DNA from: Arenicola marina
Taxonomy: Eukaryota; Annelida; Polychaeta; Arenicolidae
Length of the DNA stretch: 64,000 nt
Assembly: GCA_964019135.1 (NCBI GenBank)
Contig: OZ025248.1
Coordinates: 33,907,670 to 33,971,669, forward strand
Direction: 5' to 3'
The notes beneath the pieces were generated by a model. The model did not search any database. It saw only the letters and a list, made by a program, of their open reading frames with translations, and was not told the DNA's origin. The position numbers and the translations under genes were made by a program. Below are positions 1 to 64,000 of this stretch, in pieces (within the stretch, counting starts at the first letter, position 1; each line of letters begins with the position of its first letter).

Positions 1-1965
1 GGTCAATTCTTGCCTGGCCAGCCAACTCAGGTCGGCGACTGTTCCTGCCACGATTGTCGATGATGTCGCATCAAGGTAAGTGTTCTAGGCTGTTGGGAGG
101 CCGTAACGACGGCTGTACATAAGTATAACCGCAAGTTTCAAGTGCCAGCTGACCGTATATATACCGTTCGTTAGTTTCTATCATCATCGTATTTATTGTT
201 GGTGAGTGGGGAATACGTTCGGCTGATTGTTACATCAACTTTCTATTTCAAGCTATATTTTCCAAATGACTTTTATCGCAACTGGACCCTAAGTTGGCAC
301 ATAATAATGGTAGCTTTAGCCCCAAAGATAGCCCATGAGGTACCTTGGCTTGGGTTAGCGTGTGTGCAGTGTGCACAAATGTATAGGCCTAAAACACCCA
401 TCCCTCAATCCATCATGTTGGATTTACATATATCTTCGTAGCTTCGGGACTGCGGGTTGAGATAATCCGATGTAATATGATAATATGAACCATGATACAA
501 GCAGTCAAGCTGTATACGACGCTATTTTGCAGAGGATCTGCCACCCGCTTTCACACTGGTAACAAAAATATTTCCATAAAAGAAAATCATGATAGCGTAT
601 CGGGTGACTAGCCGTATATAGTATCTGTGAGGTAGGTTGCATAAAGTGACTGTGAGTGTACAGAGGGTGTTTAAATGGCCGTAAGCTGTGCCCTGAGCTA
701 GGTAACTTTTTTAATACGAAACTAACTGGTGTATGAGAAACCCATCTTTACGAGGGCCTGGTTAGTGGAGGTAAACGTGGTACACTGGACCAAACAAGCT
801 CCTGGGCTGTACGTGATACAGTGGCAGTTTCATTGCCAAATGAACATGGTTCAATATGTGAACTATTGCCGTCTAGTCTCAGTGTACGAACTGCAATATT
901 AACGTTATTCTCTGAGACGACGCATACCAATTCCTGTTTATGGGGACACAAAGCCAAAAACGTCGATATTCAATGCGCTAAAATATGTGCAATAACTTGT
1001 TAAGGTTAGTTTGTATTCTATGTGTGCAAATTTACCATATTTTCATTTATTGCGACATTAACAACTATTCTAAAATAACTTTGTTTTAGATACTGTCGTA
1101 TCATTGATATAATTGCGTCTTAATACCTTAACAAAGTCTTCAGTGAGTAATCAAGTCTCTCACGTGGCATTTGGGTGCAGGAGTGGGAGGTGCGGGAGGA
1201 GGGGGGGGGGGGGGGCAGAAGGGTCGCCCCGCCCCCGTTCGGTGAGAGATGTATTTCCAGGCTACACAATTATGTTGAAACGGACCACTAAATCTGTCAT
1301 CATTGTGCATCCCAATGTGTCGTTACGTAAACACGTATAAACTGCTACCTATTGCAGCCCAATATTGTCCCTTGCCACTGGATTCCTGCGTAAACCGCCA
1401 CGTGTGTTCATTATGGCGATGCCCAAACACGATGTGCAGAAGAGCTGCCTTTCGCTGTAGCATGGTAGTTGTGTTACCAGGAGCCTTTTTTTTCTACATT
1501 TCTTTCGGACAGAACATGCGCATTAAAAAAATGAAATAATAACACTTACTGATTGTCTGCCTACTATTATATATTGCATATTGCTGATTACTGATGGACA
1601 GAAATACGAGATATGTCCATGACGAAACCGCGGAACAATAACACATACATTCCTTTAGGGCGGATTTTATATATTACAAAAAGTCTGAACCGAGAGACCA
1701 TAAAACGGTACGGCTATAAAGTCTCGCTCTCCGAGACTACCGGGTCACCTATTTAGGCGACAAACAACGGAAGCACAGGTTCGAAACAAATTTTAGAATC
1801 TCTGCGCACACTGGTATCCTGGCTATCTGTGACGTTTCTCCCCGGTGAAAACGTTGTCGCAACGCTTGAAACAGTGAACTTAAAAAGAATGAAGAAACTT
1901 TGTGTTGTGGTGATCAAAAAGTTATACAAAAATATCCAAATGGTCTTGTTTTAGCTTAAGCATGT
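1..1965. other. No gene recognised
   Basis: Mixed-composition DNA with only short open frames and no splice-bounded coding stretch that I can support. A run of about 16 G lies near 1200-1216. Confidence 0.5.
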
Positions 1966-1970
1966 GGTTT

Positions 1971-2093
1971 AATGACGATTATAACTTACAGTCGGTCTAT
2001 GTTCTCTGGCAGGCTGCCTTATTCGTGTTGAGAGGTAGGTGGCTACATGATTATAACTTACAGTCGGTCTATGTTCTCTGGCAGGCTGCCTTA
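1971..2093 (+). repeat. Two outlying copies of the 72-bp minisatellite
   Basis: Nearly two copies of the unit containing GATTATAACTTACAGTCGGT. The same unit forms the large array starting near 3540, so this is a separate seed or remnant of that array about 1.5 kb upstream. Confidence 0.85.
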
Positions 2094-2324
2094 TGATCAT
2101 TGTGTTTTTACGCCATGCACTGTAGCCTACAGTTTCATAGCGGGAGGGGTTATGTCGACCACCCGGGGAGGGGGGGGGGGGGGGAACTATCGTACAAATC
2201 TGGTGGGGGGGTGCCGCGGGTGCCTTGATGCCTGAGAGATCGCCCAAAAAAGATACCCATATAGAGCGGACCCAAGGGGGGAGGGGGGTGACTGAAAACG
2301 TGTGTTCATAGAGCAGGTCGCAGG

Positions 2325-2640
2325 GGAAAAATACCCCTTCCGAGCAGATTTTGGCGGTAAAACGCCCCGACCGAGCGCTATTTGGCGCTAAAAACAGCGG
2401 CGGATCTAGAGGGGGGGGGGGTTACGGGCACCCCCCCCCCTTGGGAACCTGAACATACACTGTTAAAGTCGGCTTCCCCGAGCATCTCCCTCGCCCCCCC
2501 GCCCCCCTCGGTCGCAAGTTTTTTTAGAGAGCACACTCCACACCCCCGGTCGGAAGTTTTTAGAGAGCAAACCCCCCCCTTGGCAAATTCCTGGATCCGC
2601 CCTGAAAAACGCCCCGACCGAGCAGAATGTGATCCCCTAA
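2325..2640. repeat. Dispersed TTTTGGCGGTAAAACGCCCC repeat, split by a MITE
   Basis: Short repeat modules with the phrases TTGGCGGTAAAACGCC and CCGACCGAGC flank a MITE-like insertion. If 2395-2604 is removed, the flanks join into a continuous module. The same phrases recur at 32925-33003, so this is a dispersed repeat. Confidence 0.55.
2395..2604. mobile_element. Small MITE with CAG(G)GCGGATC termini
   Basis: The left end reads CAGCGGCGGATCTAG and the right end, on the opposite strand, CAGGGCGGATCCAGG, giving short imperfect terminal inverted repeats. AAAAA flanks both sides and may be the target duplication. The inside holds poly-G/poly-C runs and two copies of a GGTCGCAAGTTTTT-like phrase. 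A related right-hand end is seen near 40120-40186. It has no coding capacity. Superfamily is not assigned. Confidence 0.5.
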
Positions 2641-2663
2641 ATAACATATGTTACTTTAAAACT

Positions 2664-2812
2664 GACCCGTGGCTCTTTGTGATTAACACAATAACAATTA
2701 CATTACTATAAGACGGACCCGTGGCGCGTTGTGATTCGCACAATAACACTTACATTACTATAAGACGGACCCGTGGCATTTTGTTAGGGACACAATAACA
2801 CTTCTATATTGT
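2664..2812 (+). repeat. 52-bp tandem repeat, three copies
   Basis: GACCCGTGG recurs at 2664, 2716 and 2768, an exact 52-bp spacing. Each copy carries CACAATAACA. The last copy is incomplete. Confidence 0.8.
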
Positions 2813-3534
2813 TTGGGAGGGGACGGAAGCGCGAAGCAGGGGTCAAAGTGCACAGTGCCTACTATGAATAATGCCGATCTGCGATCATATTACCACTATT
2901 TATTCGATCAGACTCACTTTCAATTTTCGCTTGTGACGGATAACTTTGATGGTTGAAGTTTTGCATGGAGCGGTGGGGCTGTAGCATTTGAGGGGCGACC
3001 TGTATCGGGAGATGGCGGAGGCCATGACACGGGTATATTTCTATATTAAAATTCCACTACTGGCTGATACTTTCCATTTCGAACCGGGGCTCTTGTCGGT
3101 CACAAATGCCATCGATGATGTTGAACAAAGCCCATGCTGTTAATGTCTAAACAGCTTTAACTTTCTATTGAGTCAACATTAGATATGTAAACATATCCCA
3201 CACAGTCACCTATTTCGAGAACGAGTTTCCTACTGGTAAATATATCAATAGCAGTAAATCACTCTGAAGTATTGTATAAGTTGATAGCGATGAGGCAGGA
3301 TCTGAGATATGCTGACAGTGCGTGGAGCTCCACTCCGACTGGACTTTGTCGCTTTGTCAGCCATACTATACCGAGATAACACTAGTTAACTGTACCATGC
3401 ATTCATCAGTTCATACATGACCTGAGTGACAGGTGGTATATCGTTGTAACGGCGGCTTAAACATCTGGTCTCTGCCATGATAAATATGTACCATTAATAT
3501 AGGAGGCTCTGGTAGACAAGGTTATTCGTGCGGG
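2813..3534. other. No gene recognised
   Basis: Unique-looking sequence between two repeat blocks. No long open frame, tRNA or convincing splice-bounded exon seen. Confidence 0.45.
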
Positions 3535-3540
3535 GATATA

Positions 3541-5562
3541 TGTGGAAACATGATTATAACTTTCAATCGGTCTACCGAAATGGTCTCTGGCAGACTGCCT
3601 TTTTCGCGTTGAGAGGTATATGTGGCTACATGATTATAACTTACAGTCGGTCTATGTTCTCTGGCAGACTGCCTTGTTCGTGTTGAGAGGTATAGGTGGC
3701 TACATGATTATAACTTACAGTCGGTCTATGGTCTCTGGCAGACTGCCTTGTTCGTGTTGAGAGGTAGGTGGCTACATGATTATAACTTACAGTCGGTCTA
3801 TGGTCTCTGGCAGACTGCCTTGTTCGTGTTGTGAGGTAGGTGGCTACATGATTATAACTTACAGTCGGTCAACCGAAAAGGTCTCTGGCAGACTGCCTTG
3901 TTCGTGTTGAGAGGTAGGTGGCTACATGATTATAACTTACAGTCGGTCTATGGTCTCTGGCAGACTGCCTTGTTCGTGTTGTGAGGTAGGTGGCTACATG
4001 ATTATAACTTACAGTCGGTCTATGGTCTCTGGCAGACTGCCTTGTTCGTGTTGAGAGGTAGGTGGCTACATGATTATAACTTACAGTCGGTCTATGTTCT
4101 CTGGCAGACTGCCTTGTTCGTGTTGTGAGGTAGGTGGCTACATGATTATAACTTACAGTCGGTCAACCGAAAAGGTCTCTGGCAGACTACCTTGTCCGCG
4201 TTGAGAGGTATAGGTGGCTACATGATTATAACTTACAGTCGGTCTATGTTCTCTGGCAGACTGCCTTGTTCGTGTTGAGAGGTAGGTGGCTACATGATTA
4301 TAACTTACAGTCGGTCAACCAAAAAGGTCTCTGGCAGACTACCTTGTCCGCGTTGAGAGGTATAGGTGGCTACATGATTATAACTTACAGTCGGTCTATG
4401 TTCTCTGGCAGACTGCCTTGTTCGTGTTGAGAGGTAGGTGGCTACATGATTATAACTTACAGTCGGTCAACCGAAAAGGTCTCTGGCAGACTACCTTGTC
4501 CGCGTTGAGAGGTATAGGTGGCTACATGATTATAACTTACAGTGAGTCTATGTTCTCTGGCAGGCTGCCTTGTTCGTGTTGTGAGGTATAGGTGGCTACA
4601 TGATTATAACTTACAGTCGGTCTACCGAAAAGGTCTCTGGCAGACTACCTTGTCCGCGTCGAGAGGTATAGGTGGCTACATGATTATAACTTACAGTCGG
4701 TCTATGTTCTCTGGCAGACTGCCTTGTTCGTGTTGAGAGGTAGGTGGCTACATGATTATAACTTACAGTCGGTCAACCGAAAAGGTCTCTGGCAGACTAC
4801 CTTGTCCGCGTTGAGAGGTATAGGTGGCTACATGATTATAACTTACAGTGAGTCTATGTTCTCTGGCAGGCTGCCTTGTTCGTGTTGTGAGGTATAGGTG
4901 GCTACATGATTATAACTTACAGTCGGTCTACCGAAAAGGTCTCTGGCAGACTACCTTGTCCGCGTCGAGAGGTATAGGTGTGTAGTATTTCTGGCCCCAG
5001 GCCCGAATGGACGCCGAAAGTTCTTAACCCGCAGAGGCGGGATTTGAACCGGCGACCTTCCGCATCCCGAGCGAACACCTTACACGTTAGGCCAAAGGGA
5101 ACTTCCCATTTGGCCCGAGGCGCTTGGTGTCTTTCATCCACCGGGCCTGGGCCGAGATATCACACTCCACCCTTTCCCCAATCGACTGCGACCTCGCAGT
5201 GACCGCCACCATGCGCCACGCCGTCAAACCGGACGCTGGCCATATCCTGTGGCTCCGGGTGGTTCCGACAACCCAGGTTCGTCTCCATCGGCACCAAATG
5301 TAGTATTTCTGGCCCCAGGCCCGAATGGACGCCGAAAGTTCTTAACCCGCCGAGGCGGGATTTGAACCGGCGACCTTCCGCATCCCGAGCGAACACCTTA
5401 CACGTTAGGCCAAAGGGAACTTCCCATTTGGCCCGAGGCGCTTGGTGTCTTTCATCCACCGGGCCTGGGCCGAGATATCACAGGTGGCTACATGATTATA
5501 ACTTACAGTCGGTCTATGGTCTCTGGCAGACTGCCTTGTTCGTGTTGAGAGGTAGGTGGCCA
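3541..5562 (+). repeat. 72/77-bp minisatellite array, interrupted by an LTR-type element
   Basis: About 20 tandem copies of a unit containing GATTATAACTTACAGTCGGT followed by CTCTGGCAGACTGCCTTG. Two length classes, about 72 and 77 bp, differ by a short insert (ACCGAAAAGG against ATG). They alternate in a partly ordered way from about 4140 to 4980. The array stops at 4980, is interrupted by 502 bp, and resumes in register at 5483 for one more copy. Confidence 0.92.
4981..5482 (-). mobile_element. TRIM-like miniature LTR element with tRNA-like terminal repeats
   Basis: Two near-identical 184-bp direct repeats (4981-5164 and 5299-5482) surround 134 bp of non-coding sequence. Each repeat begins TG and ends CA. 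The 4-bp target duplication GGTG is at 4977-4980 and 5483-5486. Read on the minus strand, the inner sequence starts two bases after the repeat with TGGTGCCGATGG, as a primer-binding site would. It ends in a purine tract (GGGGAAAGGGTGGAG) touching the other repeat, as a polypurine tract would. Each repeat contains a tRNA-like stretch with a B-box (GGTTCAAATCC). This is a non-autonomous fossil that looks whole. Near-identity of its repeats suggests recent insertion. The alternative, a dimeric SINE, explains the ends less well. Confidence 0.75.
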
Positions 5563-7184
5563 CATCCCCGTAACTTTCATCTCCTATATTGGGGCCTTAG
5601 CCCAGCCAAGAGAACCATGATTTTGCGGAGGATAGGACACGTGATTAATGTGTATTTCAATCTATCCTTCAATATTCCGAAACCAAATATTGGATGAAAA
5701 CTATGGATACAATGGAAAGGTTACAGTAGTGAAGTAGGCCTATCCTTGGCCTTCACGTGATCCTGTCGCGGATTGTATAGAGGCTATGTTTACATTCTCA
5801 CGAGGTAGATGATAGCTGTGAAGAGAAAGTGTGTGGGTGGTGTGAGGGGAGGAAGTGTGAGGCAGGCCGGGCAGGCTTTATACAGATAGTTTGGGGCTTT
5901 TCTGAAAGACAGACGGTCGAAGAGGTTCAATCCCAAAATGCTTTCGTGACATGTTCAATAAACATCTGGAGACTGGTCGTTGGTTGATTGACAGCAGAAA
6001 CCGAATATCGCTGATTGGCTGTCTATTGGCGGTTGTTGAGACTGCATGTATCTGATTGGCTATGGGGGACCCTATCTGTCGGCAGTCGGTGATTGGCTAT
6101 GGGGGACGGTATATATCGGCATTCGCTGATTGGCTATGGGGAACCGTATATGTCGCAGATTGTCTGTGAGGACTATTATGGTGCTAATTGACTATAAAAA
6201 ACCTCAAATGAGCTGCATCATATGTCAGCCTGCATTTCGAGCTGGAAGCTCATACTTTGAATCTTAGATTTATCAGGAAGCGACACAGCGAGACGAAGAA
6301 ATAGTACAGGGATCTACGTTTAATCCAATTTGAGAAGGGCGGTTTGGGTCCGTCACCAGATATTATATTATGCATAAAAGCAAATTAAAATATTGCTTTT
6401 TTGCCCATGCAGGCTAACGTGGGCCAAAAACCTTACGGGACATTGAAATGGGGTTAGATGAGGCCTGTATTTTGATATCGTAACGTGTAAATATTTTTAG
6501 AATAAGAGCAAGTTAATATCTTCATTATATGCTTTGATACACTACATGTCAAACTTGCTATATGTATATATGTTATTTTATTCTTACGTCAATGAAATAT
6601 TTTCTTACGACCAATAGACGTCATTTATGTTTCAGATCTTTGACTCCGGGCATTCCACAACCTGTGATTAGGGAATAATACCTTGTTTGACTGTCCGTCG
6701 GGAGTATGTTATTGTCGGCTGGATACCACCGAAGGAATACATAATGGTCCCCTAATCTGCAAGAATTAAGACAAGGATTAAACCTGCGTCGTTTGCCGAG
6801 GTCAAATAGAGGTTATGTTGTCCAGTTGTCGTCTGCTGGACTTCGTTCGGCGCATGCGCACGAGTGCGCCCGGTCGGCCCGGAGAGAGACAACAAGGATA
6901 TCACTGATTACGCAAACCGAGCGGCGCAGACGGCTGGCGGCAGCTAGGAAATCGATGAACGGGGGGGGGACTCGCACCGCGTGAACCCCGGCTACAACAG
7001 GCTGCTCAGACAGTACGACGACGGCTGCCTGCCTTGCAGGGAAACACGCACGTGGGAGGAGGGGGACAACCGACCGACCCAGCGCCGCCGACACTTCACA
7101 GCGCCCGCCAGGGCCAGTCGCGTAGCTGCTATAAGACTATATAGTGCAACGGTCCTCAGCCACATGGAGTCACGGCACATGCAG
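5563..7184. other. Upstream region, no gene recognised
   Basis: Mostly unique sequence, AT-rich around 6360-6600. At 6010-6165 three degenerate 37-38-bp copies carry GATTGGCTATGGGG, which includes an inverted CCAAT box. From about 6800 the sequence becomes CpG-rich, leading into the promoter-like region before 7345. Confidence 0.5.
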
Positions 7185-7344
7185 ACACGCTGTGACGTCA
7201 TCACGGCCGGCGACGTCACGACGTCATCATTTCGGGTGCTGAAATCGGGTGTCCCGGTCGGGGTGTTCCGGGAGGCCGGTGTCCAGACAGTGGTGGTGCC
7301 GTCACGGTGAGGCAGCGCCGGGGGCAGCCGCTGGCCGCTAGACC
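7185..7344 (+). promoter_or_regulatory. CRE-rich promoter or 5' UTR of first exon 1A
   Basis: A perfect CRE (TGACGTCA) lies at 7193-7200 and two further GACGTCA cores at 7212-7226, inside GC-rich DNA 115-150 bp before a well-placed ATG. Sites of this kind bind CREB/ATF-family factors and mark many constitutive and inducible promoters. The transcription start is not visible. Confidence 0.5.
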
Positions 7345-7393
7345 ATGGGTCAGCTATGTAGCTGTCACAGGGCGGACCGCGCCTGGTCGTCAG
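7345..7393 (+). CDS. Alternative first coding exon 1A, myristoylation/palmitoylation motif
   Basis: The ATG has a strong Kozak context (GACCATGG). The exon encodes MGQLCSCHRADRAWSS plus the first base of a Gly codon, then meets a clean donor (CAG|GTAAGC). It ends in phase 1, which joins in frame to the acceptor at 34506/34507 and would give a protein of about 918 residues. Met-Gly-Gln-Leu-Cys-Ser fits the N-myristoylation pattern, and Cys5 and Cys7 are placed for S-palmitoylation, as in SH4-type membrane anchors. That would put this isoform on the inner face of a membrane. The link to the main exon rests on phase and orientation only, across a 27-kb intron. It could instead belong to an unseen gene. 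Confidence 0.5.
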
Positions 7394-7960
7394 GTAAGCA
7401 TGGGGGGGGGGGCGTCTCGCCTCCGGCCCTCGCCCACGTACGCCCCCTCCCGTTCAGTTTGTACTATGTGGCCCGTTGGATTCGCGTGCTGTGGTATTGT
7501 AAATGTATGTACATAGCAGATGTGTGGGAGGGTGGTGTGTGCTGGGTAAATGTGGAGTTTGTTCAGTCATGGTGTGTCTATCGTGCGAGATTTCTGTGGT
7601 GGGACAGAAGGGCTGCGCAGAAACTGTCAATGGTACAGTCATGTACGGTTACGTCATGACAAGAATCGGGTTTTCCACCCCTTTGTATCAAGTAATCCGT
7701 ACTCCTCATTTCCACGTGGCTTAAACTCCACTTTAGGCAAGGCCGTAGGATGTGGTCCGGCGGTACCGGCTCTGGGACCGGCTATGGCCAGACCACTTTT
7801 GTTGCGGCGTTAGGTTTTTCGTGTGATCCGGGACGCTACCCCTTCCCCAAGTAGAGTTGCGCTTGTCTTTGGCCGGTGGGACATGCGAAAGTGTCCCCCA
7901 ATGCGGATATGCCCCCCTTATAAAATACATGATATTGAGACTCTCTCCGCTTTATGTGTT
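7394..7960. other. Intron sequence
   Basis: Begins with a poly-G run just after the donor. No further coding signal is seen up to the fold-back element. Confidence 0.5.
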
Positions 7961-8245
7961 CGTACCACAGGCACAGTAAATCGACTAACACAGAGGGGAG
8001 GGTGGGGAGGGGTCCGCACCGCCTACTAATAAATAAGAACGGGGGTGGAGGGCGGGGAGGGTCCGCACCGCCTACTAATAAACAAAAACGGGGGGTGCGG
8101 CGGGGGGAGGGCGGGGAGGGTCCCCACCGCCTACTAATAAACAAGAAGTTTATTGTTTATTAGTAGGCGGTGCGGACCCCCCCCCCCCCTCCCCACCCCA
8201 CCCACCCCTCTGTGTCAGTCGCTTTACTGTGTCTGTGGTTCGTAC
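7961..8245. mobile_element. Fold-back (long inverted repeat) element
   Basis: Roughly 80-90 bp at the left (from CGTACCACAGGCACAGTAAA) recurs inverted at the right (ending with the complement of the same phrase near 8241). The inverted arms include GTCCGCACCGCCTACTAATA. The left arm holds three tandem copies of that phrase. The centre is the near-palindrome around TTTATTGTTTATTAGTA. No open frame and no obvious target duplication. Best read as a fold-back or MITE-type insertion. Confidence 0.65.
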
Positions 8246-8920
8246 GGTGCCATTATGATATGGCGACTTTGGAGAGCATACCACAGACTACCAGTCCATT
8301 CCTACGACTGAGTGTTAGGTCCGTACAAAGTGTTACTAAGCAGTGCTTCCACCTAGTGAGCGATTCCGTGTGTTTATGATAACCAACCCTGGGGTGATAT
8401 ACACGATACTCTAAAAGGACACCGTTCAGTGCAGAGCGCTCGCCGGCACCTCACGTGGATCTCCAGTTAACTGTAACCCGGTATTTAGAGAGATTCGGCA
8501 TCCTTAGCCGCCCCCGGCCGGCGCCACTCGACGTTGGGTTGTGGTTGGATCGGATGCCGGGGGGGGGGGGGGATGGGGGAGGAGTGGGGGGTCCTACGTA
8601 CTGGTTGACGTACAGCCGTGCGGTTTTTGCGGTCAGCCTCGAAGTTGTTCAGTGAGTGCTAAGGGTTCTATAGGAGTTTGTTTCGTAGCTAGAATCCAGA
8701 TTCCTATTGTCACCGCATCTGGAAACCGTTTGAGGGAGTCCCAAATATGTTCATGGGTTAACAAAAGTATACCTATATCTTGTCGCCAAAGTTCTCTGCA
8801 TAAATTAGCTCACCATATAAGTGTTCCGTCACCAGTGGTCACTGGGTATAACTTGGTTTGTCCCTATGCCCATATGGGTCAATTGTCCTAGGTCTATTGC
8901 GTTCCTCTCTATGTAAATTA
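8246..8920. other. Intron sequence
   Basis: No exon recognised. A G-run lies at 8559-8571. Confidence 0.4.
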
Positions 8921-9450
8921 TCTGATCCTGACCGCTTCCCTGGGTCACTGTGTAAATGATCTGATCTTGGCGGCGTCTCTGGGTTCCTGGCAAGCTCCCC
9001 GCACGGTGGCACTACGCAAGCGCCGCTTTTACCGCTTCTATCGGCCGGGGGCAAATTTCAAGATTCTTGAAAAACGGTCAAATCAGCTGTAATTTCTTGC
9101 AACATTGTAGTTTTCAACAATCAAACATAAAAAAACGAGCTTTGCTTATTTAATACAGCAAAACACATCTTGTACCCTTTCGCAAAATTTATAATTGGGA
9201 CAGAACTCTTTCTTTTCATCACCTGATTTCATGTGTTATTAGGCTTAGGCTGGGTCCCAGCATTAACTTTTAGAAATGCCGACGCATTTTTCCTATCAAT
9301 TTGCGCAGCGCCGCCCTGAGTGTGAAAATGCATTGAGGACGTAGGCGACAACAGAGATATAATGAAGCCCTAGCGGAGTAAGTCGAACGCAGAGAGTGGG
9401 TTCCTGGGTAAACTGTCTGACCTTGACCGCTTCCCCAGGTCATTGGGTAA
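8921..9450 (+). repeat. Short degenerate minisatellite split by an inserted element
   Basis: Phrases close to TCTGATCTTGACCGCTTCCC and GGTCACTGGGTAAA recur on both sides of 8991-9397. They indicate a few tandem copies of roughly 35-50 bp that existed before the insertion. Confidence 0.45.
8991..9397. mobile_element. Non-coding transposable element with 10-bp target duplication
   Basis: The element begins CAAGCTCCCCGCACGGTGGC and ends GTCGAACGCAGAGAGT. It is flanked by the perfect 10-bp direct repeat GGGTTCCTGG (8981-8990 and 9398-9407). A second, shorter copy with the same ends lies at 42779-42894 with its own 9-bp duplication. A target duplication of 9-10 bp recalls Mutator-like elements, but I see no clear terminal inverted repeat. 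A retroposed sequence is the main alternative. No coding frame is present. Confidence 0.6.
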
Positions 9451-9788
9451 AGTACGCTAGCTCAGACCCCTTTCCATCTGACAGTGAGTGACTACGGAAT
9501 ACTGGACCTGTACAAAGCAAACACTCAAACACGTGGTTCTTCTGTTTGGTTCCTGCTTGGTTACAAATTACTGTCGAGAGAAAGTGCTTCGCTGTCGTCT
9601 TGGGTCGGCCTTCTGGTGGTCTTCTGTCAGAACTTGAGAATCTGGAAGCGACGACTGCTGTCTGTGGTAAACCGCATCGTCCTGTCTGTTGTTAAGTGGG
9701 TGTTTGTCACCAGGGTCTCCTGGATGTCGTCAGGGGAGGGCCCGAGACACAAACAAACCGTGACGACCGCTGGGGACGGAGTGGCGTG

Positions 9789-9841
9789 ATGGCGACGAAT
9801 GTGGGGGGTGGGGGAGGACAACAGTGGGCACTGACTGAAAG
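9789..9841 (+). CDS. Possible further first exon (phase 2)
   Basis: ATGGCGACG opens a frame reading MATNVGGGGGQQWALTE. It stops at a strong donor (GAAAG|GTGAGC) in phase 2, so it cannot join directly to the acceptor at 34506 in frame. It would need an intermediate exon or belong to another transcript. A short frame with a good start and donor can arise by chance. Confidence 0.2.
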
Positions 9842-9929
9842 GTGAGCGGCGTGAGGTGGTCCAGATCTTAAGCCACGCCCGGATCCGGAAAGTAAACCAG
9901 CGCCACTTACCGGACTGATAGTGAAAGCC

Positions 9930-10280
9930 GAATGTCGTCCGGTTGTGTTCTAGCGCCCCAATGCCCACTCATCCCTCCCTACCGCCCTCACTCCCTCCCT
10001 CCCTCCTGTCACCCACGCTCCGTTGCCCAGGCCCCGTCACCCACGCCCTGTTTACCCTGCCTGACTCCCGCAGGAGACGCAGGAGCTGCACTCAGAGCTA
10101 TCGTCCCCCCTCCTGTCGCCCCCCCCCCCCCACCCCCCTTCCGCCCCTCCCGCTCCCCTTCCGTTTCCCTCCACCTCACCCTCTTCCCACCCAAACCACT
10201 TTCCCTCATGCGGGATGATAACCTCAGCGCCCCTATCCCTTACCCCCCCCCCTCGGGTCCCCAGTGATAAAGAACCGCGC
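9930..10280. repeat. C-rich low-complexity tract
   Basis: Pyrimidine-rich sequence with many CCCT and CCCCC runs, open in several frames on both strands. The frames are composition artefacts. No gene is supported. Confidence 0.6.
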
Positions 10281-10450
10281 TGGGACACATCTTGTCTGCC
10301 CTGGAGCCCCTTTCACTGGCGGCCCTGGCTGGGTGAGCAGTCAGTTCACCGTGTCCGCCAAGTGTGTCCAGAGTCTCCTGAGTCACAAGTCGTCGCGATG
10401 CCGTCTCTGGGTGTGCTGGAAGCCGGAAAGCGGACAACTTAATCAATCCA

Positions 10451-10545
10451 GATATGTACCTGTAGCCGGATAGCTGATCCATTGGTCCAGGGATGTACCT
10501 GTAGCCGGATAGCTGATCCATTGGTCCAGGGATGTACCTTTAGCC
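10451..10545 (+). repeat. 39-bp tandem repeat, about 2.4 copies
   Basis: GTAGCCGGATAGCTGATCCA recurs 39 bp apart (10462 and 10501), with GGTCCAGGGATGTACCT between, then a decayed third copy. Confidence 0.85.
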
Positions 10546-10844
10546 TGACCTGTTGACCTGTTGATCCATGGATGTAGTTTAAGCCGAACTGCCGAACTCT
10601 GGATATCCACTCCTGGAGTCAGAATACCACATGGATACCAAGCAACATCTTCACTTAATCGATTCCAGATGTTAGTTTACTAATGGAAGGATAAATTTGT
10701 AGACTTTCCCCCGGGAATACAGACATCGTTGGCGACCACTGACTGTGTAGGTCAGAGGGTTTAATACTGGCCGGAGCCTGTGGCAGTTCGGGACAGCTGA
10801 GTACCCTCCCGGGAGGGGGTGGTCCCGGGGTCACCGGAGTCAGC

Positions 10845-10914
10845 ATGGAGCATCTGGCGCCCTGCTACTGGACGCAGGGCACGGACGACCAGGACACGCC
10901 CAGATTCCTGGAGG
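10845..10914 (+). CDS. Alternative first coding exon 1B, no acylation motif
   Basis: The ATG (GTCAGCATGG, purine at -3) opens 23 codons beginning MEHLAPCYWTQGTDDQ and ending with FLE. The exon stops at a GT donor (GAGG|GTAGGA) in phase 1. Joined to the acceptor at 34506/34507 this makes a Gly codon and continues in frame, predicting about 925 residues. The second residue is Glu, so this isoform cannot be N-myristoylated and would be soluble unless recruited. The 120 bp upstream is GC-rich, but I see no specific promoter element. The donor is weaker than that of exon 1A. The assignment is inference from phase, strand and position. Confidence 0.4.
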
Positions 10915-10989
10915 GTAGGATGCCATGGTTACATTGGGGGGGGGGGCGCCCCCACTCCGTCCCCCCCTAACGTACACATCCCTTCTATA

Positions 10990-11515
10990 TAACCCCGGTA
11001 TCTGACCCCGGTATCGGACCCGATTATTTGTCCCCCGAATCTGACCAGAGTATTTACCCTGGTATCTTATCATGGTATCATGGTATTTGACCCCCGTATC
11101 TGACCCCGTATCTGACCCCCGTATCTGACCCCCGTATCTGACTTCGGTATCTGACTTCGGTATCTGACCTCGGTATCTGACTTCGGTATCTGACTTCGGT
11201 ATCTGACCTGAGTATTGGACCATGGCATCTGACCTGAGTATCTGACTCCGGTATCTGACCCCGGTATATGACCCGATTATTTGACCAGGTATCCGACCAG
11301 GGTATCTGACCCCGGTATCGGACTAGAGTATTTGACCAGGTATCCGACCAGGGTATCTGACCCCGGTATCGGACTAGAGTATTTGACCAGCGTATCTGAC
11401 CAGGGTATTTTGACCAAGGTATCTGACCCCGGTATCGGACCTGACTATTTGGTCCTGGGGGACTCAAGTATTTGATTCTGGAATCTGACTCGAGTATGTG
11501 ACCTGGGTATCCGCC
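10990..11515 (+). repeat. Degenerate 12-25-bp GTATCTGACC minisatellite
   Basis: Dozens of copies of GTATCTGACC with short variable spacers (CCCG, TTCG, AGGG), including longer duplicated blocks such as GTATCCGACCAGGGTATCTG. The lack of stops in several frames follows from the repeat. Confidence 0.9.
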
Positions 11516-12410
11516 ATGTGGCTCACTTCCCAGTCAGTAGCAATCTCCGCGGACACACCACTCGGAATGTTGGCCGCTGTATTTAAGTGTTTTTGTGCAA
11601 CAGATGGCCCTATGCTTGGTGACGCCCTCTGGTGGTCCAGATGAACAATCTACTTTTTTGCCTCCTTGGGTTTCTGGTTTCACTGGGAGACCTAACTGGC
11701 GTGGGGACTCGATCAAATTTGTCGCATAGTAATAACCACCCTCGTTTCCGTCTGTTGCTGAATTGCGTTCCTTTATTGTGATGAATAACCGGGCGTCTCA
11801 CAACGCAGAACATATTAGTTATATAGATTAGCATAACGCATGTACAGGTTAGTGCAAAATAATGGATTTCAGAATGGCTGAGCAGCAAATGTGCATAGAA
11901 AGTTAAACCGTCCGTGCATGTGGCCGTATCTGAGCGGGAAATAGCTCGCATATTTCTCCTCGGCCTGTTGTGTAACGGGAGAGTGGGTTGACGATGACGT
12001 GATAGCGAGCCACCGGCGGAGGTGGGGGGTGGGGGCGGAGGTCTATGCAAGGTGCACGCGGAGGGAGGGTGGCGAGGGTGGAGGAATTAATATCCTCTTG
12101 TGTCATATTCCAAACTCTGCATGGTGTCCAGACCAATTTGAAAACGCGCCAGTGCCGGTGACATTCCCTGGTGTAGGTGACACTGCCTGTGATAAAACAA
12201 CCTAAGTGGAAGAGAGTCATTATTATGATTACTCAATGACATTGCAAAAACCTTTGAAACAAAACCACGTGTCGGTGATGACTGCCGGTTACACTGACGT
12301 AGTGTGGATGACTCTGTGGGGACGAACATGAAAGGCATGACCCCCCCCCCCCCTCCTCCCACCCACCTCATCACTGGTGCTAAAATTACTGTTATTCTGC
12401 CGGGCAAACC
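11516..12410. other. Intron sequence
   Basis: No exon recognised. GC-rich near 12020-12080, and a C-run lies at 12340-12353. Confidence 0.4.
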
Positions 12411-12495
12411 CTCTGTAGCTCAGTCGGTAGCGTATTGACTTTTCAATAGAAGGACTTAGCACCCTAGCTAGTCTCGTTCACATCACTTTGTCGCA
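12411..12495 (+). mobile_element. tRNA-like fragment (Lys/Glu-like), decayed SINE head
   Basis: The A-box TAGCTCAGTCGGTAG is followed by an anticodon-arm-like hairpin (TATTG...CAATA) with a T-rich loop. The B-box region (TCGTTCACATC) is degenerate. It cannot form a good tRNA, so it is a tRNA pseudogene or SINE head rather than a working tRNA. Confidence 0.45.
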
Positions 12496-12599
12496 GTACG
12501 TGTCTTGGCCCTCGTTGTAACTTATGTGTGTACAGAAGTGACCCGAAACACCACTCAGTCATTCTGTCCCAGAAACTCCAAGATTCTATAGCAAAGTAG

Positions 12600-12660
12600 G
12601 TGTGTGTGTCTGTGGGTGTGGGTGTGGGTGTGTGTGTGGTGGGGGGGGGGGGTAGTCCTT
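12600..12660 (+). repeat. GT/G-rich simple repeat
   Basis: TGTGGGTGTGGG units run into a poly-G tract. Confidence 0.8.
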
Positions 12661-12884
12661 TGCTCCATTATCAGGTTACGGACAGACAAAAACATAATTT
12701 GCTGAAATATGGTAAAATACACAACTTGGGGAGGCGGGGAGAGGGAGAGGGGGTAGGGGCGGGGTTGGTTTGCACAGGGATGACACGGAGTGGGTGGTGG
12801 ATGATGGATTAGGTAGAAGGCGTGGCTGCTGGGGCAAATTAAGGCGTGGTTGTGAATATTATCCATTATGATATTTCTAATAAA

Positions 12885-13160
12885 CGTGGACGTAGCGTGG
12901 ACGTAGCTAGCGTGGGCGTAGCGTGGACGTAGCGTGGGCGTAGCGTGGACGTGGCGTGGATGTAGCGTGGACGTAGCGTGGACGTAGCGTGGACGTGGCG
13001 TGGACGTAGCGTGGGCGTAGCGTGGACGTAGCGTGGGCGTAGCATGGACGTAGCGTGGACGTGGCGTGGACGTGGCGTGGACGTGGCGTGGACGTAGCGT
13101 GGACGTAGCGTGGACGTAGCGTGGATGTAGCGTGGACGTAGCCTGAACGTAGCGTGCTGG
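12885..13160 (+). repeat. 11-bp minisatellite (CGTAGCGTGGA)
   Basis: About 25 copies of CGTAGCGTGGA with GTGG/GTAG and GGGC/GGAC variants. It yields repeated open frames on the minus strand that are not genes. Confidence 0.95.
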
Positions 13161-13450
13161 TAGCATTCTCCATCCACACCGGGCTCCGTTCAATCTGTTT
13201 ACCGTGTTTACCGTCTCACGCCCTGGTATGTGTGGTCGACGCGCGCGCCACCTGTGAACGTATGTATAATATATAATTGTATATATATATATACATGTGG
13301 GACTGGCAGTGGGCCATATGGCTGGCTACCCGTTACGGAGGCTTGGACCCCGGGGACCAGACAGAAAAGGATAGATCCCCTGAGGTGGTAGGGGGGTGGG
13401 GGGGGGGAGCTGTGTATCGTATTTTTAACTACGCATTGCATGTTGTCAGC
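13161..13450. other. Intron sequence with short TA repeat
   Basis: An AT-rich patch (13262-13295) and a G-run. No exon seen. Confidence 0.4.
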
Positions 13451-13454
13451 AGGG

Positions 13455-13735
13455 ACAGTGGTAGGGGAGGGCGTCTCGGGGGAGATTGGGTGGGTGTGGG
13501 GTGGGGCTGGAGGTGGGGGTGGGTGTGGGGGTGGGAATGGGAGCAGAGAGGGTGGGGATGGGGGTGGGAATGGCGGCAGAGAGGGTGGGAATGGCGGTGG
13601 GAATGGGGGAAGAGAGGGTGGGGATAGGGGTGGGAATGGGGGCAGAGAGGGTGGGAATGGGGGTGGGAATGGGGGCAGAGAGGGTGGGGATGGGGGTGGG
13701 AATGGGGGTAGAGGGGGTGGGAAGATAGGGCGTGG
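13455..13735 (+). repeat. 33-bp purine-rich G minisatellite
   Basis: GCAGAGAGGGTGGG recurs every 33 bp (13543, 13576, 13609, 13642, 13675), with TGGGAATGGGGG between. Purine on one strand throughout, with regular G-runs that could form G-quadruplexes. The length is a multiple of three, so both strands stay open. Confidence 0.92.
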
Positions 13736-13914
13736 GAGGTGCTTGCGGTGGGCGACCATTGTATTATTGTCATCGTCAGCCAACTAGTGACAATATACAG
13801 TGACCGTTACCGGGGTAGGGTGGGGGGTGCCGCTCCTCCATTATAACGTATCTAATTAATGCTCTATATTTACGTGGCTGTCATCCGCGAATTACTCACC
13901 GCACTCAGACATCA

Positions 13915-14035
13915 TGTGTTATATATACGTCTATATATACATACATCGATAATTTACCTCGTGCTATATATATATATATATATATATATATCTATGTAAT
14001 ATCATAGATATATATATTTTTACATCGATAATTTA
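13915..14035 (+). repeat. TA microsatellite with CATCGATAATTTA modules
   Basis: Two CATCGATAATTTA modules flank a TA dinucleotide run of about 24 bp. Confidence 0.85.
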
Positions 14036-14588
14036 TGGATTGGTAGTTGGTTAGCTGGTTTAAGTAGGAGACTTGAACATCTGAGATACAATAATCAGCG
14101 TGAACAGAAAGGTCATCCAAGGTCACAACAGGTGGTCACCGGCCACAGTACGTCAATGCCAAGAGGTTAGCAATGTCAGTTAGCCTATTGGTCGTCATAG
14201 TGATGCCAGAGGGACAGGACAAAGAGACAGTGTGACCCTCTACACCCTGCCAGGAAACATCATGTGTACAACGCAAGGATACACTCTGGAGGCACACAAA
14301 TGTATTCATTGTTTAAGGAGTTTCAATGTATTTATGTACAGGAGTTCCAATGTATTTATGTACAGGATTCCCATTCGCGCGGTTTTGCCCGTGAGATCGT
14401 TCCATGTACTTGCCATGGTATAGTGACTGAGAACTTGACCCTCTACGACAGGTCGCCCATCTTTGTTCCTTGGGGACTGACACTAAACCCACAAATTATT
14501 TGTTCAGATTCAAGCGTTGACTCCAGCTGATGTCAACGGTTTGGTTGTGATCGAGAGAGAAGACTAGGAACAATGGAAGCTCATTGTG
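14036..14588. other. Intron sequence
   Basis: No exon recognised. Two copies of TCCAATGTATTTATGTACAG lie near 14322-14365. Confidence 0.4.
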
Positions 14589-15030
14589 CCTGTGGTGTAC
14601 GACAGTGTAGGATTTGGTACGACGGTGTGGGATTGGTGTACGACAGGGTGGGATCGGTGTACGACAGAGTGAGGGTATGGTGTACGACAGAGTGAGGGTT
14701 TGGTGTACGACAGAGTGAGGGTTTGGTGTACGACAGAGTGAGGGTTTGGTGTACGACAGAGTGAGGTTTGGTGTATGACAGAGTGAGGTTTGGTGTACGA
14801 CAGAGTGAGGTTTGGTGTATGACAGAGTGAGGTTTGGCGTACGACAGAGTGAGGTTTGGTGTACGACGGTGTGGGAGTGGTGTACGGCAGGGTGTGGGAT
14901 TAGTGTACGACAAAGTGAGGTTTGGTGTACAACGGTGTGGGATTAGTGTACGACAAAGTGAGGTTTGGTGTACGACGGTGTGGTATTGGTATGCGACAGT
15001 TGGATTGGTGTACGACAGAGTGCAATTGGT
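14589..15030 (+). repeat. 22-23-bp minisatellite (GTACGACAGAGTGAGG)
   Basis: About 20 copies of a unit containing TGGTGTACGACAGAGTGAGG, with variant copies carrying GACGGTGTGGGAT. One edge is continuous with the tail of a SINE-like element. Confidence 0.93.
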
Positions 15031-15235
15031 TGTTGGTTGTGTATTCAGGACGCTTGATGGGAGAAGGCAGGGAGAGCGGAGCCATGTTCCCGGGGTTTAA
15101 CCCTCTACTCTTTGCGAAGAAGGACAATGGATCTTTATCCTGCGACCGCACATACATGGCCACATCGGGGCTCGAACCACCGATCCACGTGCCGTTATGC
15201 CCTCAGGTGGCCAGAGCACTCAATGCGACCACTAT
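15030..15235 (-). mobile_element. tRNA-derived SINE, copy 1
   Basis: On the minus strand a tRNA-like head with B-box GGTTCGAGCCC is followed by a body (GGATAAAGATCC, CTTCTTCGCAAAGA) and an ACAACCAACAACCA tail. The same body and tail occur at 16527-16782, defining a family. The head is truncated or diverged beyond the A-box. Confidence 0.65.
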
Positions 15236-15600
15236 ATCCCCCTGGGATGTGGAGCAGTTGTCACAGGGTGTGCCATGCGGTTCCAGAAATTTCTGTTATA
15301 TATGTCTGACGATGACGTAGATTATGAAGCAGACGATGGCGTAGCTGATGACTTCAGCAGACGTCCTTCCACACACACGGTTTGCCCTCGGGTAGGAGCC
15401 GGTGTATAAACACAGGGAGTCGCCGGGCGGGGGCGGGAGGGGTGGGGTATATATGTACGGGTGATGGTGGGGGGTTGCGATGAGTTACCTCAACACCTGG
15501 TGTCGGTAGGTGGTCACTCCCTCAAGGTAAAGCAACATGCCATGTTTACTGTAAACCACGTCGCAACAGTCTCTTTAATAATATGATAGGGCGATACGAG
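15236..15600. other. Intron sequence
   Basis: An acidic open stretch from ATG at 15302 (MSDDDVDYEADDGVADD) ends near a GTAGGA at 15392 in phase 0. I do not support it as an exon. Otherwise nothing recognised. Confidence 0.35.
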
Positions 15601-16045
15601 GGCAGGGGAGGGGGAGGGGGCGGAAGCGGGGCAGCGTGGTCAGGGGGGGGGGGGCTGGAAAGGGGAGGGTATAAGGGCAGGGGAAGGGGGGCGGCGGCGG
15701 AGGAGCCTGGACAGGGGAGGGGCAGGGGGCGGTGGGGCTAGAAAGGGGAGGGTATAAGGGCAGGTTAAGGTGGGGGGGGGGCGGGGGCGGGGGAGCCTGG
15801 ACAGGGGAGGGGCAAGGGGCGGGGGGGGGGCTGGAAAGGGCAGGGTATAAGGGCAGGGCAGGGGAGGGGAGGCGGGGTAAATAAAGAAAGTGAGAGAGGA
15901 GGGAAGGAAGGAGAGAGGGATTAAGAGAAGGGGGGGGGGCAGGAAAGGCGGGAAGGAAGGGGTCACAGGACCGGGGGGGGGGGGAGGCGTAAGGAGGGAA
16001 TGAAGGAAGGGACGGTATATAGGAAAAAGAAGGGGCGGGTGAGGC
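15600..16045 (+). repeat. G-rich purine repeat tract
   Basis: Degenerate repeats with GGGTATAAGGGCAGG at about 15667, 15750 and 15843, then GGAAGGAAGG modules and several poly-G runs. The long minus-strand proline-rich frame here is a composition artefact. Confidence 0.85.
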
Positions 16046-16526
16046 GAAGGAAGGAACGATAGAGTATAGTAGAAGATGGCATTGAAAGTGCGTTGGGAAT
16101 GAACCTTCCAGCTTCCACCTCCCTGCTCACCCACCCAATGTTGTAAAGCTGTTCCTGTCCACCATATGCTTGGCGTGTTGCATGTGGAGTGGGCGCTGTC
16201 AAACCTGCCCACGCCAAGCGTTTTCCTCAGGGACGCAGCTTAAGCCTCGTACCGGATGTGGTCCGTGTTTGTTGTAGGTCAAAGGTCAACTGTGGCGAAG
16301 TCGTGTGGGCCGTACGTCTACGTTAATTAAGAAGACGGTTCCGGTTTGGTGTACGCTGTAACGTTCTAGGAATGCGGGATACTTTCCACAGTCGTGGGTC
16401 CCCCAGCCGCACATTGACGTAAACTGTGCACGCCGTGAACCGCTAACATGTCCAGGTGCCGACCCAGTGGGGTGGGGTGGCGTGGAAGGGGATCTGGACC
16501 CCCGCCCCCCCCCCCCCACACACACA

Positions 16527-16782
16527 CACATTTTTTGGTTGGTTGTATATTCAAGACGCTTTAACCATTGTTGGTCATATCGCGTCAATGGGAGAAGGAA
16601 GGCAGAGTGAAGCCGTGTCTCCGGGGTAACCCCGTAGTCTTTGCGAAGAAGGACATGGGATCTTTATCCTGCGACCACACAGCCATGGCCACAGCCGGAC
16701 GCGAACCACTGATCCACGCGCCGTTAGGCTCTCAGGTGACCAGAACCCTCAAGGCGAGCGCTCTAACCCATTGAGCCGGACC
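16527..16782 (-). mobile_element. tRNA-derived SINE, copy 2 (most complete)
   Basis: Minus-strand head GGTCCGGCTCAATGGGTTAG carries an A-box-like segment. A long variable region follows, then B-box GGTTCGCGTCC, the shared body (GGATAAAGATCCCATGTCC) and a CAACCAACC tail. The spacing resembles a class II (Leu/Ser-like) tRNA ancestor. A CA-dinucleotide run borders the tail. Confidence 0.7.
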
Positions 16783-16984
16783 CCCCTCCTTTTTTTTTGC
16801 GAGAATGCTAATTGTAAACCGTTTTACATGTGGACCCCCCCCCCACCCCCCTCGCATTTGATTTAGCAACGGACCCTTATTATTCCGTGGACCCGCTGTT
16901 TTGTTCCGTGGTGTGCGGTCGTAAGGTTTTGACGTTTCCTAAGTCACTGACTCACATAGGATTGAATTGCGGTGCACAAAAGCG
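16783..16984. other. Intron sequence
   Basis: T- and C-runs next to the SINE head. Nothing else recognised. Confidence 0.4.
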
Positions 16985-16987
16985 ACC

Positions 16988-17075
16988 TAAACCATCCATC
17001 CATCCATCCATCCATCCATCCATCTATTCATCTATCCATCCATCCATCTATCCATCCATCCATCCATCCACCCAT
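16988..17075 (+). repeat. ATCC microsatellite
   Basis: About 20 copies of CATC/ATCC tetranucleotide with occasional CTAT variants. Confidence 0.95.
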
Positions 17076-17585
17076 GAGGGTGTGTTATATAGGTTATAAC
17101 TTATACTCACATGATGAGTCAAGACCCACCATGAACATCCATGGACAAGCCACACATGTGAAGGTCGTAGGCTGCCCTGGAGGTAGTCAGTCACTACCTA
17201 TGCGTGACTAAATTCACTTACTTCATTTACCTGGGGACCTGGGGGAATGCCCGGCGGTCAAACTCCGGTCGCATATTCTGCCTGTCGATACAGACAGAGA
17301 GACAGCAGGTTTAATATACCTCCGCGCACCCCACCCCCCTATTCCTCCCCCCACCTCCCCCCTCTCCTCATCTATATACTACCACTGGACGGTCAACCGA
17401 AATCACTCAGCGCGCTCATTAAGCTACTTGCTCGTGGCATCCTGCCAATTGGTTACCTTGGGTTTCCTATTCATCGCAGTGACGCATTCTGTATCGTGAA
17501 TGTGAACACACGGCCAATGGAGCCACTTTGTTGAACTTATATTCACTTCCGGCCTCCGCAAATGCAACAGTGGAGCTCTGGGATT
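17076..17585. other. Intron sequence
   Basis: No exon recognised. C-rich near 17325-17370. Confidence 0.4.
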
Positions 17586-17760
17586 TCGCTTTGGACGGGC
17601 TGATTGGTGGTAGGTTTATATATTTTTTTTGAGGTTAATCAGTTTATGTGACGTCCTGTTAATGTGTGGCTGAGGCCAATCAGTTTATGTTACGTCTTGT
17701 GGATCTGTGGCTGAGGCCAATCAGTTTATGTGACGTCCTATGGATCTGTGGTGGAGGCAC
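17586..17760 (+). repeat. 41-42-bp repeat carrying CCAAT and CRE-like motifs
   Basis: GCCAATCAGTTTATGTGACG or a close variant recurs at about 17630, 17672 and 17713, each followed by TCCTGT-like sequence. An inverted copy of the box (CTGATTGG) precedes at 17599. Every unit combines a CCAAT box (NF-Y type) with a TGACGTC half-CRE. This could be a regulatory cluster or chance content of a minisatellite. Confidence 0.7.
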
Positions 17761-18281
17761 ACTTTACGTGTGTAGCCAATCTGTAACGAATTTAGGTAAG
17801 TTATGTCGCTTTCGTTGGAACTGTGACTGTACGGCCAATGAAGGTCACCTCTAAGTACTGCTAACGCCACATTTTTTGTTGAAAAATGCGCATTTTTCCG
17901 CATAACCTCTCTTCTCATATCGGTTCCTCTGTTTTCCCCACGCCCGGTCTCGGCGCATGCTCCAAGAACACCTCAATCATCATCACCAGAGGAGGCAGCT
18001 TACTCGTGCAGTAGTAGACACACCTATCTACCTACCTGCCTGCCTGCCTGCCTGCCTATTAGTGCTGAAACAACGTCAGCTTAAGCTGCGGCGTGACGTA
18101 AAGGGGCCTAACCTGGGCCCACCGTGACGGCAGACAGACCCCCCCCCCCTCTCCACCCACCACCACCACTCCCTCCCTCCTCCACCACCACCACCACCCC
18201 ATCCCCCACCACCACCCCACCCCCCACCAACGCTACACCAAAGATCCCGTGTCGTTATTACCTTGCTATTGGGTTCTCACC

Positions 18282-18282
<1 letters not shown>
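17761..18282. other. Intron sequence with CCTG microsatellite
   Basis: CCTG repeats at about 18030-18058, then C-rich CCACCA repeats at 18139-18240. No exon supported. Confidence 0.5.

Positions 18283-18371
<89 letters not shown>
18283..18371 (+). repeat. CTG/CAG trinucleotide tract, about 29 copies
   Basis: An uninterrupted GCT repeat of close to 29 units. Read in frame it would encode Ala, Leu or Cys runs on one strand and Ser, Gln or Ala runs on the other. The surrounding open frame is low-complexity and I do not support it as coding. Confidence 0.97.
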
Positions 18372-19215
18372 AGGCACTGGTACTGCACTGGCTGACGACA
18401 GCTGTCTACAGATTAACGACCGCCATTATGAGAAAGAAGAACTTTTACACCGTTTTTCTCTTCCCCGTGTTATTAAGCCGCTTCCTCGTGCCCCCTTGAC
18501 CGCCCCCCCCCCCCGCGCGCCTCTCCCTCCCTCCTTATCGTCGGGCTCCATGCAGTCAGTGCCTATTGCTGCGCTCTTGCTGCGAGTCCCGGGTTATAAA
18601 GGTGTCGACCAACCGAACGCGATTACCTTAAGGAAGCATCCTCACCTTCACCTTCACTTTCATCTTCATCTTCACGCCAAGCCAGCCTCCTAGAGATTCG
18701 GGAGAGACCGCGGGAGGGGTGGGGATGGTGGTGAGGGTGGGGGGCTCTTGCTTTCATCTCATTCGTCTAGTGCTTGGGGATGGTGGGGGTGGGGGGCTCA
18801 TGCCTTCATCTCGTCCAGTTCTTATTATACACACTTTGTTCAAGCTGGACCCCTTGCCTCCGGGTCATGTGGGTAGTAATCTGTAGATAACGGCCGCATA
18901 GATAAGAGCGCATCCCGGCTGTGTGGGACGTTGCTGGGAGGAGGCAGAAGTATTCTGTGGCGGTGTGCCTACCGTGCGCACGGGTGTTGTTTTCATATGG
19001 TTTTTCATGTACTCAGTCACAGAAGACGTGGACTCACATATACATATATATATTTATATAACTTGGATAAAGCAGAGCTAGCGGCATCAGAAGCGGTGGC
19101 GGGAGCCGTGCCAACTAGGGCCACCTAGATAAGGTTTGTCACTCGTTCCAAGTTTCGACATTTCCACCATGTTTTCGTAGTGCTCCGTCAGGATAATATA
19201 AAGGTCGGGTGATAC
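18372..19215. other. Intron sequence
   Basis: Contains CTTCA repeats (18646-18676), two copies of a roughly 65-bp GGGTGGGGGGCTC-containing segment (18715-18820) and a short TATA patch. No exon recognised. Confidence 0.4.
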
Positions 19216-19219
19216 ACAT

Positions 19220-19300
19220 GATTTCGCCACTGGTTGTTTTGACGTAATCAAGATGACGTCATTCTGGTTACGGTCGTAAATAACGACGTCATTTTCAAAC
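19220..19300 (+). repeat. Dispersed repeat fragment (uninterrupted relative of the 56-57 kb site)
   Basis: The phrase CGCCACTGGTTGTTTTGACG followed by TAATCAAGATGACGTCATT matches, with few differences, the two flanks of the element at 56264-57393 joined together. It therefore shows what that site looks like without the insertion. Confidence 0.6.
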
Positions 19301-19326
19301 CTGTAACGAGTGGCGAGATCCTGTGG

Positions 19327-19995
19327 TTGTAATCTCCTGTCTGTATGGGACTGTAGTGAACGCCAATCTCCTGTCTGTATGGGACTGTAGTGAACGCCAA
19401 TCTCCTGTCTGTATGGGACTGTAGTGAACGCCAATCTCCTGTCTGTATGGGACTGTAGTGAACGCCAATCTCCTGTATGTATGGGACTGTAGTGAACGCC
19501 AATCTCCTGTATGTATGGGACTGTAGTGAACGCCAATCTCCTGTCTGTATGGGACTGTAGTGAACGCCAATCTCCTGTCTGTATGGGACTGTAGTGAACG
19601 CCAATCTCCTGTCTGTATGGAACTGTAGTGAACGCCAATCTCCTGTCTGTATGGGACTGTAGGGAACGCCAATCTCCTGTCTGTATGGGACTGTAGGGAA
19701 CGCCAATCTCCTGTCTGTATGGGACTGTAGTGAACGCCAATCTCCTGTCTGTATGGGACTGTAGTGAACGCCAATCGCCTGTCTGTATGGGACTGTAGGG
19801 AACGCCAATCTCCTGTCTGTATGGGACTGTAGGGAACGCCAATCTCCTGTCTGTATGGGACTGTAGTGAACGCCAATCTCCTGTATGTATGGGACTGTAG
19901 TGAACGCCAATCTCCTGTCTGTATGGAACTGTAGTGAACGCCAATCTCCTGTATGTATGGGACTGTAGGAAACGCCAATCTCCTGTCTGTATAGA
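19327..19995 (+). repeat. 34-bp minisatellite, about 20 copies
   Basis: Units built from CTGTCTGTATGGGACTGTAG plus TGAACGCCAATCTC repeat every 34 bp with few point variants. Three overlapping minus-strand frames stay open because the unit lacks stops in every frame. They are not genes. Confidence 0.97.
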
Positions 19996-20464
19996 CTGAT
20001 GACGTTACATGTTCACTATTGCCTATAGCAGATGGTCGCGTGGCTCTTCGGCCTATTTGGCTATATGGCTGATAGATGAGTGTTCAACATGTTACCCCGA
20101 TATATGTAACAGGCGTTATAATCTCGCTGGGTGTGAGTTGCCGAGAGTTGTTTTATCTGCATGAAGGGTTGACTGTAGAGGCTTGTGTATGTATGATCCA
20201 CATCACATAGCTCTGCCTCACAGTAACACCTAAACCACAGATGGGTGGGTGCATTGGTGTGTTTCAAGTCACATGTCTCTGCTTATGGCCGCATGGGGGC
20301 AAACATGCCTAAACCAAGGTATTTCTTTGTGTCAACCACGGGGTTATATCTACCTCCAGTGTGCTTTGTCTGTTGTCAATTTGTGCAAACCACGTCTCTG
20401 TGTCCCTCGTTCTGTTCCACTCTCTGAACCACATGAAGAATGATATTAAACACTTGCATTTTAA
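19996..20464. other. Intron sequence
   Basis: No exon recognised. Confidence 0.4.
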
Positions 20465-20530
20465 ATCGGCAGTAATAGAGATATAATCGGCAGTAATAGA
20501 GATATAATCGGCAGTAATAGAGATATAACC
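20465..20530 (+). repeat. 21-bp tandem repeat, three copies
   Basis: ATCGGCAGTAATAGAGATAT is repeated three times in direct succession. Confidence 0.92.
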
Positions 20531-20867
20531 GTACGATTTAATCGTCTTATTTGTGATATTCGCTTTCGTTTTAAAGTGTTTGTAAAAAGGAACGCGTGTC
20601 ACTTGGAGACGCTTCCCTCGTCCCCTCCTCGCCTACTCTGCCTATTCTCTGCCCCCCCCCGCCTCTCTTCGCCTACTGTGTCCCCCCTTTGCCCCCCCCC
20701 TCCCCCCACCTGCATCTGCATTCTGATGGGCAGAACGTGTCCAAGATCAACAGCGCACGTTGAAGCAAAACGCCAGTCTTAGTAAAACTTATGAATGACG
20801 TGGACTTTTGCGTGAAAGGACATCGTCTCTTCAGAGCTTCTGTCGGGTCACACACACTACTTCATAC

Positions 20868-21053
20868 CTATATGCCACCGCCAATATGAAAGTCTGACAA
20901 ACAGTGGCCAGCGAGCCTAACAAGGCAATCTTCAGGCCCACATGCCGCGTGATGTCTGCCCCGGGTGTTTGTTCAGAGACGCGTTTTGTGTAGAACGCGA
21001 ATGGGTGTGTGTCACTGAGGCCAACGCAAGAGTGTTTCGTGTTTTTGGTCAAC
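20868..21053 (-). CDS. Possible internal exon on the opposite strand
   Basis: On the minus strand, a pyrimidine-rich acceptor (TTTTTGGACGCGCAG) precedes 186 open bases that end at a donor (ATAG|GTATGA). The exon is symmetric, phase 2 at both ends. The 62 encoded residues include a hydrophobic stretch (VGLKIALLGSLATVCQTFIL) that could span a membrane. I recognise no family and find no neighbouring exons, so a chance open frame is quite possible. If real, it is a gene nested in an intron of the CARD-LRR gene. Confidence 0.2.
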
Positions 21054-23885
21054 CTGCGCGTCCAAAAATGAAGCCAGAAGCCTCCCAGGACAATGAAATG
21101 AAATGCTGGTGAAGGTATCAAGCAGTTTTCGAAGCCACGACTTGTTGATCTGCAGTGTATTCAGATTACGTGGGGACATTGCAAATAATTAACCTATAAA
21201 ACCTGGAGCCAAGTATAGTAAACATATGTACCTTGCCCGCAATGCAGCACTTGAGGCACAGGCCCGGGCCCGAGCTATACTTTTCTGGGCAAAATCTGTC
21301 GCCGCATCACCCAGTATTAAAGGAAAGAATAGACCCCGACAGACCAACGTTACATTATTACTCAGCAAACAAATACAGCCTAATACTCTTGTCATCCCCA
21401 AGCGTGAAACCGTTTGGTACCTTATTACCGAAATAACATTCGACTGATCCTCACCGTGTTGCGAAATTTTGCAATTTTGCAAGCGACGTCATTAGGTAGT
21501 TTGTGGTTTAATGCTAAGCGGCTATTAGTATTTGCCTCATCAGTTACTAGAGGGTTGACCAGAAACACATCAGGAGGCCGTGTCTCTTTTGGCCTGCCGC
21601 CCAGGTGTGTACAGAGGTCTGTGTATGTACACACTGGACTCGAAAGTGAGACCTTGGGCTCCCCTGGTCGTGGCTAGAGTGAAGCTCATATAAATGAACC
21701 CGTTTTTACCACAGGCCAATATATTATTCAGCCGGACATGGGCAATGTACTGTTTCGATCTGATTTCCCGCTCTATATGTATAAATTTACCTCCATTGGC
21801 TGAGTGAAGATTCCTTCTGGCTGACCGCAGCGGTCAATGTGAGGCCGTGTGGGGTGGGGCTGGTTGATGGTCAATGTGGGGGCCTTGTGGAGTGGGGCTG
21901 GTTGATATTGACCAGGGAGGATGTGCTATGGTCTGCTGTTTATGTTTGATGTGGGCCATGTACTCGTGGGAGCGCCGGTGTATTTATAATGGGGTCCATC
22001 TGCCCGCCTCTGCTCCGTCCCCAATGGATGGAGGTGCTGGATCAAAACATGACGCAATGTTCGCCAGTGCTTACCGGTGACAGCACTTGACAACTGTCGA
22101 GGGGGGTCCCGGCGAGGCTCACTCACTCACTGCATGTATACACGTGTGTAGTGAGTGAGCTGGTTGACTGGCTGGCTGGATGGCTGGATGGCTGGTGAAC
22201 CGAGGCTCAAAGGACTCGACATACACAGACATACATCACACATCACGGTGAATTATGACTGATACGGTTCATTTCTCGCCTGGTATGTGCACGGAGTGAG
22301 GACCACCAGTGTGGGATGAGGACAACCAGTGTGGGATGACAGCCTCCGAAGAGGAGGCGGAGCCGCTCGTTGCTGGACTCACTGTAACCACGGATACGTT
22401 CACTATACCGCATGATGCGCCACCCCCTGCCCCACCCTTCCCGCCCACACCGGGAGAAGCCTACCCCCATACACCCCCACACCCCACACCCCACCCCTAT
22501 TCCGGTGCGGCCCAGTGCGTCACGCCCGAGTCACACCTGTCTGCATAGATTGACAAGGTGCATCACAACATGCTTGTCGGGATAGAAAGCTGACAACACA
22601 CCGACCTGGGGCGCTGGGAACCGACGCCGAGACGGTCAGAGAGAGAGAGAGAGAGAGAGAGGGGCCCACTATTTAGTACAGTAGGGCGCCGGGCTTCGCA
22701 CTGTGTAGGACCTGAACGGTCGCTGCTCGACAAACCGAGTGTGAAGAAAACTGGATTTCAATTATCATTTCAAGGATTTCCCACCATTGGTTTGAGGTTG
22801 GTATTGGAATACTGTACAGCATTTGTGTGTCCACCTCTGCTGATGGTAAGTGAGGTCATTGAGGTAAGGTAGCTCAGTTCCTTGGTGCGGAATTATAATA
22901 TGTGATGGCGTATCATATGTCGCTAACAACCCTCTTCAAAGGAGTATATAAAGCACCTCTGACGTCGCGGGATATTTTTCATCCAAATTCAGCACTCTAT
23001 GTTATCAATCAGTATCCTTGCTTCTTGAACGTTGAATTTGCGTATGTCTGACACCAAGGCCTGACACCAAGGCCTGACACCAAGGTCACGTGACGAGACA
23101 TTATTGATTGGGCGTTGTTATTGCACCGTCTGCGCTGTCTGGCCTCAATACGTCAATATGTCGGTAACGTCATGCGTGTACTAGATCTATATATATAGAT
23201 TGCTGGCCAACTTTTTGTTCGCACCGCGGCACTGACTCGCTTCTTCGTGACTCAATCGCGTGGAGGGTGTTAAGAGGAAGTGGGTGGGTGAGGTGGGGGT
23301 GATGGTGGTGGTGTGGGGGGGGGGGATAAGACTGAAGCCCACCGCTAGATGCATGCGGAGATCCGGAAGCCACGCCGTCATCTCCGGACATGTAAAATTT
23401 ATATCCCGCTATCATAGACGCTTTCGCCTCTGATGTTGCTCGACTCCGCCTCCCACACAGTGGATTGGGTGGTGGTGGGGTTGGAGTGGGGGGGGGGGGG
23501 GGGGGGGGAGTCACAGTTTTCGTGTATCATCCGGTCGCCATTAGGGATCATAATTACTGTGATGTTGTAATAATCACATTATTTACACGGGACCAGCGGT
23601 TGCATGGTACAACAAACTAATGGATAAAATGACTAATGAAAATGTGAAAATGAAAATCATTGTCTAGTTATTAGTCACTGGTGTAATTTACAGACTATAT
23701 TACAGCAGGACGCATTCAATGGTTGCCAAAACAAAAGTCATTCGCGATGTTTTATTGGCGTATCAATATTTTATGTAAGACATGTGATGATGAGGTGTGT
23801 GACATCACATGTCATGATCGTGGGAATGAAGGGGCGTTTTAGGCCGCTTTTGTGCACACAAGGCCTATGCTGGCCAAGGAATGCA
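21054..23885. other. Intron sequence
   Basis: No supported exon. It contains two roughly 39-bp copies of GTGGGGCTGGTTGATG (21850-21908), a hairpin with CTCACTCACT/AGTGAGTGAG arms (22123-22160), a GA run (22640-22660), three 13-bp CTGACACCAAGGC copies (23048-23087) and G-runs at 23317 and 23488-23510. A strong donor-like ATG|GTAAGTGAG lies at 22844-22855 without a coding frame before it. Confidence 0.4.
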
Positions 23886-23887
23886 CC

Positions 23888-23972
23888 ATACCCCATGATT
23901 AGGTGTTCGGATTCGAACCCAAGACCTATTGATCTGCGACCTAGTGTGTTAGCCACTGCACCGGGCAGGCCT
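23888..23972 (-). mobile_element. tRNA-derived SINE head
   Basis: Minus strand: A-box-like GGTGCAGTGGCTAACAC, an anticodon-arm-sized interval, then a perfect B-box GGGTTCGAATCC. The 5' pairing partner of the acceptor stem is not convincing, so this is a SINE head or tRNA pseudogene, not a working tRNA. The body may extend to about 23780. Confidence 0.6.
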
Positions 23973-24819
23973 CCAGTGAGTGCATGTCGACAATTTGGTA
24001 TCGCTTAACTAAAACACCATGCAATGGATCCAGTGTAACGAGTCCTAGGCCTACATTTTATTACACGCTGAACTTCCGGGAAGTGAGCGATGTAGGGCGA
24101 GGAGGGGGGGGGGGGAGTGGTGAGAGTTGAGCATATGTTCCAGTGCACATTTTGTTGCCTGGTCAATGGTGTGTATCTGGCTTGCCGTCAGCTCATGTTT
24201 TATGGGATACCAACCAGATATTGATTGAGATTGGCTGCAGTGACTCACTTCTTAAGCTCCTGTCGTCACTTCTGTCGTATGTTTTCCCAGATTAGTACGG
24301 CCTGATGGCTGTTTCCAACATTTTTGTTCATTTTAAGTCACTTATAAGTCTGGCAGGACTGGGCGAGAGCTATAATCTGTATTTATGTATTGTGTTTGTA
24401 TGTATATATATTCTCGCAAGGGACTATAATAAAAGAATATCTACCTATCGTGTCAGCTGATCAGAACACAGTCAGGCTGTGGAGCTTGGCGAAATCCTCT
24501 CCCACTCAGGAGAACCTTTGCAAATATATTGTGCATATATATATATATATATATATATACATGCCCGGGGCGCCATGCCAGTTGGTACGAAGCAGACGGT
24601 ATCTTATTGCACCTCGCACCATTGCAATATCATTGCAATTACCCATTGTACAGTTCAGATTTATACATCTACTAAATGGCCCATCAGGCGGAGCCACTGC
24701 TTAAACCAAACCAATCAAACCTAAACCGAGTTGCCGAGCTCGTCCATATGGCGGCGATGCGGGAGTTAAGACACTAATCGTGTCTAGTATTTTTGTGTCG
24801 CATTAGACCATATTACGAG
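23973..24819. other. Intron sequence
   Basis: G-run at 24102-24115 and a TA run at 24537-24560. No exon recognised. Confidence 0.4.
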
Positions 24820-25145
24820 CACAGTCCATGATAGCCGCGAGAAGCCGGGCGTTGTGGCGAGGTTCGCGCGGACATTCCCCCGTGGCGGTCGTTCAAAGCA
24901 GGTGGTCCTACCTCCAGGGGAGGGTTTGTTGTCCTAACCAGAGATGGGGCGACGGGTGTGTTCGCCCGTCTTCCCGCGGGGCTCTGAGCGGCCGCTGACG
25001 GCCAGATGCCCCGGCTCCCCTTTGAGGCTGCCATGGACACCTCGGGCTAATGAAGCGCTTGGGGTAGCCTCGTCCCTTGTGGTAAAGTGGCACCCGACTG
25101 GGCGATAAACGAAGCAGTTTAACGGCAACAGATACGTTTGACCCA
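24820..25145 (-). other. GC-rich block of unknown nature
   Basis: A sharply bounded GC-rich segment, open for 60-75 codons in three minus-strand frames. It looks like part of a conserved sequence such as the 5' region of a retroelement or a gene exon, but I find no splice signals, motif or second copy in the window. Confidence 0.25.
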
Positions 25146-25372
25146 TAAAGCCGCTCGGCTGAAGGTTGGAATTCAGTCAGTCTACGGAACTATAACATGG
25201 GGAGTGGTGGGGCCACGTGTTGGAGTGGGGTGGGATGGCTTGGGGAAGGAATGCCGGGGGCGGGGAAGGGAGGAGGGGGTGAGGGTGGCGGGTAGGTCGA
25301 CGGTGAACCAGTGTGACCTGTTGACGTCTCACCCTAGTAAAATACACTCCCGCAGCGGAATTGGAAACGTGA
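25146..25372. other. Intron sequence
   Basis: G-rich, nothing recognised. Confidence 0.35.
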
Positions 25373-25607
25373 ACCGGTGTAGCATGATAACCTGTCCGCC
25401 GTGATAAAGTGTCCGGCTGACGTGCGCGCATGCGCAGCGAATAGGGTTGCTATGTAAATAGCGCATTTTTGTTAGGTTTAGGGTTAGGTTATGGTTAGGT
25501 TAGGGTCAGGGTTAGGGTTAGGATTAGGGTTCTGGTTAGGGTTAGTGACATGAAAAAAGCGTGGCCGGACAGGTTATCACGGCCGGACAGGCTATTATGT
25601 TACCGGT
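25373..25607. mobile_element. MITE with telomere-like core
   Basis: Imperfect terminal inverted repeats of about 45 bp. The left end reads ACCGGTGTAGCATGATAACC then TGTCCGCCGTGATAA. The right end, on the opposite strand, reads ACCGGTAACATAATAGCC then TGTCCGGCCGTGATAA. Both ends also carry a second TGTCCGGC-like subrepeat. The core at 25471-25545 is a run of degenerate TTAGGG/TTAGGGTT repeats. The left terminus resembles the repeated phrase of the 51-52 kb array. No open frame. Confidence 0.65.
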
Positions 25608-26214
25608 CAGGAACAGTTACTGGTGACATGGCTCGGTGACCTCCGCAGAGGTCAAAGGAATGGTCAGTGGAAGAAGATCTTGTGTTTTGTCTGAGTAAAC
25701 ATGTCGTAGATATATATCAGATATCTAAGAAATATGAGACTTGTGCGTATTGGACTAAGATTTGCAGAGTAAAGGGAGGACTATAGAGGAGAGATGACAT
25801 TGGAGGGGGCAAACAAAAAAGTGTGTTCTCACTTCAATGCGAAGAGGGAGGCTATTGTAGCTACAATACGGTAAACCTTTAGCGGATTGCACGGAGAGCA
25901 AATCCTATACCGTTTAGTATCATACGAATGTCGTTGATAAAATACAAGAAGGGGGGTGGGGGGGTCATGCCTTTCTAATATAATGTGTCTTCGCGTCCTC
26001 CCACGACAGACCATATTGGTCTGATCTACCGGCAACTTCGGAAACCGTTCGTTATCACAACATCTAACCATCTGACCGTTACGTGCTGCAGATGTATAAA
26101 AGACGCGAGCGACCTCTGCCTGGGAGAGTGCCATTGTACCCTATTATCGCCTCCCTTGTGATGGATTCCCATTCCGTCACGTGTGTATGCTGACGTCCAA
26201 CTGGGATATATGTA
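25608..26214. other. Intron sequence
   Basis: No exon recognised. Confidence 0.4.
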
Positions 26215-26335
26215 TATAATATATATATCAGTAATATATATGTATATATAATATATATATGTAGATATATAATATATATATGTATATATATAATATATAT
26301 ATATAATATATGTTTATATTTATATATATATCTGA
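26205..26335 (+). repeat. TA-rich microsatellite
   Basis: Alternating ATATAT/GTATATA repeats about 120 bp long. Confidence 0.92.
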
Positions 26336-26754
26336 GCAGTGTGTGGTTAGCCCAGATCCCTATGACCGCCCAACAGACCGTCCAGCAGTCCACCGTTGGA
26401 CATGTCCAGTTGCACGTCCTCGCCTGTTTATCTTGACCTTGGCGGGAATACCACGTACACACTAACTGGTAAACAGAGCCCATAGCACTCCAAATGTTAT
26501 GGGCAGAACATGTTTTGCTTGATGGTATTAATATTTGCTGAACCGCCGTGTTGCCCTTGGCTGGCCATGATCCTCCAGCCTTCAGCCCGCAGGCCACTAT
26601 CCCTTCTCTCTGGGTGGCCACGATGGGCAGGAATGGCTTACCGGGTGTGCTCGCCGTCTCTGTGGGGAGCGAAGGTGGAAGGGTAGGGGGGGGGGGGGTA
26701 GGGGGGGGGTAGGTGTTAAGTATGGGTGTCACTGGTCAGTTTAGATGACTATGG
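26336..26754. other. Intron sequence
   Basis: A minus-strand open stretch of about 110 codons in unique sequence. Its residues show no recognisable family, so I do not call it coding. G-runs lie at 26686-26710. Confidence 0.35.
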
Positions 26755-27530
26755 TTGGTCTTGGGCGTAGGCAGTTTGAGTGGGCGTCAAGGAAGGTGAG
26801 GTTAATCTGTATGAGCATGGTTAGTCTGGGTGGGCGTGGTTAGTCTGGGTGGGCGTGGTTGGTCGGTGTGGGCGTGGTTAGTCTGGGTGGGTGTGGCTAG
26901 TCTAGGTGAGCGTTGTTAATCTGGGTGGGCTTGGTTAGTCTGGATGGGCGTGGTTAGTCTGGGTGGGCGTGACTAGTCTGGGTGGGCGTGCCTAGTCTAG
27001 GTGAGCGTGGTTAGTTTGGATGGGCGTGGCTGGTCGGTATGGGCGTGGTTAGTCTGGGTGGGCGTGGTTAGTCTGCATGGGCGTGGTTAGTCTTGGTGGG
27101 CGTGGTTAGTGTGGGTGGGGGGTAGGTGTTAAGTATGGGTATCCCTGGTCAGTCTGGATGCGTCTCGTTGGTCTACATGGGCGTGGTTAGTCGGAATGGA
27201 CGTGGTTACTCTTGGTGGGCGTGGCTAGTCTGGGTGGGCGTGGCTAGTCTGGGTGGACGTGGCTAGTCTGGGTGTGCGTGGCTAGTCTGGGTGAGCGTGG
27301 TTACTCTTGGTGGGCGATGTTGGTCTGTGTGGGCGTGGTTAGTCGGGATGGGCGTGGTTGTGAATGGACGTGGTTAGACTTGGTGGGCGTGCCTAGTCTG
27401 GGTGGGCGTGGCTAGTTTGAGTTGGCCTGCTTAGTCTGGGTGGGCGTGTCTAGTCTGGGTAGGCGTGGCTAGTCTGGATGGGCGTGGGTTAATCTGGGTG
27501 GGCGTGACTAGTCTGGGTGGGCGTGGTCGG
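26755..27530 (+). repeat. 19-20-bp minisatellite (GGGCGTGGTTAGTCTGGGT)
   Basis: About 38 copies of GGGCGTGGTTAGTCTGGGT with GGCTAG, GGTCGG and GATGGG variants. A longer segment containing GGTAGGTGTTAAGTATGGGT appears both before the array (26708) and inside it (27120). Confidence 0.93.
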
Positions 27531-27590
27531 CCTCAGGTCAGCTAGCGACCAGGTCAGACCAAGGTGAGGTGCCAATCTGTTCGCGGACAG

Positions 27591-27988
27591 CCGCCGTGTG
27601 CTCAACACAACCTGGATCCTATTCCGGATTGCTCTGCATCAGTTTCCTTCCGCAGACTTGACCTGGCCGTCTGGATCACCTGGGCTGTCCACCCATGTTA
27701 TAACCAAGCGTGCTTTGGTTTATATAGATGTATAGTGCCGTTCTTTTGTTCGCATGCTAAGCCACTGTCTCTCACGCCCATGGTATAACCCGCCGTGTGC
27801 TCAACACAACCTGGATCCTATTCCGGATTGCTCTGCATCAGTTTCCTTCCGCAGACTTGACCTGGCCGTCTGGATCACCTGGGCTGTCCACCCATGTTAT
27901 AACCAAGCGTGCTTTGGTTTATATAGATGTATAGTGCCGTTCTTTTGTTCGCATGCTAAGCCACTGTCTCTCACGCCCATGGTATAAC
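27591..27988 (+). repeat. 199-bp tandem duplication, two essentially identical copies
   Basis: The block starting CCGCCGTGTGCTCAACAC at 27591 restarts at 27790 and I see no differences across the copies. A third, partial start (ACCAAGCGTGCTTTG) follows. Identity points to a very recent duplication or an assembly artefact. Confidence 0.9.
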
Positions 27989-28902
27989 CAAGCGTGCTTT
28001 GCTTTATATATATATACCAGTATGGGGAATCGGTACGGTTCGTTAACGAGTGGAATGTTCAGGGAAATTATTGCACATTTGAGGATACAGCTGATATTTT
28101 ACTTTTGCTTTCATTAGTACAGACGAAAATATAACGTTTGCCACAAATCCTGCTACACCTTGGGGTTTAAGGGGTGGTTCGAATATTAATTTTACAACCA
28201 CTTTGCATTATCCATCTCGACTGTAGCTGTGTACCTTGCTGAGCGATCGCAATATTAACAAAGCTTTTTCCAAGTGGACGTTATATTTGAACAAAGGTCT
28301 CGCCGTTTGGCATAGATAACGAGAGTGTTACATCTAAGAATGTCGTCCTGTGTACATCGAATCACTGACTTCGCCATGGGTTCCTAAAGGTGGCCTAAAG
28401 CGTTCCATCCATCCAGCCGTCTGCTGCACGATCCTGGTCCGCAAACTGTTGATTAAAGATGAAACGGCGTGCCATAGACGGCAGTACATCCACATGTGGC
28501 CTTTGGCTGGTCCTTGAAGGCCGGATGCCCTCGGGTAAACAGACGCCCTAGTGGCCGGCAGGTGAACCAGAGCACCGGGGTAGTAGAAAGTGTCCGGATC
28601 GGACCCCCCCCCCCCCCCGCCGGGACCCTCCCCCCCCACTTCCACTCTATCCCTTCCAGGACGAGGTCAGGGGCGCAAGTTGGCGTTCGGGATCAGTGTC
28701 CAGATAGCCCTGGATCATGGCGGCCAAGCCCACACCGAGAGCCTTCATACCTCACCTAAATATTATTGGTCTGAAACTAAATCTGCACAGATATGAATTA
28801 TTATAATAAAATTGTCAAGTTATTATATTATCATAAAATCGTCATACATCATCCTAATAATGGAATGTAATTGCTGTCTTAAAATCTGTTTTTATTATGA
28901 TA
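27989..28902. other. Intron sequence
   Basis: Poly-C at 28604-28618. No exon supported. Confidence 0.4.
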
Positions 28903-29115
28903 TCTGAAACTGGTCTTGAAATCTGAAACTGGTCTTAAAATCTGAAACTGGTCTTAAAATCTGAAACTGGTCTTAAAATCTGAAACTGGTCTTAAAAATT
29001 GCAACTGGTCTTAAAATGTGAAACTGGTCTTAAAATTTGCAACTGGTCTTAAAATCTGAAACTGGTCTTGAAATCTCAAGCTGGTCTTGAAATCTCAAGC
29101 TGGTCTTGAAACTAG
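28903..29115 (+). repeat. 19-20-bp minisatellite (CTGGTCTTAAAATCTGAAA)
   Basis: About 11 copies of CTGGTCTTAAAATCTGAAA, with CTCAAG and TTGCAA variants toward the right end. Confidence 0.94.
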
Positions 29116-32100
29116 AACTAGAGATATGTCTTATGGATATGTAACTAGGCGTACTGTACTATGACGTGGCTCTGACTGAGCCCATTGCAACATCCGCAGT
29201 ATTAAATGTACAACCACCATCGGGACAACCACGTGGCTCTGGATGGGGCTGTTGCTAAGGTTCCTCACTTCGAGCCCCCATGCTAGCCCCCCCCCCCCCT
29301 CCCTCCTTACCACCCATCGTTGCATCGACTCCACATGTAGTTCTCACCAGACCCCAGGGCAGTCTGGTGCCACTGATGGAGTTCTAATAGATTCAAAAGC
29401 GGGGGCTTAATTGGCCGGGTGTGTCCACAGACTATTTACTCTGCGGCCTGCCTGCAGTCCGTGTCTGACATGTGTCCTGGCTTATTATAGACTACGCACG
29501 CTGTTTGCTTCATAATTTAGGTATGGAATGCCGACTTATTAAACACTGAATTAATAAATTATGCCAACGACTATGTGAGGTCGGCCAAGGTATGAAACTG
29601 TGAAGTATGTGTGAATGCCTGCCTGCCCATGTTGGCTCGTCCCAAAGGTCACTGGTGCTATATTCCCGGACGTTTCGTGATCAAGTCGAATTCAGTTCAT
29701 CAATGGGGTAACAAGTGATGCTCATGGCGTTGGCACCCACAAAGACGCTACAAATCGCAGACGCTGATCTGTAGAGAAGCATTCTAGGCAGATCGTTTTG
29801 TAACTTAAGACAAATGATATATCTAACATGACTTGCCTGGATCAAAATCAGCACAAAATCCAAATGGTACGTACCCCCTCCCTCTCCCAACCCCCACCCC
29901 GACAATATTGAGCGTATCCCGAATCCGCTCCTGGATAGGTTGAGAGGGGACAGGACTCTCGGGGGGTTTTATATCATTCTGCCGTGGTCCGGATGCCGTC
30001 ACACGCCTACAGGTAGGAGCTCTGCTATCTAATGAGGAACTAACTGTCTGTCTCTTCTTTTTATTCCCATTTTTTATCTGAAAAATAACTCTGCCATAAA
30101 TAGTTTTCCTATTGGCAATGGAGATATATGAGGGGTAGGAGAGGGGGTGGGGGTATGGTGCCAGGGCTATGTTTAGCTGTGGGAGAGTGGGTCTCCTAGG
30201 ATGACTGTAGCCCAGCCCATGACAAGCACCAACTGCCCCTGCCAACACCCCCCCCCCCTCCCACTCCCCTCCCCGCCTCGGACGCCGCGAGGCCGGAAAC
30301 TTTCTCCCCCCCTCTTGTGTATTTACTCTCATGCTGTTGAGGCGCGAGTATGGATGCTATTTTTTGTCTTCCTATTTTTTCGGGTTAGGCCTGGCTTCCA
30401 ATGTACCACCACTCCCCCCCCCCCCCACCCCTACCACCCCCCCCCCCCCCGAGTAGGTCCGGGTATAGTTTGGAATGTGCCTCCGGAGAGCCAAGCTAAT
30501 GGTGTTTTGTGAGTGGGGGGTGGAGGTAGAGAGTGGAGATAAGGGGGTGAGGGGTGTGTAGCGGGGAGGGGAGGGGGGGGGGGTAGAATCTGGGCTGTCC
30601 TGCCAGCTGTGTAGGCAGACAGACACCACTGGTCCTATGGTCCTAAGAGGTCTAAATGGTGGTGAGAGCTGATGGTGTGGGTTATTTAACACACGGCCAT
30701 AGGGTAACTATAACTTTGAGCACTGGTTGGCATGCGGCATGGCATGACTGGACGCCGGGTAAACCAACACACACACTCCACGTGGGCCGACTACTGCATG
30801 CCCGGCCGGCCATTTGTCACTGCTTCCGCGTCGTTATTTACTGCCGGTGGACCTACCACTCACTCACCCACATTCCTATGGCCTCCCACTACACGCTGCG
30901 CCTCGGGATCCCGACACTTCAGGTTCAGTGAGACGCGCGCGTCCCTAGCTCCCGGCGCCAGCACTGCGCGCGCACCTCGCTCCACGTCGTACGTGATTGG
31001 CCCTTATCGGCGTTTTTTTTTGCCATATGTTTGAGACGTGAATCAGCGATTGGCTTCATCCCCCGCCGAGACACTCCGTGGAGACAGACCCTCACCGCTC
31101 TGATTAATCATAATACGATATACACTTGCCCCCTGCTCGCCCGCCCGTCACCCCACCCCATCCCAAGGGGAAGGCGGCAGCACTGGCCAGGTGTGGCCCG
31201 TCGCGGGGTGCCCTCAAACCGCAGCGCGGTGTTATCTTCTGAGCCATTTGGTGGCGGGAATAGAGGCGCCTGGGTGGTTTGTTATTAGGTCGTATCAGGC
31301 GCAGACATGACACATCAGGAATCGTATTGCGCCTACAGGGAAGTCGAGTGAAATCGGAAGTGAATTGGTCCGACCAGCAGTGGATGGGTGCCACTTGATA
31401 TAGCGACCCCCTCTTTGTATCCCATCGCATGCCGCTTGGGAAGAAACCATGGCGACGTCATCTGGCGGGAATGTCGTATTGCAGCAGACGACATTTTCTG
31501 TAACGTCGTGAATCGGGGGAAGGATGCGGCGCAGATTTTGGCGTGCCAGCTCAGGATACGCAGCAAACTGTGAATGACTGACTGACTAAGCAATGCGAGA
31601 TGAGATTGTATGATGATACATGTAGTTATGTTGGACTCCACATCTAGGCATGATGGAAATCGCGACTACGTTCTTGCTATCTTTATGCTGGAACATACAT
31701 AATGTTGTTAGTGCATCCAACCGATGTTACTATTATTACATGCTGCGAGATCCTCCTGTGGTGGTGCTCATAGATCACTGATCAGATTCCAAAGACAGCC
31801 TCCTCCTCCTGAAATATTTTCACTGTGATATCACACCGGGGTACCGTCGCTCTTTGTCTGCCGGTGTCAGTGATAACCCGCCGCTAAAAGCCAAGGATGC
31901 ATGGTGAGAGCTGGTCGTGCTCGAGTCACTTCGTACCGCAGTAGAACGAAACAAAACCCCAGCGCCGACCATCTCACACTGACTGGATGGCTTTATGAGG
32001 TTAGGCGAGCAAACACCCCGGACATCGGAGGAATGCTGTGGTGGGCAGCTAGGGTATCTATCTATCTATCACTGACATCCAGCGGTCTGCCAGACCGGAA

Positions 32101-32490
32101 ACTCACACTGTGTCATCCCCTTTTTGTGCCGGTTTGTCGGTGGAATAATACTTCGTTTGTTGTTACTACAACGCCAGTGTGGTTGGTGCATGGTGGTGTT
32201 CTCAGCTTGGCTCCGGTCCCAGTTTCCAGATCAACCTCGTTTGGAAGCAGTGACACGTCGGTTGTGGTGGTATTAACTAACTGGCCGACATAAATAAAAT
32301 GGTCGTGGCTGATATAATCAAAGTTGATGGGTTAATTAGCATTACGACGGCGCACTTGTATGTGGCTTAGATCTTCTCAGAACGGTGATCTGAACAGTCA
32401 CAATATAGCCTACCACCAGTCGCCTCGCTGGATATACATACCTACAGTGTTCAGGATATTTACAATACCTTTATGGCTGGAGTGCCCGTA
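29116..32490. other. Intron sequence
   Basis: No supported exon. It holds poly-C tracts (29286, 30248, 30411-30450), G-rich DNA (30510-30590) and a CpG-rich patch (30920-31290) with CCAAT-like GATTGGC boxes that could be another promoter. An ATG at 31449 is followed by a stop within 21 codons. Confidence 0.4.
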
Positions 32491-32495
32491 TGCTG

Positions 32496-32568
32496 CTTAT
32501 GACGTCACCTGGGCTCTGAGACGAGAGTGGCGCAGTGTTATTGTCTCTGGAGCCGCGATCGGATCAGG
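32496..32568 (+). promoter_or_regulatory. CRE-containing promoter or 5' UTR of first exon 1C
   Basis: A CRE (TGACGTCA) at about 32500-32507 lies some 60 bp before the exon 1C ATG, in moderately GC-rich DNA. The parallel with the CRE cluster before exon 1A supports co-regulation of the two putative starts. Confidence 0.45.
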
Positions 32569-32611
32569 ATGGGTGCTCTCCCTACCAAGGACCGCTTCAT
32601 CGCCAAAATAC
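32569..32611 (+). CDS. Alternative first coding exon 1C, myristoylation motif
   Basis: The ATG (CAGGATGG) opens MGALPTKDRFIAKI plus the first base of an Arg codon, and ends at a strong donor (ATAC|GTGAGT) in phase 1. Splicing to 34507 across a 1.9-kb intron makes CGC (Arg) and continues in frame, giving about 916 residues. Gly2 with Thr6 and Lys7 fits the N-myristoylation pattern. There is no nearby cysteine, so the second anchor would be the basic residues (Lys7, Arg9, Lys13, Arg15). This is the first exon closest to the main exon and the one I trust most. Confidence 0.6.
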
Positions 32612-34096
32612 GTGAGTGTACGGCCTTTGGGGGTCGGGGAATAGTATTCTGGGGAATGGGGGGTTGTCAACTCACCTTGTGGTGCGAACACCTGGTGGCG
32701 CGCCTTGGAAAATAGGTGTCTCAGACCACTAGCTGTATCGCTCTGATAAATGTTGGCTTGAGAGTTATCGCATTGGCACATGATGCCGCATTACGTAGGC
32801 GTACAGCTTTAGGATAGACAGGATACGTGGAATGATGTAGTGTTGTGATCATGGGGCGTGGTTGACACTGATTATTGCTTGGACGTAAAAAGGGAGGGGT
32901 TGATAGAGCGGGTTGCCGCCAAAAATACCCCTTCCGAACCGATTTTGGCCGCAAAACCTCGACCGAGTCGATTTTGGCGGTAAAACGCCCAGACCGAGCG
33001 AAGTGGGGGGGGGGGGGGGCGGGGCTTACAGCCCACAGCAATGTATGAAGTACCCCCCTCGGGAGTAGGGTGCTTAAACTTCTGGAGGTTATTTCCAAAC
33101 AATGTCAAGGGTCAAGGTAGAGACGAACCCCTTACTGTTTGCGTCTTATCCACGTACCGGCCACGCGGTGTGGCCTAGCACAGCACAATCCGCGCTATAC
33201 TACTTACTCCCTCCCCACGTCCCTCGATGCGGCGTGAACACCGTCTGATACAGACTGAACGTTCCATCTTTTGGTTGTTTTCTAATGTTATCTGATGCCG
33301 CTGTACTGATGTGCTTGGGGAACGCATGGCAGTTTAATCACCAGCCGCAGATCCCGGATTGCACCAAGGGGAGATTTGCATTTGATGCAAAAGTGGGTTC
33401 GGGTGACGCTGTGAATGATGAGCGGAAGGGTGGGTGGGGGTGGCGTTGTGGTCAAAGGTTGAAAGAAAGGTGGATGAGGGTTGAGATTACTTTAGTTTGG
33501 AAATGTAGATCCCGAGGGTGGACAGGGGGGGGGGTGGGGGAGTTGCATGGCTATATTCTCTCCAGATTCGTCGTTCGGTGTGGGAATCTGACATTAACAC
33601 GGATCATTTCTATTGGAATTGGAACCTTTTCAGTGGTGCACCGTAGAATCTCTTCACTCCGAGACCCTCTAATGGCTCACTAGAGGGCGACACTGTTAAA
33701 CGATTCATTTGGTTCTGTAGTCAGTCTCGGTTATAACGTGCATGGTTAAACATGGCCGATGACCCATGTGTCCTCACCACACAGGGTGTATATAGCCCGT
33801 GTTTGTGGGCGGCAAGTCGACCGCCCGTTCAGCCCCTCTGACATGATTACACACAGGCACGCCGTCAGTCGACAAAACTGCTTGTTTTGTTTTAAATGTA
33901 TATCTAATTTCCGGGCTTCGACCGTGCTGAAATAGGGTAACCTGACCTATGGCGTTGCATACCTTCTCTACCAATGTTTGCACCTCCCTATATCTCTTTC
34001 GTTTATCCACTTCTCTTTCTCTCAGAGTTTCTACATCCCTCTCCGTTTCTCATATTTAAGACGAAAATCTACGATTTTCGTCCTATGTCGGTGTAT

Positions 34097-34129
<33 letters not shown>

Positions 34130-34506
34130 AGACGCATTATCTGTCGAATGCCTAAAGATATCGTTCTCTCCTTTTACCAAAATTTCTGTTTGTTTCTTCG
34201 TTTCTATACACCCCTCTCTCCATTTTCTATCTCGTTCTCCGTTTTCTACATCCCTCTTCGTTTCTATACCTGTCTGTCTGTCTCCGGTTCACTACCTCCC
34301 CCTGAGTTTACCCACTTCTCTCGCCGTTTCTTCACCTCCATTTCTGTTTCTTTGTTTCCATATAGCTCTCCATGTCCGGGTCAGGACAACGTATGTCTCT
34401 CCACACCTGCGGCTCCACACCCTGTGTAAAGTGTGCAGTATTGTCCATTACATGACAAGCCTGGTTCTAATGCTTTGTTCACACCGGTGTGTTCTTGTCC
34501 TTGCAG
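32612..34506 (+). other. Intron before the main CARD-LRR exon
   Basis: It contains dispersed TTTTGGCGGTAAAACGCCC modules (32905-33005) like those at 2325-2640, a G-run at 33005-33020, and a pyrimidine-rich stretch (33985-34380) with a CTGT microsatellite (34098-34130). That stretch keeps the frame open upstream of the true exon. The acceptor at the end (TGTTCTTGTCCTTGCAG) is strong, with TTCTAAT as a possible branch site. Confidence 0.6.
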
Positions 34507-37214
34507 GCAAGGCCGTGTCCCAAGATGCCTTGCTGTCCCTGCCCAGGCGGAATGGCCTAGGACCGCGGGCCTCACACCCCAACGGTAGAGGGCGCCACTT
34601 TAGCGGTCCCTACTACGACACAGCGACCCCTAGCGAGTCCCTGATGACGTCACCGCAGTACAACGGGAGAGTGAACACCCTGGAGGTATCGAACCCCGCA
34701 CAGCGGCAAGCAGCCGGCATGGGCGAGTACGGGGGGTACTCCCTGCCCCGCACCCACAGCCCCAGGGGCTACCCGGCGGCCAGGGGAGGGTACCAGAGGG
34801 GTGGCGGCAGGGGGGTGGAGTACCGGGACCAGTACCCATCCCCCCCTACGTCCCACCACCACGCGATAGGCAGTCGCAGCACCATGGGCGAATCCGGCTT
34901 CTCCTCGAAAGGGTCGCTCAATCTGGACACGAGCTCCGCGGGGCACCCTTCCAGCGCCCCGTCCACGCCGGAGCTCTCCATCCGCCGGAAACCGCCGCCC
35001 AAGCCGCCGCGCATGCGCACGGATACTTCGGGCCACCAGCAGCGCCACCAAGGGAGCGGCGGCGAGGATCACTTATCGCGCGGCAGCCTGACGCCCACCC
35101 CTTCGCTACGCTCCAACGGGATCCACTCGCTCAAGTCGTCCATCGCTGACGTCACACAAGCGCTGGACGCCACGTTATCACGCTCCTTCGACGGCGACGA
35201 CCTGCTGACGTCATCATCATCGCCGCCCAACAACGGCGGGCTGGCGTCGCCCACGGTGTCGGGGCCCAGCAGCACGGAGGAGAAGGTCTACAATATCCTG
35301 ACGCAGACCAAGCAGTTTATGTGCTTCGAGCTGGAGCCGCTGAGCATTCTGGATTACCTACGAGACGAGGGGGTCATCACCCCGCACACGGAAGTGGAAA
35401 TCCGGCGCATGCGCAGCAAGCAGAGCATGTGCGACTACCTGGTGGATATCGTGACGCGCAGGGGCCACGACGCCTTTATCGTCTTCTGCGACGCCCTCCG
35501 GCTGGTCGGTAACCAGGGTTACCTGGCCGACTTCCTAGAGGTGCTGGATACGCTGGTGGAAATCGCGACGGCCAACACCATGCGGCGCGTCGAGTTCGCC
35601 GACAAGTCCCCGGATATGCGTCATCGCGCGTTCTCCTTCGAGGGGGCCAAGGCCGACGGCGCGTGCGGCTGCCGGAACAACAACCAGGGCGGCGGTGGCG
35701 GCGGGGGAGAGGCGGGCGGCGAGGACGACATGTTCGGGGAGGACAGTAGTTTTGATATCACGGTGTCGTACGTCCATCGGGACACGGGTCAACTGAGGTC
35801 CATCAAAGAGGTGGCGTCGATGAAGCGACGGCGCCGACCACTGTCCATAACGTCGGAGGATTTGAACACGCTGCTGGAGGAGTCCGAGAAGTACGTACCA
35901 GTCATCAGCGTCAGCCTCTACAGCCAGTGCCTCAACATGGGCGGCCTGGACACGCTGACCACCATCCTCCAGAACTACCCCTGCATCCGCGAGCTCTCCA
36001 TGTCCAAGAACCACATCGGGGGCAGCGGCATGGCCAAGCTGGGGGCGGCCCTGGGCGGCAACCGGGGGCTGGTGGCCCTCGACCTCAGGCTCAACACCCT
36101 GGGGGACGAAGGCGCCGCGAGCTTGGCAGTCGGGGTGGCCCGGCACCGGGGTCTGCGCTCCCTCAACGTCTCCAGCACGTCGCTGACGGCGCGCGGCAGC
36201 TCCAGCCTCCTCGCCGCCCTGGCCAAGAACCAGTCCCTGACCGACCTCGATATGAGTTTCAACGAGCTCGACGACGGCTCCTGTAAAGTCCTCGCCGATG
36301 CCATGGTGATGAACTGTCCGCTGCGCAAGCTCAAACTGCGCTCGTGCGGCGTGCGCGAATACGGCGCGCGCTGCGTCTTTCGCGCGCTGCGGCGCAACGC
36401 GCGACTCACGCATTTGGATATGAGCGGTAATCGCGTGATGGACGAGAGTTTGACGGTGCTGGCGGATATTTTAATCCATAACCGGACGCTGCGCGAGATT
36501 AACCTCGAGAACTGCCATGTGTCACGTGACGGGTGCGCGTCCCTCGCGCGCGCCCTCAAGACGAATACGTCGCTGAAGCGGCTAGAGTTAAGCATGAACC
36601 CGTTGATAGGGGACGACGGGGCGGCCGCCCTGTCCGAGGGGCTACGCTACAACAAGGCCGTCGACATGCTCTGCCTCAACATGTGTAACATCGCCAACTC
36701 CGGCTTCGTCCGGATACTGGAGGCCCTGCCGTACAACACAACGATGCGCACTCTCAAGCTGTGTTACAACAATATAGGCCAGCCTGCCCCCGCCGTGATG
36801 GCGCCCACCCCGGACAGGTTAGGGGTGCCGTCCTCCGCGGGTGGGTGGGTGGGTGAGTCCCCACCCCCCTCCCCCAGGGACCAGTTCTATAAGGGCGGTC
36901 CGGCCACCTCCCTAGGGGGTCACTTCACCTTCCCGGGACAGGCGGATGAGGAGCCGTCGGTGGAGGAACTCTACGACAAACTATGTCAGGTGCTACAGCT
37001 CAATAAAGACCTCAAAGTCCTCCTCTGGGGAAACCGGTTCGACGAGGCTGGAACTGCTGGAGTGTCTGCTGGAAGCTGCTCCCCCAACGGCGGGGTGGAC
37101 GGGTCCAGCCGCTCCGTCAGCCCGGGGTCTTCGTATGACGCCGCCCCCCACGAGCCGTATAGGGGGGCCCCGGTGCTGGCACCCCCGCCCCGGGGCCGAG
37201 AGTCCGGGGTCTAG
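34507..37214 (+). CDS. CARD and leucine-rich-repeat protein, main exon
   Basis: This exon encodes about 901 residues to a TAG stop. Using exon 1A numbering, residues 18-270 are low-complexity and Ser/Pro/Gly-rich, with an SH3-ligand-like RRKPPPKPPR. Residues about 274-370 form a six-helix CARD-like domain (EEKVYNILTQTK through LADFLEVL). An acidic/glycine linker follows, with a basic KRRRRPLS site. Residues about 479-775 are roughly ten ribonuclease-inhibitor-type LRRs of 28-29 residues (LxxLxLxxNxL pattern). After a proline-rich loop a last LRR (LKVLLWGNRFDEAG) ends near 868. There is no NACHT ATPase domain, so it is not a canonical NLR. CARDs bind other CARDs in innate-immune or apoptotic signalling, and LRRs bind proteins. 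The role here, probably a membrane-tethered adaptor or regulator, is inference. The first exon is supplied by one of the upstream exons. The open frame continuing upstream of 34507 is intron. Confidence 0.85.
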
Positions 37215-37497
37215 GGGGTCGTGAATGCTGCTGGTAACCGTGACACATCTGACCCCTCAGCGTACTCACCCTCCCCACCACCCTCGCACTCATCCACAGC
37301 GTGATTCTCACTCACACCCCCACCCTCGACACTCACCCTGTCCCTCACCTCTCACTCATCCACCCTCGCACTCATCCTTAACATGGCACTCACCCTCAAC
37401 GTCGCAGCCACTCTCGAACTCTCCCACACCCACCCTCCCCGCGCCACCCCATGTACTGTAGAGTTATATATTACCCTGCTTTCAAATATATGGACAG
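37215..37497 (+). other. Probable 3' UTR start
   Basis: Directly follows the stop. Rich in CACCCTC/CACTCAT repeats. No polyadenylation signal seen here. Confidence 0.4.
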
Positions 37498-37905
37498 TTG
37501 CCCCCCCCCCGTCCCAGGGTCGTGCTACAGCCCCCCCCCGGCCCTGGGTCGAACTACAGCCCCCACTCCTCTGTCCCAGGGTCGTACTACAGCCCACCCC
37601 CACCCCGCCACCCCCGGCCCTGTGTCGAACTACAGCCCCCCCTCCCCTGTCCCAGGGTCGTACTACAGCCCCCCCCCGGCCCTGTGTCGAGCTACAGCCC
37701 CCCCCCTCCTCTGTCCCATGGTCGTACTACAGCCCCCCCCCCCCCGGCCCTGTGTCGAGCTACACCCCCCCCCCTCCTCTGTCCTATGGTCGTGCTACAG
37801 CCCCCTCCCCGGCCCTGTGTCGAACTACAGCCCCCCCCCCCTCCTCTGTCCCAGGGTCGTACTACAGCCCCCCTCCTATGTCCCAGGGTCGTACCGCGCC
37901 ACCCA
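37498..37905 (+). repeat. C-rich minisatellite after the CARD-LRR stop
   Basis: About ten copies alternate GTCCCAGGGTCGTACTACAG and CCCTGTGTCGAACTACAG, separated by C-runs of 6-12. All three plus-strand frames are open for this reason. G-quadruplexes are possible on the minus strand. Confidence 0.93.
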
Positions 37906-38067
37906 CCATAGTGATTACAAGCTCCCTCTGCCAATGTTACATGATACTCTAACCCTTTCCTCGTGGCTAATGTCCTAGCCTCAGCGTTGTTGCAGCAAGC
38001 AATATAAGAACGGGTATATGAGTTTTAGTTCAACTTTATATGGACTTGTACTATTTTATATAAACCC

Positions 38068-38250
38068 GTGAATGCTTCACAATCGTGGTACCGTATACCT
38101 GTGAATGCTTCACAATCGTGGTACCGTATACCTGTGAACGCTACACACTCGTGGTACCGTATACCTGTGAACGCTGCACAATCGTGGTACCGTATACCTA
38201 TGAATGCTACATAATCGTGGTACCGTATACCTGTGAATGTTTACATAATA
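38068..38250 (+). repeat. 33-bp minisatellite, about 5.5 copies
   Basis: CGTGGTACCGTATACCTGTG followed by AA(T/C)GCTxCACAAT repeats every 33 bp. Each copy has a KpnI-like GGTACC palindrome. Confidence 0.94.
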
Positions 38251-41008
38251 TGGGGCTTCAGTCTCTCATTAGAGTTAGACATTGTCCTAGACCCCAAGAC
38301 TTACGCTGTGTAACATTTGGGGTTCCTGTGTACTGTAAGGAATAGGCGTTCCTTGCGGGTTCCGTCGCAAGTCGCTAGGGGCGCCACTAACCTCAACTTC
38401 TGGATGTATGTAACTGAAAAAAACATACAGTTTTTTGTTCTATCGGCGGGTGTAAGCCCGTTAGTGGGTTCTGCATCACGATATCTTCGTATACAATTTT
38501 TAATCGCCGTGGTGGTAACCGGCCAGTAGCAAGACCCGCACTTCAATACCCTCGAATCCAGTGCTCTCATCATAGCGCGCTCATGTAAGGCAAGACAGTC
38601 AATTTAGATTTCGTGTGTGCCATGAAGTCTCTGTTCCGGTATCGCTGTAAGGCGATGTAAACTGCAAAAGATATCTGGGAATTAAGTGTCCAGAGAATAG
38701 GTATCTTTATGACACGTTGTATAGGATACAGTATCTGAGAACGAAGCGATGTGGAGAAAAGAGTTGTTGAAGCGAAAGTGTCCGGTGAGAAAATGCCTGG
38801 GAGAAAATCTTCGTCAAATGAAATGGGTTTGGGATGACATATGTCGGAGCCTGAGGTATATGAGGAGGAGAAACGTCTAAAAGAAAGGTATCTTCAGACA
38901 TTTTTCCTCGCATAGCGAGCAGTGTGTGCATGGATTTTTTTGGCAGAAGTGTCTGACAAAGACTTTCCTGGAAAGAAGGTTTCTCGGCAGAATGTGAGGA
39001 AAACTGATTTCTGAGAAAAGGATGTATGGGAAAGAAGGTGTTTGATAGAAATGTGTTTCAGACAAATACATCGGTGAATTATGAAGTGTCTGAATTAAGC
39101 AGGCGTTCATGACTGTGTCTGGGAAAGTTGTCTATGAGCGAAGTTTCGTGTCTTGTTCACATTGGCGTGACTTGCATCCAACCAGGTAAACAGCAAGCCG
39201 TTGTTATAATACGGAGCTTGGTTCACGGGGTAAGCTGTGCGGGGTAACAGTTACAATGTGCGACAGTTTGACGCTGTTACATTTAAAAGATGGTGCTCTT
39301 CTCTGATATCTATGAGGTGACGAGAGATGCTCCCTTATGTCTACCGCATGTATTGCCAATTCCTCGATTCATACGTAATTACCTTTAGCCTTGCTTTACT
39401 TTATCTAATTACAATTTTACTGGTTAGTAATGCTATCGAATCGCTTTCAGTGGTTTAGCGGGGAAAGTCCTACCAGGAGTTTGCTGACATAGATGTATAC
39501 ATATATATATGATTGTGAGTTGTCTTGCCCGTCACCGATATAGTTTGTATGTCAAGCGATTGGAGGGAGCTTGAAACATTCCATGCGCTTTGGACAAGGA
39601 TGTGTGTGTTACTTTCTCCTGTAAAGGGTCTGTTAGAGGGCATTTCCGTTTGTCATAATGTCCAGTGTAGGACGTGTCGATGTGGTTTTTCGTACAGTGT
39701 ATATATATACTCTCGCTCGTTGCCTTTTAGCTCGTATGACGCGATGAACTCGCGCTGACTTTTTGCCCTGTACGCGTGACTAGCATATGAAACAGCGTGA
39801 TATATATATATATATATCGAATTGTTGATGTTGAATAAAGCTTACTGCATGCTTCAAAGAGGCAATTACAATCCACAGTCGTTATCTTGACGTTATTTTC
39901 ACTTTCTTTGTAATCATCAGAAGTACGTGTGGCCTAGCCCGGGCACATGACTCTCTGTGCGGATCTGGACTCCTGCAGTGTATAGTTCATGCGTGTTCAT
40001 GTCATTGTAGTATTTGGTTTCTTGGCCCAATTTATCCTCCAAGTGCAGAAAATGGTATAAAACGCCCACTTTCATTTCTCTGACCGTGGCCGGCGACTAG
40101 CGATTACTGGCACCCCCCCCCACCTACTTCACCCCCGGTCGCAAGTTATCGGAAAGCAACACTTCCCAAATTGATATATCCGCCCCTGATACGCAATTGT
40201 TATATATCGTGGGCCGCGAGATGATCACCACTGACTCTGTGCCCAGATTTATATTCAGCGATAAAATGATTAAAAATAGATAAAGTCCTACGATTTAACT
40301 TACAACACAGTATAAAAGCGGGTAGACAAGTTCATGTATATTGGTCCATTTCACATACACTGAAACAAGATACACCAACGACGTACAATTCTTTGCTATT
40401 TAACTTTCCCTTTTACGTACTAGTTTAAACCTAGCTCACACTGTGCCAGTGCTGGCTAGTTTGCCCCGGTCCTTCACGTTCCTTCCCGGTCTGTATACCA
40501 GGACGTACAGGGGCCATCTCGCACGTGCCCCCACCCCCACACTTTCAGACCCTAAAGTATATTTACTTACCCTGGTCGTCCAATAAAATAATGGACCTCT
40601 TGGTCACAATTTTGTTCAGCCCCCCGCCCCTTCTCGTCCCAAGACCTCACCCACACAATTCTCTGTTTTGTGGCTCTCTTTCCTCTTATTCTTCTGTTGT
40701 GCTGAATATCTTTAAACATCATAATGTTGTTTGCAGCCTGTTGTCTGTTCAACTGCAGTTGCCAGTTCATCAGCTGAAGGTTGTTGAGCACAAGATCCAT
40801 GATGTGTCTCATTCCAGGGATGAAGCATCAAGTGGTTTGGAACAAATGTTATCCCATTGTATACTGCCCTAGCGCTGCCGTGTTTTACTCGAGTTCTACT
40901 CCTGGTTAACGCGGTCCAAGTGTATTATTAGTGTGTGAGAATACACTTATGGTACGCAATAAATATATAGTATAGCATGTTCTAAAGCCAAACTGTTGTA
41001 TATCGTGT
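38251..41008. other. No gene recognised; possible distal 3' end of the CARD-LRR gene
   Basis: AATAAA signals occur at 39834-39839 and near 40963, the first plausible ones after the main exon, so a long 3' UTR is possible. 38730-39120 is purine-rich with loosely repeated GTGTCTGA/GAGAAA modules. 40090-40186 contains a fragment related to the right end of the MITE at 2395. No coding exon is supported. Confidence 0.4.
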
Positions 41009-41112
41009 GAAAGTGTGACTTTCTTATATCTTATATGTACGTACTGCGTTTTTCGCCTTTTAAAGTGTGACTTTCTTATATCTTATATGTACGTACTGCG
41101 TTTTTCGCCTTT
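41009..41112 (+). repeat. 52-bp tandem duplication
   Basis: Two identical copies of a segment containing GTGTGACTTTCTTATATC and TACTGCGTTTTTCGCCTTTT. Confidence 0.93.
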
Positions 41113-42429
41113 TAAAGTGTGATAACATCGTACATTGTTGACGTTCGCACAGCCAGATAATGTGTCCAAAACATTTCTCTAAAGGATTTTGCTAATCAGG
41201 ATGCAGGTGGAAACATGCTGCATGAGCAGCTTTAAATAAAGGAGTCACCGACCACGTCCACCAGCTTTCACCGAGATCATAAAGGGTTTCTCTTGGCAAT
41301 TTCTGATGGTTCAGCTGTTACGAGAGTTCACAATGCATTATTTTAGGAAATGGTTGGCGTGAGACATACGTGAGCTATGTTGAAACTAGTCCGCTCGAGC
41401 ATGGAAGAGTCCATGTACTGCGAGTAAGAACTACATGTATACTGCAACTTTGTTTGTTATAAAAATAACGCGTTGTTTTATGTCATTAGTTTTTAAATAA
41501 CACCCACGCGTGTTAACATGATGCACGGTTAGGTCTAAAACAAAGAATTATTTTCTGTTTACTGGTGTATTCGTATAAATGATGAACACTTAAGACAAGG
41601 GAGTACCGTCACACATTTGCCTAAATAGCATCAGGACAACACGGTTATCGTTTTATTTGTCAATTAAATCAGTAAGGCATCCCACCTGCGTCCCATAAAG
41701 GCTCTTAAGGTAAGCCACCCATAATAGCAAGGTAGAAGAACTGTATTTGTGATTATTTTATGAAAGTTTACCCAATTACACACCTTCTGGTGAATTTTTA
41801 GGATACTTTACCGTCCCGTTAAAAAAATATTCTCCATTTTCCAAGTATACCCCCATTTCACAAAATGACCAAAACTTGACACCTACCACGAATATGTAAT
41901 TTGGCTACAATTCAGCTCAATATTAAGTCATTATCATCAGTAATAGCTCTTTGGAAAGCTTAAACCTAGTGCAATACAGGAATGATATTCAACAATGTAA
42001 ATAGTAGCCACAAAAAATAACCGAATGGCAATAATAAAGTGCAGTTATGCAAAAACAGGACCATTTTTGCCAAAATTCGAAATCACCACCTTCACAAAAT
42101 TGGCTATAATTTCATCAAAAATGAAAATCTTCACACCAAACCACGTTTAAAAACTTCTAAAAACATAGTTCTTGTAACAAAAATAAAGAAAAATATAGGT
42201 AGCCGTGCAAATTTCCCGAGAAACACGTCCTGAAACTTGAAAATGTTATTTCAGAAATGTTTTTTGGAGCAGCTTTTTTTGACACCAATTATCAGTAATT
42301 TACGCCTTGTGCTCACATTTTAATAAATCTGGTAATATATAATGGTCTCCGATATAATTATGATTTACACGAATGTTTTCTGAACTATTTACACGTCTTC
42401 TCTATGTTTTTTTTATGAATATTCGGAAT
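41113..42429. other. AT-rich region, no gene recognised
   Basis: Strongly AT-rich from 41750 to 42320, with poly-A stretches and no long frame. It may be an old transposon remnant, but no ends are visible. Confidence 0.4.
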
Positions 42430-42515
42430 TTATCACGAAGAGCCTCGGGGAAATACCTTGTGAATGACGTCACGAATTGGGGATTCCCTGTGAATGACGT
42501 AACGAGTTAGGGATT
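42430..42515 (+). repeat. Tandem pair with CRE-like cores
   Basis: Two copies of TGTGAATGACGTCACGAATT-like sequence followed by GGGGATTCCC or AGGGATTCCC. Each has a TGACGT core and a kappa-B-like decamer. Confidence 0.6.
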
Positions 42516-42778
42516 CCCCTTTCACTGACACCCGCCGATCTTTGTCGATGTTTACCGAGGTCTTCTCTGATTCGCCGAAGCTTATTATACGATGTTCTAT
42601 TTATTTTACCTATGTCACCACTTCTTTTGCTGTGTTTTATTCGTGCTTTGTTTTATTAAGACTGCTTAAAATATCAGGGCTACAGCCCGCCGATGTTTAC
42701 CGAGGTCTGCTCAAAATCGCCGAGGCTCATTATGGGTCTCCCCTCTGCGTGTTCCATGAGTCAGCGCGCCTCGTAGCG

Positions 42779-42894
42779 CAAGCTCCCTGCACGGTGGCGC
42801 TACGCAAGCTAGCTTTTACATATAATGGAGCCCTAGCGGAGTGAGTCGAAGGCAGAGAGTGGAGCCCTAGCGGAGTGAGTCGAAGGCAGAGAGT
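42779..42894. mobile_element. Second, internally shortened copy of the 8991-9397 element
   Basis: It begins CAAGCTCCCTGCACGGTGGC and ends AAGGCAGAGAGT, the same ends as the copy at 8991, but lacks most of the middle. The terminal 34-bp module with CCCTAGCGGAGTGAGTCGA is duplicated in tandem. It is flanked by CTCGTAGCG at 42770-42778 and 42896-42904, a 9-bp target duplication with one extra G at the right junction. Confidence 0.6.
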
Positions 42895-42940
42895 GCTCGT
42901 AGCGGTGGAGGCCGGAGACTAACCTGTGCACAGTCACCTG

Positions 42941-43190
42941 GGGCCGTATTCATAATCCCCTCGTAAGTTACGCGCGAAAAGTCCATTTTCGTCTTAGCCT
43001 CACCAGCTCGTTGTGGTGGTGCTCATGATTAAGAAATCCTCGTTAACCTAATTTTAGCCCTTTCTTAATTCAGATAATCTACTTCTTGGGTGACTACTTA
43101 TATATTTTGAACCAGATAATCGCTCGACAAATGTCCCACTTAGCGCTAAGTTTAGTGGCGTAGCCTAAGTAGCGATTATGAATACGGTCC
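42941..43190. mobile_element. MITE with GGGCCGTATTCATAATC termini and CTG target duplication
   Basis: The left end GGGCCGTATTCATAATC is matched on the opposite strand at the right end by GGACCGTATTCATAATC. CTG lies directly outside each end (42938-42940 and 43191-43193). There are 250 bp and no open frame. The terminal GG(G/A)CCG and the CTG flank are shared with the element at 56264-57393. Confidence 0.75.
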
Positions 43191-43193
43191 CTG

Positions 43194-44618
43194 ATGTCGC
43201 AGTCACAGCTCCATGTCTGGGTGTAAGTTGATTTGACACCCGCTGCGAATAGATCTTATACAATGAAGAGAGACCAAAACCGGGGCCAGACGACGTAACC
43301 CAGGACGGGCGCCCAGCCAGTACTGGTCACTTAAAACGCTGAGTCAGCGATACCGGACTCGCCCTAGATACAGTAAAGTGACCGCTGTTTGACTACATCA
43401 TTAGTATATCCCATGATATATATCGCGAAATGCCATAATTCGGAATTCTAATCAAGTTGGGATGATCTGTACAAAACCTATACTGTTTTATTTTTCAGAT
43501 GCTGATTTTACTTTTAATAACTATAGTTGATTTCCTTAATGTATGGTTATATATATATATATGTAGGCCTACATTATATAGATCTATGTACAACAACTCT
43601 AAAAAAGCGATTGGGTATAAAAAGGCGATACGCCGGCATGTATAAACTTTGTACATTAGTATATTAACAGGTTCTCATACCAAAATGAAACACCACTCAC
43701 GTAACACGAGTTTAAAAAGTGTACGTAAGTATAGCCTGTACCTTCGATGATATCTAAGCTTGTCCTGTCATAATTGATGCATTTAAAACCATTGCAGATC
43801 CATAGAATATAAAGAGATTCATGCATTGGATACAATGCTGCAGAGGAGATATGGTTTGTATTATTAACACGATGAAAATTCGGCGCCGATACCATGACCC
43901 GGAAGTGGATTGCTGGTTTAGTAAAATCATAATGGATTCTACCGCATTGGACCAAACCGAACACTGTTCACTTGTTGGTAAAACCGTAAAGTCGTAATGT
44001 TACTAATCTATTGATTTTTACGAATCTGTTGGTTCTACTGATTTTGACGAATCTTTTGTTAGCGGTAGATTAGTGAAAACGAAGATATGGATTGATGAAT
44101 TTATGATTTATGACAGCAAATGCGCGGATAATGAATATTGGCCGGGTAATGGGAGGTTTGGGAGAGTCTTTTTTATGGAGCGTTTTACTTTTCTCCGAAC
44201 CGTGTGTAGAATGTGTATTGGTTTATGAAATATATAAGTACTAGAAATGATGATCGCCGGCTACATACAATCCCTGTACCAGTACCAGTAGTCGGAGCGA
44301 CAAGAAACTCACGGCTTGGGGCAGATATGTGTGCACATACAACACTGTTGTATCAAATAGACTAAATAGGGCCGCTACATTGTCACGACGTCATCATCTT
44401 ACTCGTGGGCCCCGTGTTTTTGATTACGGAATGTTTTTATCCCATGTCATGCCCACAATCCATCTGTAAAACCCGTTATAAAAACTCAAGCAATTAGGTG
44501 GTTATGACACACGCCGATAGATGGAGACACCGATAGGGTGAACGCAACATTCCAACTGACACCGCAATGAATTCCTGGTAGTACCAGGTGCTACAACAAC
44601 ACGAAGGGCCTCCGCTTA
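43194..44618. other. No gene recognised
   Basis: AT-rich sequence with a TA run at 43546-43562 and loosely repeated GAATCT/GATTTT modules near 44010-44060. Confidence 0.4.
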
Positions 44619-44962
44619 CGGCCGCAATTTCGTGATCATCAATATGGCTAATGGATTCTCAATTCGGCACGCGAATACCTACTCTGTTAGGCCGCAATTT
44701 CGTGATCATCAATATGGCTAATGGATTCTCAATTCGGCACGAGAATACCTACTCTGTTAGGCCGCAATGTCGTGATCATCAATATGGCTAATGGATTCTC
44801 AATTCGGCACGAGAATACCTACTCTGTTAGGCCGCAATTTCGTGATCATCAATATGGCTAATGGATTCTCAATTCGGCACGAGAATACCTACTCTGTTAG
44901 GCCGCAATTTCGTGATCATCAATATGGCTAATGGATTCGCAATTCGGCACGAGAATACCTAC
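44619..44962 (+). repeat. 70-bp tandem repeat, about five copies
   Basis: GGCCGCAATTTCGTGATCAT and CAATTCGGCACGAGAATACC recur every 70 bp with one or two point differences per copy. The 13-mer AATTCGGCACGAG inside each unit equals a common cDNA-cloning adapter, which here is probably coincidence. Confidence 0.95.
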
Positions 44963-45144
44963 CCTTTAATTAAACCCAAGCGATGGAAGACTGATCCCCA
45001 ACTGATAGCATGTTGCGGCCCTCCATACAGTCAGTTGTACTGCTTGGCTCTGGCATCAATGGGCAAATACAAGTTGGCATCGCCGTCACATACACTAACA
45101 CGGCACACACAATTATCCTACACCTTTGTCGAGACAAATGGGAA

Positions 45145-45233
45145 AACCCGATGGCCAAGTAGGTATAACGCCTTGCTCCTGTCACTTGGACACGTAAGCC
45201 AAGTGGTTGTGGCGTGAGTTCGAGTCGCACGTG
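45145..45233 (+). mobile_element. tRNA-derived SINE head (Leu/Ser-like)
   Basis: A-box GATGGCCAAGTAGGTATAAC, a long variable region and B-box GAGTTCGAGTC at class II tRNA spacing. The acceptor stem does not pair well. The body probably runs on to about 45370. Confidence 0.55.
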
Positions 45234-45384
45234 TGCAAATGTCTGTTCGTTTGGCCGGATACTGTTTCGACGTTAATCCTCGAGTAGGGGATTACCCCAC
45301 AGAGACATGGCTCCTTTCCAACTTGGCCCATTCTCATGCAGTTTATGACCATCCTACGAAATGTCCAGACAATATTATCACGTT

Positions 45385-46250
45385 GACAGGTCGGACTTTG
45401 TAGCTCTACCACGTTGACACGCATGTACCTCTACCACGTTGACACGTCCCGCATGTACCTCTACCACGTTGACACGTCACGCATGTACCTCTACCACGTT
45501 GACACTTCACGTTTGTACCTCTACTCCGTTGACACGTCACGCATGTACCTCTACCACGTTGACACGTCACGTTTGTACCTCTACCACGTTGACACGTCAC
45601 GTTTGTACCTCTACCACGTTGACACGTCACGCATGTACCTCTACCACGTTGACACGTCACGTTTGTACCTCTACCACGTTGACACGTCACGTTTGTACCT
45701 CTACCACGTTGACACGTCACGTTTGTACCTCTACCACGTTGACATGTCACGCATGTACCTCTACCACGTTGACATGTCACGCATGTACCTCTACCACGTT
45801 GACACATCACGCATGTACCTCTACCACGTTGACACGTCACGCATGTACCTCCACCACGCTAACACGCCACGCATGTACTTATACCACGTGGACACGTCAC
45901 GCATGTACCTCTACCACGCTGACACGTCACGTTTGTACCTCTAACACGTTGACACGTCACGCATGTACCTCTACCACGTTGACACGTCACGTTTGTACCT
46001 CTACCACGTTGACATGTCACGCATGTACCTCTACCACGTTAACATGTCACGCATGTACCTCTAACCACGTTGACATGTCACGCATGTACCTCTACCACGT
46101 TGACACATCACGCATGTACCTCTACCACGTTGACACGTCACGCATGTACCTCTACCACGTTGACACGCCACGCATGTACCTCTACCACGTTGACACGTCA
46201 CGCATGTACCTCTACCACATTGACACGTCACGCTTGTACCTCTACCATGC
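45385..46250 (+). repeat. 30-bp minisatellite, about 29 copies
   Basis: GTACCTCTACCACGTTGACA followed by CGTCACGCAT or CGTCACGTTT repeats every 30 bp. As 30 is a multiple of three, frames on both strands stay open for hundreds of codons (Cys-rich on both). No start context or domain supports translation. Confidence 0.97.
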
Positions 46251-46565
46251 CGTATCCGAGTTTATCAACCAACTGTGTGGTCAGATTGTTTTGTATTGCT
46301 CAATCCATCGAAAGAATGAAGGCAGTCAGAACATGTTTTGTATACCACCAAACAATAGGTGCTATACAATATGACATCAATTTAGTTATGCTTACACAGC
46401 TACACCCATCAAAACGGTCCGCGACGAAAATAAACAAATACCCGTACCCAACCCGCGACACCCGCAGGGCTAAAATAAATCCACCCGCCACCCTGTGAAA
46501 AATCTGAATCCGTCACTCTCGTGACCCTACTGAGCTCACTTGTTAACGTACTGTGTACGCTACTA
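46251..46565. other. No gene recognised
   Basis: Short intergenic segment between two arrays. Nothing identified. Confidence 0.45.
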
Positions 46566-46858
46566 CCTCTACCTCGAACATGTCACGCTTGTATAAATAA
46601 GTCTGATAGTCAGGTCACGCTTTTACGTCTACCAGGCTTGTATAAATAAGTCTGATAGTCCGGTCACGCTTGTACCTCTACCAGGCTTGTATAAATAAGT
46701 CTGATAGTCCGGTCACGCTTGTAACTCTACCAGGCTTGTATAAATAAGTCTGATAGTCCGGTCACGCTTGTAACTCTACCAGGCTTGTATAAATAAGTCT
46801 GATAGTCAGGTCACGCTTGTAACTCTACCAGGCTGGTATAAATAAGTGACAGTCAGAT
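46566..46858 (+). repeat. 49-50-bp tandem repeat, about six copies
   Basis: CTTGTATAAATAAGTCTGAT followed by AGTCCGGTCACGCTTGTAAC repeats. It lies within 90 bp of the glycosyltransferase stop and probably overlaps its 3' UTR. Confidence 0.93.
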
Positions 46859-46944
46859 TTACGCGATTCTCTTTGTACACTGACACCACGTTTGCACAGT
46901 TTTAACCACGCACACGCTATATATACAAACGTCTTGACTTCTAA

Positions 46945-48177
46945 CTAGGCACCGGTGTCGAATAACCGCGGCGATCCGTACAGAATGGTCCTCGCGATTT
47001 CTCCGAAGGTTGAATTCCAAGTTTTGACGTTTTCCTCGTCGGGAGCCTGTCGGGGGAACCAGAGGCTGGAGATCCAGACGCGATACCACAGGTGGATGGC
47101 GTAGTGGGAGTGCCACTCCGTGAGGTTGGGGCCGAAGATGTACTCCATCTCGTCGTAGTTTGGTCGATGTAGCTTGGTGGGCTCGACGTGCAGTAGGTGC
47201 GGGTAGCGGCGCCAGAGCTGGTAGGGCACCTTTCCCGTGTTGTAGGCCCACTCGGCCGTGCGGTAGTCATCCAGAAAGGAGTTGATCCACATGAGGAGGA
47301 AGGCGGATGTCTTAGCGCACACGATGATCCCGCCGCACATGCGTTGCTCGTTCTCCAGGCCCAGCGTGCAGGGGAACCGCCGCAGGGGGTCGAAGGCGCG
47401 CGTGACCAGGACGTCCAGATCCAGGTAGATCCCTCCGTGCTCTAGTAACACCCGAAGGCGGTCCACGTTCGAGGTCGAGGTCTCATAGTACGGGGGTTTG
47501 AGGGGCTCCCCGAAGAGGCATTCGGACGGTTCCCTGTGTACCACCCGGAGGCTGGGCAGGGCGCGAACGCTCTCCCAATACTCTCCGATCGGTTCCGAGT
47601 TGGTGTGAAAGAAAATGGATTCCGGTTTGATATTCTGCTGCGCGCTGAGGACGCTCAGCATTTGGTGGAATTTAAACTTGGTCGGCGATGAGGTGTACCA
47701 TATGTAGTGCACGATATTGGGGACGAGGAATCCGTCCTCGCTGGGTAGCGGCCCATCGCCGGATCCCGACAAGGACCCGGATCCCGACAAGGACCCGGAT
47801 CCCGACCAGGACCCGGATCCCACCGGCTGCCTCACAGGGCCACCCCGATTGACCGCGGTAGTGTCCGTGGCGGTGACGTCACTTCCAGGACGTGTAATGA
47901 CGTCATTGACGACGCTGCGTCGCTCTCTGCGCGCGGGATTCCCCGTCGGGAGCGACCCTTCCAGTGGCAGATCCAGACGCCCATACTGGACGCCGGAGAC
48001 GACCTCTCGCGGGAGAGAGAGAGGGTGCATCCACTGTGGAACAAAGTTTCGCGACCCCAAAGCGCTGCAGTTGAGTGAGGCAAGAGAAGGGTTTTGGAAA
48101 GACGGAAAGCCGGCCAGGAGGCAATAGACCGGGAGTGTCACCAGGACCACTCCGAGCAGCACTCTCTTCAATCGCAC
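46945..48177 (-). CDS. DXD glycosyltransferase (GT32 type), exon 2
   Basis: This exon encodes 410 residues of a type II Golgi enzyme that should move a sugar from a nucleotide-sugar donor to a glycan. Exon residues 6-24 (VLLGVVLVTLPVYCLLAGF) are the signal-anchor. Residues 25-150 are a stem with a Ser-Gly repeat. From 153 (PNIVHYIWY) the catalytic domain runs to about 380, with NVDRLRVLLEHGGIYLDLDV (DLD at 253-255, the metal/nucleotide-sugar motif), CGGIIVCAK, and a final HLWYRVW. N-glycosylation sequons lie at NCS 36, NLT 361 and NST 398. The 5' end is not an ATG but follows an acceptor (CTTTCGCTGCAG|GTGCG), so the start is in an upstream exon. The fold matches Gly_transf_sug/A4GALT-like GT32 enzymes. 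The acceptor sugar cannot be told from sequence. Confidence 0.9.
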   Translation of the reverse strand: MRLKRVLLGVVLVTLPVYCLLAGFPSFQNPSLASLNCSALGSRNFVPQWMHPLSLPREVVSGVQYGRLDLPLEGSLPTGNPARRERRSVVNDVITRPGSDVTATDTTAVNRGGPVRQPVGSGSWSGSGSLSGSGSLSGSGDGPLPSEDGFLVPNIVHYIWYTSSPTKFKFHQMLSVLSAQQNIKPESIFFHTNSEPIGEYWESVRALPSLRVVHREPSECLFGEPLKPPYYETSTSNVDRLRVLLEHGGIYLDLDVLVTRAFDPLRRFPCTLGLENEQRMCGGIIVCAKTSAFLLMWINSFLDDYRTAEWAYNTGKVPYQLWRRYPHLLHVEPTKLHRPNYDEMEYIFGPNLTEWHSHYAIHLWYRVWISSLWFPRQAPDEENVKTWNSTFGEIARTILYGSPRLFDTGA

Positions 48178-48632
48178 CTGCAGCGAAAGTATACAGCGGG
48201 GTAAGTAAGGAAATAATAAAGATAGTAATATAGAGTATTCAATTATATTAATTATACAATGTAGAAATTAAAGGTATTGACATGAATCAGACCTCACCAA
48301 ATAATAATATAGACTATTACGGAATTGATATAAGACTTAGATCAATAGACATCTGTTCTAAGGCTGTTCTAGAGCACTGCAAATGTACTGACACGATATA
48401 AAATGACTGAAAGGACTTACATGACTGACATGATATAAAATGACTGACATGACTGAAATGGCCAACCTGAGATGACATGACATTACATGAGATGACATGA
48501 GATGACATGACAAATATATTAACCCCCCCCCCCCCTAACCCCCTCTCCCCACTCCCCCCCCCCTTCAGTCTGCATTCAAACTCCTCTTATTAGTTGCTGA
48601 AATCTGTCACATTTACTTATTTATATACTCAC
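48178..48632 (-). other. Intron of the glycosyltransferase gene
   Basis: Bounded by GTGAGT (48632 side) and CTGCAG (48178 side) on the minus strand. It contains GATGACAT/TGACATGA repeats (48360-48515) and poly-C runs (48526-48560). Confidence 0.65.
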
Positions 48633-48674
48633 CCCGTGCTGCCACAATGTCCATAGCCTCTTCTTGGACTGCAT
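48633..48674 (-). CDS. DXD glycosyltransferase, first coding exon
   Basis: On the minus strand ATG opens MQSKKRLWTLWQHG and ends at a strong donor (CACGGG|GTGAGT) in phase 0, exactly the phase of the 48177 acceptor. Joined, the N-terminus is a short basic cytosolic tail directly before the membrane anchor, the expected layout for a Golgi type II enzyme of about 424 residues. The intron is 455 bp. A TTTGCAG acceptor just upstream (48684-48690) suggests a further 5' non-coding exon. Confidence 0.7.
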
Positions 48675-49936
48675 TATGGCACCCTGCAAACAACACCCAA
48701 GTAAGTTACCAGGTACGATTACAGCAAGACGATTACAGCAATACGATTACAATATGTGTTTATTTATACCCCATTTATTTAATTTAAATTAAGTTTTATC
48801 CAGCTGCATTTCTGTCATCTGTCATCGTGCACTGAAGCCAAATAGATAAAAGAGGCACTTAAAAACGACCGTATAGCCAAACGAACGCCAACAAACTAGT
48901 ATTGACAATCCGGGCATTGGCAACTCGGTTATTAACAGTCGGGATACGCTGCTGGGACCGCAAAGGATGTTTGCATTGTGGCGCCACCGGCTTGTAACCG
49001 GGATGTAAACCACCGCCGGTCGAGCGGCAACAACAACGGCTTACACCAAGGCCTCGTGTGTTTGTGTCAGAAATAACATGGAGGTGCCAGGCGCACGGCT
49101 TCTGGTAAGTCTCTTTCCACCACGGCAACCCCCCCCCCCACCCCCCTCCCCACCACTTCACCCCCAAACTTCGAGGTCTGTCGAAGTCTATCCTGGGGCA
49201 TGCGGGAGAGATGGGGGTGGGTAGTCCCATATGAGACAGTTGTTGCTCCGCGCAACAGTCTCATATCCTCAGGCAGGAAATGTGGAGGGAAGATTTGTTT
49301 GTGTGGGCGACTAAGTGTTCCGAATGGCACGATCCATCAAACCATAGTCATTTTGTACTATGATACCTAAACTTCATATTTACCACAAAACCCACATGCA
49401 TATGAACTAACAAAGTATCGCATTACTATCAAGTCGGTTGAAATGAGACTTTCTTGTTGTTTATCGCGCCATTTCGTATTTGGTCATCTTTCACCAGCGG
49501 CTTTCGCCAGGTGGCGTTTCGCTTATTGCGCTTCAATGGCTGGGTGTATAAAGCGCCACCAAGCGAATGGTGTTATTTTGACGACATGCGCGTATGCGCA
49601 AATTTGGGTGGGTAAAATGACGAATGGAACAGAGCAGTCTGCTGGCTTGAGAAAACAATAAACGTTTATCGTCGTAATGATGAAGACTTGAACCAAAATA
49701 ATAAAGTAAGTTGATAGATGCATACTTCCAGAAACCATTCCCATACTCCAAAAAGTTCTCGCCATCAACACCGCTTCTCGCCACGCATGTTTGTGCATTT
49801 CCATACAGGATTTGATGGTTAGGACATGTGGCGTTGTTTCCCAACAACGTCTCATGGCATGGGGCTATGGGTGGGGAGAGGATATATGTATCTTTTGTTG
49901 GATGCTGGGAGAATATCCTAAAGATATACACTAGCT
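48675..49936. other. Upstream of the glycosyltransferase; no further exon supported
   Basis: Presumed promoter and 5' non-coding DNA of the minus-strand gene. A C-run lies at 49130-49147. No CRE or other clear core element found. Confidence 0.4.
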
Positions 49937-50048
49937 GGCTCGCTCGCTGACCACCCTGGGTCACCTTACCTCTCTTCCATGTAACCTCGCTGACCACCCT
50001 GGGTCACCTTACCTCTGTTCCCTGGTTCTCTCGCTCACCATCCTGGGT
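49937..50048 (+). repeat. Small outlying cluster of the 44-bp satellite
   Basis: Two and a half copies of CGCTGACCACCCTGGGTCAC plus CTTACCTCT, the monomer of the large arrays at 55-62 kb. The cluster abuts the C-rich array directly. Confidence 0.9.
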
Positions 50049-50049
50049 C

Positions 50050-50520
50050 GGGAGCAGGACAACTCCCCCACGAAAAATTCCCCCCCGGTCAGTTCCTCCC
50101 CGACAATCCCCCCCCCCCGGACAATTGCCCCCTAGGACAATTCCCCCCCGGACAACTCCCACCCGGACAATTCCCCCCCGGACAATTCCCCCCTAGGACA
50201 AGTCCCCCCCGGACAATTTCCCCGCGGACAATTCCCCCCCGGACAACTCCCCCCCCCCCGGACAATTCCCCCCCTCCCAGACAATTCCCCCCTAGGACAA
50301 CTCCCCCCCCCGGACAATTCCCCCCTGGAAAATCCCCCCCCCCCGGTCAGCACCACCCCAGATAATTCCCCTCCGGACCACTCCCCCGCCAGAAATTCCC
50401 CCTAGGAAATTCCCCCCAGGACAACTTCCCCCTGGACAACTCTCCCCATACAAGTCCCCCCCGGACAATTTCCCCCTAGGACAATTCCCCCAGACACCCC
50501 CCCCCCCCGAGACAATATCT
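50050..50520 (-). repeat. C-rich GGACAATTCCCCCC array
   Basis: About 28 units of a 15-20-bp repeat (CGGACAATTCCCCCC with CTAGGACAA variants). It is the reverse complement of the array at 52980-53512. G-quadruplexes are possible on the minus strand. Confidence 0.93.
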
Positions 50521-51014
50521 CGGACACTGTCACCCACATCATCCCAAACGGAGACGCCCCCACCCCTCCCGCCAATCCCCACCGGTCAAACCCCAACTGT
50601 ATGTCGTGCGTGTGAAGGAGTTTGGCGCTGTCTGTTCTAGAACACCCGTTAGGTTGCATTGTGGATGTGCAGGTTTCATATTATATTTCCATGTACACTG
50701 AGAAGTTCTGTCTCAACAAGCCCACAATAAGCCCTGGGCCTTCTGTAACATTCGAATTTGGAACTACATCAATGGCGCAGACGTATTAGAGAGACCCTGC
50801 GGCTATGAAGGGGTGGGGCGGGGGGTGTACGCCTATGTTATCGCGGTCACACAAACCCTCCTATAGGACAGATTCGCGGGCGAAATTTAGTTTGTCAGGG
50901 TTTTTTCAGGCTCCCAAAGTTTTCGAGTATCAATATCGAAAAAGTTGTGACCATTCAAAGCCGACGTGCGAGTTAATATCAAATATATCTGAATAATTCA
51001 TACTCCTGTGCCGG
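50521..51014. other. No gene recognised
   Basis: Unique sequence between arrays. Nothing identified. Confidence 0.4.
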
Positions 51015-52115
51015 TGTAACATGACCAGCTGTCCCCCCATGACAGCGTGTCCCCACCTCCAGTTCGGGTATACGCGCGGAGGAGGTCAATAGTTATGGGA
51101 GGGACACATTGTCATGGGCTGAATATATCTTAAGATACATGGGGAGGCGGGTGGGGGGGGGCATGTTGTCATGGGTTGAATATAGCTATGACCAGACATC
51201 CCTTTAGCCTAGCATGAGATCACCGATTTACGTGGGTTAAGGGACATGGGGAGGGGGGGGGGGGACATGCTGTCACGGGTTAAAATACAGCCATGACCAG
51301 GTGTCCCCTTAGTTTAGCATTGGATCACTGATCCAGGTGGGTTAAGGGATAGAGAGAGGGGGGGACATGTTGTCATGGGTTAATTATAGCTATGACCAGA
51401 TGTCCCCTTAGCTTAGCACGGGCTTACCGATATATGTTGGTTAAGGGACATGGGGAGTGGGGGGGACATCCTGTCACGGGTTAATATAAAGCCATGACCA
51501 AATGTCCCCTTAGTTTCGCATTGGACCACACATCCAGGTGGGTTAAGGGACCCCGGAAGGGTGGGGGGGGACGTGTTGTCATGAGTTGAATATAGCTATG
51601 ACCACATGTCCCCTTATTCTAGCACGAAATTACCCATCTGTGGGTTAAGGGATATGGGCAGGGGAGGGGGGGGGGGCATGCTGTCACGGGGTAACATGAC
51701 CAGCCGTCCCCGCATGACAGCGTGTCCCCCCTGCAATTCTAATGTATGCGTGCAAATGAGGGCACTATAGTTATGGGGGGACCCATTGTCATGGGCTGAA
51801 TGTATCTTAATGTACATGTACATTGGGGGGGGGGGGCGGGGGACATGCTGTCACGGGTTAAAATACAGCCATGACCAGGTGTCCCCTTAGGTTAGCATTG
51901 GATCATTGATCCAGGTGGGTTAAGGGCCATAGAGAGGGGGGACATGTTGTCAAGGGCCTAATATAGCTATGTTTGGGTATTCCCTTAGCTTAAACAGGAA
52001 TTACCGATCTATGTGGGTTAAAGGACATGGGCAGGGAGGGGGGGGGGACATGCTGTTACGGTGTAACATGACCAGGCGTCCTCCCATGACAGTGTGTCCA
52101 CTCGTCATATGACAG
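51015..52115 (+). repeat. Complex array related to the 25-kb MITE
   Basis: Alternating modules of roughly 115-120 bp contain GACATG(C/T)TGTCA(C/T)GGGTTAA, TATGACCAGATGTCCCCTTA and GGTGGGTTAAGGGA, with G-runs between. Two module types alternate, giving a dimer of roughly 240 bp. The phrase GTAACATGACCAGCTGTCCC with CATGACAGCGTGTCC recurs at about 51018, 51688 and 52062 and resembles the terminus of the MITE at 25373. Confidence 0.8.
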
Positions 52116-52979
52116 CCAGAGAATATCAAATACGCCATTTTGTTGTCATCGCGAGTGAAATGTTTGGTTAAGAAGGCATCCAACTAGACACCGGCATTCT
52201 TTTCTTTTTTTGACGATAGAGATAATGGGTACATACGACATCGAGGGAAAATGCAGGTTTCTGCTCCGGGGAAAGAAGAAAAGGTGAAAAAAGGTGTTAT
52301 TTGTGTGATACGTATTTGTTTACCTAGCTATACATAGTGCCCCGCACGCCCCCCCCCCCCCCACCCCGCCTCGGCAGTCGCTTACTCGTCAAGACGAAAG
52401 TACCTTTCGTTGACCAAATGCACTTTAGGTACTTTAGTAAGTAAATGTGTGACATAGAATACAGTTTGGTTTGGACGGAAGTAAATTTGGTTCACCATAT
52501 GACGTTTTGTCACAACGTGGGCAGAAGCCTATAATTTTTCATATGGGTGTTACCTCACTCATGAGTGAGTTAACTCTTGTCGTCCCATGGCTGCGCACAT
52601 GACGTGCCAATGTGGAAGGAAATACATATTTTCTCATGCACCACTCGCACCCTAGTGGCGGGGAAGGGGGCGGGTGCACTAGATGTATTTAGGTATATAT
52701 ATGTGTCGCCCAATGACCCCTTTTTTCGCCATTTTTCTCTCAATCCCCGGAGCAGAAATCTGATATTTCTCTCGATGTGCCCATCTGAGACTGAAGTATT
52801 GTTTTTAATTGCAGCTATTGACTATACATTACAGTTCATGTCGAAAGTGTTCAAATAATTAACCACCGTAAACTTTGCCATGACTGCCAGTGTCTATCCC
52901 TCCCGGATGTCCTCCCGAAGTAGTCCTACGTGTCGGAAGGAGAAGGGGGGGGGGGTGCTTGTCCGTTTGCGGGTGTGTG
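52116..52979. other. No gene recognised
   Basis: Poly-C at 52350-52365. An open frame at 52577 is unsupported. Confidence 0.4.
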
Positions 52980-53512
52980 TTTCCAGGGGGTGGTTATCGT
53001 CCAGGGGGGTATTGTCCGGGGGCAACTTGCCGGGGGGGACTGGCTCAAGGGGAACATTTTCCAGGTGGGGGATTGTAGTGGTGGGGGGGGGGTTGTCCGA
53101 GGGGGAACTGACTGGGGGGGAATTGTCCGGGGGGGGGAATTGTCCGGGGGGGACTTGTCCGGGGGGGACTTGTCCCAGGGGGGAATTGTCCGGGGGGGAC
53201 TTGTCCTAGGGGGGAATTGTCCGGGGGGGAATTGTCCGGGGGGGGAATTGTCCGGGGGGGGGGAAGTTGTCCGGGGGGGACTTATCCTAGGGGGGAATTG
53301 TCCGGGGGGGAATTGTCGGGGGGGAGTTGTCCGGGGGGGACTTGTCCTAGGGGGGAATTGTCCGGGGGGGAATTGTCCGGGGGGGAGTTGTCCGGGGGGG
53401 GACTTGTCCTAGGGGGAAATTGTCCGGGGGGGAATTGTCCGGGGGGGGGGAGTTGTCCGGGGGGGACTTGTCCGGGGGGGAATTTTCCGGGGGGAAGTTG
53501 TCCTAGAACCCC
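52980..53512 (+). repeat. G-rich GGGGGGAATTGTCCGG array
   Basis: About 28 units of GGGGGGAATTGTCCGG with ACTTGTCC and TTGTCCTAGG variants. Same family as the array at 50050-50520, in the opposite orientation. G-runs of 5-9 recur every 15-20 bp. Confidence 0.93.
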
Positions 53513-55154
53513 CTGCGTCACCTTATCTCTGTCCCTAGGACTAAATCACCCTGGCCACTGTTGTGTACAGGGTGATAACTCGACATAGGGAAAAAGCAGT
53601 CAGCACGGCTATGGTGCTCCACAATCGACACGATTCAGCAAATTTGGTAGGGTTTGGGGCCAGATTCATAACATTTTATGGAACTACATACTTTTTATGG
53701 AGGGGTCTGTCATATTAGACATATATTTGTGTCCTATCGTTTCTTATTTGGCCAACTTTTGCAACATACTTCCTGCCACAATCGCTCCTCGCCGCCATAT
53801 TGGCCCCGCAGTAAATGTATTTTTTTAGGACAAAGTACTGAAAAAAAGTTGAGAAACTGATAAAATTAATTTCACAAATACTCATTGCTGGTGTTGAAAG
53901 CCCGTCCGCACCTCTAGTATCTAGTTTGTTCAATAAAAAAAGAATGAAACCTACGGTATTTCTGGACGAATGCGTTCATGTTACGAATGGGAGTGGGTGA
54001 GCAACACGGGTAGAGGCATTTTATGCGCGGGGGAGTGGGAGGGGGTATTGGAGGCATAAGCCGCAGAAGCCGAGGGCCGGGTTTTCGCCAATAGATATGT
54101 CTAAGAAATAGGGGTGATGATATATGTATGACGCGAATATCCTGCATCAAAGTGTTCATAGAAGTTTTCAGATGTCAAGGGCGGGAGCAGGAAAGCTCCC
54201 GTCCCCACCCGCGGTCAATTCACCCTGCGCTGAATAATTCTTGACGGACAACTCCCCATCCCCGTCACCCCTCCCCCCCCCCCACCCCGCAATCCACCCC
54301 GTCAACTACTCCTCCCCCCTGACACCCCCCCCCCCCCCCCACCGACAACAGGGGAAAACAACCCCAATGCCCCCCACCCCAGACAATCGAGGACAACTCG
54401 ACCCTAGAAGTATGCAAAGTACCTTGAACGGCACAGGAGTTGAATTATTAAATTCAATGAGTTAATATCTGAATTCAGATACTTGACATTAACTCGCATG
54501 TCGGTTGTGACTAATCAAAACGCGTATAGCTACACGAAAGCTCAGCACGTGAATCTTATGTTAAAGTACTTCGGTTTGTGTGACCACGAAAGCACAAAAC
54601 ATATACCCCCACCTCATCTAACCCCGGACATCCCCCCACCCCCCCAGTCCAAGATCGCGCGACCGTATAGACCTAGAGAGAGAGACTACGCTAATCAGCC
54701 ACTCTTCCCGTTATGGGGAGACCCACTTCATTGTGCCTATGACTTCCCGGCGTAAACGTTATTTGCGATCGTAAATGATCATATGGGGTCTCTCTAATAC
54801 GTCCCAATTCAGATCTAGACCAATCGACAGACGTGTGTAAATTATGTGAGATCTGCACATCTACATTGCAACCTAACAGATGTTATAAACAGAACAAGCA
54901 GCGCCACGCTCCTTCACATGCCCAGTAGTTGGTCCGGAGTGGGGGTTTCACCGGTGGGGGAGGGGGGGGATGTCTTTTTAAACACAAAAATTTGCTCTCT
55001 TAGGCATCAATGCATCCGCGGAAACCCCTAACCAGATAAACCTCATATGTACCTGTATAGCCGCATAGCCGCCTTGTTAACGTCTTGGTTGAATCAAGCT
55101 TGTCATGTCAGGTTCTCGTTCAGATGACGTCGCTAGTCGCCTCATTTATATATA
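53513..55154. other. No gene recognised
   Basis: Mostly unique. C-runs lie at 54276-54290 and 54320-54345, near two more GGACAACTC-like phrases that look like decayed units of the C-rich array. Confidence 0.4.
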
Positions 55155-55157
55155 TAT

Positions 55158-55855
55158 ATCGCTGACCACCCTGGGTCACCTTACCTCTGTCCCCTGTAAG
55201 CTCGCTGACCACCCTGGGTCACCTTACCTCTGTCCCCTGGCTCGCTCGCTGACCACCCTGGGTCACCTTACCTCTGTCCCCTGGCTCGCTCGCTGACCAC
55301 CCTGGGTCACCTTACCTCTGTCCCCTGGCTCGCTCGCTGCCCACCCTGGGTCACCTTACCTCTGTCCCCTGGCTCGCTCGCTGACCACCCTGGGTCACCT
55401 TACCTCTGTCCCCTGGCTCGCTCGCTGACCGCCCTGGGCCACCTTACCTCTGTCCCCTGGCTCGCCCACTCGCTGACCACCCTGGGCCACCTTACCTCTG
55501 TCCCCTGGCTCGCTCGCTGACCACCCTGGGTCACCTTACCTCTGTCCCCTGGCTCGCTCGCTGCCCACCCTGGGCCACCTTACCTCTGTCCCCTGGCTCG
55601 CTCGCTGACCACCCTGGGTCACCTTACCCCTGTCCCCGCTCGCTGACCACCCTGGGCCACCTTACCTCTGTCCCCTGGCTCGCTCGCTGACCACCCTGGG
55701 CCACCTTACCTCTGTCCCCTGGCTCGCTCGCTGACCGCACTGGGCCACCTTACCTCTGTCCCCTGGCTCGCTCGCTGACCACCCTGGGTCACCTTACCTC
55801 TGTCCCCTGGCTCGCTCGCTGACCACCCTGGGCCTCCTTACATCTATCCCCTGAA
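55158..55855 (+). repeat. 44-bp satellite, array A (about 15 copies)
   Basis: CGCTGACCACCCTGGGTCAC, CTTACCTCTGTCCCCTGG and CTCGCT make a 44-bp monomer. Some copies carry a 4-bp longer junction (CTCGCCCACTCGCTG). The unit is the same as in array B. Confidence 0.97.
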
Positions 55856-56263
55856 TGCTGGACAACACGGCTATATTCCTGACGGTGTCCGGCCGTAAAG
55901 CTCAGCTGGGACAAGACGACTTCCGTCTCATCGAGTCAGCAATGGAGACACTGGTGTGAGGCATGTATTCCTATATATCTATACATGCATTGTGGACGGT
56001 TATACTGTTATATAATGATCCCAATTTGTAATTATGCAAACGTTTAGTGTGAACGTACAATAGCGCGATGGCGAATGGCATGCAAAATTCAGAGAAGCAT
56101 GGTATCTACCCCCCCCCCCACCTCCACCCTTAACATTAAGCTACGCTGGCTCGCCCCATCTGCTCTAACCCTAGGCTCCATGCCCTTTCAATGCACAGGA
56201 TATTGCCACCTGTTACGTTCCGAAAACAACGTCGTTATTTTTACGTCGTTATTTACGCCACTG
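55856..56263. other. Left flank of the inverted-repeat element
   Basis: No gene. It ends with GTCGTTATTTACGCCACTG, part of the dispersed repeat also found at 19220. Confidence 0.45.
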
Positions 56264-57393
56264 GGGCCGGTTGCACCGATCGTATCGTGGTCGTATACGG
56301 TACGCCCTCCATACGTCGGTTGCACGACGTGGTCGCAAATCGTACGCGGTCGCAAAAGGGGGCGTAAATATACGACCTCTAGGGGGTAGGCGTACCGTGG
56401 TCGTATATCGGTAAAGCCACCAAGACCATCTCATTTCTTCGTTTAAACACAATATTTACATGAGTAAATATTTTCAAGCTTAACTTGTATCATTTGTGCA
56501 TCGACTAAAGCACATTTAAAGAATTATTTCAAATATGAATATATTGTGAAATAATTTTTCGGGACTATTTATGCAACTTTTATTTCCTTATTTTGTTGTG
56601 CACAATTTAACGATTACTCAATGTTATTGGTTGAACAATGCTTCCTTTGGTATTACTCTACAGCACTGAGACAGCAATATATCACTCGTCCAGGGTGCAG
56701 TTTCATTACAACAGCAGCCACAGTACGAAATTAAAGCAGTATTTTACTAACTTATTGAATATCTATGCCAGTAGTGTCCATGAGTCATCAATAGATAGAT
56801 GTTTTACATAAAAAGGGTTTCCACCAATGGTGCAGTATTGTCATTAAAAGCAAGTTTTAGCGTCAATACCATAAGATATTGTAGTCTTTGGGGATGGTGC
56901 ATATAATGACCAGCTAAAAACAACAGCTTTTGTGTATTAAATTAACAGGATTGTTTAATGACCCCATCTTCATGTAAGCTATGAACTAAAAATTTGAAGT
57001 AAATACGTCTTACTTGCTTAAAATGCCACTGTTACGGGAGCGTGAAAGTGAGTGCTAAAAGGCTCTTTTGCGCGCCCAATCTGGCAACGGTAGTTCTTTG
57101 ACTTGAATAAATGAGTTTTCACCGATGTGGTACCGTCTCCTGTGCGGGAACCGTGCCCCTGCGAACGACACGGAGTCAGTGTGATGACAGACATGACACA
57201 TTCCAACGGAGAAAACCCGAAACTTTCGGCTGGCGGGCGTAAAGCAAGGACGTACGTGCGACCGCCTAAATTTTGGTTGGTGCAACCGACGTTAGCTCAC
57301 GGGCGTAGAGAGGGCGGTGATACGTCCGGCGTTTGTACGTCCGGCGTTTCAGATTTGCGACCACCGTTTGCGACCGCTTGGTGCAACCGGTCC
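56264..57393. mobile_element. 1.13-kb non-autonomous DNA transposon, CTG target duplication
   Basis: The left end GGGCCGGTTGCACC is matched on the opposite strand at the right end by GGACCGGTTGCACC, and CTG lies outside both ends (56261-56263 and 57394-57396). Subterminal regions carry repeated GGTCGTA/GGTCGCAAA motifs in both orientations. The AT-rich centre has no open frame of note. The flanks joined together match the repeat at 19220. The superfamily is not assigned. Confidence 0.75.
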
Positions 57394-57467
57394 CTGGTTG
57401 TTATGACGTAACCAAGATGACGTCATTTTTCTAGCGTTATGATAGAGAAATAAGATTATTATTTATG

Positions 57468-60400
57468 TGGCTCGCTCGCTGACCACCCTGGGCCACCTTA
57501 CCTCTGTCCCCTGGCTCGCTCGCTGACCACCCTGGGCCACCTTACCTCTGTCCCCTGGCTCGCTCGCTGACCACCCTGGGTCACCTTACCTCTGTCCCCT
57601 GGCTCGCTCGCTGACCACCCTGGGTCACCTTACCTCTGTCCCCTGGCTCGCCCACTCGCTGACCGCCCTGGGCCACCTTACCTCTGTTCCCTGGCTCGCC
57701 CACTCGCTGACCGCCCTGGGTCACCTTACCTCTGTGCCCTGGCTCGCTCGCTGACCATCATGGGTCACCTTACCTCTGTCCCCTGGCTCGCTCGCTGACC
57801 ACCCTGGGTCACCTTACCTCTGTCCCCTGGCTCGCTCGCTGACCACCCTAGGCCACCTTAGCTCTGTCCCCTGGCTCGCTCGCTGACCAATCTGGGTCAC
57901 CTTACCTCTGTCCCCTGGCTCGCTCGCTGACCACCCTGGGTCACCTTACCTCTGTCCCCTGGCTCGCTCGCTGACCACCCTGGGTCACCTTACCTCTGTC
58001 CCCTGGCTCGCTCGCTGACCACCCTGGGTCACCTTACCTCTGTCCCCTGGCTCGCCCACTCGCTGACCGCCCTGGGTCACCTTACCTCTGTGCCCTGGCT
58101 CGCTCGCTGACCACCCTGGGTCACCTTACCTCTGTCCCCTGGCTCGCTCGCTGACCACCCTGGGTCACCTTACCTCTGTCCCCTGGCTCGCTCGCTGAGC
58201 ACCCTGGGTCACCTTACCTCTGTCCCCTGGCTCGCCCACTCGCTGACCGCCCTGGGCCACCTTACCTCTGTCCCCTGGCTCGCCCACTCGCTGACCGCCC
58301 TGGGTCACCTTACCTCTGTCCCCTGGCTCGCTCGCTGACCACCCTGGGTCACCTTACCTCTGTCCCCTGGCTCGCTCGCTGACCACCCTGGGTCACCTAA
58401 CCTCTGTCCCCTGGCTCGCTCGCTGACCACCCTAGGCCACCTTAGCTCTGTCCCCTGGCTCGCTCGCTGACCAATCTGGGTCACCTTACCTCTGTCCCCT
58501 GGCTCGCTCGCTGACCACCCTGGGTCACCTTACCTCTGTCCCCTGGCTCGCTCGCTGACCACCCTGGGTCACCTTACCTCTGTCCCCTGGCTCGCTCGCT
58601 GACCACCCTGGGTCACCTTACCTCTGTCCCCTGGCTCGCTCGCTGACCACCCTGGGTCACCTTACCTCTGTCCCCTGGCTCGCTCGCTGACCACCCTGGG
58701 TCACCTTACCTCTGTCCCCTGGCTCGCTCGCTGACCACCCTGGGTCACCTTACCTTTGTCCCCTGGCTCGCTCGCTGACCGCCCTGGGCCACCTTACCTC
58801 TGTCCCCTGGCTTGCCCACTCGCTGACCACCCTGGGTCACCTTACCTCTGTCCCCTAGCTCGCTCGCTGACCACCCTGGGTCACCTTGCCTCTGTCCCCT
58901 GGCTCACTCGCTGACCGCCCTGGACCACCTTACCTCTGTGCCCTGGCTCGCTCGCTGACCACCCTGGGTCACCTTACCTCTGTCCCCTGGCTCGCTCGCT
59001 GACCACCCTGGGTCACCTAACCTCTGTCCCCTGGCTCGCTCGCTGACCACCCTAGGCCACCTTAGCTCTGTCCCCTGGCTCGCTCGCTGACCAATCTGGG
59101 TCACCTTACCTCTGTCCCCTGGCTCGCTCGCTGACCACCCTGGGTCACCTTACCTCTGTCCCCTGGCTCGCTCGCTGACCACCCTGGGTCACCTTACCTC
59201 TGTCCCCTGGCTCGCTCGCTGACCACCCTTGGTCACCTTACCTCTGTCCCCTGTAACCTCGCTGACCACCCTGGGTCACCTTACCTCTGTCCCCTGGCTC
59301 GCTCGCTGACCATCATGGGTCACCTTACCTCTGTCCCCTGGCTCGCTCGCTGACCACCCTGGGTCACCTTACCTCTGGCCCCTGGCTCGCCCGCTCGCTG
59401 ACCACCCTGGGCCACCTTACCTCTGTCCCCTGGCTCGCCCGCTCGCTGACCACTCTGGGTCACCTAACCTCTGTCCCCTGGCTTGCTCGCTGACCACCCT
59501 GGGTCACCTTACCTCTGTCCCCTGGCTCGCTCGCTGACCACCCTGGGCCACCTTACCTCTGTCCCCTGGCTCGCTCGCTGACCACCCTGGGCCACCTTAG
59601 CTCTGTCCCCTGGCTCGCTCGCTGACCACCCTGGGCCACCTTACCTCTGACCTCTGGCTCGCTCGCTGACCACCCTGGGTCACCTTACCTCTGTCTTCTG
59701 GCTCGCTCGCTGACCACCCTGGGTCACCTTACCTCTGTCCCCTGGCTCGCTCGCTGAACACCCTGGGCCACCTTACCTCTGTCCCCTGGCTTGCTCGCTG
59801 ACCACCCTGGGCCACCATACCTCTGTCCCCTGGCTCGCTCGCTGACCACCCTGGGTCACCTTAGCTCTGTCCCCTGGCTCGCTCGCTGACCACCCTGGGT
59901 CACCTTAGCTCTGTCCCCTGGCTCGCTCGCTGACCACCCTGGGCCACCTTATCTCTGTCCCCTGGCTCGCTCGCTGACCACCCTGGGTCACCTTACCTCT
60001 GTCCCCTGGCTCGCTCGCTGACCACCCTGGGTCACCTTACCTCTGTCCCCTGGCTCGCTCGCTGACCGCTCTGGGTCACCTTACCTCTGTCCCCTGGCTC
60101 ACTCGCTGACCACCCTGGGTCACCTTACCTCTGTCCCCTGGCTCGCTCGCTGACCGCCCTGGGCCACCTTACCTCTGTCCCCTGGCTCGCCCACTCGCTG
60201 ACCACCCTGGGTCACCTTACCTCTGTCCCCTGGCTCGCTCGCTGACCACCCTGGGTCAACTTACCTCTGTCCCCTGGCTCGCTCGCTGACCACCCTGGGT
60301 AACCTTACCTCTGTCCCCTGGCTCGCTCGCTGACCGCCCTGGGCCACCTTACCTCTGTCCCCTGGCTCGCCCACTCGCTGACCACCCTGGGTCACCTTAC

Positions 60401-62082
60401 CTCTGTCCCCTGGCTCGCTCGCTGACCACCCTGGGTCACCTTGCCTCTGTCCCCTGGCTCACTCGCTGACCGCCCTGGACCACCTTACCTCTGTCCCCTG
60501 GCTCGCTCGCTGACCACCCTGGGCCACCTTACCTCTGTCCCCTGGCTCGCCCACTCGCTGACCACCCTGGGTCACCTTACCTCTGTCCCCTGGCTCGCTC
60601 GCTGACCACCCTGGGTCAACTTACCTCTGTCCCCTGGCTCGCTCGCTGACCACCCTGGGTCACCTTACCTCTGTCCCCTGGCTCGCTCGCTGACCGCCCT
60701 GGGCCACCTTACCTCTGTCCCCTGGCTCGCCCACTCGCTGACCACCCTGGGTCACCTTACCTCTGTCCCCTGGCTCGCTCGCTGACCACCCTGGGTCACC
60801 TTGCCTCTGTCCCCTGGCTCACTCGCTGACCGCCCTGGACCACCTTACCTCTGTCCCCTGGCTCGCTCGCTGACCACCCTGGGCCACCTTACCTCTGTCC
60901 CCTGGCTCGCCCACTCGCTGACCACCCTGGGTCACCTTACCTCTGTCCCCTGGCTCGCTCGCTGACCACCCTGGGTCACCTTACCTCTGTCCCCTGGCTC
61001 GCTCGCTGACCACCCTGGGTCACCTTACCTCTGTCCCCTGGCTCGCTCGCTGACCACCCTGGGTCACCTTACCTCTGTCCCCTGGCTCGCTCGCTGACCA
61101 CCCTGGGTCACCTTACCTCTGTCCCCTGGCTCGCTCGCTGACCGCCCTGGGCCACCTTACCTCTGTCCCCTGGCTGGCCCACTCGCTGACCACCCTGGGT
61201 CACCTTACCTCTGTCCCCTGGCTCGCTCGCTGACCACCCTGGGTCACCTTACCTCTGTCCCCTGGCTCGCTCGCTGACCGCCCTGGGCCACCTTACCTCT
61301 GTCCCCTGGCTGGCCCACTCGCTGACCACCCTGGGTCACCTTACCTCTGTCCCCTGGCTCGCTCGCTGACCACCCTGGGTCACCTTACCTCTGTCCCCTG
61401 GCTCGCTCGCTGACCGCCCTGGGCCACCTTACCTCTGTCCCCTGGCTCACCCACTCGCTGACCGCCCTGGGCCACCTACCTCTGTCCCCTGGCTCGCTCG
61501 CTGACCGCCCTGGGCCACCTTACCTCTGTCCCCTGGCTCGCCCACTCGCTGACCGCCCTGAGCCACCTTACCTCTGTCCCCTGGCTCGCTCGCTGACCAC
61601 CCTGGGTCACCTTACCTCTGTCCCCTGGCTCGCTCGCTGACCGCCCTGGGCCACATTACCTCTGTCCCCTGGCTCGCCCACTCGCTGACCACCCTGGGTC
61701 ACCTTGCCTCTGTCCCCTGGCTCACTCGCTGGCCGCCCTGGGCCACCTTACCTCTGTCCCCTGGCTCGCTCGCTGACCGCCCTGGGCCACCTTACCTCTG
61801 TCCCCTGGCTCGCCCACTCGCTGACCACCCTGGGTCACCTTACCTCTGTCCCCTGGCTCGCTCGCTGACCACCCTGGGCCACCTTACCTCTGTCCCCTGG
61901 CTCGCTCGCTGACCACCCTGGGTCACTTTACCTCTGTCCCCTGGCTCGCTCGCTGACCACCCTGGGTCACCTTACCTCTGTCCCCTGGCTCGCTCGCTGA
62001 CCACCCTGGGTCACCTTACCTCTGTCCCCTGGCTCGCCCACTCGCTGACCACCCTGGGCCACCTTACCTCTGTCCCCTGTAA
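57468..62082 (+). repeat. 44-bp satellite, array B (about 100 copies), with higher-order structure
   Basis: The same monomer as array A fills 4.6 kb. Variant monomers recur in fixed order. For example, the block with CACCTTGCCTCTG and CCCTGGACCACC at about 60440 is repeated exactly 360 bp later, which equals eight monomers, two of them with the 4-bp insertion. A CCCTAGGCCACCTTAGCTCT variant recurs at about 57845, 58428 and 59048. Confidence 0.97.
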
Positions 62083-62495
62083 CGCCCCCCGGACTCGGCC
62101 ACCGTTCATCTGAAAGGCGCTCCTACGTGAGTGACCGTATGTGGTCGGCGTCACTATCATATCTGTCCGGTCGACCATCCATTAGGAAGCCAGGGCCACT
62201 GCGACGTCCGCCCTTCCTTCGGGGGATGTGGGTTGGGGAGGAGGAGGGGTGTGTGTGTGGGGGGGGGGGCGGTGTGGATGGGCAGAGGTCGGGTGTGGCA
62301 GCGACGAGTTAGAGGTGGGGACGGGGATAGAGAAAGGGGTGGGTGCGGCTGGGGGCGGGAACGGGGTGGGGTGGTCACAGCCGGCCTCGTGTACAGCAGG
62401 ACTACATCTCCTTTGTCAGGGGAGAGAGGCAAAGGACACGAACGAATCGGTTACTCATACATCATGAAGGCACATTAGCGATCATTGTAGACTTA
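62083..62495. other. No gene recognised
   Basis: G-rich 62225-62370. No exon supported. Confidence 0.4.
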
Positions 62496-62499
62496 ATTG

Positions 62500-62770
62500 G
62501 ACTCATTAGAGGTCATTGTATCAGGGATTATTGTATGAGGGATCATTGTATGAGGGATCAGTTTATCAGGGATCATTGTATGAGGGATCATTGTATGAAG
62601 GATCATTGTATGAGGGATCATTGTATGAGGGATCAGTATATGGGGGATCATTGCATGAGGGATTATTGTATGAGGGATCATTGTAGAGGGATCGGTGTAT
62701 GAGTGATCAGTTTATGAGGGATCAGTGCCTGAGGGATCAGTCTATCAGGGATCATTGCATGACTATAGAT
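62500..62770 (+). repeat. 15-bp minisatellite (GGGATCATTGTATGA)
   Basis: About 17 copies of GGGATCATTGTATGA with CAGT, TTAT and TCA variants. Confidence 0.95.
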
Positions 62771-62885
62771 CATTACAAACTCATAAGGACTAACTATGGA
62801 TCATTATTGGGATCACGCGAGATCCAATTTCAGGAGCATCTTCTCTTCGGAAGCATCGGGAATCCAGAAATCGGGCTCCTTAGAT

Positions 62886-64000
62886 CGATAACAGCGCCTG
62901 GAGATCGATACCTTCCCCTGGGCATAGTAACAGCGCCTGGAGATCGATACCCGTCCCTGGGCATAGTAACAGCGCCTGGAGATCGATACCCTCCCCTGGG
63001 CATAGTAACAGCGCCTGGAGATCGATACCCTCCCCTGGGCATAGTAACAGCGCCTGGAGATCGATACCATCCCCTGGGCATAGTAACAGCGCCTGGAGAT
63101 CGATACCCTCCCCTGGGCATAGTAACAGCGCCTGGAGATCGATACCCTCCCCTGGGCATAGTAACAGCGCCTGGAGATCGATACCATCCCCTGGGCATAG
63201 TAACAGCGCCTGGAGATCGATACCATCCCCTGGGCATAGTAACAGCGCCTGGAGATCGATACCCTCCCCTGGGCATAGTAACAGCGCCTGGAGATCGATA
63301 CCCTCCCCTGGGCATAGTAACAGCGCCTGGAGATCGATACCCTCCCCTGGGCATAGTAACAGCGCCTGGAGATCGATACCCTCCCCTGGGCATAGTAACA
63401 GCGCCTGGAGATCGATACCCTACCCTGGGCATAGTAACAGCGCCTTGAGATCGATACCCTCCCTTGGGCATAGTACCAGCGCCTGGAGATCGATACCCTC
63501 CCCTGGGCATAGTAACAGCGCCTGGAGATCGATACCCTCCCCTGGGCATAGTAACAACGCCTGGAGATCGATACCCTCCCCTGGGCATAGTAACAGCGCC
63601 TTGAGATCGATACCCTCCCCTGGGCATAGTAACAGCGCCTGGAGATCGATACCCTCCCCTGGGCATAGTAACAGCGCCTGGAGATCGATACCATCCCCTG
63701 GGGATAGTAACAGCGCCTGGAGATCGATACCATCCCCTGGGCATAGTAACAGCGCCTGGAGATCGATACCCTCCCCTGGGCATAGTAACAGCGCCTGGAG
63801 ATCGATACCCTCCCCTGGGCATAGTAACAGCGCCTTGAGATCGATACCCTCCCCTGGGCATAGTAACAGCGCCTGGAGATCGATACCCTCCCCTGGGCAC
63901 AGTAACAGCGCCTGGAGATCGATACCCTCCCCTGGGCATAGTAACAGCGCCTGGAGATCGATACCATCCCCTGGGCATAGTAACAGCGCCTGGAGATCGA
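62886..64000 (+). repeat. 39-bp minisatellite running off the window
   Basis: CAGCGCCTGGAGATCGATAC followed by CCTCCCCTGGGCATAGTAA repeats every 39 bp, about 28 copies, and continues past 64000. The multiple-of-three length keeps one plus and two minus frames open for 249-384 codons. These are not supported as genes. Confidence 0.97.

Follow-up and report, generated by a model that had tools for sequence, protein, structure and literature searches.

Candidate alternative first exons of a CARD-LRR gene in Arenicola marina that may switch its product between lipid-anchored and soluble forms

The window analyzed here, 64,000 nucleotides of Arenicola marina DNA (contig OZ025248.1, positions 33,907,670 to 33,971,669), carries on its + strand a long coding exon at 34507-37214, which encodes a disordered proline-rich region, a CARD and RI-type LRRs and ends at a stop codon at 37212-37214. 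In the 901-residue product of this exon, Pfam detects a CARD (E 9.7e-10; about 35326-35540, + strand) and LRR_6 (E 6.1e-28); matches at E <= 1 are to CARD and LRR families only, with NACHT absent among them. By sequence, the closest PDB chains to the CARD are Apaf-1 (CARD E 5e-4) and then CARD9, and the LRRs come nearest to ribonuclease inhibitors and NLRPs. A single-sequence AlphaFold2 model of 594 residues, whose mean pLDDT is only 59.7, places six helices at the CARD (residues 2-100, block pLDDT 37-79) and alternates strands and helices after it; the top Foldseek rows obtained with this model are NLRP and ribonuclease-inhibitor LRRs. Rabbit NOD2 is among both the sequence and the fold matches to the LRRs. 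With regard to NLR membership, the product thus has the CARD/death-fold and the RI-type LRRs and lacks a detectable NACHT, and as predicted from its domains it is an immune-type scaffold with CARD and RI-type LRRs, NACHT undetected. N-terminal to the CARD, the proline-rich region holds a stretch, RRKPPPKPPR, which we take to resemble an SH3 ligand. We did not adopt a possible intron at 36818, which has the donor GTTAGG and whose 60 nt are a multiple of 3.

Does this exon need a coding exon upstream of it? Its acceptor at 34507 scores 6.97 and ranks 10th among 3112 AGs. Across it the codon score in the exon frame, trained on codons farther along the same exon, rises from -0.56 (34374-34505) to +0.17 (34509-34643), the off-frame scores at 34509-34643 being -0.40 and -0.93. 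The first in-frame ATG inside the exon, at 34644, has a poor Kozak context (-1.5), as have the in-frame ATGs just 5' of the acceptor, 34452 and 34470 (-2.1 and -4.8). Because coding-like codons start at the acceptor, ahead of the in-frame ATGs of the exon, an upstream coding exon is likely, and we conclude that the common exon probably needs one. Farther inside, two in-frame ATGs, 34719 (Kozak 3.39) and 34884 (3.81), outscore the other six of the eight listed, so noncoding first exons are possible as well.

An earlier note on this DNA had proposed three ATG-led mini-exons upstream, each ending at a GT donor in phase 1 and in frame with 34507, and in-silico joining to 34507-37214 confirmed these places, phases and frames. 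Exon 1A has the coding part MGQLCSCHRADRAWSS+G (7345..7393, + strand) and its donor GT at 7394 (CAG/GTAAGC). Candidate exon 1B, MEHLAPCYWTQGTDDQDTPRFLE+G (10845..10914, + strand), ends at AGG/GTAGGA (donor 2.42, Kozak 2.75), and candidate exon 1C, MGALPTKDRFIAKI+R (32569..32611, + strand), at TAC/GTGAGT (donor 2.0, Kozak 1.49). The joined products read MGQLCSCHRADRAWSSG-KAVSQ... (1A), MEHLAPCYWTQGTDDQDTPRFLEG-KAVSQ... (1B) and MGALPTKDRFIAKIR-KAVSQ... (1C), each frame being open with the terminal stop as its sole stop. The lengths of 49, 70 and 43 nt all leave a remainder of 1, each ATG is flanked by A at -3 and G at +4, and in-frame stops lie upstream at 7339 (1A), 10740 (1B) and 32500 (1C). 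A search of the window at E 0.01 found none of the three exon regions duplicated. Splice sites and starts were scored with donor, acceptor and Kozak tables, and N-termini were compared with a PROSITE-type myristoylation pattern. Frames and phases are thus alike in the three candidates; in strength they are unequal, 1A being well supported and 1B and 1C each having one separate support.

Exon 1A has the third best donor among 4345 + strand GTs and a Kozak score of 2.55. When window positions 1-34450 were shuffled 200 times (first-order Markov), phase-1 candidates of this quality (donor >=7.3, Kozak >=2.5) did not occur once, which places 1A well above chance by donor and Kozak. Its codons are not gene-like (rank 127/877, and 470/877 with a matched background), although 16 codons carry little information. 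The intron joining it to the common exon would span 27 kb. The strong ATGs inside the common exon lessen our confidence in 1A; nevertheless we consider it quite probable that it is a real coding first exon of the CARD-LRR gene.

The other two candidates fare differently. At looser thresholds (donor >=2.0, Kozak >=1.4) 5 distinct phase-1 ATGs are found where the shuffles average 2.75, and 52% of the shuffles have at least 3. Across phases 0/1/2 the 16 rows obtained at the same thresholds split 5/6/5, and thus phase 1 is not enriched. The splice and start signals of 1B and 1C are of the kind that chance supplies and, given that such loose candidates are near the chance number, neither exon can be claimed from these signals. 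The donor of 1C is perfect on the intron side and poor on the exon side, and that of 1B is weak. The codons of 1B are gene-like: it ranks 14/959, 3/877 and 3/633 against a noncoding background (14, 16 and 23 codons) and 106, 53 and 19 against a composition-matched one, and it has the best codon score (0.36; next 0.35) of the 32 rows of the wider list described below. Codons of 1C rank middling to good over the same lengths, at 70/959, 78/877 and 60/633, and at 110, 162 and 92 with the matched background. Taken together, we regard 1C as a doubtful though serious candidate for a real coding first exon of the CARD-LRR gene, and 1B as a rather unlikely one.

The N-termini of the candidates differ in a manner that bears on membrane attachment. 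As the earlier note had held, the MG starts of 1A (MGQLCSC) and 1C (MGALPTKD, with Thr6) match the myristoylation pattern and the MEHLAP start of 1B does not, so that 1B is without this signal; its description of 1C as myristoylated-plus-basic stands as to the pattern, while the basic label rests on few residues (K7, R9, K13, R15, K16). Predicted sites in 1A are N-myristoylation at Gly2, with Ser6, and palmitoylation at Cys5 and Cys7, an arrangement typical of dual-acylated N-termini. Among the 96 (+) and 85 (-) ATGs with Kozak >=1.4, MGQLCSC alone combines the pattern, Ser/Thr6 and a Cys in positions 3-7. Three of the five phase-1 ATGs match the pattern (7345, 25197 and 32569), a number reached by 0.5% of the shuffles. 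The PROSITE myristoylation signature yields false positives, and Ser occupies position 6 in >70% of high-confidence kinetoplastid substrates and Thr in about 8% (PMC1885993). A second acylation leads to kinetic trapping at membranes (PMC3668125). A lipid-tethered form of the CARD-LRR protein, predicted from these motifs, is a reasonable working model.

Exons 1A and 1C also share a candidate promoter element. The CREs said to precede these two exons are indeed present as full CREs (TGACGTCA) at 7193 and 32500. The first lies 152 bp from the 1A ATG in a cluster at 7193..7226 that also holds half sites at 7213 and 7221, the three sites being 124-152 bp upstream of this ATG; the second (32500..32507) lies 69 bp before the 1C ATG. 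For 1B the nearest full CRE on the 5' side is 3652 bp off. In addition, the NRF1-like palindrome GCGCATGCGC occurs at 6850..6859, 495 bp before 1A, and is found 4 times in the window against 0.02 expected. We compiled a wider list of candidate exons, covering every phase on both strands at donor >=1.9 and Kozak >=1.4 and leaving aside 34400-37600, 46900-48400 and everything above 57000, which comprises 21 + 11 rows with 26 distinct ATGs. A full CRE in the 200 bp upstream is present for only two of the 26, those of 1A and 1C, and for 1.5% of noncoding positions; the Ser/Thr6 pattern occurs in three (1A, 1C and an ATG at 7400, where the 1A intron begins). Were the labels independent, the probability that both CRE candidates are of the pattern type would be 3/325, about 0.01. 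The thresholds of both candidate lists were fixed at the scores of 1C itself once the exons had been chosen, and it was the earlier note that first drew attention to these features; the coincidence is therefore suggestive only. The CRE evidence is further weakened by the over-representation of full CREs window-wide (10 vs 0.84 expected), coding exons included: 3 lie in the common exon and 2 in a glycosyltransferase frame. Exons 1A and 1C both have a full CRE and a Ser/Thr6 MG start.

These results bear on a first alternative, in which 1A alone is real, the protein would always carry both acyl groups, and the ATG-to-GT stretches of 1B and 1C arose by chance, leaving no switch. Only 1A stands out from the shuffles by donor and Kozak, and candidates like 1B and 1C arise at chance frequency with an even spread over the phases; this reading nonetheless leaves aside what 1C has in common with 1A and the top codon score of 1B, and we consider it a serious contender on the unlikely side. 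Even if it were correct, the gene would specify a CARD-LRR protein with a predicted acylated N-terminus and with NACHT undetected.

Alternatively, the N-terminus may lie elsewhere: translation could begin at 34719 or 34884, the first exons then being noncoding, or in an upstream exon that escaped recognition, and the mini-exon peptides would be absent from the protein. The strong Kozak contexts of these two ATGs argue for it, whereas the already coding-like 34509-34643 and the Glu at position 3 in MGEYGG and MGESGF argue against it. Searches for further exons gave the following. No Pfam match above the curated cut-off was found on the + strand at 1-34500 (three frames, stops read as X) or on the - strand at 1-9990. 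Two sub-cut-off Pfam matches in the + frames of 1-34500 (E <= 0.1), DUF6465 (E 0.031) and CTF_NFI (E 0.081), were rejected as signs of other coding exons between the first exons and 34507. Scanning the + strand of the window for AG-to-GT stretches gave 57 rows; of the best 25, the two leading ones fall within the glycosyltransferase frame in antisense. The window had no match to Rfam families or tRNAs, and no relative was found in one viral-contig scan. An internal exon candidate at 10074-10332 (86 codons) is kept as a weak rival: its phase-1 end favours it, but it is a proline-rich low-complexity read. Likewise, an acceptor-like site at 34026 outscores 34507 (9.61 vs 6.97), but an exon from it reads through a CTGT repeat and the stretch just before 34507 is noncoding-like, and it was not adopted. 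On balance, an N-terminus outside the mini-exons is in our view unlikely. In a third alternative, some or all of the mini-exons would be part of a different gene or of a long noncoding RNA and would never be spliced to 34507. The large distance, up to 27 kb, speaks for this, and the lack of an above-cut-off domain on the + strand of 1-34500 speaks against it, as does the matching phase of all three, though they were picked for it; we consider it very improbable.

The explanation that we prefer, tentatively and at somewhat less than an even chance, has 1A as the main first exon with an anchor, 1C as a probable second isoform and 1B as a possible non-acylated one. The frames, phases, domains and chance levels given above are observed; transcription, splicing, acylation and function we infer along the following lines. 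The reading frame of the common exon would begin in a far-upstream first exon, mainly 1A at 7345, downstream of a CRE-rich promoter. In the 1A product Met1 would be removed, Gly2 N-myristoylated in the Ser6 context and Cys5 and/or Cys7 palmitoylated, and these lipids would tether the CARD and the LRRs to a membrane. From a nearer CRE-linked promoter, 1C would probably add another isoform with a weaker anchor, and 1B might supply a non-acylated one.

The isoform switch chosen by promoters that the earlier note had proposed is upheld in part: the CARD-LRR exon is there, an upstream coding exon is favoured and 1A is strong, while the splice and start signals of 1B and 1C are at chance level. An anchored/soluble switch by promoter choice is plausible but unproven. 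That at least two of the first exons are in use is nearly a toss-up, tilted slightly against; a full three-way switch of 1A, 1B and 1C is improbable. So is a further model, in which CRE promoters at 1A and 1C would give dual-acylated and singly myristoylated forms and the CRE-free 1B a soluble one, and CARD signalling would shift to membranes in response to cAMP/CREB-type signals.

The principle of variable anchored and soluble N-termini is already known from the KChIPs and CYB5R3. The two forms of CYB5R3 arise from different first exons. The KChIPs (KCNIP), auxiliary subunits of Kv4, likewise use alternative promoters and optional exons to place variable N-termini on a common core; they differ in being calcium sensors rather than CARD-LRR proteins, and their isoforms and acylation are experimental where those described here are predicted. 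In CYB5R3 the N-terminus alone distinguishes a membrane form, myristoylated on Gly2, from a soluble one (PMC9706631), although this protein is an enzyme without a CARD. Closer in domain content, NOD1 and NOD2 are brought to membranes via S-acylation by ZDHHC5 (PMC12005342, PMC13286793). Acylation-dependent membrane recruitment and the LRR matches to rabbit NOD2 are the points of likeness; NLRs, however, carry a NACHT, which is undetected in the product described here, and the acylation signal of this product would be an MG...C motif at its N-terminus. Searches of the open-licence PMC literature for a CARD-LRR architecture by name, amphioxus included, and for one lacking NACHT found no paper, which is no proof of absence, and passages of PMC2575513 and PMC6321704 do not describe an architecture of this kind. 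The dependence of NOD1 and NOD2 on acylation to reach membranes gives a context for a tether on a CARD-LRR protein encoded by an optional exon, and the 1A anchor would be a built-in counterpart to the S-acylation that recruits them. If true, an optional first exon encoding a tether would be a transcriptional way to set the site of CARD signalling.

The palindrome GCGCATGCGC, which we term NRF1-like, occurs four times in the window (at 6850, 25426, 35009 and 35405), whereas only 0.02 copies would be expected. Two of the four lie within the common CARD-LRR exon (34507-37214, forward strand), and each of these overlaps an in-frame ATG. The full CRE, TGACGTCA, is likewise over-represented, with 10 copies observed across the whole window against 0.84 expected, and the excess extends to coding exons. 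Near the start of the putative intron of candidate first exon 1A, we spotted by eye a G-rich repeat together with its inverted copy, arranged around the motif TTTATTAGTAGGCGGTGCGGACC (7960-8240); this inverted repeat is mobile-element-like.

On the reverse strand, an open frame of 440 codons (46945-48267) matches Gly_transf_sug (PF04488, E 1e-06), and by this match is predicted to encode a DXD-type glycosyltransferase. Given that its earliest Met is found at codon 80 and that a hydrophobic stretch precedes this Met, its start is tentative and there may be an upstream exon.

Tandem repeats include a 4.6 kb array of a 44-bp unit (57468-62079; 103 copies, 92% matches) and a second 44-bp array of similar unit (55159-55853). 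Two tandem copies of a 199-bp unit (27591-27989), with 100% matches, either arose by recent duplication or are an artefact of the assembly. The GTTAGG repeat at 25471-25545 (about 13 copies, 80% matches) is an interstitial telomere-type repeat.
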